A stretch of 64,000 nucleotides of DNA from the NCBI GenBank assembly GCA_032622095.1, contig CP136062.1, positions 230,902,578 through 230,966,577 of the forward strand, given 5' to 3'. The notes beneath the pieces were generated by a model. The model was not told where the DNA came from and did not search any database. It saw only the letters and a list, made by a program, of their open reading frames with translations. A program made the position numbers and the translations under genes. The stretch's first letter is position 1, and the number at the start of each line of letters is the position of its first letter. Source of the stretch: Siphonodentalium dalli (lineage: Eukaryota; Mollusca; Scaphopoda; Gadilida; Siphonodentaliidae). Below are positions 1-64,000 of this stretch, one piece after another.

Positions 1-109
1 TTGTTACTAGTATTACCTCCAGTCTATATTACCTTTCATAAATTAGTCAATATTGATGAGAATTTCGGCCCTATTTAAACAAAATTTACAAAAAAAGTGT
101 TTGTTTTTC

Positions 110-783
110 AAAAATATCTCTGAGTAATTTGCATATATTTTGGAAATGGGATAATCGAATGTATCGCAAATTCTAAAGGAACCAGAACTTTCAACAGAGT
201 TAGCAGATGTGCTGGAATCAAGCGTTTACCTTGCTCAACATCAGAAATGTCATCCATGCTAGGGTAAGAATGTACACTGTACTCCCATCTTACTCAATTG
301 AGCTCTGATCATCTTGACAGCTGCTATTACTATACTCCTGGCTTCTTCCTCAATGTCTTTTTTTTCTCGGCTGTACCACTTATCATTGATTATGAAACTG
401 GCCATATTTCCGAAACAAATAACGTGGCTTCGACCATCCACCTCAGCAAAAACTATGTAGGTCCCATAGTGGTCAAGTAACTTCTCCTTTAGCAATTTTA
501 TGGAATATATTTCGGACCCACCAGAGAATTCATTCATCTTACTATGAAGTTCATAGAGAGTGTATAATTCTGCACCAGATTCTGACTCAATCTACTCACA
601 GACCATTTGAAACCATTGCTGCATTTCATAGTCTATTTTCCGACCGGACTGTGGTTTTCGATCTGTTGGTACTGTGATAACTTTTTTCAACATGAAATGA
701 GTGAGACAACTGTCATGGTAAACAGCTTCAGCTGCAACCAGATCAATAGAACCATGAAGTTTTGTTTGGACAGAAAGAGCCAA
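110..783 (-). pseudogene. Transposon-associated repeat gene, broken by frameshifts
   Basis: Read on the minus strand, 783 to about 590 gives a segment with VAAEAVYHDSCLTHF. After a frameshift near 590 the reading continues through GGSEIYSIKLLKEKLLDHYG and FAEVDGRSHVICF to about 260. A second frameshift then leads into SYPSMDDISDVEQGKRLIPA down to about 110. From memory this order of motifs matches an uncharacterised protein family repeated many times in mollusc, cnidarian and fish genomes and probably carried by a mobile element; its biochemical role is unknown. At least two frame changes make this copy dead. It lies in the putative intron after the last armadillo exon and is not part of the host gene. 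A family search would settle the name. Confidence 0.6.
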
Positions 784-862
784 CGAATCCCTCCCCCCAC
801 CCTTTCGCTTTGATTGACTGAATGAAACATCCTAAACATTACTATGAAAAGTTAGTTCTTAC

Positions 863-1197
863 CATATGAATGGCTGTGTTTGAATCACTGAATGAAAGCT
901 CCCAAACAAGCTGAAGGGCAGCTGATATCTCTTCTTCATTGCTCATGGATTGTTCTACTGACTTCATAATTAATGGCAAAACCCCCTTCTCCACCAAAAT
1001 GTTCTTGTTCTCATCACATTTTGTAATTTTCGCCAGAGCAGCCACAATTTCTGTAGAAGAGTACCCATCTAATCTTTGATCATCCTGTTTTAGTAGCTCA
1101 AGGATGAGTGTCAACAGTGTCTCATCAACTGGCAGTAATTGTTTCTGTTCTTCATCTGTTATATATGCTAACACCATCAAAGTGACCAATTTTACAC
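863..1197 (-). CDS. Armadillo-type exon, second module (internal exon)
   Basis: Internal exon of 335 bp with acceptor TTTAG before 1197 and donor GTAAGAAC after 863. It accepts one base from the preceding exon (5516-5648), making an AGT codon, and ends in phase 0. The 112 residues form two or three amphipathic helices: a stretch with YITDEEQKQLL, then LDGYSSTEIVAALAKI, then LVEKGVLPLIMK and EEISAALQLVWELSF. The pattern of a Gly-Tyr turn, helix, xxGxLPLL and ALQxLWxLSF is that of armadillo/HEAT-like repeats, which are protein-interaction scaffolds. In molluscs similar repeats occur in cytosolic ARM proteins, some with a TIR domain; no TIR is seen here. Its paralogue is the exon at 18579-18907, which has the same layout. 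The next exon would lie to the left, probably outside the window. Confidence 0.75.
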
Positions 1198-1884
1198 CTA
1201 AAGAAGAACATTATTTTATTGAGTTTTAAGCACACAATTGATGAAACAATAAAACAGGAGTGTGGGTGACAACCCAATAGTATATCCTAAATTGAGAAAT
1301 TTTAAAGTCGTACGAATTTATAACTGAAAAGAAATTGTCAACTGATAAAACAATAAAGAGTGGATATTTGAAGTATAGAGCTTAGTACATAAACGTATTT
1401 GTAAATTTGTACATCATATGTGCAATTGATTGCAGTAAACACCAACTGCAAAATAATGTTTATTTATATTTGTTCCACGGTATTCATTATTGATGTAAAA
1501 AATGTCTAATAGTAACATTACACCTCACAACGGATTTATCTCTGTGATAAAACCATTTATATACACCGTGTTTCAATTGAAAATTAAAAACAACAATTAG
1601 GCAAATTAACAAACACCACAGTTAGCAGTTCTTAATAAACAGTGGGGTTTATAAAATGAGTTTTAGGAAACCATTGGAGTGATGTGAAGGAATCTCTGAA
1701 CGTTGAGTACTTCGTAGTTCAATGTTTACTGGTTATCGCTGAGCTGGCAACAACTTTCAAAATGTTACCCTCGGTTGTAACAAGTGATGTAATGGCCCAC
1801 CATGTGACACACCCTCAGCCAATCAGAAGAGAGGAGACTGGAGTTTCAGACTCAAATATATTGTTTTAACCCTTTGGAGAGTAT

Positions 1885-2620
1885 ATGTAATCGAATATAT
1901 ATTTTGGAACTTCTGTTTGTCTGTATGTCTGTTAGCTGTGGCCGGGAAAACGGCTGGACCAATTGAGCTCAAACTTCCAATCTAAGGTTAAAAACCCACG
2001 GGCAGTGTTTACTGCCGTTTTGGAGAAGCTCCCAGCACCCCTTCTCCACTCTCAGTCACCAAAATGACCGTCATTGGCACTGTGGGGTTAATCGCGTTGA
2101 CAGTTAAAGAGATTTTGTATCCGCAGTGTCGTTGATAAAGAGCGTGTATGTGTCCAGACATGAGCGTGTTGTGTCTGTGTCAAGACATGAGCGTGTTGTG
2201 TGATTCTTATGTCTGTTCGTACTTAGGGGATCCTGGGAATGGGGGACATTTTCATCAGGTCAGTTTTTCCGTCCGAGGTGACCTTCACCTTGAAACAGGT
2301 ACCCACAAATGATCTAATATATATTTTGGGACTTCTGTCTGTTTGTTTGTCTGTTAGCTATGGCAGGGATAACTGCTGGACGGATTTTGACGAAATTTGA
2401 TACCTACGGGTAATTTTGTCCGGGGAGTGTTTTGGACGGGTCAAATCGTTACCCGGACCTTACCTTGACCTTAAAAATGGTCAATTCAAGGTCAAATCAG
2501 GTAAAACTGACGGATTTCGACGAAATTTGATACCTACGGGTAATTTTGTCCGGGGAGTGTTTTGGACGGGTCAAATAGTGACTCCGACCTGACCTTGACC
2601 TTCAAAATGGGGGGGGGGGT
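1885..2620 (+). repeat. Helitron-like 5' ends and short tandem duplication
   Basis: Two stretches, near 1888 and near 2311, start with A|TC then a TA-rich run and TTTTGGRACTTCTGT plus a TCTGTTTGTTTGTCTG-like tract. This is the style of Helitron 5' ends. Within the second, a segment including GGACGGATTTTGACG recurs about 130 bp later (about 2378 and 2509), and the stretch closes with a run of ten G at about 2610. No matching 3' hairpin plus CTRR was found, so these are probably 5' fragments. Assignment is tentative. Confidence 0.35.
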
Positions 2621-2654
2621 AATGAATTCTCCCATGTTCAAGCATACAGTAATG

Positions 2655-3010
2655 ATGTGAAAATGACATGGTTAAAAAAGCTTATAGATCCCTCAGTACT
2701 GACTATCTGGAAAACAATTCTATTGAATAACATTGCCCAATGTGATAGGGACAAGTTTCTTCACCATAATGAGAAGTCTCTCCTAGAGATATGCAAAGTC
2801 AACTCTTTCTGGGAAGATGTCTTCTCAGCCCGGTTAAAACTTGACTGAGCCCTCACCACAACACTATCCTCTATCTTGCCACAACAAATTCATAGTAATA
2901 TAACAAACTTAGGATAGAATGAGATATTTTTTTCATTAATGATTTAATGAAAGAAAACTCTGGTTTCCTCAGTTATGAAGAATTTATCATAAAATATCAA
3001 TCGAGATAGG
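2655..3010 (+). pseudogene. LINE ORF2 fragment (L1-like, region after the RT)
   Basis: The plus strand reads KMTWLKKLIDPS and VNSFWEDVFSARLKL, then, with a stop and frame changes, NEIFF, FIND and GFLSYEEFIIKY. These phrases are typical of the stretch between the RT and the C-terminal zinc-binding part of L1-like ORF2 proteins. No RT core, endonuclease or poly(A) tail is adjacent, so it is a small remnant. A related fragment of the same family sits at 19560-19985, at a similar place in the duplicated block, and could be inherited from before the duplication. Confidence 0.65.
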
Positions 3011-3421
3011 GAAGCATAAGAATTTGATAAAGTTTGATTAAGATGCATGCCCCATGTTATAAATTGAATCACCATTAAAATTATACAAACAGGACACACA
3101 TGTAAAGTGGTGATTAATTACTTTCCATGATTAGAGCTGGAATTACACACAATGCACACCAGATGGCAATGGTTTGATTTCTGTAGGCAGTTGAGACTGT
3201 CTTATACTCAACTGCCTTATAATAGGATATGCTTTACAGCAAGCACCAAAGTGAATAGGTACCTGGTAGGTATATAAACTGGAATTATTCCAAGGGATTT
3301 GATGGCTCATCATTAGAACACCATGTCAGATCAATGGTGGTTCCGGAGATGTGTAAATTAGTCTCAGTAATTTCATTGAAGATATGTTTCTTTTATAATT
3401 TCAATTTTTTTTATTAGGTTT

Positions 3422-4787
3422 AGGCGAGACCAATTTTATTACTTGGATTACGAACGCGCCGACAACAAAATCCGAAAAAATCGAAGAAAAAAAAAAAATT
3501 TATTTTGAAAGCAAATAATGTTTTCCGGATGTATGTATAATGTGCGGTCCGTTTCTGTTTGATACTTTGCCGTATTTTTTAATGTTTCCGGCTTTCGGTA
3601 TTACGCGCGATCCGTTATTTATACCGGTAAACGTTTGAGATTTTAAACTACTGAACTATATCCGGTTTACGATTTCCGCTTCCGCGAAAATGGCGACAAT
3701 TCAATATTGCACAAATTGTCAAATATAAAATGAAATATGACGAGTTTTTTCACGGTGGAAATCATAACATTGTGTGGCAAAAATGTTCTGAAGAAAATTG
3801 TGGAGTTGGACATCACTAAAACGGTGGTTACCCTGTTTTCAATTGTACCAGATGAATACACAATCGAACGAATTATACTAATTTATAGCTCAAACATCTT
3901 CCAACGACAGCGGTTCAGAAGTGACGAAGGACATTCCGCTGAGTGTAATTCACGATTTTGGAGGGAAATACATATTTAAAAATAAAATGAAATGACTTCT
4001 TTTATTTAATAATATACCCTCCATTGTGTTAGCATTTTGATATCACTTGTGACCTTACTTGTGTATACAGGAGCATCTTATTAATATTAAATATATAATT
4101 TTGGGCACATGTTTTTCAAATTGATGCTCATTCATGTATTAATCCTGACCTATTCACATTTCCGGTCAGACACTATAAATCCAAATTTCAAATGTTCACA
4201 GGTGAATGAAAATGCTACCCCAATGTATTGGATATATTTAATATCATCATCCCCTAGTATATGTGGAGGTTGTGAATGCCAAAGGATGCGTTTGAGAAAT
4301 TATGAAATGTATTATTAAAACATACTAAACCTTTTATTAAATATAAATATTGTTATAAAATACAGACCTGGTCTGTATCTTAGTATATATTTCCATTCAT
4401 GACGGCATCTATGGACGCTTTATAATATTGCGTATCATAATATAAATGCCATTCATTTCTTAATTCAATGTAACGAGGACATGATGACCACCATCATTTA
4501 TTATAATACCGGGTCAAATGGAGGTGGTCAAAGATGCATTAATACCCTATTTATAAATGCTCATCTAAACCAATGATATGGAATACATTCATTTGCTTAC
4601 CATATTGTCTCTGGTACCAGTCAGATAGTCATGTTTGTCTGTATTTGCTGTCGATATTCCAATATTCCAGCTGATTTACTAATAATTAATTCCAAAAAGG
4701 TTTTTTTTTTTTTTTTTTTTCCCCTCCTGCATCTACAGATTTTCATCCTCAATGTTCGTAATCCAAGTAATAAAATTGGTCTCGCCT
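3422..4787. mobile_element. 1.37 kb non-autonomous TIR transposon
   Basis: A 34-bp perfect terminal inverted repeat brackets this segment: 3422-3455 begins AGGCGAGACCAATTTTATTA, and 4754-4787 is its exact reverse complement. The interior has short AT-rich frames (the longest is 80 codons at 3737-3979, unrecognised) and poly(T) at about 4700-4721, but no transposase. I could not find a convincing target-site duplication, so the superfamily is open. Confidence 0.75.
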
Positions 4788-4829
4788 TACAAAAGAAATT
4801 AAAATTTTGTTGTTTTTTTTGTTGGTTAA

Positions 4830-5340
4830 ATTGAGCAAGTAATTGAATCTAAACAAAAGGGCCATAACTCCATTAAAAAAAAAAATAATCAAACTTGATC
4901 TGTAATTTGGGCTGAGAAACTCAAAAAAATTTGGTACCGATCAGATAGAAAATGTTTGAGTTATCGCACCATGTGTCTATTCGCAAGTGTTGACTAGTTT
5001 TGCAACTCTCTAATAATACATTTAAGTGGCATAGTGGATTTAAGTGATAAAAAAATGTGCCATTTTTGCCAAAAAGATCAAGATGGCTGCCATTACCATG
5101 GTTGGGTGGAAAGCTTCTAAACAATCCTGGGAAGGTCCTATACATATGTGTCAAGTTTCATGCTCTCACAAAATGCACAATATTTGGTCTCATTACTGCC
5201 AAGTGTCATTTTGTGTATCGCCGCATGATTTTCATAGTAGCAGCGCACATAATTTTTAAAATATGGCATCAACCCCCTTCACTTTTTCAAATAAATTTTG
5301 GAATCCTTGCTCTAGATTCATTACTGTGAAACATGTACGT
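4830..5340. repeat. Diverged mollusc-type interspersed repeat
   Basis: Contains 'gggccataactcc', 'aagatggctgcc' and related phrases that recur in the tandem arrays elsewhere in the window (42-47 kb, 51.8-52.6 kb). The copy is single and degenerate with no coding sense. It ends near a stretch (5280-5350) also seen at 33600-33700, where the large block duplication begins to align. Confidence 0.45.
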
Positions 5341-5515
5341 TACCCAAACCAGTTCTCAGTGTGACATCATAATTATCACCTGAATTTGAGGAGTGGGGTG
5401 GTATAATCAGCTGAGTCTGGGGCGATATCATCCGATGTTCATAATAGGTCACTTGACATAAAATAAATAATATGTGATATCTAATAAATAATTATATGAA
5501 TAATGTTATACTTAC

Positions 5516-5648
5516 TCTGATCCTCTGTCTTGAGGAATGGGATCAGACAGTTGACAAAATCAAACTTTCTGAAGTAACTTTTCTCTCCATGACGCTTGGC
5601 ACAATTCAAGATGATACAACAAGCAGATTTGTGTGCATAGTTATGTTC
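5516..5648 (-). CDS. Armadillo-type exon, second module (133 bp)
   Basis: Internal exon of 133 bp: acceptor TTTCTTTCAG before 5648, donor GTAAGTAT after 5516. It starts in phase 0 directly after the exon at 9890-10396 and ends in phase 1, which fits the exon at 863-1197. The 44 codons read EHNYAHKSACCIILNCAK then FDFVNCLIPFLKTEDQ, a helix-turn-helix of armadillo type. The exon at 33823-33955 has exactly the same length and borders, with about a dozen amino-acid differences by eye, so both copies look constrained rather than decayed. Confidence 0.75.
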
Positions 5649-6399
5649 CTGAAAGAAAAATAATAGATACATGTTTCTAGTAACCACCCCATATCTCAAA
5701 CTCAAATGCAGAAAACAGAAAAAAAAGTCTTCATTTTAGTCTTTTTATCACTTACTATTTTGTGAATCACTGTCGATACTCTAGGCTCAAGTTGTCATAC
5801 ATGTTATAGTTTCACTGGCACTTTACTGAGTCCTATTTTCTGCTGTCCTATCTGAGCACATAACAAATTAAATGGGTCAAAATTCAGGTTCATTCTTGAA
5901 TATTTTTCCTTTCTGATTATCTGTAAATCGCGGTCCATATAATGCCAAAGCCAAATAATAAGAATCCAGCAAAAATAAAATGGCAAATAAAATTAAAACG
6001 GAAAACACCTGCCGGTCCCAATTTGTGGTCGGACATTTTACCAATAATTGAATCCTATGGAATCTGAAATAGACTAGTAAATTGCATTACAGCATTCTTA
6101 CATGATAGAGAAGAGGTTGCACCGATGGTGCTGGCATACCCCCAATACAAACCGTGGTGACAAATATGAACATATAGGCAGATAGGAACCCAAATACTAA
6201 GGACCTCTGCATTTCTCTCCTCTGTAAGATTAGTCATTAAATAAAAGGCCGCTCGGCCACAGTGTCCACCGAACCGGTGGCTTCATTTGGAGCGGAGGCT
6301 TTGTAGAAGTATACTATATGGATAAGACACTTGTGCATTGTCTCATTACTGTCATGCATACAAATAACCAAATCTTAAAAAAATATAACCTCAAATTGG

Positions 6400-6510
6400 C
6401 ACAAAATGAAGAAACTAAAGTTATCACCCGGAAACCATTTCCGGACGGACGCACGGACGGACACCGGCTATTTTAATAGTTCCCCGAATTTTTTTTTTCG
6501 GGGGACAAAT
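6400..6510. repeat. End of an interspersed element: ACGG microsatellite plus hairpin
   Basis: A GGACGGACGCACGGACGGAC tract (about 6453) is followed by a small hairpin of CCCCGAA and TTCGGGGG around a poly(T) run (6482-6503). An ACGG-type microsatellite shortly before a terminal hairpin is the 3' signature shared by several elements in this window (41320, 44840, 52770, 53850), so this looks like the right end of another one. Its left end is unclear. Confidence 0.45.
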
Positions 6511-6713
6511 AAAGGGATGAACCTGGTTTGCTTACTAGTTGAATGCCATCATAATGGTGAACTTCCAAAACAAATTTTGTTAAGATTTGAAAAAGTATGG
6601 TTGATATACTGTAATGACATAAGTAAGCCAAGTTAGACTGCTGTTTGTTTAATCTTAACCTTGGTGAAACAATGTGGTTAAACCGTAAGACAACCATAAC
6701 AACTTTGAAGCTC

Positions 6714-6850
6714 TACAGTAATGCCCTAATTAATCGACTCCCTAACCACAGCAGAATTATGGGTAACAAGCCATATTTCCGTCTAAATCCTGAAAAGTTA
6801 CCCATAATTCTGCTGTGGTTAGGGAGTCGATTAATTAGGGCATTACTGTA
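6714..6850. mobile_element. Foldback element with perfect 54-bp arms
   Basis: Left arm 6714-6767 and right arm 6797-6850 are exact reverse complements, separated by a 29-base spacer. The arm begins TACAGTAATGCCCTAATTAA. The whole 137-bp unit would form a very stable hairpin. A single arm plus spacer of the same family occurs at about 34983-35065. No coding capacity; a MITE or foldback element is the likely origin. Confidence 0.8.
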
Positions 6851-7258
6851 TATCTTGGTCATCTTCAGTCGTATTTTAATAATTTTTGGTATATTGATGA
6901 ATCAACATATGGAATGAGTATTGGGTGTCCTCCATCACTTTTTTTCGAGAGTTACGGCCCTTATTATATAAATGGGACTTAGTGTGAAAATGGATGACTA
7001 AATTCTTTGGGGCAACCTACAGCTGGCCACATCTGTCATCCAATCATCACCAAACTTCATATAGATCTTTGGAGTGGTCTCTAGATGGGATCTGTCAATA
7101 TTTTTCTTTAAAAATTTGTAAAAATAACATGGCCAGCAGCAGCCATCTTGTTTATCTGGAAATATGTTTTTTTTCACCCATGCATATATCTCAACCAATG
7201 GTTATAATAATTATAGGATCCAAATGAAATTTAGTTTGGTCAGAGGTTCATCATCATG

Positions 7259-9197
7259 GAGGTATGTAATTTGGCAGGATCTACACAAAGGCGCATGGCA
7301 GGTTTGCTGTAGTTAAGTCAACAAAGGCGCACTGTGCCGCTCTGCGGTAAAGTGATCCTTTATTGACAAACCCGCAGGTGCTGACAGTTCTATTGAGACT
7401 GCGGAGATGTAAACCACTATTCACACACCAGCATGTCTCATAAACAAACAAATGAGCAGAGTGGAAATTGCACATGACTATTTTGTGTTATAATGTCGTA
7501 TATAAAAAGGACAAGACAAACGTTCTTGCAAATGAATATATAATTTTATTTAAATGGCGAAATCGAGCTATATCACAAACTTTAACAGAATAACCACAAC
7601 TTTGATTTACATTATTTACACATAGCAAGAACTTGAAAGTCATTGGTTACTTGGTGTGAACACTACACGCGGTTTCCTTTGTCTGGGGATTCGTCTCTCT
7701 GGCGTTTCTCTGTGATGATCAGGTTCCTTTACGAAGACTTGTCATTGTTTGTGTGATGTATGTGACTATTGCAATTTGTTATGAACCCTTATCGTGTTAC
7801 ATGCCAGTGCCTTTAATGTACTTTTTACATATTAAATTATTTATATTAAACTATTTATATTTTTATTTTCAGCTCAATGAAACAATGCCAAATTGCAAAA
7901 GAAACATCTGCTACAATTGTCTGAAAACATCCAAGCAATACCATATCCTTTCCAGAGGTTGTTGTGCTCTGTTGGATATTTCGGGATTAGGTGATCTCCG
8001 AAAGCGGTTCATTATGTTAGAAAGTCGTGTGTTTCTTATCTCTACAGACAACCCAGTTGCAATACTGTTGTGTCTGACATGTCTTCCGGATAAAGTTGAC
8101 AGACTATCTGTGCTTGAGGATATTGAATCCCATCCGCTGAGAGATGTACTCAAACGGGAGAAGACTAATAGTTGTGTTCACTGTACAGTCGGATATAAGT
8201 TGTGGCCAGCAAGTGATTTAGTGATGTTTGATATGAGGATGATGAAGATCCCATTCAACTGTCAACAGATCCGATATTTGCTGCAGTATATTCAGATGGT
8301 TCATATGGTGTTGTGACCAGTCGAGGACAAAGTTTAAAATGTACAATGTGTGAGAGAAAAAGTACAACCTGTGCATATGTCAAAACATATAGTGACTGGG
8401 TCACCGACAACAATGTTGACGACACATGTTCGACTAATTCTTATCAAAAAGAAGATCCATTCAAATGTATCTCAACCGTAAAGATACCATATCTGTTTAC
8501 ACCACAGATGAGAACAAAGTTTGAAACCTACGAAAGAGGTTCAGTTGCATTACTTGTCCCATCGTTTTCGCCCAGTGCAACTTGTGAACACGGAAGTCGA
8601 TTTTGCTCAGAAGACCCAATCATAAATAAGTGGACACTTGGTTCTGCGAAAATTCACAAGAAGCATGCAGTGATAGAAAACATGCTCGTATACTATCTCC
8701 CAACTGAAGGAATCTGTGACTGTAAATGCATCAGGACGATCTACTACTCAACCTTGACAACTTGTCAACTTTGTTTAACTTGTCGGTCCGAAGCCCGAAT
8801 AAATGGTAATGGGATAAAAATGTTGTAGTTCATTAATTATTACTCAATATATGGCATGCGCGAATGTGTTATTAGGTAAGTGCGCAAATGTGTAATTAGG
8901 CACTGCTCCTAATCCGATTCCCGAACGATGTGATCATAATTACCAACACGTGTCTTAGAAGACCACGCTCATGCCTGTTTGTGACAAAATAATCCAATTC
9001 CGCACGGCGTCGGCGCGTGAAAGGGAGTAAACCACGCCCATGCGCCTTTGTGATAATCTTTATGACATCTGCACAGACGTGCGCCTTTGTGTCTTTCTCT
9101 AAGGCATTTGCGCAGGCCAATAAGATGCTCTTTTGTGCTATCAATCACACTAACCCACCGTGCTCCTTTGTGATATATGAGGCTAATAACATATATG
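7259..9197 (+). mobile_element. DNA transposon with Cys-rich transposase-like ORF (1.9 kb)
   Basis: Compared with the related copy at 38938-40454, the shared sequence starts at GAGGTATGTAATTT and ends in a CATATATG stretch. The ends are imperfect inverted repeats (ATGTAATTTGCC-like, then CACAAAGG.GCA), and the subterminal regions carry repeated 'gcgcctttgtg' motifs. CATCATG on the left and CATAATG on the right look like a 7-bp target duplication with one change. The interior carries the broken ORF at 7885-8828. Confidence 0.65.
7885..8828 (+). pseudogene. Zinc-binding transposase-like ORF (HMGXB3/KDZ-like?), frameshifted
   Basis: From the Met at about 7885 the frame reads Cys-rich sequence: NICYNCLKTSKQYHILSRGC, ILLCLTCLP and NSCVHCTVGYKLW. 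Near 8260-8275 the sense changes frame and continues as YSDGSYGVVTSRGQSLKC, KIPYLFTPQM, LVPSFSPSATCEHGSRFC and CDCKCIRTIYYSTLTTCQLC to a stop at 8826. The CxxC pairs and the Cys-Glu-His-Gly motif recall the zinc-binding N-terminal part of HMGXB3-like proteins, which are related to KDZ (Kyakuja-Dileera-Zisupton) transposases. That is recall, not a search. No RNase H-like catalytic domain is present, so this copy is truncated as well as shifted. Confidence 0.5.
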
Positions 9198-9889
9198 CAT
9201 AATGACTGCTTACAAAATATGGGCAAATGACATTGTTCACATTTTCCATTTTAGAGTTATCCTTTGTTTATCTGAAAATCAATTCTTTTTGTCTGATAAA
9301 GCAGATAAACAAGATAGCTGGGAAGCCATGGGTGTCAGATCTGAATAAAATTTGGTTTGGATGTTTGACATAATGAATGCTTTTAAAGGAATGCCAAATG
9401 GCTTTGCTTGCATTTTCAATTTGTCTCAGTTATCAACTTTAGTTTTTTTTCTCACAATTTTGGTTTGTCCGGCTTGATAACTCTAACAAATATGAACTGA
9501 TTTAAAAATTCTTTGCTATTCATGCACATTTTATTTAGTTATCACAGGCCAGATTAAGACAACTTTCAATTTAAGCCAAACCATCAAATTAATAAACCTC
9601 TGCTGAAAGCCACCTTGGCGAGGGATAATCTGGGCGGTGAACTTATTTTTCCTGGTTTAGTTTTTCGCGAAGGTGAATTAGCACATATGGAAGACCATCT
9701 TCGTGAAAACATGATAAGGAACGAGAGGCAGATCACGATCGGCAGATGTTTAACCCATACCTTGGCGATAGTTATATGAACATTTCCTAAGGGAACTCAC
9801 TTTAGTAAAGAAAGTGTTATATTCCCAGGAAAGATAACACTGAACGTGGGAAAATTTGTGTTATTGTACCATTCCTGTCAATAACTTAC
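9198..9889. other. Non-coding intronic stretch
   Basis: AT-rich sequence with phrases such as 'gtctgataa' and 'agataaacaagat' that occur in other mollusc repeats. No ORF with sense, no exon-like segment and no clear element ends were seen. Confidence 0.4.
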
Positions 9890-10396
9890 ATCAATTGTGT
9901 CAGCTTTATCTCGCAGAGCATCCATATCTTTATAAAGATGACAAAACATCACTGTCTCTGCTAATCTTTTACAGACTTTGGAACTAGCATCACTAAAGTT
10001 CCATAGTGTCCAACGAATAACAGTCAATGTTGGTCCACCATTCAGAATTTTTGCTACTGCTTCATCGTAATAATCCGTCTTCAGCTGTTCAAGAATAAAT
10101 GTATAATAATCCACAACAACTTCAATGAATCCAGCGTCTGCGAGCATGTTTCCTAAAACCTCCCGCTCCTCGTTAGAATTATGAGTGAAATACGCAGTAA
10201 CAGCCTCCTGCATAAGCTTCTTCTGATAATGGCAAGTCTTTGTTTTCTTTGTTTTACACAATTCAATTATTGATTCGAACATACTCTTATACTTATCGTA
10301 AAGTTCATTCTCTCGTCTGGAGAAAGCGTCAGCTTTCTTAGAATCTGCGTCATCTTGTTTCATTTCTTCTCTTTTATCCGAATGAGCTTCTTTATC
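9890..10396 (-). CDS. Large exon of second ARM module (169 codons)
   Basis: Internal exon of 507 bp, phase 0 at both ends: acceptor AACGTTTCAG before 10396, donor GTAAGT after 9890. It starts with a charged stretch (DKEAHSDKREEMKQ), then helical sequence with NEEREVLGNMLADAGFIEVV, VDYYTFILEQLK, GGPTLTVIRWTLWNFSD and LYKDMDALRDKADTID. The paralogue at 35325-35849 keeps the same borders and most of the sequence, with a six-codon length difference. No named domain is recognised in the first half; the second half looks like an alpha-helical armadillo-adjacent region. An ATG upstream (10526-10528) keeps the frame open past the acceptor, but the conserved splice site and the paralogue argue for an internal exon. 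Confidence 0.75.
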
Positions 10397-10926
10397 CTGA
10401 AACGTTTTATTAATAAATTTCAGAAAATATAGATGACTGGCCGGGTGACGCGGGATTGCCCAGGTTAAATTGATGTGGTACACTCCGTTTAGGGACATTT
10501 TATGGGAATAGAGAGTACTCTTGCTCAAAGTATTCAGCTCAAAGTACTCTTGCTGAAAACAAATTCAGAGGTCTATTATAAATCAGTATGTCTGTCGGCC
10601 ATTCATGTTGTCCAGATCATAACATCAACATTATTATATGAATGAATTGAATTTGTCCGATGATTCTTTTCGACTTAGAATTCGCAGTTGTTTGGGTTGT
10701 CCAGATGATCAATTTTTAAAAGAATTGCTAGAAATTTGGTATGTATAGATCACATTTGAGACACAGGTGAAGTTTTATTTTGATCATTGCCTGATTGTTG
10801 ACGGGGTTATCAGCCATAGTTTATGCCCAATTTCAAATTATAACTCAATTTTTTTTCGTTGTCTGAGTGATAATTTGATCAATACTCAAAAAATAATTTC
10901 TTGATATATGTATGGTTCACATTTGA

Positions 10927-11220
10927 GATTGATTGATTGATTGGGGTTTTATGTCGCTTTAGCCACTAAGGCCATATCACGACATTGCCAGTTTTAATGG
11001 TGGAGGAAATCCGCACACTTACGGCTAATCTAACAGTGATTTCAATGGCTGATAAACACGTCAACCATGTGCGGCAAACCACCGGCCATCGGCAAGTAAC
11101 TGACAACTTTCCCAGATAACGATTTCGAGTTACAAAGTCCACGATGGAAACATGTGGATTTGAACCCTTATCGCCAGCGCTGGAAGGCGAAACGGCTTGG
11201 ATTGAGCCACCGAGGCCCCT
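10927..11220 (-). repeat. tRNA-derived SINE, minus strand
   Basis: On the minus strand the element begins at about 11220 with a tRNA-like head: GTGGCTCAATCCAAG matches a polIII A box and GGGTTCAAATCC a B box about 35 bases on. A body of about 200 bp follows and the element ends in a (AATC)n tail at 10927-10945. An older, more diverged relative lies at 32610-32890. It is not a functional tRNA gene: there is no proper cloverleaf or acceptor end. Confidence 0.75.
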
Positions 11221-11997
11221 TCACATTTGAGAAGACACATGTCAAAGTTTAAATTTGGTGATGGTCCGTTGATTTTTTTCAACTTAAAATCACACTTTTG
11301 GTTTGTCTGATTGAAAGTTGGAGTAATATTCAACATTTTTTCTTGATATTTGGTAAGGGGTTCACAATTGAGAAAACGCAGTTCGAAAATGGATGATCAC
11401 AGCCCGATGATTTTTGATTGAGTTATGCCTCTTATAAATAACTAATTTTTGTGTTCTCTGGATGATAATTGGAACACTGTTTAACAGTTCAGAAAACACA
11501 GGTCAAGTTCGAATTTGGTCACAGTCCAATCATTTTGACATAATAAAAAACAATAAGAATCTAAAATATGACTAAATTTACCAACCTGAATAGCACAATT
11601 TAATGCTTCAGGACACCACAGTTTCACACTCGGAGCATTGTATTTTTCAAAAGTGTCCAGGGGGGGGGGGGGGGGAATTTTTTATTTATTTCTATTTTTT
11701 CTCAAAATCTGCAAAATATACTCCATGAACAAACTGTAATTTTAGTTGTTCAAATCCAATATTTCTAACAGAAAATATTGGAAAAATAGTTTGACAAGAC
11801 TTTTTAAAAGGACATTCCAGTGACGAGGGCTTTATTCATCATAAACTTGTATTATGTAATATAAGAATAACTAGATCATACATGTATATCAATTTAAATT
11901 GCATATGTTAATCTAGCTCTATAGAGCCCTGATGCAAAAGCTATAAGTCTGATGTTGCTAACATCAACCTTGATGATATGTCAATTATATATACGGT
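11221..11997. other. Non-coding stretch with G-run; aligns with 36000-36260
   Basis: Contains a run of about 15 G at 11660-11674 and poly-T/A tracts. The last part (about 11860-11960, including 'gagccctgatgcaaaagc') aligns with 36160-36260, marking the right side of the large block duplication. No coding sense. Confidence 0.5.
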
Positions 11998-12126
11998 AAT
12001 AGCAGTGTGTTTGAGATGAATGATATCTAAACAAGTTGAAAGAGGAATATTTCACGAGGCCGAGCAAAATATTCCCCTTTCAACGAGTTGAGATATCGTC
12101 CATCTCAAAACACACTATGCTATTCT
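11998..12126. repeat. Imperfect foldback repeat
   Basis: The reverse complement of 12055-12126 reads as a diverged copy of 11998-12066, sharing 'gtgtgtttgagatg', 'gatatct.aac' and 'gttgaaag.ggaatatt'. The two halves overlap in the middle, giving a hairpin with almost no loop. Probably a MITE remnant. Confidence 0.6.
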
Positions 12127-13190
12127 TGTATTTATCTTATACCGACCATATATATTTATTTCTGGATTTTTTGAGGACCTTTTTTTTTTCCGCACAGTTT
12201 ATTTACAAAATGGCCATTGAGTAAAATATATTTGATGTGCTGGGAATAGCAATTAGTGTGTAATACAGTTTTAAGTTTTAGACGTAGTAAGAATATAGTT
12301 CGTGTATCAAATTCTATCCACTAGGAAAACAGTTCTATACAAGATAATTTTGTGTCATATACTAGTATCAACATTTAATCACAGGAATTTGTTCTATTAT
12401 ATATATGCAACCAATTCAACAAATACTGATTTTGTTTACTTCCTGTAAGCTACTTTCGATGTGGCTCAATGCGTTTCAGGGGTCACACTATATTGTATTC
12501 TCTTCATACCATCTATAACACAAATGTTATAGATGAAGTATAATGTATGGGCAATATCTCAAACCGGTATAAGATACATTGAAATAATAGGTCGCCAAAA
12601 AGGAAAAAAACCATGATACAGAATCAAACGCTGTTTCGAAACAACAAGCAGCAAAAGGTCTGCCAATTGGTCAGTCTTCGTTTTGTGAAGAAAGAAAACC
12701 TGTTTGTTCTGAAGTAATAATTGAAGAGAGAACATGTACGTTTAAGTCATTCTGCGATACAAGAGGAAGCGAGGTAGGACGCCAATTTTTCAATAATTGA
12801 CAATTATCTTTCTTTGGAAATTGGAATAAGAGTTTAATACAATACCTGCTTCTGTGTGAGTAAGTAAGTATGTCAATTCTTGCAGAGTAAATGGACCTTC
12901 TATTCTTGATGCTTCAGAGGATGATAGCTTGGGGCTTTCAGTATTATTCAGAAAATTGAGTTAATAACTTCCATCCAGTTTTCATATTACACGGGGAATT
13001 ATTATGTTGTCATCGGGAGCTGCCGCTCTCATTTATTGCTATATATATTTATTCTGCCATGTTGTTTATGACTACACTGCTAATTCTATTAATATGCTTA
13101 TTTTACTTCAATTTGGTATCAGTTTGCTACTTTTAATCTCAACATATACACAAACTATTTCACTGGCCTTCCGTTTGCAAATATATCCTA
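12127..13190. other. Mostly non-coding; one possible plus-strand exon at 12594-12772
   Basis: Most of this stretch is AT-rich with no sense. At 12594-12772 the plus strand keeps a Cys/Lys/Glu-rich frame (KQQAAKGLPIGQSSFCEERK, then IIEERTCTFKSFC) bounded by AATAATAG and GAG|GTAGGA. This could be an exon or a transposon fragment. There is nothing else nearby on this strand to join it to, so I do not call it a gene. Confidence 0.25.
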
Positions 13191-14570
13191 ATGGGTGATC
13201 CTTTAAACAGATCGGAGGATGACATGGACGTTGATGACAATGATGTTGATGAAAATCAAAATTCCATAAATGATAATAATTGTAAATATTATTCGCCAAG
13301 TGAATTCAATTATGTATTTAACCACGACACTTTTAGTTTGAGTTTATTCCACGTAAACTGTCAGAGTCTGGCAGCTCATTCGGATTCTTTTCTAATCTTA
13401 TATATAATTTACAAACCAAATTAAACTCATTTGATATCATTGGTCTGAGTGAGATTTTTAGGCATCCCGAACAATCAACTTATGAGCTACCAGGATATAA
13501 ATTAATCACAAAGGTTATACCAGAACAAGATGATTGCCACAGCGGAGTTGGCTGCTATATTAAAGAAAACATAACTGTCGATATTAGAGAAGACCTTACA
13601 ATTTTTCCCCATGTACTATGTTTTTGAATCGATACTTATTGAGGTTCACCCGCCTCATAAAAAGTCTTACATAGTAGGTGTAATTTATAGACCAAATACT
13701 CCTCCAAGAGCTAATCTGGACATATATATCCAGAAATTTTTTATAAATATTTATCGGGAGTGATAGTCACTGATGTGAGTGATCATTTTGGTGTCTTCTA
13801 TTGTGAACATAGCCATCAGAAATATAAATCTAAAACTGGATCCCGAAATCAACAAACTTTAATTTACTATCATTTGCTGATGACACAACGTTATACTCCT
13901 CTAACAATAAGGTAGATAGACTGTTTGATGATGCAATTATTGAGCTCGATAAAGTCTTCAACAGGTGCACGGCAAATAAACTCGTTATTAATGCCTCTAA
14001 AACTAAATATATGCTTTTTAATACCACTATATAACACACACGCTTTTGGTAATAAACGATTATCCATAAATAATTAAATTATTTTTCCGACACCCTCACT
14101 AAATAACTCACTCACTAATTTTTAAGAATATACTTAGATGAAAATTTAAACTTTGATTATCACATTAATTACATTTGTAAAAAAAATTACAAAGTTATAC
14201 ATGCCTTATGTAGAGCCAAAAAGTTCCTACCAATCCAAATATTAAAAACACTATATTACGCCTTGGTTCAGTCACATTTCTTATGGAATAGAAATATGGG
14301 GCAATTTGTCCCACATAGGAAGGATCTTTAAACTACAAAAAGAAAGATAATCGCATGATTTGCAATGCCAAGTATAACTCACATACTTTTCAAACGATCA
14401 GATATCCCAAAAGTTCAAGATTTATATACTATTAAATCTTTAATTTCTGTCTATGATTGGAAATATGAACTCTTACCGAAGTCACTGTCAAGATTTATTG
14501 CGAAAACCCAGATGGAAAAAACATGCCCTAACGAGACAAACTCATCATATATAATTTTTTAAAGTATAAT
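13191..14570 (+). pseudogene. Collapsed LINE: endonuclease, RT palm and C-terminus
   Basis: Plus-strand frames give, in order, an endonuclease domain (SLSLFHVNCQSLAAHS, then FDIIGLSEIF, YELPGYKL, GVGCYIKENI, GVIYRPNTPPRA and VSDHFGVFYC to about 13835), then directly the reverse transcriptase palm (LLSFADDTTLY, with the YADD-type FADD at about 13865), NASKTKYMLF, FLGIYLDENLNFDYHI and LYTIKSLISVYDW. The RT fingers between the endonuclease SDH motif and FADD are missing, so there was a large internal deletion in addition to many frameshifts and stops. The layout is that of an APE-type non-LTR retrotransposon (CR1/Jockey-like style). No 3' tail was identified. Confidence 0.8.
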
Positions 14571-14673
14571 TAATTTTTCCTTAAGGGAAGCCCGAAACTG
14601 AACTATTTGGATTATATCTCCGGCTTTGTGTCCATCAGGAGGGTTAAAATTTATTGCTGCCAACTCCGGTTCG

Positions 14674-14745
14674 ATGAGCGCTCGGATTAGCCACGCATGA
14701 ATGCGCCCCGTGTAACTCCCAAGTTCTAACTATTCAATCTAGTCA
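14674..14745 (+). repeat. Left member of a 72-bp inverted repeat pair
   Basis: It matches the reverse complement of 17477-17548 with 5 mismatches in 72 by hand count. It begins ATGAGCGCTCGGATTAGCCA. The pair encloses 2.7 kb that includes the gag-like fragments at 15190-16145. Sequence just outside on the left (14750-14775) has a small palindrome, 'tttatttccgactcaatcggaaataaa'. Confidence 0.7.
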
Positions 14746-15189
14746 GTTTTATTTCCGACTCAATCGGAAATAAAACTATACTTTTAAAAATTATATTTTT
14801 CCGCTAATGCAAGCCCTTCAACTGAGCTATTTGGATTAGAATACAAGCCCAGAAGGAGGCACGAGCAATAAAGTTAATATCCAAATTTGATGGGAATGTA
14901 CTCTTCCAAAACAGTTTTCATGTAAATGTGATTTAGTCATGAATCAGCTATGATGTGTTATGTGAAAGAGCTCATAAATTCAGATTCTGGCATTGCTCAA
15001 GCTTGGACCTCCCCCTTGTTGTTTGGAAGAAACATCCCAGGTAGTGCCATACCATTCGTGCCAGCAAGTAGAGACTTCTTCTCCTGCTCTGCTTTCTTCT
15101 CTTCATCCTCTTATCGTTTTCATGTGATGAGATTGATGTCTGTATATATATATACCTTTCCGAAATTGTTAAATTGAGCAAAATGAGCA

Positions 15190-16145
15190 TAGAGCTATTG
15201 ACGGTATGCGAAAGTGGGTCTTCCCCACACAGAACAGCCTCCAAAGGTGCAGGTGCTGGGCTTTCGACCTTGAAGATTGGTTTCCCGAATCAACGATTTC
15301 AACACCCTGCCTGCCACTGGTACAGTCGTAGCAGGACCATATGGGCCAGAACCTAGCATGCCCGAGGTCAAGACTGGCACGGTTTGAGATAATATTTTGT
15401 AATTCAATTTAAACCAGATTTTACACGCATCCTTTAATGAAGTTTGTACTAGAGATCAACCTGTGTTGTTTTCATTCCCAAAAGCGCGTTCCCGAGACAG
15501 AATCGACTGACAGTGAGGACCCACTGTCGGCCCGAGATTCTTGCTCATTGTCGTCAAAGCCATCAGATGCCATGAGAAGCATAGAAAGCATGTCAGGATC
15601 GACGCTAGCAACAGAACACCCTGCATCAAGTTGAGATACGGCACTAGTGGGAGAGGCCCACTCTCGCATTAGGATTTAAGGTATTAATTCCCACCCAATT
15701 TTCCCCCAGAAATGCCCAGGTAGAGTATCCTATTCCCCAAGGCCAGAAGGGCGGAGGGTAAAAGTTGGCAAGATCCATTTGACCAGAGTAAGCCCCCCCC
15801 CCACCGATTCCCCCAAATGCAGGTGGTCCTGACCAAGCTGGCATAAAAGTCGATGACATACCACTAGGATCACATGACAGCTGCGGAGCAGGCCTGGACA
15901 TATCCAGGGAGGGAGTACGATTCCAGGGTGACAAGACCCACTCTCGCGAAGAGGAGGGCCACAGCACCATGGGGAAGAGTCAGAAAACCAGTTTCTCACT
16001 AGGCTGGTGCGGCACGGGACGAGTCTTCCCCACCCAGAACAGCCTCCAAAGGCTCAGGCGCCGGGGCATCTGCCTGAGAAGATTGGTTGCCCCAATCAAC
16101 ATTAGCAGCGCCCGGCCTACCACTGGTAGCAACTGACAACATGAT
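15190..16145 (-). pseudogene. Gag-like retroelement fragments (DIRS-like?), with repeated 5' part
   Basis: On the minus strand from 16141: a Met followed by VATSGRPGAANVDWGNQSSQ and PLEAVLGGED, then frame changes into MSRPAPQLSCDPSG, GGGGAYSGQMDLANFYPPPF and MLSMLLMASDGFDDNEQES, ending near 15470. The first part recurs in degenerate form at 15220-15320, so two partial copies lie in the same direction. The Pro/Gly/Ser/Asp-rich composition suits a retroelement gag rather than an enzyme. DIRS-type elements are suggested only by the surrounding inverted repeats and by tyrosine-recombinase fragments elsewhere in the window. No RT or recombinase lies in this interval. Confidence 0.4.
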
Positions 16146-17476
16146 TGTTGTCAGGCGGCATTGTTTGATCTGTTGCAACGTTTAGTGGTCACATATATTT
16201 GCTCTACTCATTACTCAGTTCACAGTACAAATTATTTTTACATATTCTTATCTAATCACGATTCGGATGAAATACATTTATGGCATTGGAAAGGGGAAAA
16301 GTATGCTACTGTATATAAGTCTGTTTGGTTCATGCAAGATAAGAATGCGATCGCCACATTTCACGAACACACAATTCTGATAATCTGAGTAACGACAATA
16401 ACACTAACTAAATTGAAAGTGTTTGTTGCATAAAAGCATACTGAATTCCAAGATGAATTAAATTGTTCTGTTTGTTCGTTCGTTTGTTTAATTGATACAC
16501 TAAGTCACTCGGATAAGACAATCATCCGCACATTTTGGCATTTGGATCAAACTATTGTGTATTGGCAATACATTTCACGGAGACGTGTCGACGAACACCA
16601 TTTTGTTTGCAGCTTCGCAGTCACACATCGCTTCCCGTCATTAACCCGTTAAAAAAACACTAATGCATTGCGGTAATGTCACCGCGTTTATGTGGTGCAT
16701 TACCGCATGTCACCGCAGTATTCTTTACCGCTGGTAGTGAGGTGGTACCGCGAACGTTCATGTGGTACCGTGATACCACATGGTAGTGCAACCGCGAATA
16801 GGCGGTATCACACGGTATTGCACCGCAGTACTAATGCATGTACACCTCGTTAAAGCAGATCACTTACTGTATGTACAATGATGTCCTTAAGCCCTATGAT
16901 AATCATTTCCCTTTTTAGAAATTTCATCAGATAACAAGGACTATCTTTTTTATTTAGTCATATAAAGTATTGTCAAAAGAGACATTCTGTCCTGGGCAAC
17001 TTTCTGCGAACTAACAGAGTGGTTTCATGTATGCTTTGACAGTATACATGACATGAACTTAGCAATGAATTGACTTAATGTAAAAGAACAATTGTAGCAC
17101 GAAATTAGGGAGACTTCGCATACCGTATCACGTGGCGTCCAAAATCAGACAAGTCATCCTAATGCAATATAGTTTAACCACAAGTAAACTATTTGTAGTC
17201 ATTGCTATGGCGAATATTTCAACGTGATTCCAATCACGGAATTTAGAGACGACATTAGGTTGATAAAAAACACAGATTTTTTAACAAATTGCGTTCCGCA
17301 TACAATGGATCGAAAAGTTTCTGTGCACATGTAAGAAATATGAAACGACCGGGTAAGCAGCGGATAAATTGCAAGTTTGTTATCAACAATAAATATTAAG
17401 TTGATAAAACTCATAATTCAGAAAAATACTCCCTTTAGATAACCACGTCCTGACAGCCCGAGAAGGAAACAAAAAT
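16146..17476. other. Non-coding; 'accgc'-rich short repeat block at 16660-16850
   Basis: At 16660-16850 there are repeated 'taccgc', 'caccgc' and 'gtggtacc' words in both orientations, bracketed by 'actaatgcat' at both ends. This is probably a small MITE-like or palindromic element. The rest shows no coding sense. Confidence 0.4.
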
Positions 17477-17548
17477 TGACTAGATTGAATAGTTAGAATG
17501 CGGGAGTTACACAGGGCGCATTCATGTGTGGCTAATCCGAGCGCTCAT
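17477..17548 (-). repeat. Right member of the 72-bp inverted repeat pair
   Basis: Reverse complement of 14674-14745 with 5 differences. Followed further right by an (ATTC)n tract at about 17730-17750. Confidence 0.7.
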
Positions 17549-18024
17549 ATGTATGTATGTTAAGAGAAATGAAGATGTATCTTTAAGCCTGTTAGGAGTA
17601 TCAGTGTAGTCAACTTCCTTACTATTGATGGCTGGGCGGCGACGGGAAGACAGCCAGTTAGGTCACGTCATCGCCCAGATTTTTTATGTACATTGCACTA
17701 TATATCCAGTGTATATACATTATCCAATAAACATTCATTCATTCATTCATATTACTAATCTTTATTAGCAAGAAATAATTGAGTGGTCAGATTTATAACT
17801 TCAGTTTGTACATAGAGTTTGGTGAGGAGCATCTCTCAGAATGGAATACAAAACCAAAAACACTGTCAGACATGGCATAAAATGCCTATTGGTCTGTTTC
17901 CGATATAATTTCTGAATGATACAATACAGCTGGCTCAGTTTGTGTTTGTGAATGATACCATACAGCTGGCTCAGCTTGTGTTTTGAGCCAATGTCATCCA
18001 CAAACCAAGTTTGGTAGTTATTAA

Positions 18025-18431
18025 CCCTTTACCCAATAGAACGCCCTAGCTGTGCCAATGCATTCTCTTATATATGCGAGTCGACCATAGGTCGCCTCGC
18101 ATATATAAGAGAATGCATTGGCTTAACACATATTAAAAATTATAAAATTGTCAAAGAATGTAGAAAATATTATAAAAATTGTTAAAAAATGTAAGAAAAA
18201 ATTATAAAATTGTTAAAGAATGTAAGAAAAAATGTTTTTTTAGGCCAATGCATTCTCTTATATATGCGAGGCGACCTATGGTACGTGGCATAACTGTAAC
18301 CATCAAAATGTGGTCAATGAACCGGTTCCAATGATATCCATATTTGTATGGTGTTATTGAGACAGACCGAAGATATTTTAGGCTGTTGAAGCTTTATTTG
18401 GGCGTTTTTGGCCGTTTTGTTGGGTAAAGGG
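18025..18431. mobile_element. piggyBac-type MITE (407 bp) with internal palindrome
   Basis: TTAA (18021-18024) is followed by CCCTTTACCCAA, and the other end is TTGGGTAAAGGG followed by TTAA (18432-18435). This is a perfect 12-bp TIR flanked by the TTAA duplication typical of piggyBac. Inside, 18056-18122 is a near-perfect palindrome with 26-base arms (CCAATGCATTCTCTTATATA..), and a third copy of the arm lies at 18243-18281, so the segment 18085-18281 is itself bracketed by 37-bp inverted repeats. No ORF; it must have been moved by a transposase elsewhere. Confidence 0.8.
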
Positions 18432-18578
18432 TTAAGCAAAGCGATAGCTGGAATTAGTCTACGTTATTTGTCTATCAAGGTTATTCCAGGCTTTCAAGGC
18501 TCCAGGAGAATTGTACTATGAGAACTGACCATACAAATGGAAAGCTCCGAAACATTACAATGAGAACTTAGTTCTTAC

Positions 18579-18907
18579 CATAAGAATGGCTGTGTTCGAT
18601 TCACTGAATGAAAGCTCCCAAACAAGCTGAAGGGCAGCTGATATCTCTTCTTTGCTCTTGGATTGTTCTACATACTTCATAATTAATGGCAAAATACCCT
18701 TTTCCACCAAATTTGTTTTTGAAATTTTCGCAATAGCAGCCACAATTTCTGTAGAAGAGTACCCATTGAATCTGTGACAATGCTTTTTCAGTGAAGTTCG
18801 AAGCAGATCAAGGATGTGTGTCCACAGTGTCTCATCAGCTGCCAGTAATTGTTTCTGTTCTTCATCTGTTATGTAGGCTAACACCATTAAAGTGTCAATT
18901 TTTACAG
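18579..18907 (-). CDS. Armadillo-type exon, first module
   Basis: Internal exon of 329 bp: acceptor CTTTAG before 18907, donor GTAAGAAC after 18579. It takes one base from exon 33823-33955, making a TCT codon (Ser, as in the other copy), and ends in phase 0. It reads YITDEEQKQLLAADETLW, FNGYSSTEIVAAIAKIS, LVEKGILPLIMKYVEQ and AALQLVWELSF, an armadillo-like helical repeat. Compared with 863-1197 there are compensated small indels (LKQDDQ versus LRTSLKKHCH, and CDENKNI missing), so the frame is conserved. Its phase-0 end matches the phase-0 start of the exon at 9890-10396, so splicing straight into the second module is possible. Confidence 0.75.
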
Positions 18908-19046
18908 CTAAAGTAGAACAATATTTATTGAATATTAAGCCACATAATTAATGTAGCAATCAAACAGGAGTGTGGGGTGACAACTAAATAGTATATCCTA
19001 AATTGAGAAGTTATTAAAATGCTCTATCTCTTCCCGGCATCACTAA

Positions 19047-19069
19047 CAACAACAACAACAACAACACAA
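19047..19069 (+). repeat. (AAC)n microsatellite
   Basis: Seven-fold 'aac' run; nothing else of note around it. Confidence 0.85.
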
Positions 19070-19559
19070 TATCTAGGAAACTAGCTGTGAAGGGATGTAT
19101 GCATTAATATTCCACAAAAACACACAAGAAACATCTGTTTTAGACAATGTTCTATATAAATAGCCACCTTTTCTGTCACATAATATTCACAATGCATGAT
19201 TGTATAAATAACACCATTTTAACATCATAACACGGGCCCCGGTCTCCTTTTCAGCGCACCAAACGACTCGCTCAGCAACTACTACAACTATAAAACATTA
19301 AAGGGACACCTCGGGACTCTCCCACATTAAAGATCGTGGACTCATCCCCATACAACATTCATTCAATTCATTTCAACTTTTGCCGGGTTCAGACATGACG
19401 ATTTTCTATGTTCAGATATCATCACAACAACAAATCGTGGGGTGAAGGAGAAGATCACTCGATCTTTTCGACCATCCCGGGGGCTTTGCGCCCACCTACC
19501 ACTCTCTGAAAAAAGACCCATTTCTGAGAAAAATGTTTGAGAGAAAATTAATTTCTAAT

Positions 19560-19985
19560 GAGAGAAGCTCTTGTTGACTGGAGTTTCTGACTCATAACAA
19601 ACTTAGAATTGAACAAGATATTTTTTTTTCATTAATATTTCTGCACCAACAAAAGTACAAAAGAAATGTGAGGAAAGACTAAAAACTAAACTATCGGAAA
19701 ACATATGGAATAAAGTCTACATTAAAGTATTTCAATTAACGAATGATACAAAATCTTCAGAGTTTTCAACATGAAATTTTACATGATATCTTATACCAAT
19801 TCATAATAGTTCAAATCAACAATTTAGAGAAACTGAGTTATGTGCTTTTGGTAGTAATACCAAAGAAAGAACCCTTCACTTGCTTTGAGAATGTCCTACA
19901 TCAAAAACCATTCTGTCGGAATTCCAGGAAAAGCTTACAGTAACATGTAATACCACCCCTAAAATAAATTACATTAACATGTAAT
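19560..19985 (+). pseudogene. LINE ORF2 C-terminal fragment (zf-RVT region)
   Basis: Plus-strand frames read NIWNKVYIKVFQLTNDTK, then TELCAFGSNTKERTLHLLCE and LSEFQEKLT. The spacing of Cys, a ThrLeuHisLeu motif and CxCP is the reverse-transcriptase zinc-binding (zf-RVT) signature of L1-like ORF2 C-termini; compare the clearer copy at 29880-30740. In-frame stops are present. It ends in a 32-bp direct repeat ('acatgtaataccacccctaa' at 19942 and 19974). Confidence 0.65.
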
Positions 19986-20039
19986 ACCACCCCTAAAATA
20001 AATTACCAAAATAATTTGTTCCCATCTACATGTCAATAT

Positions 20040-20930
20040 TAACTACAAATTTCACGATGATCAGAAGAACACGCCGGGCCTGAAGCCCGTGCTAATGGAT
20101 TGAATTTGAAATCCAAGATGGCCACTGGCGATCATGGTTCTTTGCCGAATGTATCCAAAATAACTGTTCCCATCTACATGCCAATGTCAACAGCCATGAA
20201 AAATTTCATAATGATCCGACCAAAGATACGACTTGGCGTCCAATCCAAAGGATTTATCATGCAAAGATAAAATTTCAAGCAACAATCTTTCTTTTCTATG
20301 GCAGACATCTTGAATCAACATTTCACTGTTCATCTTAGCTTTAATCCATGCTATTTCACAACAACCTTCCGGTAAGTCATTGATTGTATGTTACTAATAT
20401 TGTTTATCTGACCCATAGAATATGGTAATATTGATATTTGGTCATGATACAATTCTATCAGCAGTTGTTTTCATCACTTTCAAGACTGCATGTCTTCCAT
20501 GGCCAAAGGATTTAGTCATGCAAAGAGTAAAATCCAAGATGGCTGCCAGTGGCCATCTGTTACATGTATGGCCATCTTTTATGGCCGAATGACCCCAAAA
20601 TGACTCATTCCCATCTAAAGCTATGACAAATTACATGATGATCCAACCAAAGGTATGATCTGTCTAGCCCATGCCAAAGGATTTAGTCATGCAAAGAGTA
20701 AAATCCGAGATGGCCATGTTTTTTGCCAAATGACCAAAATGACTCGTTCCCATCTACATGTCAATGTCAACAGCTATGACAAATTTCATAATGATGTGAC
20801 CAAAGGTATGACCTGTAGCCTGTGCTAAAGGAAATGTTGACGAACGCACACAAGCACACACACACGGATGATGGATACCAAGCCATGGAAATAGCTCAAA
20901 CTTTACAAGGAAAAGTTGAGCTAAAAAGGC
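20040..20930 (+). repeat. Diverged 161-bp-family repeat element with microsatellite end
   Basis: About five diverged units containing 'aatccaagatggc', 'tcccatctacatg' and 'atgacaaattt..atgatccgacc', the same family as the large array at 42-45 kb. It closes with CACACAAGCACACACACACG (about 20847), a 'gataccaagccatggaaatagctc' phrase and a hairpin of AGCTCAAACTT/AAGTTGAGCT at about 20892-20925. That matches the right end of the element at 44955, so this is a complete or nearly complete older copy. Confidence 0.65.
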
Positions 20931-21580
20931 TAACTGAACTTTACTATATAACTGTCAATGTAGATTACTCTGTCCATTTAGAAATAGATAAATTACAAAC
21001 TGAACTGGAGTCCATAACAAATAATAAAATTAATGAATGATACTAAGAACAAAAGCCAAATGGAAAATAAAAGGAGAAAAAGCCACAAAATATTTCTGCA
21101 ACCAAGAGAAGCGACACTACACTTACCCCCAAAATTTTAAGGTCCACAAATAATGACCACAAGATTTCTCAGATTTAGCTAACCCTCAATGGTAAAGCAC
21201 TAATATGTGTTAGTAATAGAAATACCGAAACATCAGTTTCTTGGTGTGCGAATGGATGAAAACCTCAAATTTACATCCCATGTCAAGAACATTGCATCCA
21301 AAATATCAAAAGCGATCTGATGCATACACAGAGTGAAAAATATCCTGACAAAGCGAGCATTAAAATCCCTTTTTCATGCATTAATCCATGTATGGGGACA
21401 TATATCACTAACCAGTAAACTTTTTAAATTACAAAAATGAGCAATATGGGTTATCTGCAGAAAAAACAACAACAGCTACACCAGGCCAGTCCACTATTCA
21501 AATCAGAGCACATCCTTAAATTTGAAGATCTGTATAAACTACACGTTTCACTATTTATACATGACTGGCATTATAATGCA
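20930..21580 (+). pseudogene. LINE fragment (linker and post-RT region), frameshifted
   Basis: Frames read LEIDKLQTELESITNNKI followed, after a shift, by RTKAKWKIKGEKATKYFCNQ (the endonuclease-RT linker of L1-like ORF2). From about 21225 comes QFLGVRMDENLKFTSHVKNI and ILTKRALKSLFHALIH, with ILKFEDLYKLHVSLFIHDW at the end, which is the region after the RT palm in CR1/RTE-like elements. These two parts need not come from the same element. There is no RT core. Many stops. Confidence 0.6.
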
Positions 21581-21639
21581 CCACCAAAATGTTCTAAGTT
21601 ATCTCCTTTCCCATTCGCAGGTATCCAAGTTTCTACAGC

Positions 21640-22060
21640 AAATGCCACCCGGCCCCAAAATCCAGGAAACCATACCCCCAGATTGCTCGCTTCACAGCTG
21701 GTTGACACTGCCAACATCCTGATTGGACAATCCCTCTCACAAACAAGCGGTCAACAATATGAGCTGGCCCGGGATAAATATGTAACCTTCTGTGACACAT
21801 TGGGAATCGCGGAACAATAGCCCATCCCATCGGATTCCTTTTGTATATTTGTGGCTTATTTATTTACAAAGCACTTTGCACCCACATCTATAATTTCAAT
21901 ACTTACCGCATTATCATATTGGCATAAGATTAACATGCTCCCAGACACTACTAATTCATTTTTGATCAAAATGATTATCGCTGGTCCCATGATCGATATC
22001 AGACTGCCAAAAATCCTCTATCATTTGATATTCCTACTGAAAGGCAGACTACAACATCTC
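21640..22060 (+). pseudogene. Tyrosine recombinase N-terminal part, one in-frame stop
   Basis: In a single frame: LASQLVDTANILIGQSLSQT, SGQQYELARDKYVTFCDTLG, then a TAG at 21818, then SDSFCIFVAYLFTKHFAP, ILTALSYWHKINMLPDTTNS, FLIKMIIAG and IRLP. This is the SAM-like core-binding half of tyrosine recombinases as found in Crypton, DIRS or Ngaro-type elements of invertebrates: S..TY....Y..FC, then a helix, then the S.lSyiH....lpDPt..f.v motif. The catalytic half (R..HxxR..Y) does not follow; a C-terminal catalytic fragment of similar type is found at 34444-34644. Confidence 0.6.
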
Positions 22061-22164
22061 GGACTTGGCATGGGTGTCCTTTATGATGTTGGGGGATTCT
22101 CTTTCTGTACAGGGACCAAATATTTTCTAGATACATATTATGGAGCCTTATACTATGTACCTTA

Positions 22165-23290
22165 ACTTAACTTGGGCCTATTGTTCTGTTTCGTTTATCT
22201 GTCCAGACTGATAGATAGTCATTGCCTCTTTTACCTCTTTGTTGCATATTATACAACTTGTTTTGGATCAGAGTCAATTTTTGTGATTTTTCCAATAATT
22301 CATCTCTTTCTGTTGAACCTTGGTTCTTTTTATCAACTGTTATATCCAATATTACTTTAGATTTGTTTAATTCATCCTATTTCTTTTTACATTCTCTTTT
22401 TCATTTTGCTGCAAAGTTTACGGTCTCACCTCTTATATCCAATAAATGGGTGTCTAAAAATAAATATTTACTTATTTTACAGGTAACATGACTTGTATTT
22501 TCTTCACATATATTCAGTTTATATTCGTATCTATTTATTTCTTTCTATTATAGAATGCACTAATACTGCATATTCATTGTCACAAAGTCAGGAGGTGTTA
22601 AATTTCCAATAACCTCGACCTCTCTCAATTGTATTTAATTTTAATGTGAGTGATATTATTGAGTGATCAGAACGGGATCCCGGTAATATGTCGATCCCTG
22701 CTCCAACTAGAATATATCATAAGGTAATCCAGTCTAGCCATTTTTGTTTTTTTTCTCCATGTATATCGTTTTTTGTCTTTGTTATTAATTCTCCACACCA
22801 GTTTGAGTCTGTCGACAAGATCGCCCACCGCGTCTTCAGCCCGGGGTTTGTTAACATGTTTATAATGAAAAGTATCAGCGGACTGATTTTGCACCATATT
22901 CCAATCACCACATATCATTATTTGGGTGTTACCCATGTTAATAATCTTAGTTATCAGCTGTTAGTTCAGGGTTATCTTCGTTTGGGCCATATATATTAGC
23001 TGAAGTCATTCTCAATTTGTCTACGGTTACATTGATTATTATAAAGTTTTCAGATTCATCTTTGATATAATTTTGTATTTGAAAGTAGAGATTCTGGCTA
23101 AATAGAATTGATACACCACGCGATTGCTATGAGAAGGGTGCCAATATTGTATTAAAACCCCATTCTGTAGATATGCATCTTTCCATTTCTTTTGTGAAAT
23201 GCGTATCATCTAGACAGTATATTGAGGCATTTTGTGCTCGTAGATATCGTCACACGTCGCAGCGTTTCTCTGACTGAATAAGACCTCGGC
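22165..23290 (-). pseudogene. LINE 5' half: APE endonuclease and linker, minus strand
   Basis: On the minus strand from about 23290 to 22165: an endonuclease domain with NTILAPFS.QSRGVSILFS, MTSANIYGPNEDNPELT, TQIMICGDWNMVQNQ, KLVWRINNKDKKRYTWRKK and KMARLDYLMI (APE-type GDxN and RLDY motifs). Then comes a linker rich in Lys/Glu (MDITVDKKNQGSTERDELLE). It ends before the RT. Stops and shifts are present but the domain order is intact, so it is an L1-like ORF2 truncated at the 3' side, unlike usual 5'-truncated insertions. Confidence 0.75.
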
Positions 23291-23683
23291 AATTTGAAGA
23301 CAATATTTTTATAGACATAATCGACAACTAGCATGCAGGCCACCAAAACTATGACATAGAAATACATAGGAGATGATGTATACTAGTATATATTTGGAAA
23401 ATACAGCACAATAATATATTAAGCCATTTGAATAAGAATCAACCATTCAGATCATGCGTACTGACAAACAAACACAAGAACAAAACAAAATGAAGTGAAA
23501 TCCGATATGAAGCCTCCATGGTTGAGGTTATAGGCGACTGCCCTGGGTCCGGTGCAACATTAGTATTTGTTATTACAATTAGATCATTTGGAAAAGATAT
23601 GTGTGGGGATTGAATTACAATATATCTTGATCTGAATATTCTATGATATTGATTTTGGATGGACCAGGTGCTGAAGTTAGGTA

Positions 23684-24056
23684 CCCTGCTGGACAAAACA
23701 AGTGTCCACTTAACCGCGGTTGGTTAGCGTTGCCACCGCGGCCAAAATGCAACTACACCGCAACTCCACCGGCTAACTACAGTTGGGCCGCGGTGTACTT
23801 GCCATTCAGCCATGGTGTAGTTGCCGCGGTGTACGTTCATTAAACTGAAAAAAGACGATACAAACCAGAAATCTAACCACGGTGTACATGCCATTCGGCC
23901 GCGTTGTAGTTGCCTTTCGGCCAAAGTGTACTTGCCATTTGGCGCAGTGTACATGCCGTTCGGCCGCGGTGCTCAACTGCAGTTACAAACTCTAACACCG
24001 CAGCTGAACGGCAAATACACTGCGGTGCCAATGGACACTTGTTTTGTCCAGCAGGG
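23684..24056. mobile_element. TA-flanked MITE (373 bp)
   Basis: Terminal inverted repeat CCCTGCTGGACAAAACAAGT (23684 onward) is matched in reverse at the right end (24032-24056), with TA on each side (23682-23683 and 24057-24058), as for Tc1/mariner-type insertions. The interior is built from degenerate 'ggccgcggtgtac.tgccatt' words in both orientations. Confidence 0.75.
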
Positions 24057-24527
24057 TATGTGCTGGTAATTAATTAACAAACATGCTTATACCAGTGCCC
24101 ATAAACATTCAGGGAAGAAAATTTCAATCATGAAGAAACTGTGTGGTACTACTATCAGACTATAAGGGGTCAAATGTCCAGTCTTGGCCAATCTTAATTA
24201 CCCCATTACCTTTTGCTGGCAATAACCTCCTGTTCTCACTGGACTTCTACTCAACAATGCATGCCTTAAGGCAATTAACATGTTTCTGACCAATCAGGTC
24301 TTTGCACAATTTGAGAAAGTAAAACTTGCTTTATTTTCTGATCACAAGACAAAAGCAGAACACGAGATATGGATATATCTCGCAGAATTTCCAGATTCAT
24401 AAAGTTAAGTACTTAGTTAGCTACATCATGATATTTCTATAACCTTATTTTATATTTTAATCATCACAACACAACCTGTTATATTAGAATAAATATTTGA
24501 CTTAATTAGCCTGTGTTGTTCCTTGAA

Positions 24528-25648
24528 TAGTGATGAGCCGATAATCGGGAACGACAATCGGAATCGGCCGATTGTGGCCCATCGGATGACAATCGGTACT
24601 CGGGTTTGAACATCGGGATTTCCGATTGTCTAAATAATAAATAGGTGCTTGTTTTTCTTCAATAAACTGTTTTAAATATGACGATGTTTTGTAGAATAAA
24701 TGACCAGTAAACATGGAGAAAGTGATACCAAACACAAACTTGATATACAGACATGTCCTCTTCAATACCCCGGCCATACCTGGGTCTATGTTATATTAGT
24801 GGGGATCACCGGGAAGCACGTGAGACTTTGTGTTAGAGTGATGCTGCAAGCATGACGCTGTGATTGCGCATAATCATTAATTATTGGCATACCGGAACAG
24901 TCGTTTCAGTCGATTGATTTCGTTAGCATTATGATGTACACAACGTACATATCATGGGACTCATGTACGCCCATAGGTAACTTTATTGTTCGTCAACATG
25001 TAGACATGTACAACAGAGCTATCTATATAGTACATACAGCGTAACAGGTATAAACTATACTATAGAAACCGAAAGTGCATGTCACGTGACTTTAAATAGT
25101 CAAAGACAATGTCATTCCATCCAGTCAGCCTCGTGTGACGTCACGTATATGTCACCACCAATGAGTATTATGATGACCACGCCGAAATTGAATCGTGTCT
25201 GTGAAATTGACATGAACATGGTGTAACTTGCAACTAGTTCAGTCGGCTCATTTCCTTTGATGTGATGTCTTTGAATTGGGATCAAAGAAAAATGCCGTTT
25301 GATGAATTGTTATCAAAAACGAACCGTGGACATGTCATCATGCACGTGGCTAAGTCTCAAACAATTTGTTGTGGAATAGCCTAAAATACATGGGTAAGTT
25401 GCCTGTATTCGATCACAAGTACGCCCATGCCCACCTATATACTTACCCAAACATATACTTATGTATACTGTGTACTGGCATATTACTTCGTTTGTTGCTT
25501 GCTTCTAATTCTAAGTATTATATAACACATATAACATATTCTGCTATAATTATTGAAATAATCGGAATCGGCACCTGAATCGGCCGATTGTGATCTCAAA
25601 TAATCGGCAATCGGCGCAAGGCTCTATTTGACAATCGGCTCATCACTA
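24528..25648. mobile_element. Non-autonomous hAT-like element (1121 bp)
   Basis: Inverted ends TAGTGATGAGCCGAT at both sides and an exact 8-bp target duplication TCCTTGAA (24520-24527 and 25649-25656). An 8-bp duplication is the mark of the hAT superfamily. Subterminal regions are packed with 'aatcgg' words in both orientations, probable transposase-binding clusters. No transposase ORF. Confidence 0.8.
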
Positions 25649-26089
25649 TCCTTGAATATGTTTAAATCAAAGTGGCACCAAAAAATATGGGTCGAACAAA
25701 ATGCGGCTCAAGTAAATGAAAAGTGGCTAAAAAAAAAAAGTGGCTAAGGTGGTGGCTCAAGAAAATTTTGGGCCAGTGTGAACACTGAACATAATAAGAT
25801 TAGCAAAGATCGGTGCTATCTATGATCTTCATTGACCATTTCATTTCTGCTTATCAAAGCACATATCCATATTAAATCCTCAATTAAAGGTTCATAATAT
25901 AAATTCTTCACTCTACTTCATTCCAATTTCACAAGAGATACATACATGACTTTCTGATGAATCTAAACTGGCCTGTGCAGCCCTAATACATGTATTCATT
26001 CATCATTAACATATTATATACCATACCAATGTACTCAACATTATCATATATAGAGGATCTCAAATGAGTTTCTGTTTTATATGGAATTT

Positions 26090-26360
26090 ATCAACCGAGT
26101 TCACTAAATTCGATTTGAGCCGAGGTTTACCGAGGCTCAAATAGAATTCAGTGGACGAGGTTGATAAATTACGTATAAAATAGAATGCTTTTGCGATACC
26201 ATTTATCACATGATCAAATAAACAACAACCATAAACTTCAGCAATCGCAAGTCATTTAAATAATGGCGTGATGTCAACGCACGCACTAATATTACATGTG
26301 TGTATTACCAATAATTATGAAATTGGTTTTGTGTGTTAATTATGTGATAAATTCATGTTC
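26090..26360. repeat. Hairpin and dispersed repeat also at 55555-55745
   Basis: 26090-26170 is an imperfect hairpin (AACCGAGTTCACTAAATTCG against AGAATTCAGTGGACGAGGTT). The following 26205-26360 ('tcacatgatcaaataaac', 'caataattatgaaa.tggtttt') recurs at 55555-55745 in the same orientation. Confidence 0.6.
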
Positions 26361-26464
26361 ATAACTTTTCCAATTCCATATACCAATATTATAAAGTGCA
26401 TCTTGAATCATAATGTCTCAATCTGCTTCCCACTAAACAGAAATCCTCGTTACCTCTACTTTGT

Positions 26465-26731
26465 GAGTATTCAATTAGCCCTTTGGAGTTTACTGAATTT
26501 TGGCGAAAACCCTGTACAAGTGCATTGTCTTATATATACAAGTTACCCACAGGGTGCCTTACACATATAATAGTATATATTGGCCTAACAACATGACAAC
26601 CTTGATCTTATAAGCCAGTGAATTCTCTTATATATGCGAGGCCCCCTATGGGAGACTAGCATATATAAGAGAATGCACTGGCACAGAGCCTTTAATGCTG
26701 CACCAGCGCAGCTCCCATCATGAAAGGGTTA
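26465..26731. mobile_element. MITE of the palindrome family
   Basis: Contains the GTGCATTCTCTTATATATGC-type arms in inverted orientation (26617-26690) and ends in 'ccatcatgaaagggttaa', as the copy at 50030-50166 does. The left end, at about 26477 ('ccctttggag'), is less clear. It abuts the next element at a shared TTAA. Confidence 0.6.
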
Positions 26732-27207
26732 AATCCTTTCAGTGCCAGGTCCGATTTTTGTATCAACCCATGTACCCTGTGCCAATGCATTCTCTTATAT
26801 ATGCGAGTCGACCATAGGTCGCCTCGCATATATAAGAGAATGCATTGGCCTAACAATTTTTCATCATTTGTTATTATTTTTTACAATTTTTTACAATTTT
26901 AATAATTTTTTCTTATATTCTTTAACAGACTTATTTTGTAGGTTTAGTGCATCTTAAGATTTAGGGAATCTTACGTTTTTCATGGGCATCAAAATTATTA
27001 CTATCAATACTTGGTGATAGTTTTGAGTTATAACATGCCCCTAAGGTTTTATCCAGTTTGTTTTTAAATTTTCTATAGCATGCTTAAGCATACCCAAAAA
27101 AATTCAACCCAAAAAAATATTAAAAAAATAAAAAAAAAATTATTTTTTTATTTTTTAGGGCCGATTTTACAGACCGTAAATTAGGGCCGATCTCACTGAA
27201 AGGGTTA
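26732..27207. mobile_element. piggyBac-type MITE with perfect internal palindrome
   Basis: TTAA then 'atcctttcagtg' on the left and 'cactgaaaggg' then TTAA on the right give TIR-like ends with TTAA duplications. At 26780-26848 it carries the same near-perfect palindrome as 18056-18122 (arms CCAATGCATTCTCTTATATA.., centre cgacc-ata-ggtcg). The rest is AT-rich poly(A)/(T) sequence. Confidence 0.65.
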
Positions 27208-28203
27208 AACACCGTAACTATGAGGGATCTATATTAATACTATATGTCAACAATCATCTCGACGATACTACTTATACACAAAATATCAAAATGCAATGCC
27301 ACTGAATCCTAAAGCAAGTCATTATTGTGGCATGTTAATGCTGGCTGTCTGGTGTTTACATCTCCGATTTGGTAGACAATGTGTGAAATGGTCATCAGGG
27401 GGTGGTCAGCAAACTAGTATATCTATGTATCAAGGGGCTGCATAACATGTACAGGGACTGGATATTCACATCAGTGGCAGGTTACCCATATCTCAATATG
27501 GATCATTATAGTGCCGGTATTCAGAAAGTTGTTGGTCATATTGCCAGAACAGAACAGCGATGTCTGGGAACTTGATGTCTATAGTCTCCCCATATTATGT
27601 TATCCGGCACCCCAATAGTGCCCAGAGTAGTGGTACCTAGGAACTGGGTGCATGTCCATCGTGGTGGACAAAAGCAGGGGCCAAATCACTCAGATTCCAA
27701 CATTAATAAGTCAGCTAAAGTACCAACCACACATAATAACACATATGCATGGAAGTGTTAGGCCTCGGAGCGTCACCATCCAGGATTCCCGAGGCAATAC
27801 ATATACTGATTAGTCATAGTGCCATATTTTAGTGGTGACCAGATAACATACACTGGTATAATGACTATTCCTCTAGTTTACCTGTATCGTTGGATTTGGG
27901 AGGCAATTGCGTGTCATCTGGGGCAGTGTATTGTACGATTCCCAAAATTGGGACACCAGTGCTCATGTCTCAATTGATGTCTAGAATATCCATATGACGT
28001 ATCCATATTGCGGTGGTCAATTTCAAGAGAAGTCACTACTTGAACAGCTGTGAAATGTGTGGCCTACACGTATATCTAGCAATGTCCATATATTATTATA
28101 CGGGGACTGCATGGGCTACCCAAATACAAATTCCAGCAGTGGTCGGTCATGTTAGACATATCCTGAACCTGCATGTCTGCCATTGGCTGACCATAGAGCA
28201 CTT
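27208..28203. repeat. Degenerate minisatellite-like tract
   Basis: Short phrases such as 'agtggtgaccagat', 'tatcc.ggat', 'catgtcca' and 'gtacc.ag' recur irregularly through 27360-28203 and resume at 29151-29390, on the other side of the hAT-like insertion. It looks like an old decayed tandem repeat. No coding sense. Confidence 0.4.
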
Positions 28204-28211
28204 CTCCAGTG

Positions 28212-29142
28212 TAGTCCAAGTCTTCTCGTACTAAAACTAGCTAAGATTTTGGGATGGAGATGCTAGTATTTAGTCCGAGTTCCAGGCCCATGCATTCCTA
28301 TGACACGACTTAAGCGTTAGTGACCCACTCAAATAAAACCACAATTATATGAAATAAAATATCACAATTGCTACAATAAACGGATAGTTTCCGCAGAAGA
28401 CATGCTATTTGATCTGAAACCCACATCGGTTGTGAATTGAAAGCGGTAATTTAATGTGAAAAGAAACATTTGCCGCAGTGTTTACATATTTTTTAAAGTA
28501 TGCGAACTCAGTTGACCTTGCGAACTGCGTTCGGCATTTTCCGGTGAAAATATTCCGTAGATTTTCAATCAACCACGCACGATGAATTCTCCATTGTAAT
28601 CGTAATTATACGTGACAATAAATAAATAAATACATAGATTAAATACATATTGAAGATATAAATGTAATACATTAAATAAATTACGGGAATTACAACCATC
28701 TCACAGTTTAAAACAGTGTAAACACAATGAGCATTAGAATATCATGGGGGCCGCCATTTTGTTTGTATCGAAATTCGTCTCGGCCAAAACAAACACCGGA
28801 CAATGCCGAAGTTCTTCAGAACCTGAGTTCGGCTTTCAGTTAAGTAAACAAACAGAAAAAACAACGATGTTTGTGGCAATCAACCGGAATATTCTATGTG
28901 TAATTTAACATTAAAGTTAGATTATTATACACCATTATGACCATAAGATGTCACTCTTTTCGATGTATATAGCATCAGGTATTGCTTTGTTAGGTAAATC
29001 GAGTAAAATACACCACAGATTCCCGCCACAGATCCTGGGCGTAACTCGTGTCATAGGAATGCATGGGCCTGGAACTCGGACTAAATACTAGCATCTCCAT
29101 CCCAAAATCTTAGCTAGTTTTAGTACGAGAAGACTTGGACTA
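28212..29142. mobile_element. hAT-like element with ~100-bp TIRs (931 bp)
   Basis: The ends TAGTCCAAGTCTTCTCGTAC.. (28212 onward) are matched in reverse up to 29142, and the inverted repeats run for about 100 bp each (28212-28310 and 29045-29142). An exact 8-bp duplication CTCCAGTG flanks them (28204-28211 and 29143-29150). No transposase. It splits a degenerate minisatellite. Confidence 0.8.
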
Positions 29143-29597
29143 CTCCAGTGGTGACCAGATTATCTATCCGATATCCTGGATTTAGGGTGCAGATCGAGTG
29201 CACCAATATCACTCATGCACATTCTGAAACTGGGCCAGTTTCCAGTGATGAACAGATTGCCTGTATTCTGGAATCGTATCATCATTGTGCACATCTCTGC
29301 TTATGAACAAATTCCCCATACACTGCTTGGCCAGGGTACCCATCTATGAGAGTGGTCCGATAGCTCATGGGGACTCAACATTCTTGAATTTTGTAATTTC
29401 AGGACTTTGTCTGGTAGTACCAACTCTTAAGTATGTAACTTTTTAATTGTAGTAATAAAACCACCAAATTCTCTTCAGTATATTACGAAGAGTAATAGCA
29501 AGGTACAGCCAAACATACATGTGACTTGTAACATGTGTTGCCATTGCCAACATAAATGGTCAAGCAGTTTAGAAGTTTTCTGTCAAATGTGTAGCAT

Positions 29598-30818
29598 TTT
29601 TTTTTTTTTTTTTTTAAATATTTTTTATTCGGGTCTAAACAAATAAATACAGACAGACATGTGAGGAATCAAGGACACAATACATGCACTTGGTTAAAAA
29701 AAACAAAAAGAATTAAAATATTTTAAAGATATTGATATGAGTGGGATAAAATATAAAGTGTTTTGTCCTAGGCTGAAATAAACATGTTCAATTAATTTTA
29801 TATGATTGAGTATATATTAAATGGTATAAGATATTGATCAATTTAGACTCTGCACCGTTGATACTTTTGTGGGTTTTTCGTCTCTTATGTTTATGTTAAA
29901 AATAATTCATTAATTATATTCCATCTCTCTTGAAAAAAGATATCTTTTTTTGTAGAATAGCCCTTTAATGGCACAATTTCAATTGTCTTATAAGTTTTTA
30001 ACCATTCTATAAAACCATGTGAATTAGGGTTAGTAGCTTTTATCTTACAAGAGTAGATATATCTCTTAAAAAGAAGTATGGCAATTTCTATTATTCCTTC
30101 ATTTGGATTTCCATCAGGTACACCAAATATAATGTTATTTTGTGACACTTCAAATTGCAGGTTACATTTATCTTTAATAGTCTGCTGAAATTCTAGTAAT
30201 ACAGATTTTGTTACATGACATTCATAAAATAGATGTAGGCATGTTTCTTTTCCTGTGTGACAAAAAGAGCACATTTCTGTTTCCGATATTTTACATTTCA
30301 TAAGTTTGGAGTTAGTATATAAAATATCATGATTTATTTTGAATTGAAAAGACAATAGACTAGTGTCATTTGTAATCCTACTTGCCATTTTATAAATTGA
30401 TTTCCATTCAGTGGGCATGAAAGTTTGCCCAAGTCTTTCCTGCCATTTTTTTTGGGACATTTCAGGAACTGTGATGACATGACTCAAAAAACTGGGGTAA
30501 AAGGTTCTGCATGCTTTCTCGCAAATTTTCAATTTCTCAACATTTTTTTATGTCACGGTGCAGAGTCTTAATTGATTTTCCTTTATACATGTTTTCCATG
30601 TTTTAGGTAAAGCTGCTAAAAGACCCTGGTAGGTGGTGAAAGGAATTTTGATGTCATAGTTTTGACAAAATGTTTTATAATCCAGAAAGGTGGAGGTGGC
30701 ATCAACAAGATCATTCACAAAATAAACATCTTTTTGTTGATGAACATTTTACCATTTATTATAATTTTTGGGTTGTAGAATATTGGTTCTGATAAGATTT
30801 CTTCATGTGTAGCATTAC
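29598..30818 (-). pseudogene. LINE 3' end: zf-RVT region, 3' UTR and poly(A)
   Basis: Minus strand from 30818: a frame with EEILSEPIFYNPKIIINGK and ILVNDLVDATSTFLDYKTF, then IPFTTYQGLLAALPKTWK. After a stop near 30540 a 213-codon open frame follows with MSQKKWQERLGQTFMP, FKINHDILYTNSKLMKCKI, CSFCHTGKETCLHLFYEC (zf-RVT zinc-binding motif: CxxC, then HLFxxC) and IEIAILLFKRYIYSCKIK. The stop is at 29891, then about 270 bp of 3' UTR and a poly(A) tail, seen as T-run 29598-29616. This is a classic 5'-truncated L1-like insertion. It is interrupted on its upstream side by the hAT element at 30819-31683. Confidence 0.8.
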
Positions 30819-31683
30819 CAGGGACCAGCCTAGGCCTGATTTTCAGGGCGAAGTGACTTCTCCCTGTCACAAAAATAGGGCAAAGTGGGCTTCCTCCAGG
30901 GTGAAATGCGTTGGCAAAATTGAAATCGGCCCGAACTATATCTAGCAACTATAGTCGCCTATATATCGAAAATAGGAGATATGTAATATTTCAATTAAAA
31001 TGATACAACAATGGTTCAAATGTGGAAACTTTATGGTCAAATCATCACTCTAATTACTATGAATAATGTCCAAACAAAATTGTGAGAGAATGGTAGCATT
31101 TTATATAATAATTTTGGAAGAACAGCAGTTTTACAACCGCTTATGAACACAAAAAGAAATAAAAAATACACAATGCTTATGAATACAAAAAACATACTAA
31201 AAAAAACGAAACAAAATCTTGGAACATTCCCATTAAAGGTACTTAACATGGGTACAGATATTACTTATGAATTTGTTTTCAAAGCTATTCTGGCCTTTAC
31301 ATAATTTAACAAAGGGGTGATGATCTGATGTAAGGTGTAGTAGAGTTGTAATCTTCAGGTGTGATAATCTCAAAATCACAAGTCACTGGATACCTGACGA
31401 TGTATTCACAGCTGTCTGCAATCAACACTCAGGTGTGAATGTGCTCCCAAATCGGATTAATACAGATGTCAATAGTAACTATGGTGTTATCTATGACAGT
31501 GGCAATGGATAACTGGGTCCAATCAATGTTGGCAGTAAATTAGGATGAATATTTTACCGATTTTCATTGGTCAACTTTGGAAATTTTAGGGCGACTTAAA
31601 CTTCGCCCGGCTGCAAAATTAGGGCGAAGTGAGCAAGAAAAGGTAGATTTCTTCGCCCACGTCGCCCTCTCGGCTGGTCCCTG
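30819..31683. mobile_element. Non-autonomous hAT element (865 bp) inside a LINE
   Basis: The ends CAGGGACCAGCC and GGCTGGTCCCTG form the terminal inverted repeat, with imperfect extension through 'gggcgaagtg'. The exact 8-bp target duplication AGCATTAC is at 30811-30818 and 31684-31691. Several 'gggcgaag' words near both ends are likely transposase-binding repeats. The interior is AT-rich without a transposase. Because it splits LINE-derived sequence, it is younger than that LINE. Confidence 0.85.
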
Positions 31684-31691
31684 AGCATTAC

Positions 31692-32600
31692 AAAACTTGT
31701 AGCAAAGTGGAATAATCCAATCTTCTGATAAGATCTTCTGTAGTGAGAAACCAACGCTATTAATGCAATAGGAGATTCAAATGTTTCTGTGTGGAAATAT
31801 TTTATATTGATTGAAGTCAATCATAGTAAGCATATCGGCAGTTGCACTGTGGACATGTTGCTTACCACCGGACTATGTTTACATGTTCTGCTACAATTTG
31901 GGCTGATATCTCAAAACATTTAGCTTTGGCGTCGTAAAGCACATGACTTCTCCTGCCAAGTGTGTATCCATAGCAAGTGTACCATAGTAGCAGTACACTT
32001 TACAAGTTAAAAAATTGTGGCAGAACCTGGCTATTATCATCTCCCTCAATGAAATCGGTAGAAATGGTAGTTTATTTATCACAAAGAGGGTACCCTTCTA
32101 ATGCCTTCTTTCTTCAGATTGGTATTTTGCCCTGACACTTACTGCGAATAGTATGTGTTATTGCCACTCATGACTGAAAACATCTTATTTCTTTTTCTCA
32201 AAGCACAACAAGTTCATTGATGACAGAATCTTGAGACATATTCTGTTAGGAGTTGAATATGATTTCGATATTTAGACGACTTGACTTTATTCAATTTAAT
32301 TTTCAAAACAGGTATACATTTTGACAAGTACTACATGCGACAAGCGTATTGTCTGAACTGTATTGGCTTATGATAATGCAATATTAATGGGATGAAATTA
32401 ATAAAATAAATGGTGTATCTTCATTGATAAGTGCCGTGAGCTGGTGAAACATGGCTTCCAATTCTGCCCATTAGATCTTTTATTCATCGTAATAACGTAT
32501 CTGATAGTGTCAAAATAATCATCGGAATACCAGCGAACACCATTCATGTTGAGCGGCATGTAAAATCATCATTCCAATTTAAGAAACTGATATTAGTTTG
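31692..32600. other. Non-coding stretch, possibly more of the LINE at its left
   Basis: Directly after the hAT target duplication some sequence may continue the LINE upstream part, but no sure motif remains. From about 31850 on it is AT-rich intron-like DNA with no sense in any frame and no clear repeats. Confidence 0.35.
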
Positions 32601-32609
32601 TTTGTTTTA

Positions 32610-32890
32610 TTGGGGATTATGGTCGTTTTAGCTGCTAGATCACATCATGGCATATCATTCAGGTTTACAGGTCATGGAAATGCTGTGCAGAGGATATATT
32701 TCACTGAGACTAAATCACTAAACACAGGAAAGCAACTGACAAACTTTCCCAATTACATGTACATGAATCCCTGTGTGTGCAAGATCCGAATCAGTTTCAC
32801 CATCACTAATTGGAATGGCTTATATTTGACTAATGCAACACACACCTTACCAACTGAGCCACTTTGTGCCCTCACTTATATTGGATATAA
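32610..32890 (-). repeat. Older tRNA-derived SINE copy
   Basis: On the minus strand the head at 32872-32850 reads GTGGCTCAGTTGGTAAGG, a near-perfect tRNA A box, with a decayed B box (GATTCGGATC) about 90 bases on. The body shares 'caactgacaaactttccc' with the copy at 10927-11220. The plus-strand 104-codon frame here is accidental. Confidence 0.6.
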
Positions 32891-32899
32891 GTATGATTG

Positions 32900-33822
32900 T
32901 TGCGATGTGTGAATAAAACATCTAACCTGATATGCCTAAACTAATCCCTCTCCCAAGTGATAATTGACAACTTAGCACAATTTTAAGTTCAAGGTCACCA
33001 AAAACATTCCAACTCTCATACAAAGCCCCCAAATATTTATGATGTTAGTCATATTATGTCTCCCCGGTGTGCAGTAATGAATAATATGCACAATTTATAC
33101 CATTTTAGCTCCCTTATGCACATTCCAAGCAGCCTAGAGTGAAAATTCATGTTGATTACCTTGACCTTGATCTCAAGGTCATATGAGGAGATCTGCCAAT
33201 TTGGGTCTCGCTTCGAACTGAACCCCCATGGTCTACTCTATATGTGCGTCAATTTTATTGCTTTTATCCAAATTTGCACACCCCATCAGCTTACAGCCCC
33301 TACTATAATGGATTCTGATGATATTACATGATGGAGTTATTTATTCTTCATTTAATAATTGTTTTCGATGACATGGCAGATGACGGAGGCGATTGTTAAT
33401 CCTCTGTAATTTGATGAGTAACGAAAGTTATCCTTACCGAAACAAGGCTCCATAATTAAGCAGAAGCACAGATGATATTTATCTGGGCCTCAGCCTATTC
33501 ACCTGAGTTTTCTAGATGCGAACGTATTTATATCATGAACCTTACATCGGGATTCGTATCGTATCGTGACCAGACCCGTATTTGCCATGCCTACTTCATT
33601 GCTGCAAATAAATTTTGGAATCCTTGATTCGATCATTACAGTGATATATGTACATGTATGTTCCCCGAATGAGGGTTACTCAAACCAGTTCTCAATGTGA
33701 CATAATTATCAGCCGAATTTGGGGGGGGGGGGGGTGTCGGTTGTTGCTCGACATAAAATAAATAAATAATATATGATATCTAATTAATAATCACAGTTAA
33801 ATATGAATCATGTTATACTTAC
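32900..33822. other. Non-coding; start of duplicated block at ~33600
   Basis: 32950-33350 is low-sense sequence with 'ttgaccttgatctcaaggtcatatgagg', a small palindromic phrase seen in mollusc repeats. From about 33600 on it aligns with 5280-5515, including a G-run at 33720-33734 where the other copy has 'gaggagtggggtgg'. No coding sense. Confidence 0.45.
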
Positions 33823-33955
33823 ACTGATCCTCTGTCTTCAGGAATGGGATCAGACAGTTGACAAAATCAAACATTTTGAAGTAACGTTTCTCAACATGGC
33901 CCTTAGCACAATTAAGAAGGATACCACATGCAGATTCGTATGCATCGATATTTTC
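33823..33955 (-). CDS. Armadillo-type exon, first module (133 bp)
   Basis: Internal exon: acceptor TTTCTTTCAG before 33955, donor GTAAGTAT after 33823. It starts in phase 0 after exon 35325-35849 and ends in phase 1, matching exon 18579-18907. It reads ENIDAYESACGILLNCAKGH then FDFVNCLIPFLKTEDQ, a helix pair of armadillo type with the C-terminal 16 residues identical to the second module (5516-5648). The 15 kb intron that follows (18908-33822) is almost entirely transposons. Confidence 0.75.
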
Positions 33956-34443
33956 CTGAAAGAAATATAATATTATTAAAGTAAGAACAGATATTTACTG
34001 GCATAATTCCAAAATAAAATGGATACATGTTTCTCGTAACTATTCATAACTTACATTTTATTAACTTGAATGCTTTCGGATGTCCTCTATTACTCTATTG
34101 ATCTACGACAATCTTTCATGCCACTTAACATATATGATGTTATCTTGCCGATACCTGAGGGGTATTTTGAAGTATAATGTCTTTAACATGAGTGACAGAG
34201 CTCAGATATGCACCACGGCTTGCATTTCTGCTTACAGGCAACAGTCATTAACATGCTGTCGGACAGACATATACCATTATTTCACAACAGGCCATGTTAA
34301 CTTTGGGAATTGTGGTCACATGCCCTGAATCACAAAATAACAATCAAGGCAGCACACATAGCAGGGAAAGCCAATAAATAAACCTAATAGTTCTGCTACT
34401 TCGCAGACAATTTCTAATTTCTAATTGGATTGTTCATACAATA

Positions 34444-34650
34444 ATGAAATCTTCTCCTAATTCCAGGTCAGACAGTGAGCAGCATAAAGTGAAGGCACAT
34501 TCTACAAGACCATTGTGTCCGTCTTGGGCTCTGTTCAAAGGAGCTTCATTGAAGGACATTATGGACTGTGCTGACTGGACTTGTCCGTCAACGTTTGTAA
34601 ATTTCTATTTGCGAGACATCAATGTCTCTGTGCTAAAAAGCTGAAAGAAT
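34444..34650 (+). pseudogene. Tyrosine recombinase C-terminal catalytic fragment
   Basis: The plus-strand frame reads SEQHKVKAHSTRPLCPSW, ALFKGASLKDIMDCADWTCP and STFVNFYLRDINVS, then a stop. This matches the end of DIRS/Crypton-type tyrosine recombinases: the HSTR part of the HxxR motif, the 'G.sledil..a.W' helix and the TF..FY nucleophile tyrosine. The first catalytic arginine and the N-terminal half are missing. It lies in the intron between 33955 and 35325; in the corresponding intron of the other block copy (5648-9890) I see no equivalent, so it probably inserted after the duplication. Confidence 0.6.
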
Positions 34651-34982
34651 CCGAGACTGGCGAGTTTCAGTTGGAAATACCCAGTGGAAGTTTGGTGTGA
34701 GGTTCACCAAAGGAGCCGATCTATGTACATATATAATGATGGTGAAGGAATTTGAAGAAAATATGGATTTATATATGAACAGTAATGCTGATAAATATCA
34801 GATGTGTATCAGATCACAAGCAACAGATCGCTAACGCACGGAGAAGACCAACAAGGGTCACATCGTCAACCAGAGGAGGAGCTCTGGAATCAGAAATAAT
34901 TCTGAAGCGATTTCGTAAGTAGATAGTTTTCATTAGAAAATTATCAGATTTGGACACAAGTCAAATTTTTTATAGAAAACTA

Positions 34983-35065
34983 TACTTACAGTAATGCTCT
35001 AAGTAATCGACTTCTTAACCACAGTAGAATTATGGGTAACTTTTCAGGATTTAGTCGGAAATATG
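34983..35065 (+). repeat. One-armed copy of the foldback element
   Basis: TTACAGTAATGCTCTAAGTA.. through 'attatgggtaacttttcaggattta' matches one arm plus the spacer of the foldback at 6714-6850 with a handful of differences; the second arm is missing. Confidence 0.65.
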
Positions 35066-35324
35066 AGCTGAGTAATCTTGATGAAGATGTTTTAAGAATT
35101 ATGATGAAGGAAACGAGTTATGTACCTGGCTCCGCCTCGATTTGACCCGGTGACATCATTTGAATATCCAAGTCACCAAGGGAACATCCACACAAAATAT
35201 ATGACCCCAATCAGTCTTATGCTTCTGGAGAAGATGTTTAAAGAATTATTGAAGGATGGACGGGCAGGCAGACGAATAAATAATACAAGTGTAAAAGGAT
35301 TAGTATTCATTGTCAATAACTTAC

Positions 35325-35849
35325 ATCAACTGTGTCAGCTTCATCTCGAAGAGCATCCATATCTTTATAAAGATGACCAAACATCTCGGTTTTCGCTAAC
35401 CTTTTACAGACATTGAAACTACCATCACTAAAATTCAATAGTATCGAACGAATAGAAGTCAATGTTGGTCCACCTTCCGGCATTTCTGAAACTGCATCAT
35501 CATAATAATCCCTCTTCAGCTGTTCCAGAATAAATGTATAATAATCCACCACAGCTTCAACAAATCCAGCTTCTGCGAGCATGTTTCCTAAAACCTCACG
35601 CTCCTCGCCAGACTCATGATCGTCAAACACTTCATCAACCACCTTCGTAAGCCTCTCATGAAAATGGCTAGTCTCTCGATCTTTCTTCTTACATAATTCA
35701 GTCATTGACTCGAACGTACTCTTATATTGGTGTAAGCTTTGATGCTTATTGTACAGTTCCCTCTCTCGTCTGGAGAAGGTGTCAGAACGCTCAGAATCTG
35801 TAACATCTTGTTTCATTTCTTCTCTTTTATCCGAATGTATTTCTGTTTC
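35325..35849 (-). CDS. Large exon of first ARM module (175 codons)
   Basis: Internal exon of 525 bp, phase 0 on both sides: acceptor AACATTTCAG before 35849, donor GTAAGTTATTG after 35325. It reads ETEIHSDKREEMKQDVTD, FSRRERELYNKHQSLHQYK, SGEEREVLGNMLAEAGFVEA, VDYYTFILEQLKRDYYDD, GGPTLTSIRSILLNFSDGS and LYKDMDALRDEADTVD. The first 60 residues are highly charged and probably coiled-coil; the rest is helical. The paralogue at 9890-10396 keeps the same borders. The upstream exon is 38112-38195 (phase 0). No enzyme motif is seen; a scaffold or adaptor role is an inference from the armadillo context. Confidence 0.78.
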
Positions 35850-36340
35850 CTGAAATGTTTTTTTTAATGAATTTCAGAAACTATAGATAACATTAGACCC
35901 TTAAAATAAAATATGTGTGTTCTCAGGCAATTAGATCTCAATTTTGAGATGAGGGAAGGAGGCTATTTAATTATTTCTCAAAATGTGCTAAATATACTCA
36001 AGAAACAAATAAAATTAAAATCCAATATGTTAACCCGAAAATATTTGTCAAAATAAATTGAAAAGACTTTTTAAAAGAACATTCCAGTGACGAGGTACAT
36101 GAGAATACTGAATTTGTATTTATTTGGCCTTATTCATCAAACTTGTGAATGTAGTATGAGAATAAACTAGATCATATATTGATTTAGATAACATGTGTTA
36201 ATATAGCGCAATAGAGCCCTGATGCAAAAGCAGAAGTCTGACTTTGGCCACCTCAACCTTGATGCTATGAATTATAAGATAGTTTTCTTAGGAGGTTGTC
36301 TATTTAAAACAAATAAACCTTGGTAAAAAATCATTCAAAA
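35850..36340. other. Intron; right edge of the duplicated block
   Basis: AT-rich intron. 36160-36260 aligns with 11860-11960. No coding sense and no clear element. Confidence 0.45.
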
Positions 36341-37095
36341 ATTTAAAATTGGAATGGTAGCCTGTAGAGGAAAAACTCTGTGAAAAAATTAATTGTTCTG
36401 TTGTCCATAAAACAGATGCACATTTAATAGAAATAGAAGGGTAACAATATCCTAAAGTTTCAATTCTTTACATTTGAATTTGAATTACACAATAAAGGTA
36501 CTCAAAATCAAAACAGTCAAAATTATATGCTCACATTTAATAGTAACATATTGGTAACAATATCCTAAAGTTTCAAATATACACCTGAAACTGTTGGAGG
36601 AGTTGATTACACACTGAAGGTACCCCAAACCAAAACGGTACTTATTTTTCTAAGTCAAGAAATCAGAATAACTCAGTGAAAATGATTTTTTCCGTCGTCC
36701 ATATATGTTGCACATAAGCAATATATGTATGCCTATATCCTAGTTTCAATCTCTACATTTTAAAGAGTGGGAGTTGTTTACACAACGAAGGAACCCAAAA
36801 TCAAAAACTTTAAAACTTGTTCTAAGTCAAGAATGGAATAACTCGGTGAAAATGATCTGTTTCCATCATGTTGCATATCTAGAGTTTAAATTCTCTACAT
36901 TCAAAACTGTGGGACAAATTGATTACAAAATGAAGTGACCCATAATGTGTGATGGACACACGAACGGCTCGACAGATGGACACCCGAACGGCTAAACAAA
37001 TGGCTAGATGGACAAACCCGACATACAAACAGACAGATGCAGTCAATCCAGTATACTTCCCATTTTCTTTGAAAAGTTGGGGTATAATTATATAC
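36340..37095. repeat. Tandem-repeat element with microsatellite and hairpin end
   Basis: About four degenerate units of roughly 120-170 bp share 'cacatttaatag', 'taacaatatcctaaagtttcaa' and 'aaatcaaaac'. The block ends with a GGACAC/GAACGGCT/GACAGATG-rich tract (36955-37040) and an end hairpin around 'cagtatacttcccatt' and 'ttggggtataattata'. This is the same architecture as the elements at 51722 and 53144, so it is a probable pearl/HINE-type element of another family. Confidence 0.5.
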
Positions 37096-38111
37096 ATGTA
37101 CTAAATTCCATTGAATTCTGATTGATAGTCAAATTTATGATCCTGAAAAACCTGGTGGACAAAATGGTAGTTGTTGGATTTCCAGTTTGTGGGAAGAGTT
37201 ATGAGACTTCCATATTGTGTTTGTACGGACTGCCACTTCTGGGACTAAACCACAAAATACCAAGTTTCAAGGCGACGGAAGATCCAAAACTAATGTTATC
37301 ACTCAGAAACCAAAAACCAAAAACAAATGGCGCATTCTGAGTCCAAAAAGGGCCATAACTCCTGAAAACTTAGGGAAAAATTCGAAATTGACCAAACATG
37401 TTTCTGGGAATTTTTCCGGTTCATGGGACTTTTCAAACGTCTCACAACAATAATGTCTGTCCAGGAGTGTCCAATAATGTCCATGTCAAAAGATGTCCAT
37501 GGTGTACTGGGACTTTTGTCTCAATTCAATTTTAACATGTCTGTGAGACTTAATGAGACAACTGATACATTAAATTTGTGGGATGTCTCATGAGCCAGAA
37601 AAAAGTCACAGAACTAGGGCCCTGTGAATCGGAAATTGAGTAACAAACTGATACTGTTATTAAAAAGTATGTTATTTTTTTCTACAGTTGTCATTTTCAC
37701 GGCAATTGGCTAATTTGAACGAATCGAGGAAATGTCATTATATTTTTAAAACATTCAATGCCTTTGCCCATTCAATTACATGAAAAAGTACAAGGTAACT
37801 CATAGTCGGCATTGAATGTGTTAAAGACCATAATAAAAATGGTTATTACTGTTGTTTTGCAAACACCTGAGCAGCCATGATTAAACTAAATAAAAAAATT
37901 ATGTTCACGATTGTTACATGCAGACACTAACCTTTTTTTCAAATCGCTCGTATTAGCCAAACACTGCAAAATTATCAATCAAGAAAATATAACAGTACTT
38001 TTCATCAGCATCATAGCAATTCAGCAGGACCCACCAGCATCATAGTAAATTAGCAGAACCACTTAATCAGGAATGTATTTGTCATGCAAAAAATAAAGAG
38101 TCACAGCTCAC

Positions 38112-38195
38112 CTCCCGTAGTTGATCTGTTCTGTGTTTCTCATTTGATCCGAGACGACTATATATGACTTCCTCATCCAGTGAAGTCTGTTGTGC
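38112..38195 (-). CDS. 84-bp exon, copy 2 (28 codons)
   Basis: Internal exon, phase 0 on both sides: acceptor TATTGTAG before 38195, donor GTGAGCTGTG after 38112. It encodes AQQTSLDEEVIYSRLGSN and EKHRTDQLRE. A second intact copy lies at 52997-53080 with five amino-acid changes (LG to FE, E to D, H to Y among them). Both keep the splice sites and the frame. As symmetric phase-0 exons they could both be used in one transcript or be alternatives. The peptide is acidic/basic and polar, with no known domain. Confidence 0.7.
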
Positions 38196-38213
38196 CTACA
38201 ATAAATAAATGTG

Positions 38214-38671
38214 CATGAACCAAAGAACCACCTCATTCATAATCGCCTTTCTCTTCCAGATTATATGTGATGCAAAAAGAACCACCTCATTCATAATCGC
38301 CTTTCTCTTCCAGATTATATGTGATGTAAAAAGAACCACCTCATTCATAATCGCCTTTCTCTTCCAGATTATATGTGATGCAAAAAGAACCACCTCATTC
38401 ATAATCACCTTTCTCTTCCGGATTATATATGTGATGCAATAAGAACCACCTCATTCATAATCGACTTTCTCTTCCAGATTATATATGTGATGCAATAAGA
38501 ACCACCTCATTCATAATCGCCTTTCTCTTCCGGATTATATACTTGATGCAATAAGAACCACCTCATTCATAATCGCCTTTCTCTTCCGGATTATATACGT
38601 GATGCAATAAGAACCACCTCATTCATAATCGCCTTTCTCTTCCGGATTATATACGTGATGCAATAAGAACC
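38214..38671. repeat. 54/56-bp minisatellite, 8 copies
   Basis: The word AGAACCACCTC starts at 38224, 38278, 38332, 38386, 38442, 38498, 38554 and 38610, with a last partial copy at 38666. The period is 54 for the first units, then 56 after gain of 'at' in the TATATAT part. The paralogous site at 53105-53140 has about one unit, so the array expanded after the duplication. Open frames on both strands are side effects of the repeat. Confidence 0.85.
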
Positions 38672-38937
38672 AATGGCTGAGATACGTGTGTAAAATAACA
38701 GCACATCAACAATTATCAATATATGAGAATAACATTGAAACTGTTCTGAAAGCACTCTTGTTGACAAGGCTCCATGCTAAATATCATTGAGATTCGATAA
38801 CATATAGATTAGATACATGCCTGATTGGACAAAAAATAATTAACAAAATGAAAGTGTCAATGACTTCAATGACTGGACTAAGAGTGGAAGCCTTTATCGA
38901 ACATTAATGTGGATTTATTTTTATTTTCCTCCTGCCC

Positions 38938-40454
38938 GAGGTATGTAATTTAGCGGGATTAACACAAAGTCGCACGGGGGGTTTGCCGTTGTTAAGCCGA
39001 CAAAGGAGCATTGTGTGGCTCTGCGGTAACGTGATCCCTGTATTGACAAACCCGCAGGCGCTGACAGTTCTATTGCGGCTGCGGATATCCACACACCTGC
39101 ATGCCTCATAAACCAACACATGCGCAGAGTGGAAATTGCGCATGACAATCAACATGTCTCATAAACCAACAAATTGCACATGACTATTTTGTGTTATAAT
39201 GTCGTATATAAAAAGGACAAGACAAACGTTTTTGCAAATGAATATATAATTTTATTTATTAAAATGACGAAATCGAGCTATATCAGAAACTTTAACAGAA
39301 TAATCAGAACTTTGATTTACATTATTTACACTTGAAAGTCATTGGTTACTTGGCGTGAAAACTACACGCGGTTTCCTTTGTCTGGGAATGATCCAACACA
39401 ACGCTCGTTATTGAAGGATGGCCATGCATTGTAACCATTGCATCCTTTGTGAGACAAACGAACGCCGCTGGATATCCACCCTGCATGAGTCTGTCCGTTG
39501 CATCTTTTGATTTCGACAAAAGGCGCTCGATTTCACGTTTACGAAGACTTGTCATTGTTTGTGTGATGTATGTGAATATTGCGATTTGTTATGAACCCCT
39601 ATCGTGATACAAGGCCATGTATACACAACATGGATTAGGAGCAGCCAATTATTCCGGTTTAACTCGACGCCAACTATTTAATCTGTATATGACATTCCAT
39701 GCGTTAGGTGAGAGTATTAGGCGAGTTGTTAAGTGGTGTTTAACTTTCATCAGGCATAAATGAGGCTTCTATTCAGCTTTCTTAATATGGCTTCGGGATG
39801 CTGGTTTTATATGCTAATGTGTTTGGCGCCCATTCGACAAAGTCTATTATGAATTTGAGTAGAACATCGCTTTATTTATGACAGGTAATTAAATATTGCG
39901 CAACCCATTCGATTGCGGTGAAAAAATAGCAATAGCGGGATATTATTCCTCACAAATTGTTTTACCTATATATATATGTTCGTAAATAATGTGTTTTAGT
40001 TCTTTGTAGTTCATTTTGTTCACAATGAAAAGTGCAATGGACAAAAATGTTGTAGTTCGTTAATTATTACTCTATATATGGCTTGCGCGAATGTAGCATA
40101 ATCTGATTACAGCACCGACATTTGCCCATTCAATAATGTTTTTATGGCAAGCGTTAATGTGTTATTAGGCACATGCGCAACTGTTTAGTTAGGCACTGCC
40201 CATTTGTCTGGTCCTAATCCGATTCACGCACGATGTGATCATAATTACCAACACGCGTCTTAGAAGACCACGCCCATGCCTGTTTGTGACAGCATGTAAT
40301 CCAATTCCGCACGACTTCGGCGCGTGAAAGGAGTAAACCACGCCCATGCGCCTTTGTGTTTTCCCTTAGGGCATTTGCGCAATGCTCTTTTGAGCTGTCA
40401 ATCACACTAACCCGCCATGCTCCTTTGTGGTATATGAGGCAAATTACATATATG
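38938..40454. mobile_element. Shorter relative of the 7259-9197 DNA transposon
   Basis: Starts GAGGTATGTAATTT and ends in ATTACATATATG, with an exact 7-bp target duplication CCTGCCC (38931-38937 and 40455-40461). Both subterminal regions match the 7259-9197 copy closely (for example 'gtataaaaaggacaagac'). The Cys-rich ORF is deleted here. Instead, a minus-strand 69-codon frame remains (39346-39555; MTSLRKREIERLLSKSK, QGGYPAAFVCLTKDA), whose first codons are also in the other copy; it may be the start of a second element gene. Confidence 0.75.
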
Positions 40455-40684
40455 CCTGCCCAATCTTCTGATGGAAATGAATAAAAGAAATTACTAAACC
40501 ATATTTTATTGTTATTATTTTTCCATCCTCTGACCTGATTTCACTTCAGAAAAATCCATACACCGACAAATTAAAAAACTCCAGCCTTAGAATGGTTCGC
40601 AAAATGAACTTGTGTAGTTGAACAAGGTAGTAATATTTAGTTTAAAAGTAAAGCTTCCTATCAATCAATATAAAAGAAACAAGA

Positions 40685-41395
40685 GCATCTCTAGGGCGTG
40701 GCAAAATACGCCCTTTAGCCATTTTGAATTGTACTACCGCAAAATAAAATAATATTTTGAGCTTACATTTGAAGAAAATCTGATATACCCCTAATTTCAA
40801 TGCCAAATGCAGTCAAATTCTAAGTAGAAAAATGGCCGTAACTCATGTAAAAATAATTAGACAGAACCTATATTCGAACTTGGCCTGTAGTTTTAGCTGG
40901 GAAACGCACATAACAGCTTTGGTTCAGATCAAATAATCAAAACTGGAGTTATCGGTCATAAACCGAAATGTTATGAAATTGGTCAAATTCTAAGTCGAAA
41001 AGGGCCGTAACTCATGTAAAAATAACTGGACGGAACCCATATTTGAACTTGGCCTGTAGCTGGCCTCTAGCTGGGAAATACACATACCAATTTTGGTTGA
41101 GATCAAATAATCCAAACTGGAGTTATCAGTCGGAAACCAAAAATGTTAACAGACAGTCAAATTCTAAGTCGAAAAAGGGCCGTAACTCATGTAAAAATAA
41201 TTGGACGGAACCCATATTCGAACTTGGCATGTATCTTTACCTGGGAAATACAATTACCAACTTTGGTTCAGATAAAATAATCCAAACTGGAGTTATCGAT
41301 TGGAAACCAAAATGGACGGACGGCTCGACAGACGGACGGATAGACAGACTGATTACATAATACGACCTTTTTCAAAAAAGGGCGTATAAAAATAA
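40685..41395. repeat. ~172-bp tandem-repeat element with ACGG end
   Basis: Three units start with CAAATTCTAAGT at 40814, 40984 and 41158 (spacing 170 and 174), each with 'gccgtaactcatgtaaaaataa' and 'tccaaactggagttatc'. The element opens with the hairpin 'gggcgtggcaaaatacgccc' (about 40694) and closes with GGACGGACGGCTCGACAGAC plus 'gacctttttcaaaaaagggcgtat'. This is pearl/HINE-like architecture. It sits just upstream (in transcription) of the next exon. Confidence 0.6.
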
Positions 41396-41426
41396 CTGGT
41401 GGAGGTTTCCTTGACATTTTGATTAC

Positions 41427-41552
41427 CTTCAATCCTCGTGACTCTGTTATTGAACTGAGCTCTGTATAACCTCTTGCATACTCATCTTGTGTTGGGCCCA
41501 AACCAGAAACATAATCATCAGGCAATTGTTTACTTGTGTTGACTATTGGGAT
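41427..41552 (-). CDS. 126-bp exon (42 codons)
   Basis: Internal exon, phase 0 at both ends: acceptor TATTCCAG before 41552, donor GTAATCAAAA after 41427. It encodes IPIVNTSKQLPDDYVSGLGP then TQDEYARGYTELSSITESRG and LK. It is polar and Ser/Thr-rich, probably a linker; no domain is recognised. It lies between the two copies of the 84-bp exon, so a transcript that uses both would place this segment between two AQQTS-type peptides. Confidence 0.65.
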
Positions 41553-41689
41553 CTGGAATAAATATGCAATCGTTGTTATCAATGTAGATAAAATAGAAAT
41601 TCAACAAGATGGCTGCTGAACTTGCAAGCATTACCAAAGAAATGCCTTAACGTTTCTATGACTGCATGGAGCTTGCGGAAATGTTGCAA

Positions 41690-41825
41690 AAACCCTGTGC
41701 CAATGCATTCACATATATAGTCTCCCAAATGGAGCCTCGTAAATATAAGAGAATACATAGGCCAACAATATTTACCTTGACCTTGTAAGCCAGTGCATTC
41801 TCTTATATATTAATGACAGCCAATG
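41690..41825. repeat. Remnant of the palindrome MITE family
   Basis: Carries 'gtgccaatgcattc', 'gcctcgtaaatataagagaat' and 'gccagtgcattctcttatatat', the arms known from 18056 and 26617, but without clear ends. Confidence 0.5.
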
Positions 41826-41990
41826 GATAAAACACTACAGTTCATTGCTATGTTCAAATCTTCCCAAGGATTATGCTCACAAATGTCAGAATTATCTCAT
41901 ATTTCAAACCTATCAGAAGAGGATGAGAATAATCACCTGAATACTGCTATAAATTGTGCAGAAATTAAATGAAAGTGTCAATGACACTGT

Positions 41991-44955
41991 AGCTCAACTT
42001 AGGTAGGGGAATAATTTAATGGTTGACAGTAAATGGAGGAATAGGAAAGGTGCTAATTGAAATGTCTAACATGCGCCAAAGGATTTAGTGATGCAAAGAG
42101 TAAAATACAAGATGGCTGCTGGTGGCCATTTTTTTTGGCCAATTGACCCCAAAAGAACTCGTTCCCATCTACGTATAATTGTTAACATCCATGACAAATT
42201 TTATGAAGATCTGACCAAAGCTACGACATACAAATTTCATGATGATCAGACGAACAGTACGACCTGTAGACCGCGCCAATGGATTGAATTTTAAAATCCA
42301 AGATGGCCGCTGGCAGCCATGTTTTTTGGCCGAATGACCCCACAATGATTCGTTCCCATCTACATGTCAATGTCAACATTCATGACAAATTTAATAAATA
42401 TCAGACCAAAGGTATGACCTGTAGCCCACGCCAAAGGATTTAGTCATGCAAAAAGTAAAATGCTGGTGGCAATGTTTTTTGACCGAATGACCCCAAAACG
42501 ACTCGTTCCCATCTACATGTCATTGTTATAATTAATGACAAATTTCATGACCATTTGACCAAAGCTACGACCTGTAGCCCGCACCAAAGGATTTAGTCAT
42601 GCAAAGAGTAAAATCCAAGATGGCTGCTGGCGGCCATGTTTTTTGACCAAATGACCCCATAACGACTCGATCCCATCTACATGTCATTGTTATCATTCAT
42701 GACAAATTTCATGATGATCAGACGAACAGTACGACCTGTAGCCCGCGCCAATGGATTGAATTTTGAAATCCAAGATGGCCGCCAGCAGCCATGTTTTTTG
42801 GCCGAATGACCCGACAATGATTCGTTCCCATCTACATGTCAATGTCAACGTTCATGACAAATTTTATAAAGATTAGACCAAAGGCAACCTATAGCCCGCG
42901 CCAAAGGATTTAGTCATGCAAAGAGTAAAATCCAAGATGGCGGCCATGTTTTTTGGCCGAACGACTCCAAAATCACTCGTTCCCATCTACATGTCAGTGT
43001 TAACATCCATGACAAATTTCATAAACTTCCGACCAACACAACGACCTGTAGCCCGCGCCAAAGGATTTAGTCATGCAAAGAGTAAAATCCAAGATGGCTG
43101 CTGGCGGCCATGTTTTTTGGCCGAACGACCCCAAAATCACTCGTTCCCATCTACATGTCATTATTAACATCAATGACAAATTTCATGATGATCAGACGAA
43201 CAGTACGACCTGTAGCCTGCGCCAATGGATTGAATCTTGAAATCCAAGATGGCTGCCAGCGGCCATGTTTTTTGGCCGAATGACCCCAAAATGACTCGTT
43301 CCCATCTACATGTCAATGTCAACATTCATGACAAATTTCATAAAGATCAGACCAAAGGTACGACCTGTAGCCCGGGCCAAAGGATTTAGTCATGCAAAGA
43401 GTAAAATCCAAGATGGCTGCTGGCGGCCATGTTTTTCGGCCGAACGACCCCAAAATCACTCGTTCCCATCTACATGTCATTGTTAACATCCATGACAAAT
43501 TTCATGATGTTCCGATCGAAGCTACGACCTGTAGCCCGCGCCAAAGGATTTAGTCATGCAAAGAGTAAAATCCAAGATGGCTGCTGGTGGCCATGTTTAT
43601 TGGCCGAACAACCCCAAAATGACTCGTTCCCATCTACATGTCAATATTAACATCCATGACAAATTTCATGATGATCAGACGAACAGTACGACCTGTAGCC
43701 CGCGCCAATGGATTGAATCTTGAAATCCAAGATGGCTGCCAGCGGCCATGTTTTTTGGCAGAATGACCCCAAAATGACTCGTTCCCATCTACATGTCAAT
43801 GTCAACATTCATGACAAATTTCATAAAGATCAGACCAAAGGTACGACCTGTAGCCCGGGCCAAAGGATTTAGTCATGCAAAGAGTAAAATCCAAGATGGC
43901 TGCTGGCGGCCATGTTTTTCGGCCGAACGACCCCAAAATCACTCGTTCCCATCTACATGTCATTGTTAACATCCATGACCAATTTCATGATGTTCCGATC
44001 GAAGCTACGACCTGTAGCCCGCGCCAAAGGATTTAGTCATGCAAAGAGTAAAATCCAAGATGGCTGCTGGTGGCCATGTTTATTGGCCGAACAACCCCAA
44101 AATGACTCGTTCCCATCTACATGTCAATATTAACATCCATGACAAATTTCATGATGATCAGACGAACAGTACGACCTGTAGCCCGCGCCAATGGATTGAA
44201 TTTTGAAATCTAAGATGGCCACCAGCGGCCATGTTTTTTGGCAGAATGACCCCACATTGATTCGTTCCCATCTACATGTCAATGTCAACATTCATGACAA
44301 ATTTCATAAAGATTAGACCAAAGGTACAACCTGTAGCCCGCGCCAAAGGATTTAGTCATGCAAAGAGTAAAATCCAAGATGGCTGCTGGCAGCCATGTTT
44401 TTTGGCCGAACGACCCCAAAATCACTCGTTCCCATCTACATGACAGTGTTAACATCCATGACAAATTTCATAAACTTCCGACCAAAACAACGACCTGTAG
44501 CCCGCGCCAAAGGATTTAGTCATGCAAAGAGTAAAATCCAAGATGGCTACTGGCAGCCATGTTTTTTGGCCGAACGACCCCAAAATCACTCGTTCCCATC
44601 TACATGTCATTATTAACATCAATGACAAATTTCATGATGATCAGATGAACAGTACGACCTGTAGGCCACGCCAATGGATTGAATCTTGAAATCCAAGATG
44701 GCTGCCAGCGGCCATGTTTTTTGGCCGAATGACCCAAAAATGACTCGTTCCCATCTACATGTCAATGTCAACATTCATGACAAATTTCACGAAGATCAGA
44801 CCAAAGGTACAACCTGTAGCCCGCGCCAAAGGAAATTGTTGACGGACACACGGACACACGGACACACGAACACACGCACACACGGACACACGGACACACG
44901 GACGACGGACGCCAAACCATGGCAATAGCTCAAACTTACAAGTAAGTTGAGCTAA
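41991..44955 (+). repeat. 161-bp tandem array with 483-bp higher-order period, TIR-bounded
   Basis: About 17 units of roughly 161 bp, each with 'aatccaagatggc', 'ggccatgttttt', 'actcgttcccatctacatg' and 'atgacaaattt'. From 42916 a three-unit cycle (483 bp) is obvious; the copies starting near 43380 and 43863 are almost identical (one difference noted over their 219-bp open stretch). The array begins after AGCTCAACTTA (41991) and ends, after a GGACACAC microsatellite (44836-44905), in a hairpin AGCTCAAACTT/AAGTTGAGCT (44928-44954), so the ends form a short inverted repeat. This fits bivalve 'pearl'/HINE-type elements. Frames of 73 codons recurring every 483 bp are accidental. Confidence 0.75.
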
Positions 44956-45044
44956 AAAGCTATAAATAGCTTGAAAATGAATAAAAGTGGGGGGCCCAGA
45001 CCTGATGATAAATAGATTCATTAAAGACATATTATGGACTTGTT

Positions 45045-45400
45045 CAGGTGAGTTAAACTGTTAAGTTAGTATTCAGGCACTATGCCAACTGGAGGAAATC
45101 TCAAACAAATCTACCGTTACACTCCATAGAAAACATCATCTGAACTACACACGTTTGTAAATATTTACTTCTCGAATCGGGACGCAACTATCGACAATAA
45201 AGTAACGAAAACGATTTCGCCATCGAGAGTCACTGAATTTACTTAATATATAACGGTGTGTGTTGTCAGATGGGATTTAATATTTGTAAAAATAACTACT
45301 TTGAGCAATATTATCGTCCATTTCTATTTGATCACCCTACCGGAGTGTTTCACTTCACTTTAAACATAGATCAGACACAATGTCTTTGAATTTAGCAAAG
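45045..45400 (+). repeat. Dispersed repeat, copy 1 (partner 62077-62460)
   Basis: Shares 'aagacatattatg.acttgttc', 'ctatgccaactggagga', 'ctcgaatcgggacg' and 'tatttgatcaccctaccgga' with 62077-62460 in the same orientation, with gaps. No ends or ORF identified. Confidence 0.65.
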
Positions 45401-45439
45401 TTTTTCAACACAATTTTTGATTACTGAATATTTCTCTCA

Positions 45440-46078
45440 GAATTAAATCTTTCCCTCCGAACATCTATCCACAAATCAGGAGATCCAATTTGCAACAATT
45501 ATAGAGGGATAAGCATAAGTTATTCACAAATATATTCCAAAGAAGGGAAAGGTTTATCAATGAATAAAATAAGATTTAGACAGAACTGCAGAACAACTGA
45601 CCATGTATTTGTCATGAAATCTTTATTAAATAAATATCTTCAAAAAGATAAGCAAATATACACAGCATTTATTGACTTGCGAAAAGCATTTGACACTGTA
45701 TATAAACCATACTTATTTCAGAAACTGAAAGAGAAAGGAATAAATGGAAAATTCTATTATATTATGGAAAATATGTATTCCAATACCTAATATTTGTGTA
45801 AAATACAGAACGGATATAGTGAACCACTTAAAGCAGAATTAGGGGTAGAACAGGGTGACAGTCTCACCCCCATACTTTTCAATCTATATATAGATGATTT
45901 AAAAGACTACATAGACAAGAACCATTCTGATCCTGTGACATTAAATTCTATTCATTTCAACCATCTCCTATATGCTGATGACTTGGATTTAATTTCAGTG
46001 ACACCAGAAGGCCTGCAATCATGTCTTGACTGTATAGATTGGAGAATAGCTCTTAGTCTTAATAATGTTCTCAAATGA
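45440..46078 (+). pseudogene. LINE reverse transcriptase core with one nonsense codon
   Basis: One plus-strand frame from about 45560 to 46078 carries the RT domain: RQNCRTTDHVFVMKSLLNKY, QIYTAFIDLRKAFDTV (catalytic Asp block), then a TAA at 45788, then LGVEQGDSLTPILFNLYIDD (GxxQGxxLsP motif) and HLLYADDLDLIS (the YADD catalytic site). Only one stop breaks this part. Upstream (45440-45560) is readable after shifts. There is no endonuclease and no zf-RVT domain, so both sides are truncated. It lies between two tandem-repeat elements. Confidence 0.8.
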
Positions 46079-46079
46079 A

Positions 46080-47275
46080 AGTGTCAATGACACTGTATCT
46101 CAAATTGGAAAGGGAATAATTTCATGTGTCAATGGAGCGATTAGGAATGTGGAAAGTTTAAATGTCTAAGTAATACTAGATTATCAACATGAAGAGATAT
46201 ATATAAAGCAAAATCCAATATGGTTGCTGGCGGCTGTTTTCGAATGAAATTCAAAAACATTTGATAGCTTCCATCTAGTAGATCAATATCAAGATTAATA
46301 TGAAGTTTGGTGATGATCAGCTGAGGGAAGTGGACAGTAGGGTGTGCCAAAGAATTTAGTCATGCAAAGAGTAAAATCCAAGATGGCTGCCAGCGGACAT
46401 GTTTTATGGCCGATTGACCCCATTGACTTGTTTCCCATCTATATGTCAATGTTAACAGCTGTGCCAAATTTCATAACGATCGGACCAAACTACGACTTCC
46501 CATCTACATGTCTCGTTCGCATGTCAATAATAACATCCATACAAATTTCATGATGATCAGGCGAACAGTTCGGCCTGTAGTCCATGCCAATGGATTGAAT
46601 TTTGAAATCCAAGATGACTGCTGGCAGCCATGTTTTATGGCCAAATGACCCCAAAATGACTCGGTCATGTCTACATGTCAATATTAACATCCACGACAAA
46701 ATTCATGATGATCAGACGAAAACTCTGGCCCCTGCTAATGGACTGAAATTTGAAATCCAAGATGGCCACTGGCAGCCATGTTTTTTTGCTAAATGATGCC
46801 AAAATGACTCCTTCCCATCAACATGTCAATGTCAACAGCCATATTTCATAATGATCTGACATAAGGTACGACTTGTAGCCTGTGCCAAAGGATTTAGTCA
46901 TGCAAAGAGTAAAATCCAAGATGGCTGCCAGTGGCCATTTTTTATGGCCGATTGACCCAAAAATTACTCATTCCCATCTACATGTCAATATTAACATCCA
47001 TGACAAATTTCATGATGATCCTACCAAAGGTACATGTACGACCTGTAGCCTGTGACAAAGGATTTAGTCATGCAAAGAGTAAAATCCAAGATGGCTGCCA
47101 GCGGCCATGTTTTATGGCCGAATGACCCCAAAATGACTCATTCCCATCTACATGTCAATATTAACATGCATGACAAATTTCATGATGATCAGATGACAGT
47201 TCGGCCTTTAGCCTGTGCAAATGGACTGAAATTTGATATCCAAGATGGCCACTGGTGACCATGTTTGGGATAAAA
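46080..47275 (+). repeat. Diverged 161-bp-family array
   Basis: Seven or so units with the same words as 41991-44955 ('agtaaaatccaagatggctgcc', 'tcccatctacatgtcaat') but without the 483-bp cycle and with more differences. It begins with 'gaaagtgtcaatgacactgtatctcaa' (46078), the same phrase that precedes 41991, so the left boundary is shared between the two elements. The right end is lost before 47336. Confidence 0.65.
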
Positions 47276-47335
47276 CTATAAGTTAAACAACACGAAAACA
47301 ACTTTAAGAACCTAATATTATATGAATAATGGTAA

Positions 47336-49880
47336 GCCAGGGTTTCTGCCAAGGGGAAATTAATGAATCCGTATTGGGGAAACACATAACGCGACGGGAC
47401 AACCATGGTTCGTCCTGTCGGGCGAAAATTTTGTTATTTGACACTGAAAAGTAGCCATTTCCTTGCACCTGAGTGTCCCACAAAGCAATCCAAAGCTACG
47501 TATATTACGCAAGTCGATCATTTTCCGTGGGTGCATTAATTCTGTTGATGGTATCCAGATAATTAATCATGTAATTACGCATGTAAGACTGCCGTCTGAG
47601 TGCAGACGATATAAATGAACGAGCTACAAGTTTAATACAGTGTTTACAAATTTATAACTTACAATAAGATTCCAACAGATAGAATGAATCTAAACACTAA
47701 AAAACATCTACGCTTCAAGTAGCTTCCGTGAAAATGAAACTGATTTTTCCATGTATTCTGTCAATCGTAAAACTATTCGTGCGCTGTGACATCATATATA
47801 CTGCAGGGTCTCTCTGCAGGATATATTTATAGCGGCGAAATACGAATGGTAGTGAAATCTTTCAAACTCGGAACGCGTAGGTTGTCAATAGTCTGTATTA
47901 GTCCAACAACTGATGACCGCTGCTATAGAGTTTTAGCCAACGTTTTATAAAATATAATTGAGTTTTGGCGGGAAATGGGAACATGTGCGCCGTTGTTTGT
48001 GTTTGGGGACCCAGGCGGGACAACGAAACTATTATTGATCGTACGTTGACTTTATCTCCATATTGGGGGGGGGGTATGTTTTTTGTGTTTATCCTCCATC
48101 AGGGTTTCTGTCAGGGAGGAATTAATGAGTCCGTATTGGGGAAACACATAACGGGACGGGACGACCATGGTTCGTTCCGTCGGGCGTAAGTTTTGTTATT
48201 TGACACTGAAAAGAAGCCATTTCCTTGCACATGAGTATCCCACAAAGCAATCCAAAGCTACGTATATTATGCAAGTCTATCATTTCCCTGGGTGCATTAA
48301 TTCTGTTGATGGTATCCAAATAGTTAGTCATTTAATTACGTACGTAAGACTGCCGTCTGAGTGAAGACGATATAAATGAACGAGCTACAAGTTTAATACA
48401 GTGTTTACAAATTTATAACTTACAATAAGATTCCAACAGATAGAATGAATCTAAACACTAAAAAACATCTACGCATTGACCAATAATACCTCGCAAGGAG
48501 AATTTAATAAAGTATTTCTTAGAATTTCAAGTAGCGTCAGTGAAAATAAAACTGACAGGATTATATATTCTATCAATCGTAAAACTATTTGTGCGTGGTG
48601 ACGTCATACTGCAGGGTTTGTCTGCAGGAGATATTATAGCGGCGAAATACGAATGGTAGCGAAATCTTTCAACCGGAATGAGTAGCTTGTTCAATAGTCT
48701 GTATTAGTCCAACAACTGATGACATCAGCTATAGAACAGAGTTTTAGCCAACGTGTTATAAAATATAATTGAGTTTTTGGCGGAATATGTGAACATGTGC
48801 ATCGTTGATTATTGTGCCTGGGAACCTAGGCAGCATGACAAAACTATTATTGACAGTACTTTTGTCTTTATCTCCATATGGGGGGGGGTATGTGTTCGTG
48901 TTTATCCTCCATGCATGTAATATGGCTCAAATGAATGGTGTTCTTGACTATGAATTCCCGCTATAAAGACTGATTTGGGACAGGTTCCGTATTATTGTGA
49001 AATAAATAACTTTAGGATTTTGTTAAATATGCATGGCAATATACGCATAATAATCAATACACGTAGAGAATCACATGTATTTTTCAGGAACTTCACTTAC
49101 CGGTACATCAAACTCAAAACAAATGATAATACAGCAATAAGATAAATGATCAACATTGAGTAGTTTCATCCACGAAAATCCCATGCATAAAAATATTCCC
49201 GACTCAGCAATTGATCCAATTATGTAATCGTACGATAGCACGGGGTCTTCGAGCGTGAGTAGTTTCATCCATGGAATCCCGTGCACAAAAATATATCCGC
49301 ACTCAACAGACCGGCATTCTTTGATGTTACCGCGACACGTATTACACTGTATCTAATGTCGCTATTTGACACGCTCTTTCTTATTGTTTATTCGGGAGAT
49401 GGACTGTGTCGATTTCATTTTGTCAATATTAATGAAAATAAGTGTATATATATAGCCTGTCGACACAGACAAGACTGAGAAAGTTTTTAATAACGTCATT
49501 TATTTGTGTATGAGCAGGATTTTATGCAACGACCGACGGGGGGAATGGGTCAATGTGACGGACCTGCAGCCGACATTCTTTGATGTTACCGCGACATTTA
49601 TTACGCTGTATATAACGTCGCTATTTCAATGCACACCAAACATTACGTTGTAGTTTTGGCGCTTTGATTTCAAAGAGTTACGCTGTACCGGTAACACACT
49701 GTGCTCAATTGACCCGCTTTTTCACCAGTATTCTGTTTAGCCCCACGAACTCCTGTTGCAGCCAGATTTTTGATGACATATTGCTACTGACTTTTGGTAC
49801 ATGTATGAATCAAACAGATCATCTGCGAGGGGAATGGGTCCGTGGGACAGACCCGCAGCCGGCCTGGCGGAAACCCTGGA
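47336..49880. mobile_element. TIR element (2.5 kb) with internal tandem duplication
   Basis: The left end CCAGGGTTTCTGCC and right end GGCGGAAACCCTGG are inverted repeats. Inside, 47341-48104 is repeated at 48108-48912 (for example 'attaatga.tccgtattgggg', 'ctgttgatggtatcca', 'tgagtttt.ggcgg'), followed by a shorter repeated stretch ('attctttgatgttaccgcga' at 49316 and 49568). There is no transposase and no clear target duplication, so the ends may not be original. Confidence 0.5.
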
Positions 49881-50029
49881 GCGTTATGTCATAAATCAAC
49901 TTAATTAACCAGGTGTAGTTTAGCTCTATGTCGTTGGTCACAGTGTTCGCCAACATGTGTTGGATTAAAACCTTTACGATGTGAAGCCATGTTGTTGTTA
50001 TTATTAATCCTTATCTAGACGGGATTAAC

Positions 50030-50166
50030 TGGAGCTTCCTGAAATTTTGTGAAGTGCATTCTCTTATATATGTGAGGTTCCCTATGGGTGGCACGCATAT
50101 ATAGGAGAATGCACTGGCACAGGATATTTAATGCTACACCAGCACAGCTCCTGCCATGAAAGGGTT
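50030..50166. mobile_element. MITE of the palindrome family
   Basis: Inverted arms GTGCATTCTCTTATATATG (50054) and the reverse at 50095-50117; ends in 'gccatgaaagggttaa' like 26700-26731. It abuts the left edge of the segmental duplication 50166-54010. Confidence 0.6.
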
Positions 50167-50246
50167 AAGAAAAAGGATGTTAATTTTTACTAAAGTTGTC
50201 ATTTTCATGACCTTTGGCTAATCTGAACGACTCGAGGAAATGTCAA

Positions 50247-51548
50247 TCTATATATATAAAACCCGTCGTCTGTCTGTGTATGTGTGTGTGTGTATCTGCG
50301 TATAACTTGGTCACGCTTTTGGCGCGCTTATAACTTTTCAACCATGCGTCCAATGTGGCCCAAATTTGTACCACGACCTACAGTATGTCGTAGGTGATTC
50401 ACCAAATTTCACGCCAATTGGTCAAAGCAAACCTGAGATCTAACATGGTCCCCAAATGCAGTATTTGCACTCAAGTAAACACTATTTTTTATGACGTTTG
50501 TCGAAATGACGTCATGTGACGTCGTACGCAAACACAAACTTGCGTTGCTATTGTATTGATGAAATTTCCATGCGCTCCACCAAAGCGTTGTTGAAAATGG
50601 GCGCTATAAATTAATTGTCAGATCAGGTTGAGTGAGAATATTATAAATATATAGGCCTAATGCATGTTGCTTTTGTCGTGAAAGTGCATGCGGTGTAGAG
50701 TCGAGACTAGAACGTTCTATACCATCGTTCGAAATGGGTGCTAAATGGTCTTATAATATGCCACTTCAGTGTGGATTGTGTCTTTGTTAATAATATGAAA
50801 GTTGTGCATTTGTGTGGAATCGAAGGAGTACATATACGGAAAACGGCAAATTGATCAATAACATTTTATACAATATAAAAATGTGCGCGAAGTGTGCAAA
50901 TTGGCCGCAGTACAAGGGCCTGTGGCCCTAGGCCTATATACGCTGCTGAATACAAGCTCCCGAAGGGAGCCTGTTGACGATCATAATGCATGTGCGCGAA
51001 GCGCACAGAGGGGCTGCAGACCACTCCGTCGCCGAATAAAGTCTCTGTTTCAGTCACTGTAATATATATAATAGTAATATAGTTGATTTTGTAGCATTCC
51101 ATATGTGCATGCATATATGTGGGTGGTAGTAGAAAATACAGTTTTTCAGTGAAAAAAAATGTTCCCGAGCCATAGGCTCACAGCGCATAAAGGGGCCGCT
51201 GGCCCCTCCGCCGCTGAATAAATGCTCCCAAATGGAGTCTGTTTCAGTTAGTAAATACAGTAATAAAGTAACATGTTTATTTTGTTGCCTTCCAAATGTG
51301 CATGCATATATATGTGGGGTACGGTGGGGTACAACATGTGCATGCATATATGCATATATGTGGGGTAGGGTTGGGGTACAAAATACAGTTTTAGTTCAAT
51401 AAAGTGTTCCCACGCGCCTCAGGTGAAAGAGAAGTATGACCAATCCATTGCTAATATAGAAATGATATATAATGTGCTCATAAACGCGGAGACCAGAAAG
51501 TAACAAAGCACATTTACATACCCGTCATTTTGACGGGCAATCCCCTAG
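50247..51548 (+). mobile_element. Non-autonomous Helitron (1.3 kb)
   Basis: It starts TCTATATATATAAAACCCGT after an A (50246) and ends with the hairpin CCCGTCATTTTGACGGG (51522-51538), nine bases, then CTAG followed by T. 5'-TC, a 3' hairpin about ten bases from CTRR, and insertion between A and T are the Helitron hallmarks. The paralogous segment at 37725-37740 lacks it (...gaggaaatgtca|ttata...), giving an empty site. The interior has no Rep/helicase; it includes a partly duplicated section (50880-51110 and 51120-51370, sharing 'catgcatata' and 'ctccgtcgcc.aataaa'). Confidence 0.8.
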
Positions 51549-51721
51549 TATAATTATAAAGACCATAATCAAAATGGATATTACTGTTGTTTTGCAAACA
51601 ACTGAGCAGCCATGATTAAACTATTCAAAAAAATTATACATTCATGAATGTTTCATGCAGACACTAGCCTTTTATTCAAATCGCTCGTATTAACCAAACA
51701 CTGCAAAATCGCCAATTAAGA

Positions 51722-52849
51722 CAAGAGGTGGCATCAGATATGCTGTGTCTCGTTTTCGGTGGCTTACCGCCGGTGGCTACCGCCAATTGGTGTGCATCAG
51801 TATCGGTAGACTAATTAATAGGTAAAATCGAAAAATGACTAATTAAGGGCCATAACTCCATCAAATTTTATCGGGCCAGGCTGGTTTTCGAACTCGTCCG
51901 AGATATTCTTGGGAGACACCTATAAACCAAATTTCAATCAAATCGGATAACGTTTGTTGAAGTTATCGCGCTAACGAGCTGAAAATTCGTGAAAAATGAC
52001 TAATTAAGGGCCATAACTCTATCAAATTTTATCGGACGACGCCGGTTTTCGAACTCATCCGAGATATTCTTGGGAGACACCTATATACCAAATTTCAATC
52101 AAATCGGATAACGTTTGTTGAAGTTATCGCGCTAACGAGCTGAAAATTCGTGAAAAATGACTAATTAAGGGCCATAACTCTATCAAATTTTATCGGACGA
52201 CGCCGGTTTTCGAACTCATCCGAGATATTCTTGGGAGACACCTATATACCAAATTTCAATCAAATCGGATAACGTTTGTTGAAGTTATCGCGCTAACAAG
52301 CTGAAAATTCGTGAAAAATGACTAATTAAGGGCCATAACTCTATCAAATTTTATCGGACCAGACTGGTTTTCGAACTCATCCGAGATATTCTTGGGAGAC
52401 ACCTATATACCAAATTTCAATCAAATCGGATAACGTTTGTTGAAGTTATCGCGCTAACGAGCTGAAAATTTGTGAAAAATGACTAATTAAGGGCCATAAC
52501 TCTATCAAATTTTATCGGACCAGACTGGTTTTCGAACTCATCCGAGATATTCTTGGGAGACACCTATATACCAAATTTCAATCAAATCGGATAACGTTTG
52601 TTGAAGTTATCGCGCTAACGAGCTGAAAATTCAAAGGGCCATAACTCTGTAATAAATGTGCAGACGAACCCAATTTTTTGTCTGCAGCTTACGTGCATGG
52701 ATATGTATACACCAATTTTTTTTTTAATCCGTCAATAAACGGTTGAGTTATAAGCAAAACACGCCCGCCCGTCCGTCCGTCCGCCGCCCGCCCACCGTCC
52801 CTCATCAAACTATAAGTCGAGTTTTGGAAAAAAACTCGACTAAAAAGAT
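51722..52849 (+). mobile_element. Tandem-repeat element, five 161-bp units
   Basis: GAAAAATGACTAATTAAG starts at 51830, 51991, 52152, 52313 and 52474, an exact 161-bp period. Units contain 'gggccataactctatcaaattt' and 'cgctaacgagctgaaaattc'. The right end has a CCCGTCCGTCCGTCCGCC tract (about 52769) and a hairpin 'gtcgagttttggaaaaaaactcgac' (52817-52841). The paralogous segment near 37985 lacks it. Architecture as for pearl/HINE elements. Confidence 0.7.
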
Positions 52850-52996
52850 AACGGTCCTTTTTCATCAGCATTAGCATCAGTTTGGCATACCAGCATCATA
52901 GCAATTCAGCAGGACCCACCAGCATCATAATAAATTAGCAGGACCACTTAACCAGGAATGTATTTGTCATGCAAAAAATAACGAGTCACAGCTCAC

Positions 52997-53080
52997 CTCC
53001 CGTAGTTGATCTGTTCTGTATTTATCATTTGATTCGAAGCGACTATATATGACTTCCTCGTCCAGTGAAGTCTGTTGTGC
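52997..53080 (-). CDS. 84-bp exon, copy 1 (28 codons)
   Basis: Internal exon, phase 0 both sides: acceptor TATTATAG before 53080, donor GTGAGCTGTG after 52997. It encodes AQQTSLDEEVIYSRFESN and DKYRTDQLRE. It is the paralogue of 38112-38195; splice sites and frame are intact. It joins in frame to 56028-56254 upstream and to 41427-41552 downstream. No domain recognised. Confidence 0.68.
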
Positions 53081-53143
53081 CTATAATAAATAAATGTGCA
53101 TGAATCAAAGGACCACCTCTCTTCCAGATTATATGTGATGCAA

Positions 53144-53912
53144 CTAGAGGTGTGACTGTCCCAATGGGACTACGGATACCCCCCTGTTTTTAAAATACTA
53201 AGATGTTTCACATGTCAGTAAACATTTAGTTAAAATAATAAAATAACAGTTCCCATTGCAGGTGTACAACCATAACCCTAATCTTAAACCTATTGACCGA
53301 AAAATGTAGGAATAAAAGCTTGGACAAAATTATGTATGTTGCGAAAAAAATTCTAAGTCGAAACAGGGGAATAACTACACACAAAAAATGTCGGACAGAC
53401 ATCATAATCGCAGGTGCACAGGTTCCCATGGTATTAAATATCAGTGCCAAGATTAAAAAACATTGAACGAAAAATGTAGGAATAAAAGCTCGGACAAAAT
53501 TATGCATGTTGCAAAAAAAGTTTCTAAGTCGAAAAAGGGGGATAACTCCACCAAAAAATGTCGGACAGACGTCATAATCGCAGGTGCACACAAGTTCCCA
53601 TGGTACTAAATATCTGTGCCACGTTTTAAAACAATTGACCGAAAAATGTAGGAATAAAAGCTCGGACAAAAGTTACATGTTGCGAAAATTTTCTAAGTCG
53701 AAAAAGGGGGGATAACTCCACCAAAAAAAGTCCGACAGACGTCATAATCGCAGGTGCACAGGTTCCCATGGTGGTTGATGTCTGTACCAAGTTTCACGGA
53801 AATTTATCAAAAAACGACTGAGAAAAACTCCGGACAAATTTGTGTCCACGGACGGACGACGGACAAGCTGACTCCAGTATACCCCCCCTAACTTCGTTGC
53901 GGGGGGGTATAA
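53144..53912. mobile_element. 769-bp tandem-repeat element in duplicated segment
   Basis: Units with 'taagtcgaaa.agggg.ataactccacc' and 'cgtcataatcgcaggtgcaca' start near 53352, 53524 and 53691 (spacing 172 and 167). The left end has 'ggatacccccctg'; the right end has a GGACGGACGACGGAC tract and a hairpin TACCCCCC/GGGGGGGTA. The paralogous segment reads straight through (gatgcaa|taagaacc at 38660), so the insertion is defined to within a base or two. Confidence 0.7.
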
Positions 53913-54009
53913 TAAGAACCAAAGGCTGAGACACATGTGTAGAACAACAGCACATCAATGATTATCAATATAAGAGAACAGCATGGTAACTGTTCTGAAA
54001 GCGCTCTTG

Positions 54010-55550
54010 GTGGAAATTATTAACTAGGAGTTTCCAACTACATTTGTAACCAAATCTGGAAACTTCTATTTGGGTTGCAAGCATACAACTGGTATACTTC
54101 AAGCTTTCCAGTTGTTGTATATATGTCTCGCCAACCCTCGTCTATGGTGGTGATTTTTCCAAAATTATGACACTTTAATTACAATTTTTACCAAAATGTA
54201 AGAATGATTTAAATTTTAACATCAGATAAATGTCAACTTATTGTTACTTTTACAATTGTTGTGTCATTAACTCATTGATATTTCCAACTATTGAACATTT
54301 TGATAAAAGTTTCGCGAGAAACCAGCTCAATTCAAACTCGCCACGTCATTGTCTCACATTTTTCGCAAATTTGGAATTCAGTTTGTTGTAATTCTTCCCT
54401 ATCTATGTTTTATCTAGTGAGGAAATGACTAAAACAGTGAAAAAGTCATTTGAGAAATTTACCAATTTCCCTTTTTCCAATTTTTTCTGATTTTTAGTAT
54501 GCTGTTTTATGGAAGGTTTATGTACCTATTCCAGCAAATAAAAATATTCTGTTGCAATTAGTGCTGGGTAAAACTGTAAATGCACTGGACTACTGGAACA
54601 GTGAAGTCCAAGTCTTAGACTATAAACATGTACCACCATGCTCACCCTGGAACCACACAGGGGACATTCCCTTAGTGTGACAACCTTCACAGAAAGACGG
54701 TCGCACCTTGAGTGAATGATACATCAATGAGAAACATACAGTTTTACGTAAACTAATAGTTGTCACTGCGAGTTGTAATGTGTTACGTTGCCTGCCAAGA
54801 TCATTGTTGACTTTGTGTGGAAACATTATTAAAATATCATGCAAGGATCAGCAACTCTCAAAGACAAAACCCCAGTTGATGTGCACAATGTGTAATCAAA
54901 CCTTGGGGTCGTCCAACGCACATGAAGACTTTTTGGGTGAATCGCGCCTGTGCCTGTATCATTCATCACAAATTATTCTACTACAACAGACCTTATTGAT
55001 CCATATATCACATAAAATATATCGTGGGATTCAGTGCAGATATGGATATTAGGGAACATCCAAACCAAATATGAACCCATTCAGTTTTATGGTTCTGGAG
55101 AAGAAGACAATTATTGATGGACGGATGGATGGACAGACAGACAGCTCAACAGACAACGGATGGTGAGTGATGACTATAGCTCCACCGGATACTTCATATC
55201 AGGTAATCAAAACATTTATTGTTGTTGTTTGCCACCTGATAGCCAATGAACCACTTACAAATGCGAGAAATTAGTCCTCTGCTAAAGGAAATAGTTCCCA
55301 CAAATTATCACTAAAAGCGACAAATAATTATGGATTAATAACAATGGAGACTTTCACTAAGAGGTCAAAGGTCCGGGAGTTCAGAATGACTTGGGTTTTT
55401 ATACAGGTAGTTCCGTCACGCATTCATTATTATTATTTGGTGATTTTACCGGAAGTAAGCTCCAGTGCAGATATCATTTTTGAATTAAAAAAATGATATC
55501 TTTACTGTCGGTCTGTAAATATTTACGTTGTGGCTTCTCACTATTTAATG
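54010..55550. other. Intron; nothing certain, GGAC/GACA microsatellite at 55110-55150
   Basis: No exon-like segment was found. Short frames at 54620-54844 (minus) and 54780-55052 (plus) are unrecognised. 55105-55150 has a GGACGGATGGATGGACAGAC tract followed by 'gctcaacagac', probably another element end. 55480-55500 is a small palindrome ('atatcattttt' against 'aaaaaatgatat'). Confidence 0.4.
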
Positions 55551-55554
55551 GGAA

Positions 55555-55745
55555 ATCATTATCACATGATCAAATAAACGCATAGCAACGCGAAGTATTC
55601 ATCGAAAACAACAATCATAAACTTCAGCAATCGCAAATCATTTAAATAATGGAGTGAGGTCATCACACACGCTAATATTACACGTGTGTCTTACCAATAA
55701 TTATGAAGCTGGTTTTGTGGGTTAATTATGTGATAAATTGTATTA
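55555..55745 (+). repeat. Dispersed repeat also at 26205-26360
   Basis: Same orientation as the other copy; shares 'tatcacatgatcaaataaac', 'cagcaatcgcaa.tcatttaa' and 'ccaataattatga'. No ends resolved. Confidence 0.6.
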
Positions 55746-56027
55746 TTCCCGATAAATTATGCTTTGCTTGCTAAACCGGGCTGCAGTAGTGAATAAATTA
55801 CGCCATGCCTGCTAAAGTGGGCAGTTGTGATGAAAGAGTTAATGATTTAATCTAAGTGGGTTTTATTACATTTAAGTATGATCATATTACATAAATTATA
55901 GAAGAGCCACCTGATTTTTCTTCAAATTATCATGTCATGGGGTCAAAACTCTACACTGTAACATGCAGTGGAGAATATTTTATAATGCAACATACCAAAA
56001 AAAAAAATCCTGATTAAACATTCTTAC

Positions 56028-56254
56028 TATTCGCCAGTCTGTATCTTCCTCATTATCTTTCTCATCCATTACTGGTGAACCATCTTCTGTATTAATGATA
56101 ACATCCGACCCATGCCTATTCTTAACCATTACTTCTGTAACTTCTAATAGTACATCCCTGCGATCCTCTTCAATTGGTTTCATTTCACTCACTATATGAT
56201 CCTCAGATTCATGTTTATCTACATCAGCGTCATTCTGTGAACTGCTCTCTCCAC
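56028..56254 (-). CDS. Acidic exon (227 bp)
   Basis: Internal exon: acceptor TACTCTGCAG before 56254, donor GTAAGAATG after 56028. It takes one base from exon 57380-57533 (completing GGT, Gly) and ends in phase 0. It reads GESSSQNDADVDKHESEDHI, VSEMKPIEEDRRDVLLEVTE, VMVKNRHGSDVIINTEDGSP and DEKDNEEDTDWRI. It is rich in Asp/Glu, so probably disordered or coiled-coil. It continues the acidic tract of the preceding exon. No catalytic motif. The junction after ...DWRI is in frame with 52997-53080, 41427-41552 or 38112-38195. Confidence 0.68.
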
Positions 56255-56329
56255 CTGCAGAGTAATATTAGTAAGCTGCGTTTATAAATTTGCTTCTGAG
56301 CTCTAAAGTTAAAGGAATTTCAAATTATA

Positions 56330-57060
56330 ATCAAGTCCAGGAGATATTGGTCGACCCTTGCACAAAAGATTAAAATCCAAGATGGCTGCCGGCGGCCGTG
56401 TCTTTTAACAAATTTCGGTCAAAATAGGAGGTTCCCATCTGCAGGTCACCCCGAAGATACATATGAAGCCTGGTGACAATTGGATAAGAAATGTTACTTG
56501 ACGGAAAATGAGACCATAATATGCAGTCCAGAAGGGATATTTTGCCCGATATTAGTTTTGTCGAAATACCGGTGTAATCCGGTCCAAGCCAAATCGACGC
56601 TAATCATGTAATGCCTGTTTCGAAAAAGTGGAGGTTATTGTTATTATAACTCTGAAACGGCTTCCCATTTGCAAGATGGTGGCTAAAATTGTGACTGAAA
56701 TTTTAAAACACGTCGATATACCTTTAATTTCTTTCAATGCCTGAGAATTATTATTGCATGAATTCCACCCATATTTACATGTAGATATTTACATTGATAC
56801 GAAGTATTCGTTTGAGTTGGGCAAGATACTCATGCCAAGATGGTGGCTAAACTGGTGGTCAGAAATTGAAATGTAGTCATTATTTTTGTCATATTAAAAT
56901 TTCCACTTTTGTTATAATATCAATATGTTAAACGACACGGTGCACAAATCATTTATCGATTCCTATTTAAAATGTACTCAGGTGCACATGGCAGCTATTG
57001 ATGAATAAACGCAGTGTGGCATTTATAAATCATTCTCCAGTAAGCGCCGATAATGTCTGT
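56330..57060. other. Intron with diverged interspersed-repeat words
   Basis: 56370-56560 carries 'aaaatccaagatggctgccgg', 'ttcccatctgcaggtca' and 'tgaagcctggtgaca', a single decayed unit of the 161-bp-type repeat. 'caagatggtggctaaa' occurs twice (56673, 56838). No coding sense. Confidence 0.45.
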
Positions 57061-57069
57061 AACCATTAC

Positions 57070-57157
57070 AGGTAGCGCCGAATAGTCATATTATGACAGG
57101 TATAGCGCCGAATAGTCATATTATGACAGGTATAGCGCCGAATAGTCATATTATGAC
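57070..57157. repeat. 30-bp minisatellite, 3 copies
   Basis: AGCGCCGAATAGTCATATTA starts at 57074, 57104 and 57134 with period 30. It lies in the intron between exons 56028-56254 and 57380-57533. Confidence 0.85.
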
Positions 57158-57379
57158 TTCCAAGATTCAGAACAACTACATGGTTACTTCTGATTTGCAG
57201 CATTCAGAATATTTTGACCAGCTTCCATCTCTTGGCTCACTTCTACTGGGAGAAGAGCCCCACTAATCAGAATGTTTAAAACAATACATATATGCTAGTG
57301 TCATGTTCATGGTTTTGCCAAAAATTTGAGATTCGATTGGATGTTGAAATTGCCGATTCGTCGGACCCTAAGGGCTTAC

Positions 57380-57533
57380 CATCGTTGACTTCCTCCTCCT
57401 CCTGGACTTCTGTGTCACTGCCCTCTTCTTTAGATTTTTCCTCTTCCTCCTCATGTTGTTCTTCTTCTTCCTGCACTTTCTCCTTTACTTCCGTCATAGA
57501 CGGGGATGCATTTTTTTGTGCCGCTTGCACATT
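57380..57533 (-). CDS. Glu-rich exon (154 bp)
   Basis: Internal exon: acceptor CTATTTTCAG before 57533, donor GTAAGCCC after 57380. Phase 0 start, phase 1 end. It encodes NVQAAQKNASPSMTEVKEKV followed by a Glu/Lys run (EEEEQHEEEEEKSKEE and EVQEEEEVND). The low-complexity acidic tract (about 30 acidic residues in 51) is likely disordered or coiled-coil. It joins in frame from 59543-59707 and, through a shared Gly codon, into 56028-56254. The acidic run makes the call depend on splice sites and phase rather than on similarity. Confidence 0.65.
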
Positions 57534-57704
57534 CTGAAAATAGATAGAGAAAACACTTGATAAGCATTTGCATGTGCCAAGATTTACCTGGTATGAACAT
57601 GGCTCCCGAAGATCCATATGAAGTTTGGTGATGATCAGATGACATGACGGATATGGGCTGTGGGGTATGTGAATGTTACGAAGTGGGTTGCTTTTACCAT
57701 ATAT

Positions 57705-58975
57705 TAGGGGAGACGTCTCGGGCAAAGTAGGACACCCGGGCAAAGCTGGACATCGGCATAACGTGCCTGAAACATGCTGTGCATTTCCAGGGGAATTTGA
57801 TTACTTCAGATGATTCAGTTGTGACTAATTTCAGAGTGCAATTTGTTTGGAGAGCCATTCGAGTTTAGAAGAGATCACCAGGCTACTTTTGTGGTGCAAA
57901 ATTCTATTTTTCTGAACATTAAGTACCATAGTTTCACTAATTTTCGTTCGTTGCTTTCACCCCAGGGCCATTTCCTATTTATAGCCTACCAACTTACCTC
58001 GCCTAACAATAACACAAAAATTAAAAAAAGTCTCTCTGTAAACTGTCAATACATGCGTCGTAGATATGTTCATTTTGGGTAAAGTGGGACAGACAAAGCA
58101 TGTCCCGCTTTGCCCGGAATGATGGTCAATATAATATATTGTTGATATATGTTAGATTGTGGGAAGTCCAAATTTACCAAGCCATTTATCGGCAACTTGA
58201 CAGATTTTGGTCAAATAAAGGGTGTAGTAGAGTGACGGGCCCAAGCCAATCTGAATATTCACCCCACCCGGTCCAAAATGGCAGCCGTCCAGAAGGGTTC
58301 AAATAGGGCACTCATGCCATTTCTCGTCCTTTTTTTTTTACCGATTTAGATCAACGGAGTCAAGGGAGTTGTATGGTGGCCCCCAAGCCAATATAAATAT
58401 TCACCCCTTTCGCCCCACCCGATCAAAAATGGCCGCCGTCCAGACATGGGCACCTTGCCATTTCTCAGCCCCTTGACCGATATTTAGGTCAAACAAAGGG
58501 TGAAAGGGGTGAATATTTAGATTGGCTTGGGGGGCCACCACACAACATCCTTTATTTGACCTAATTCGGTCAAGGGGGCGAGAAATGGCATGGGTGTCCT
58601 ATTTGAATCATCTGGACGGCCATTTTGGATCGGGTGGGGGTGTGTGGAAAGAGTCCATTGTGGGCACCCTACAACACTGTTTGTTTGACCTAATTATATA
58701 AACAAATCGAATAAGGAATGGAAGTCACCTTCGTTTTAATCGGTACTGTGACGAGGTGAATATATCGTTAAGATAAGATAAGAAATCAATCCTACGTAAC
58801 CCAACAGAAACTCATCTGTCACTCAAAGACTGTCTGTTGCAGTCTGAGCAATGGCAACTTGCACTGTCTCTTTGATTTTGCTGTCCCAGTCCACCTTAGC
58901 CCGGCATATTATCCCACTTTGCCCAGTGCGATGTCCGGCTTTGCCCAAAGACACGGGCAAAGTGGGACAAAACAA
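57705..58975. mobile_element. Foldback-rich element with GGGCAAAGTGGGA ends
   Basis: Near the left (57720-57760) and right (58910-58972) there are inverted copies of 'gggcaaagtgggaca' and 'gggcaaagc.ggacatcg'. Inside, two nested inverted repeats are present: 58262-58328 against 58567-58637 ('aaaatggc.gccgtccaga', 'atgccatttctcg'), and 58368-58418 against 58498-58555 ('caagccaat.taaatattca'). Probably a non-autonomous DNA element; exact ends and target duplication not fixed. No ORF of interest. Confidence 0.5.
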
Positions 58976-59415
58976 GAGGTTCCAAAAATGACATACCGAG
59001 ATGTTGTTTGATATCAATGACCACTCGGTTATATGCGCCGATGAATTGTATGCCAATCAACGGCTTTCCAACGACATTTGATCTGCAATTTCAATTGGTG
59101 ATGTTTGTAACAAAAACATTTACATAGCAGTGGTTTCACCATGTGAACATTAAAAATAATAACAAAGTCTATCTATTTTCCAATGTTTTTCTTAATGGTG
59201 CCTTTAAAATTCTTTTAAATTGTTCACATATAACAACAGTGAGTGCCTTGTGTTCCTGGAAACCATGTCAATGGATAGAATGTTCCACAAAGTAAGCAAC
59301 AAATTATTGATTTCAACGATATTGTGCACAAAGTTAGCAACAAATTTAAGGAAGGGTTGATCAGTATGGCACTGCTGATAATTTCTCTGGGTTATTATCA
59401 ACACAACTGATATAC

Positions 59416-60112
59416 AGGTCGCTGACAAAATGTCCCCCCAACGAATGTGGCAGCTTTGAAGGATTAATGGGTTTCAGATCCCTATACTACAAACTGTAGG
59501 AGGAATCAGAAGTTCGTTTTTTATTTTAACAAATAAACTCACAGCTTCTCTCAACTCTGGAACATAATCGCTCTTGACTCGTTGTTTGGTGACAGTTTTA
59601 GTGACTCCTTTAGAATGTCGGCCTTCAATCTCTCTAGACAGCTGGTTACCTCTCATGAAAAACAGCCAGACCCACCACCAGAACCCACACCCAGGGCCAA
59701 CTGGACCCTGAAATTAAAATTAACCAATGTATAAAGAGATATATGAATATATGTCCTTATAGACCATGAGTCGTGATACTGAATTGCATCGTATTTCAGG
59801 TTTAATAAAACAAAATAAAGTAATTGACCATGTTCATTGACATTGACTTAACATTCAAATGCTAGTCCTTATAGACCATGAGTCGTGATACTGAATTGCA
59901 TCGTATTTCAGGTTTAATAAAACAAAATAAAGTAATTGACCATGTTCATTGACATTGACTTAACATTCAAATGCTAGCTCTTAGTATTTTTGTCTTGCTA
60001 AGGATTTGGATGTTAAGAGATGTTATTGACGTAAGATAAATATTAGACCACATAACCCGGTCTTATTTATAGGGGAGAGCACTTGCCCCTGTTAATTGGA
60101 AGATACAGTCAG
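59416..60112. repeat. Segmental duplication, copy 1 (partner 63412-64000+)
   Basis: Nearly identical to 63412-64000, where the partner runs off the window. It includes the exon 59543-59707 and flanking introns. Copy 1 differs by a 112-bp tandem duplication: 'tccttatagaccatgag' starts at 59754 and again at 59866, while copy 2 has it once. Few substitutions otherwise, so the event is recent or homogenised. Confidence 0.85.
59543..59707 (-). CDS. Trp-rich exon, copy 1 (55 codons)
   Basis: Internal exon, phase 0 at both ends: acceptor TTTAATTTCAG before 59707, donor GTGAGTTTATT after 59543. It encodes [20 protein letters not shown], then [20 protein letters not shown] and [15 protein letters not shown]. 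The stretch [11 protein letters not shown] is strongly hydrophobic, about 11 residues, too short for a standard membrane helix by itself but followed by a basic region, as at a membrane boundary. The ATG in it (59654-59656) could be a start if transcription begins inside, but the conserved acceptor argues for an internal exon. It joins in frame to 57380-57533. Confidence 0.65.
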
Positions 60113-60900
60113 TGCCTTAATTATAGGCATATACATATCAACATATATGTAAGACGCTATTTCAGAGTGTAAGTAAAGTTGAGCTATTGGTATCCATTGC
60201 AGTGTATCCGAATGTATGCGTACGTCAACAATTTCCATTGGCATGGACTACAGGTTGAAACTTTGGTTGGATCATTATGAAATTTGTCATGACTGTTGAT
60301 ATTGACATGTAGATTGGGAATGAGTCATTTTGAGAGACATTCAGCAAAAAACATGGCCACCAGCAGCCATCATGTATCTCAAAATTCAATCTTTAGCATG
60401 GAATACAGGCCACACCATTTGTCTGATCATCTGTACATTTGCCATATATATTGATTCAATGATTGGCATGCAGATGGGAACAATATCTTTTGACGTAAAA
60501 CCGTTAATGGGTCACAAAACAATGGTCTGGGGTGAATCTGTCACAACACATGATTCCAGTCAGTCTTATTTGTGACATACCGGTATGTGTCCTGAGACTC
60601 CTGCATGTGTGATATGACTGGTATACCATCGGTGTGCTATATAGAGCCATGGCGGAAATAAAGGGAGTTGATGGGTTAGAGGGCAACAATTGATATACTA
60701 ATGCAATTGTTATACTGATCGCCTCACCATACATTCTGTCTGGCAAATTAAAATGCATGCTTATGGCAGACATTTGTATATATCGGCATGCGTTGGTTCA
60801 CATATGCTGTCGATATTTATTTGATCCATGTCATAAAGTCATACACATAATTTATTGCTCTCTGAATTTTGTTTTGACACCATAGATTGAGGCACAGCAT
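60113..60900. repeat. Inverted copy of the 161-bp-family element at 60165-60490
   Basis: Starting 'aaagttgagctattggtatcc' (60176), then 'caacaatttccattggcatgga', 'gacatgtagattgggaatgag' and 'catggccaccagcagcc': this is the right end plus about two units of the 41991-44955 family read on the minus strand. Beyond 60490 nothing is recognised. Confidence 0.6.
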
Positions 60901-61269
60901 ATGGTTCTGAACATTGGTACACCAAATGGAAAGAATATTATTGCTCGTATATTTTGGATGCCCCATTAATCACCAGTGGTCGGGAAGTGGTATTATGCCT
61001 TCTATAAAGCTTGACAGTTTTACGAACATTAGTGATGTTCGGTTTTGTAAAAAAGAGTTAACTCTCGGTTTTCGTTTCGGTTTTATTTCTGATGCATTAG
61101 GTAAGTGTTGGGAGGAGAGAGAAATGTTCCAAGACAGGCCAAGAGTCAGTAGGTATTAACTAAGGACGGAGATATTTGTGCCAAGACAGTTGTGTGAACT
61201 TGTGTCATTAGTACTAATTAAACAAAAATATTCAATGCGATGTATGCTCAGCTGAGTCAGTATGCCTTA

Positions 61270-61699
61270 TAATTAAATAAATGCTTCCGTGCACCCCCCC
61301 CCCCCCCCCCCCCCACCCCCACAATCACTTCGCGACGTAATTTTTTTCACCAATATGTTGCGTTCTATAAATAGGTCTCTAAATGGATATATGAAGAGGA
61401 CGAAATATGAGTGCGATGGATGTAGTGTTTGTAAGAATCACAAGCATTTACATCACAAGACTTGCCTTGGTTCTGGTGTAAACATATCTATTCCCAAATG
61501 GAATTCTAGTTCAACATTAGTTCATGTATATGGGTTCATGTATGCCGGGTGTGTTGTTGTTAACTTGTCTCTCATTTCAAACGAAATACCACACAAAGAA
61601 AATGCTCACGGTGGCTGCTCTCTTTGCACTCCTGGCTGCAGCCCAATCCCTGATTGCCTGTCTAAGTTTGGTGAACTCGTATTCAATGTGATGAGCTAG
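61270..61699 (+). other. Unrecognised Cys-rich open frame after a C-run
   Basis: A 136-codon frame starts in a poly(C) tract (61293-61319, read as Pro). Its sense part is NGYMKRTKYECDGCSVCKNH, KTCLGSGVNIS, MYAGCVVVNLSL and GGCSLCTPGCSPIPDCLSK. The paired Cys and His residues could bind zinc or be disulfide-forming, but I recognise no family. There is no splice evidence, promoter or paralogue in the window. It could be a transposon remnant or chance; the start is certainly artificial because the Pro run is a homopolymer. Confidence 0.25.
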
Positions 61700-62076
61700 G
61701 TTGCAACTTTATGGTAGAAATGTGTGTTTCTTTATAGTATGATATGCATTGCGTCATGCGTACATGGTATATTATCACTGAGAGTGTTGATAATTCCGGA
61801 AATGTCACTAGTAGTTATACTGTAAGGGTATGCATTTCAGTTTCTGCATTACATTCAATAACTAATCATCATGAGGAATGAAACTACCATACACTGTGTG
61901 GAGAAACATTACTCTGTGTCTTGCACGACCAAAATTATCATTTTTTACCCGACTCTTGGTTGTATGCTAAGCAGAAAACCTGAACAGTTAAAGACGTATA
62001 TATTTGGAGTTTACTTGCGTTGCAGTGACTAATAAATCCTTCAGATGAATATTTTTTAATGATCTGTGTACATTTA
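61700..62076. other. Non-coding stretch
   Basis: AT-rich, no repeats or frames of note recognised. Confidence 0.4.
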
Positions 62077-62460
62077 AAGACATATTATGTACTTGTTCGG
62101 GTGCATGAAACTGATAAGTTAGTATCCAGGTGCTATGCCAACTGGAGGAATAGATCATTCTACTAACATCACCGAAAATTTCAAGCAAATCGACCGTACC
62201 ACTCCATAGAAAACATTGTCTGAACTACGCTAAATTGTAAATATTTACTACTCGAATCGGGACGTTTCTATCAGCGATAAACTAACGAAAACAATTTCAC
62301 CATCGGCAGTCACTGCATTTAAATAATAAAGAAGAATGTCGGTGTGTGTTGTCAATTAAAATATAATATTTGTAAAATAACTACTTTGAACAAGATTATT
62401 CTCAATTTCTATTTGATCACCCTACCGGAGTGTTTCACATCACTTTAATGCTATTTAACA
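62077..62460 (+). repeat. Dispersed repeat, copy 2 (partner 45045-45400)
   Basis: Co-linear with 45045-45400, including 'ctcgaatcgggacg', 'gtgtgtgttgtca' and 'ctaccggagtgtttcac.tcactttaa', with small insertions such as 'atagatcattctactaacat'. Confidence 0.65.
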
Positions 62461-63284
62461 AGACTTGTATATACATAATACGTATTTTCACTCCTAGGTG
62501 GTTACACAATATGTTAGTTGTGTTGTACCATAGCTTGGCGCTGTGGCCATTTTGTCAGCAATTTCAATCCAGCGAATATATTATTTTTTGTCCGTGTCAC
62601 TCTATTCGCTTCCATACTCTAATTTCACTCGAACTGTATAACTGCGTAATTCCTATACCACAATATTCTTATAATGACTTATTTCAAGAACTGAAGTTTT
62701 ATAGAAACCATGTTGGACGTCATCTTGGACAACAAAGTTTCCTCAAAGCAGATTTTAACGGATTTTAGATATGTTATGCTGAAGACTCTCCTGTGTCTTT
62801 TAACAAAATAATTGCTTACTTACTAATTTCTTCCATGTTAACCCATCATTTCGCGTATCATGACCATACTATCAAATGTTTTTTGGATCTCTGTGACCTT
62901 TGAACCCATGCGATCGATACAGCAAAATTCATGCCCTATCGCGACACAATTAGCAATTCATTCCCATCATTTTAATATATGACATGGCCCCAAACTCCAA
63001 GCATATCATGGCGCTTGTCTCGTTATTGTTTTCGTGACCGCGTTCAATTGACCAGTAACCGCCCCTCCAACTCAGAGTTTTGTTTTTTGTTTTCTAAAGT
63101 TTGTTAGCGGAAAATCGTCTTGTGTCTGATTTTCACCAGAGTTATGGCCCTTTGTTGAAATTACCACAAGCATATCATATTTTGCCATGCTCTAGAGATG
63201 CTCTTGTTCTTTTATATAAAGTGTTTATAATTAACCGCTAATCTGTTTGACACTGATATTTTATATTTACTGGGATCATTGTAA
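62461..63284. other. Non-coding stretch
   Basis: A 112-codon frame overlaps its start (62430-62768) with no recognisable motif and ordinary AT-rich composition. 63110-63220 has 'ccagagttatggccctttgttg', a phrase common in mollusc repeats, in minus orientation relative to the arrays. Confidence 0.35.
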
Positions 63285-63377
63285 GCAGAATGAGGTCCCC
63301 AGAGGGTGAATTTGGTGATGCTAGCCCGCTATGCGGGGTAACATTACTAAATTCACCCTCTGGGGACCTCATTCTGC
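63285..63377. repeat. Foldback with perfect 29-bp arms
   Basis: 63285-63313 (GCAGAATGAGGTCCCCAGAG..) is exactly reverse-complementary to 63349-63377; the 35-base spacer has its own small hairpin ('gcccgctatgcggggt'). It sits 34 bp left of the segmental duplication 63412-64000. Confidence 0.75.
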
Positions 63378-63538
63378 AAATGACAGACACACTATTTCAA
63401 GGCTTGATAAAGGTCGCTGACCAAAATCTCCCCCCAACGAATGTGGCAGCTTTGAAGGATTAATGGGTTTCAGATCCCTATACTACAAACTGTAGGAGGA
63501 ATCAGAAGTTCGTTTTTTATTTTAACAAATAAACTCAC

Positions 63539-63703
63539 AGCTTCTCTCAACTCTGGAACATAATCGCTCTCGACTCGTTGTTTGGTGACAGTTTTAGTGA
63601 CTCCTTTAGAATGTCGGCCTTCAATCTCTCTAGACAGCTGGTTACCTCTCATGAAAAACAGCCAGACCCGCCACCAGAACCCACACCCAGGGCCAACTGG
63701 ACC
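63539..63703 (-). CDS. Trp-rich exon, copy 2 (55 codons)
   Basis: Same length, phase and splice sites as 59543-59707. Two replacement changes: the third Trp of GFWWW is Arg here ([10 protein letters not shown]) and RVKSDYV becomes RVESDYV. The rest is identical. Since the exon is symmetric (phase 0/0), it could be spliced in series with, or instead of, the other copy. Breaking the hydrophobic run with Arg would weaken any membrane role, so one copy may be losing function. Its upstream exon lies outside the window. Confidence 0.62.
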
Positions 63704-64000
63704 CTGAAATTAAAATTAACCAATGTATAAAGAGATATATGAATATATGTCCTTATAGACCATGAGTCGTGATACTGAATTGCATCTTATTTCAGGTTTA
63801 ATAAAACAAAATAAAGTAATTGACAGACCATGTTCCTTGACATTGACTTAACATTCAAATGCTAGCTCTTAGTATTTTTGTCTTGCTAAGGATTTGGATG
63901 TTAAGAGATGTTATTGACGTAAGATAAATATTAGACCACATAACCCGGTCTTATTTATAGGGGAGAGCACTTGCCCCCGTTAATGGGAAGATACAGCCAG

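Follow-up and report, generated by a model that had tools for sequence, protein, structure and literature searches.

The window analysed, a 64,000-nucleotide stretch of the Siphonodentalium dalli assembly (2.23 Gb, nine contigs; the window is C2:230902578-230966577), carries two sets of three exons on its minus strand, a right-hand set (A) and a left-hand set (B). All six exons lie where the original prediction had placed them, each with an AG acceptor, a GT donor and the predicted phase open, and both sets show the phases 0-0, 0-1 and 1-0. The claim that every junction is readable also holds, given that the six exons join into a single frame with zero stops. Four 5′ exons that had gone unlisted (x1, x2, e0′ and e0) are confined to the region upstream of A, and further exons follow beyond the left edge. 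The features are listed here in minus-strand order (window positions unless a contig is given).

57380..57533, minus strand: x1, acidic 5′ exon, phase 0 to 1, with a TTTTCAG acceptor and a GTAAGC donor, open
56028..56254, minus strand: x2, 5′ exon, phase 1 to 0, with a CTGCAG acceptor and a GTAAGA donor
52997..53080, minus strand: e0′, second copy of the 28-codon exon, phase 0 to 0, acceptor and donor present
38112..38195, minus strand: e0, 28-codon exon (AQQTSLDEEVIYSRLGSNEKHRTDQLRE), phase 0 to 0
36238..37614, minus strand: 5′ block upstream of e1A, common to A-type loci, partly interspersed repeat
35325..35849, minus strand: e1A, 175 codons, phase 0 to 0
33823..33955, minus strand: e2A, phase 0 to 1
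18579..18907, minus strand: e3A, ARM-like exon with ARM matches, phase 1 to 0
9890..10396, minus strand: e1B, phase 0 to 0, grouping with e1 of a TIR-linked relative and of C8:5.39M, not with e1A
5516..5648, minus strand: e2B, phase 0 to 1, nearest copies at C1:263.32M and C8:5.385M
863..1197, minus strand: e3B, phase 1 to 0, nearest copies at C1:263.35M, C1:276.22M and C8:5.524M
C2:230900651 down to 230856295: e2C, e3C, e2D and e3D, two further e2-e3 units past base 1 of the window

At the amino acid level, A and B are 66% identical in e1, about 78% in e2 and 78% in e3, and the match of e1B to A (E=2e-71) is well above chance. The flanking-intron alignments that had been noted are genuine, with three A/B pairs at 71-83% identity (35970-36276 vs 11694-11989, 71%; 33594-33972 vs 5277-5665, 72%; 18540-19018 vs 824-1306, 83%). 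The 5′ exons have relatives elsewhere: x1 at further loci of the family (C1:275.31M and C1:276.58M among them), x2 together with e0 5′ of e1 at C8:4.506M, 5.441M and 5.778M, and e0 more widely on C8, C6, C9, C1 and C3, where it precedes either e1 or the 5′ block. The second copy, e0′, shares 75% amino acid identity with the family e0, and ~270 bp align with e0 at 89%. The 5′ block recurs at 84-92% identity at loci on C3, C8, C1, C6 and C9. Joined from x1 to e3D, the 14 exons of the C2 array yield 1,157 codons with zero stops, and about 104 kb separate the first recognised exon from the last. A micro-exon start was dropped as a candidate; e0 is an open 84-bp exon that is kept in copies. A conserved intron piece upstream of e1A was ruled out as coding, its frame being shifted by indels. 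In the search for a shared 3′ exon, a comparison of C2 with C3:8.0M (14 kb each) turned up no terminal exon over the 14 kb next to the last e3, and the homology between C1:276.27M and C8:5.51M stops after about 2 kb.

Several repeats were found in the window, including reverse-transcriptase ORFs (RVT_1; 45428-46078, plus strand) and, within the e2A-e3A intron, a zf-RVT-like ORF slightly below cut-off (29891-30547, minus strand). Long tandem arrays occupy 42230-44833 and 51830-52632 (periods of 164-483 and 161 bases, respectively), and a 56-base tandem repeat (38223-38672; 8 copies, 96% alike) lies immediately upstream of e0. An Rfam search of the window returned zero matches.

About ten loci, spread over six chromosomes, carry the same exons in clusters on C1, C2, C3, C6, C7 and C8, and the module content differs among loci. 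The order is e1A-e2A-e3-e2C-e3III at C3:8.0M (III marks the clade formed by the last e3 exons), e1A-e2B-e3II-e2C-e3III at C1:263M and e1B-type-e2B-e3-e2C-e3III at C8:5.39M. C2 has the fullest module set among the loci compared, and C1:263M resembles C2 minus e2A-e3A-e1B. At C3:8.0M, e1 is absent between e3 and the following e2, therefore an e3-to-e2 joint exists there if that locus is one gene. The ~325-residue, three-exon module originally proposed thus needs to be recut: its exons are coding and their phases permit one protein with repeated modules, but e2-e3 is a phase-symmetric unit that repeats without e1. With e0, e1 and the e2+e3 unit each 0-0, whole modules could be gained, lost and exchanged in frame via recombination in the long introns, and such gain and loss may be how different loci came to hold different subsets. 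Seven of nine expanded-family clusters lie ≤14 Mb from a contig end (C1, C2, C3, C7, C8 and C9; a zone that comprises 11% of the genome; binomial P=7e-6, indicative only, as both the 14 Mb limit and the cluster grouping were picked after seeing the data).

The best explanation for the C2 array, to which we give a probability of roughly 0.64, is one long minus-strand gene of phase-compatible exon modules, which would encode an ARM protein with several modules and no TIR, from a family related to ARM-TIR genes. A single transcript would run x1-x2-e0′-e0-e1A-e2A-e3A-e1B-e2B-e3B in the window and continue into e2C-e3C-e2D-e3D outside it, and its predicted product would begin with an acidic N-terminal tail and continue as an elongated chain of several helical/ARM-repeat modules. 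Compatible phases cannot alone prove one transcript, because phase symmetry lets every joint fit. The single unit is nevertheless the better reading, because B is without x1, x2 and e0 exons or a 5′ block of its own, and because the array structure recurs elsewhere. A search for x1, x2 and e0 between A and B found none, the one x/e0 set being upstream of A, and the e3A-e1B gap, at 8.2 kb, is exceeded by intra-unit introns such as that between e2A and e3A.

Two other arrangements of the same exons were weighed. More tentatively, e1A-e2A-e3A and e1B-e2B-e3B (and e0/e0′) may be optional or mutually exclusive cassettes of one gene that yields several isoforms, which agrees with the single-gene reading and would refine it. 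All modules are phase-compatible, and elsewhere either an e1A or an e1B-type exon follows the x/e0 exons; equal splice-site quality, however, is no proof of choice between cassettes. Two tandem genes are on balance unlikely; here the 5′ exons and a single module would belong to A, and an unrecognised promoter and first exons would belong to B (e1B-e2B-e3B-e2C-e3C-e2D-e3D). The composition from B to C equals that of complete loci elsewhere (an e1, e2, e3II, e2C and e3III), C8:5.39M has an e1B-type exon as its first e1 after x2-e0, and a single e2 and a single e3 were found after e1A at C8:4.5M and C3:4.7M, so single-module genes may exist. Against this division stand the absence between A and B of x1, x2, e0 and the A-type 5′ block, the shortness of the gap, and the lack of a recognised terminal exon for A.

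Whether assembled into one gene or more, these are real protein-coding exons of a multi-locus gene family. Codon alignments comprised 61 copies (11 of e1, 21 of e2 and 29 of e3), and none of the aligned copies contains a stop, compared to about 35 nonsense changes expected on the trees under neutrality (P about 4e-16). Nearly every copy retains its acceptor and donor, and where copies differ in length they do so by multiples of three. Among A-type e1 copies, overall pN equals both pS and intron divergence. We read some stretches of e1 as being under purifying selection and the rest as under relaxed or diversifying selection, because its amino acid changes are clustered along the exon (P=0.003) while synonymous changes are not (P=0.81). 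An exon evolving faster than its intron was also considered: short flanks gave dN above intron divergence and longer flanks gave equality, therefore the plain exon excess was dropped and the clustering alone remains. Pseudogene fragments in decay, or host exons moved around by mobile elements, would fit the numerous dispersed copies, the retroelement pieces in introns and a mean pN about equal to intron divergence, but the lack of stops, the conserved splice sites and the clustering in e1 of amino acid but not synonymous changes make that origin highly improbable.

To place A and B within the family, their exons and flanks were compared with copies on other chromosomes. Taken with their flanking intron, e1 and e2 of A show mostly 90-98% identity to copies on C3 and C8 (for e1, also on C1); between the A and B flanks, identity is 41-76%. 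Monophyly of A and B was rejected by the AU test for e1 (p=0.003) and e2 (p=0.023) and not for e3 (p=0.28), which limits the rejection of a local event to e1 and e2. In the e1 tree, e1B forms a clade with C8:5.39M and the TIR-linked relative, separate from every A-type copy (bootstrap 99), therefore both module types are older than the spread of the A type among chromosomes. Consistently, e1 dS is 0.26 between A and B vs 0.07-0.13 for A against other A-type copies. The two sets are thus old paralogous modules, not a fresh local copy, and the proposal that a DNA block was copied locally from A to B is not borne out; "in-frame duplication" survives as a description of the architecture (symmetric phases, one frame) but not as a local event. 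A recent duplication of A into B would account for the shared order and phases, the aligned intron pieces and the e3 test, but is very unlikely in view of the rejected e1 and e2 clades, the closer flanks on other chromosomes and the e1 dS values. The flank downstream of e3A is 96% identical to that of e3C, therefore some local exchange has occurred too.

The helical/ARM character that had been proposed for the whole module finds support in weak ARM matches for e2-e3 and in a low-confidence fold prediction for e1. The e2-e3 region matches the PDB sequence of ARMC4 (E=3e-6) and, more weakly, Rap1GDS1; Pfam ARM matches are all below curated cut-offs, including ARM_PUB for the TIR-linked relative (2.6e-5). 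For e1, prediction from two sequences gave an all-helical fold at low confidence (mean pLDDT 56), and a search of the model against PDB returned nothing at E<=0.001; e1 may have an ARM-like fold. ARMC4/ODAD2 and Rap1GDS1 share a sequence match over e2-e3 but are, as far as tested, not orthologues of the C2 array; the N-terminal part is unmatched, and the C2 family is dispersed and multi-copy.

A closer relative is found at C3:226.80-226.82M, where, downstream of a compact e1-e2-e3 and on the same strand, a proline-rich exon leads into the start of a TIR domain and a second TIR exon comes after it (Pfam TIR_2 E=2e-16 at C3:226.81M). All three window exon types match this TIR-bearing relative (C3:226.82M) at 63-80% amino acid identity, so the ARM/helical region of the C2 array is homologous to that of a TIR-bearing relative. 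The C-terminal TIR of an ARM-TIR protein was not found: a TIR query from C3:226.81M matched C3, C7 and weakly C6 only, with none on C1, C2 or C8, no related match lies near the expanded loci, and no TIR was detected in the C2 and C3 family regions examined; a TIR on a distant exon is improbable rather than impossible. Other TIR exons related to C3:226.81M occur at C3:68.4M, 69.0-69.2M, 86.3M, 100.8M and 289.9M and at C7:135.59M, and ARM-like matches adjoin those at C3:69.06M and C7:135.586M.

In molluscs, ARM-TIR genes form a class already known to be expanded (PMC4346834, PMC9334734, PMC6836662), with ARM-TIR proteins in oyster (PMC4346834), 11 ARM-TIR genes in Aplysia (PMC9334734) and ARM-Death-TIR proteins classified as ecTIR-DC family 6 (PMC6836662). 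Like these, the S. dalli family is multi-copy and its compact member joins homologous e1-e2-e3 exons to TIR exons. The C2 array and its expanded relatives differ in having no related TIR nearby, in their repeated e2-e3 modules and in their x1/x2/e0 5′ exons, exons that the same search did not find at the TIR-linked locus. A literature search found the ARM-TIR families and no TIR-less modular expansion. The C2 array is a real, coding, modular gene array and an ARM-TIR-related, TIR-less version of a known class; the story of a local duplication gives way to one that reaches further back and takes in more loci. The TIR-linked form may be ancestral, with TIR loss as the direction of change, and the proteins could serve in innate-immune protein binding as a scaffold, a decoy or a sensor without TIR output of its own. 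Read from sequence, and put forward as speculation that we consider more doubtful than otherwise, the expanded loci might constitute a lineage-specific TIR-less ARM family, mostly near chromosome ends, in which in-frame shuffling, loss and gain of modules between chromosomes has given a diversified decoy or sensor repertoire derived from an ARM-TIR immune gene.

Genes can grow by duplicating phase-symmetric exon blocks, since 0-0 modules can be added or lost without damage to the frame. The C2 family modules are likewise 0-0; unlike the general case, their classes can be followed through many dispersed loci that differ in the subset they carry. One genome thereby illustrates how a repeat-protein gene is re-cut to varied lengths at many loci with its frame intact, via phase-symmetric blocks, and how a probable immune protein is able to exist and expand without its signalling domain. 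With their known subsets, these loci offer a way to test whether an invertebrate recognition repertoire arises through module exchange and diversifying selection.

Some family members are partial or divergent. Four loci (C9:1.03M, C1:273.4M, C1:276.7M and C3:1.337M) have e0 and/or the 5′ block and no detectable e1; in the case of C3:1.337M, a variant e3 (1.3999M) comes next among the family exons. Copies of a distinct e3 subtype (VNMDTW...) make up a separate clade (support 100) and lie at C3:0.2M, 1.4M, 2.18M, 5.16M and 5.19M, C7:22 kb, C8:40.68M and C1:275.18M. The e1 copies and flanks at C3:8.04M and C3:9.63M, 1.6 Mb apart, are near-identical (dS 0) and reflect either a segmental duplication of recent date or the same segment assembled twice.
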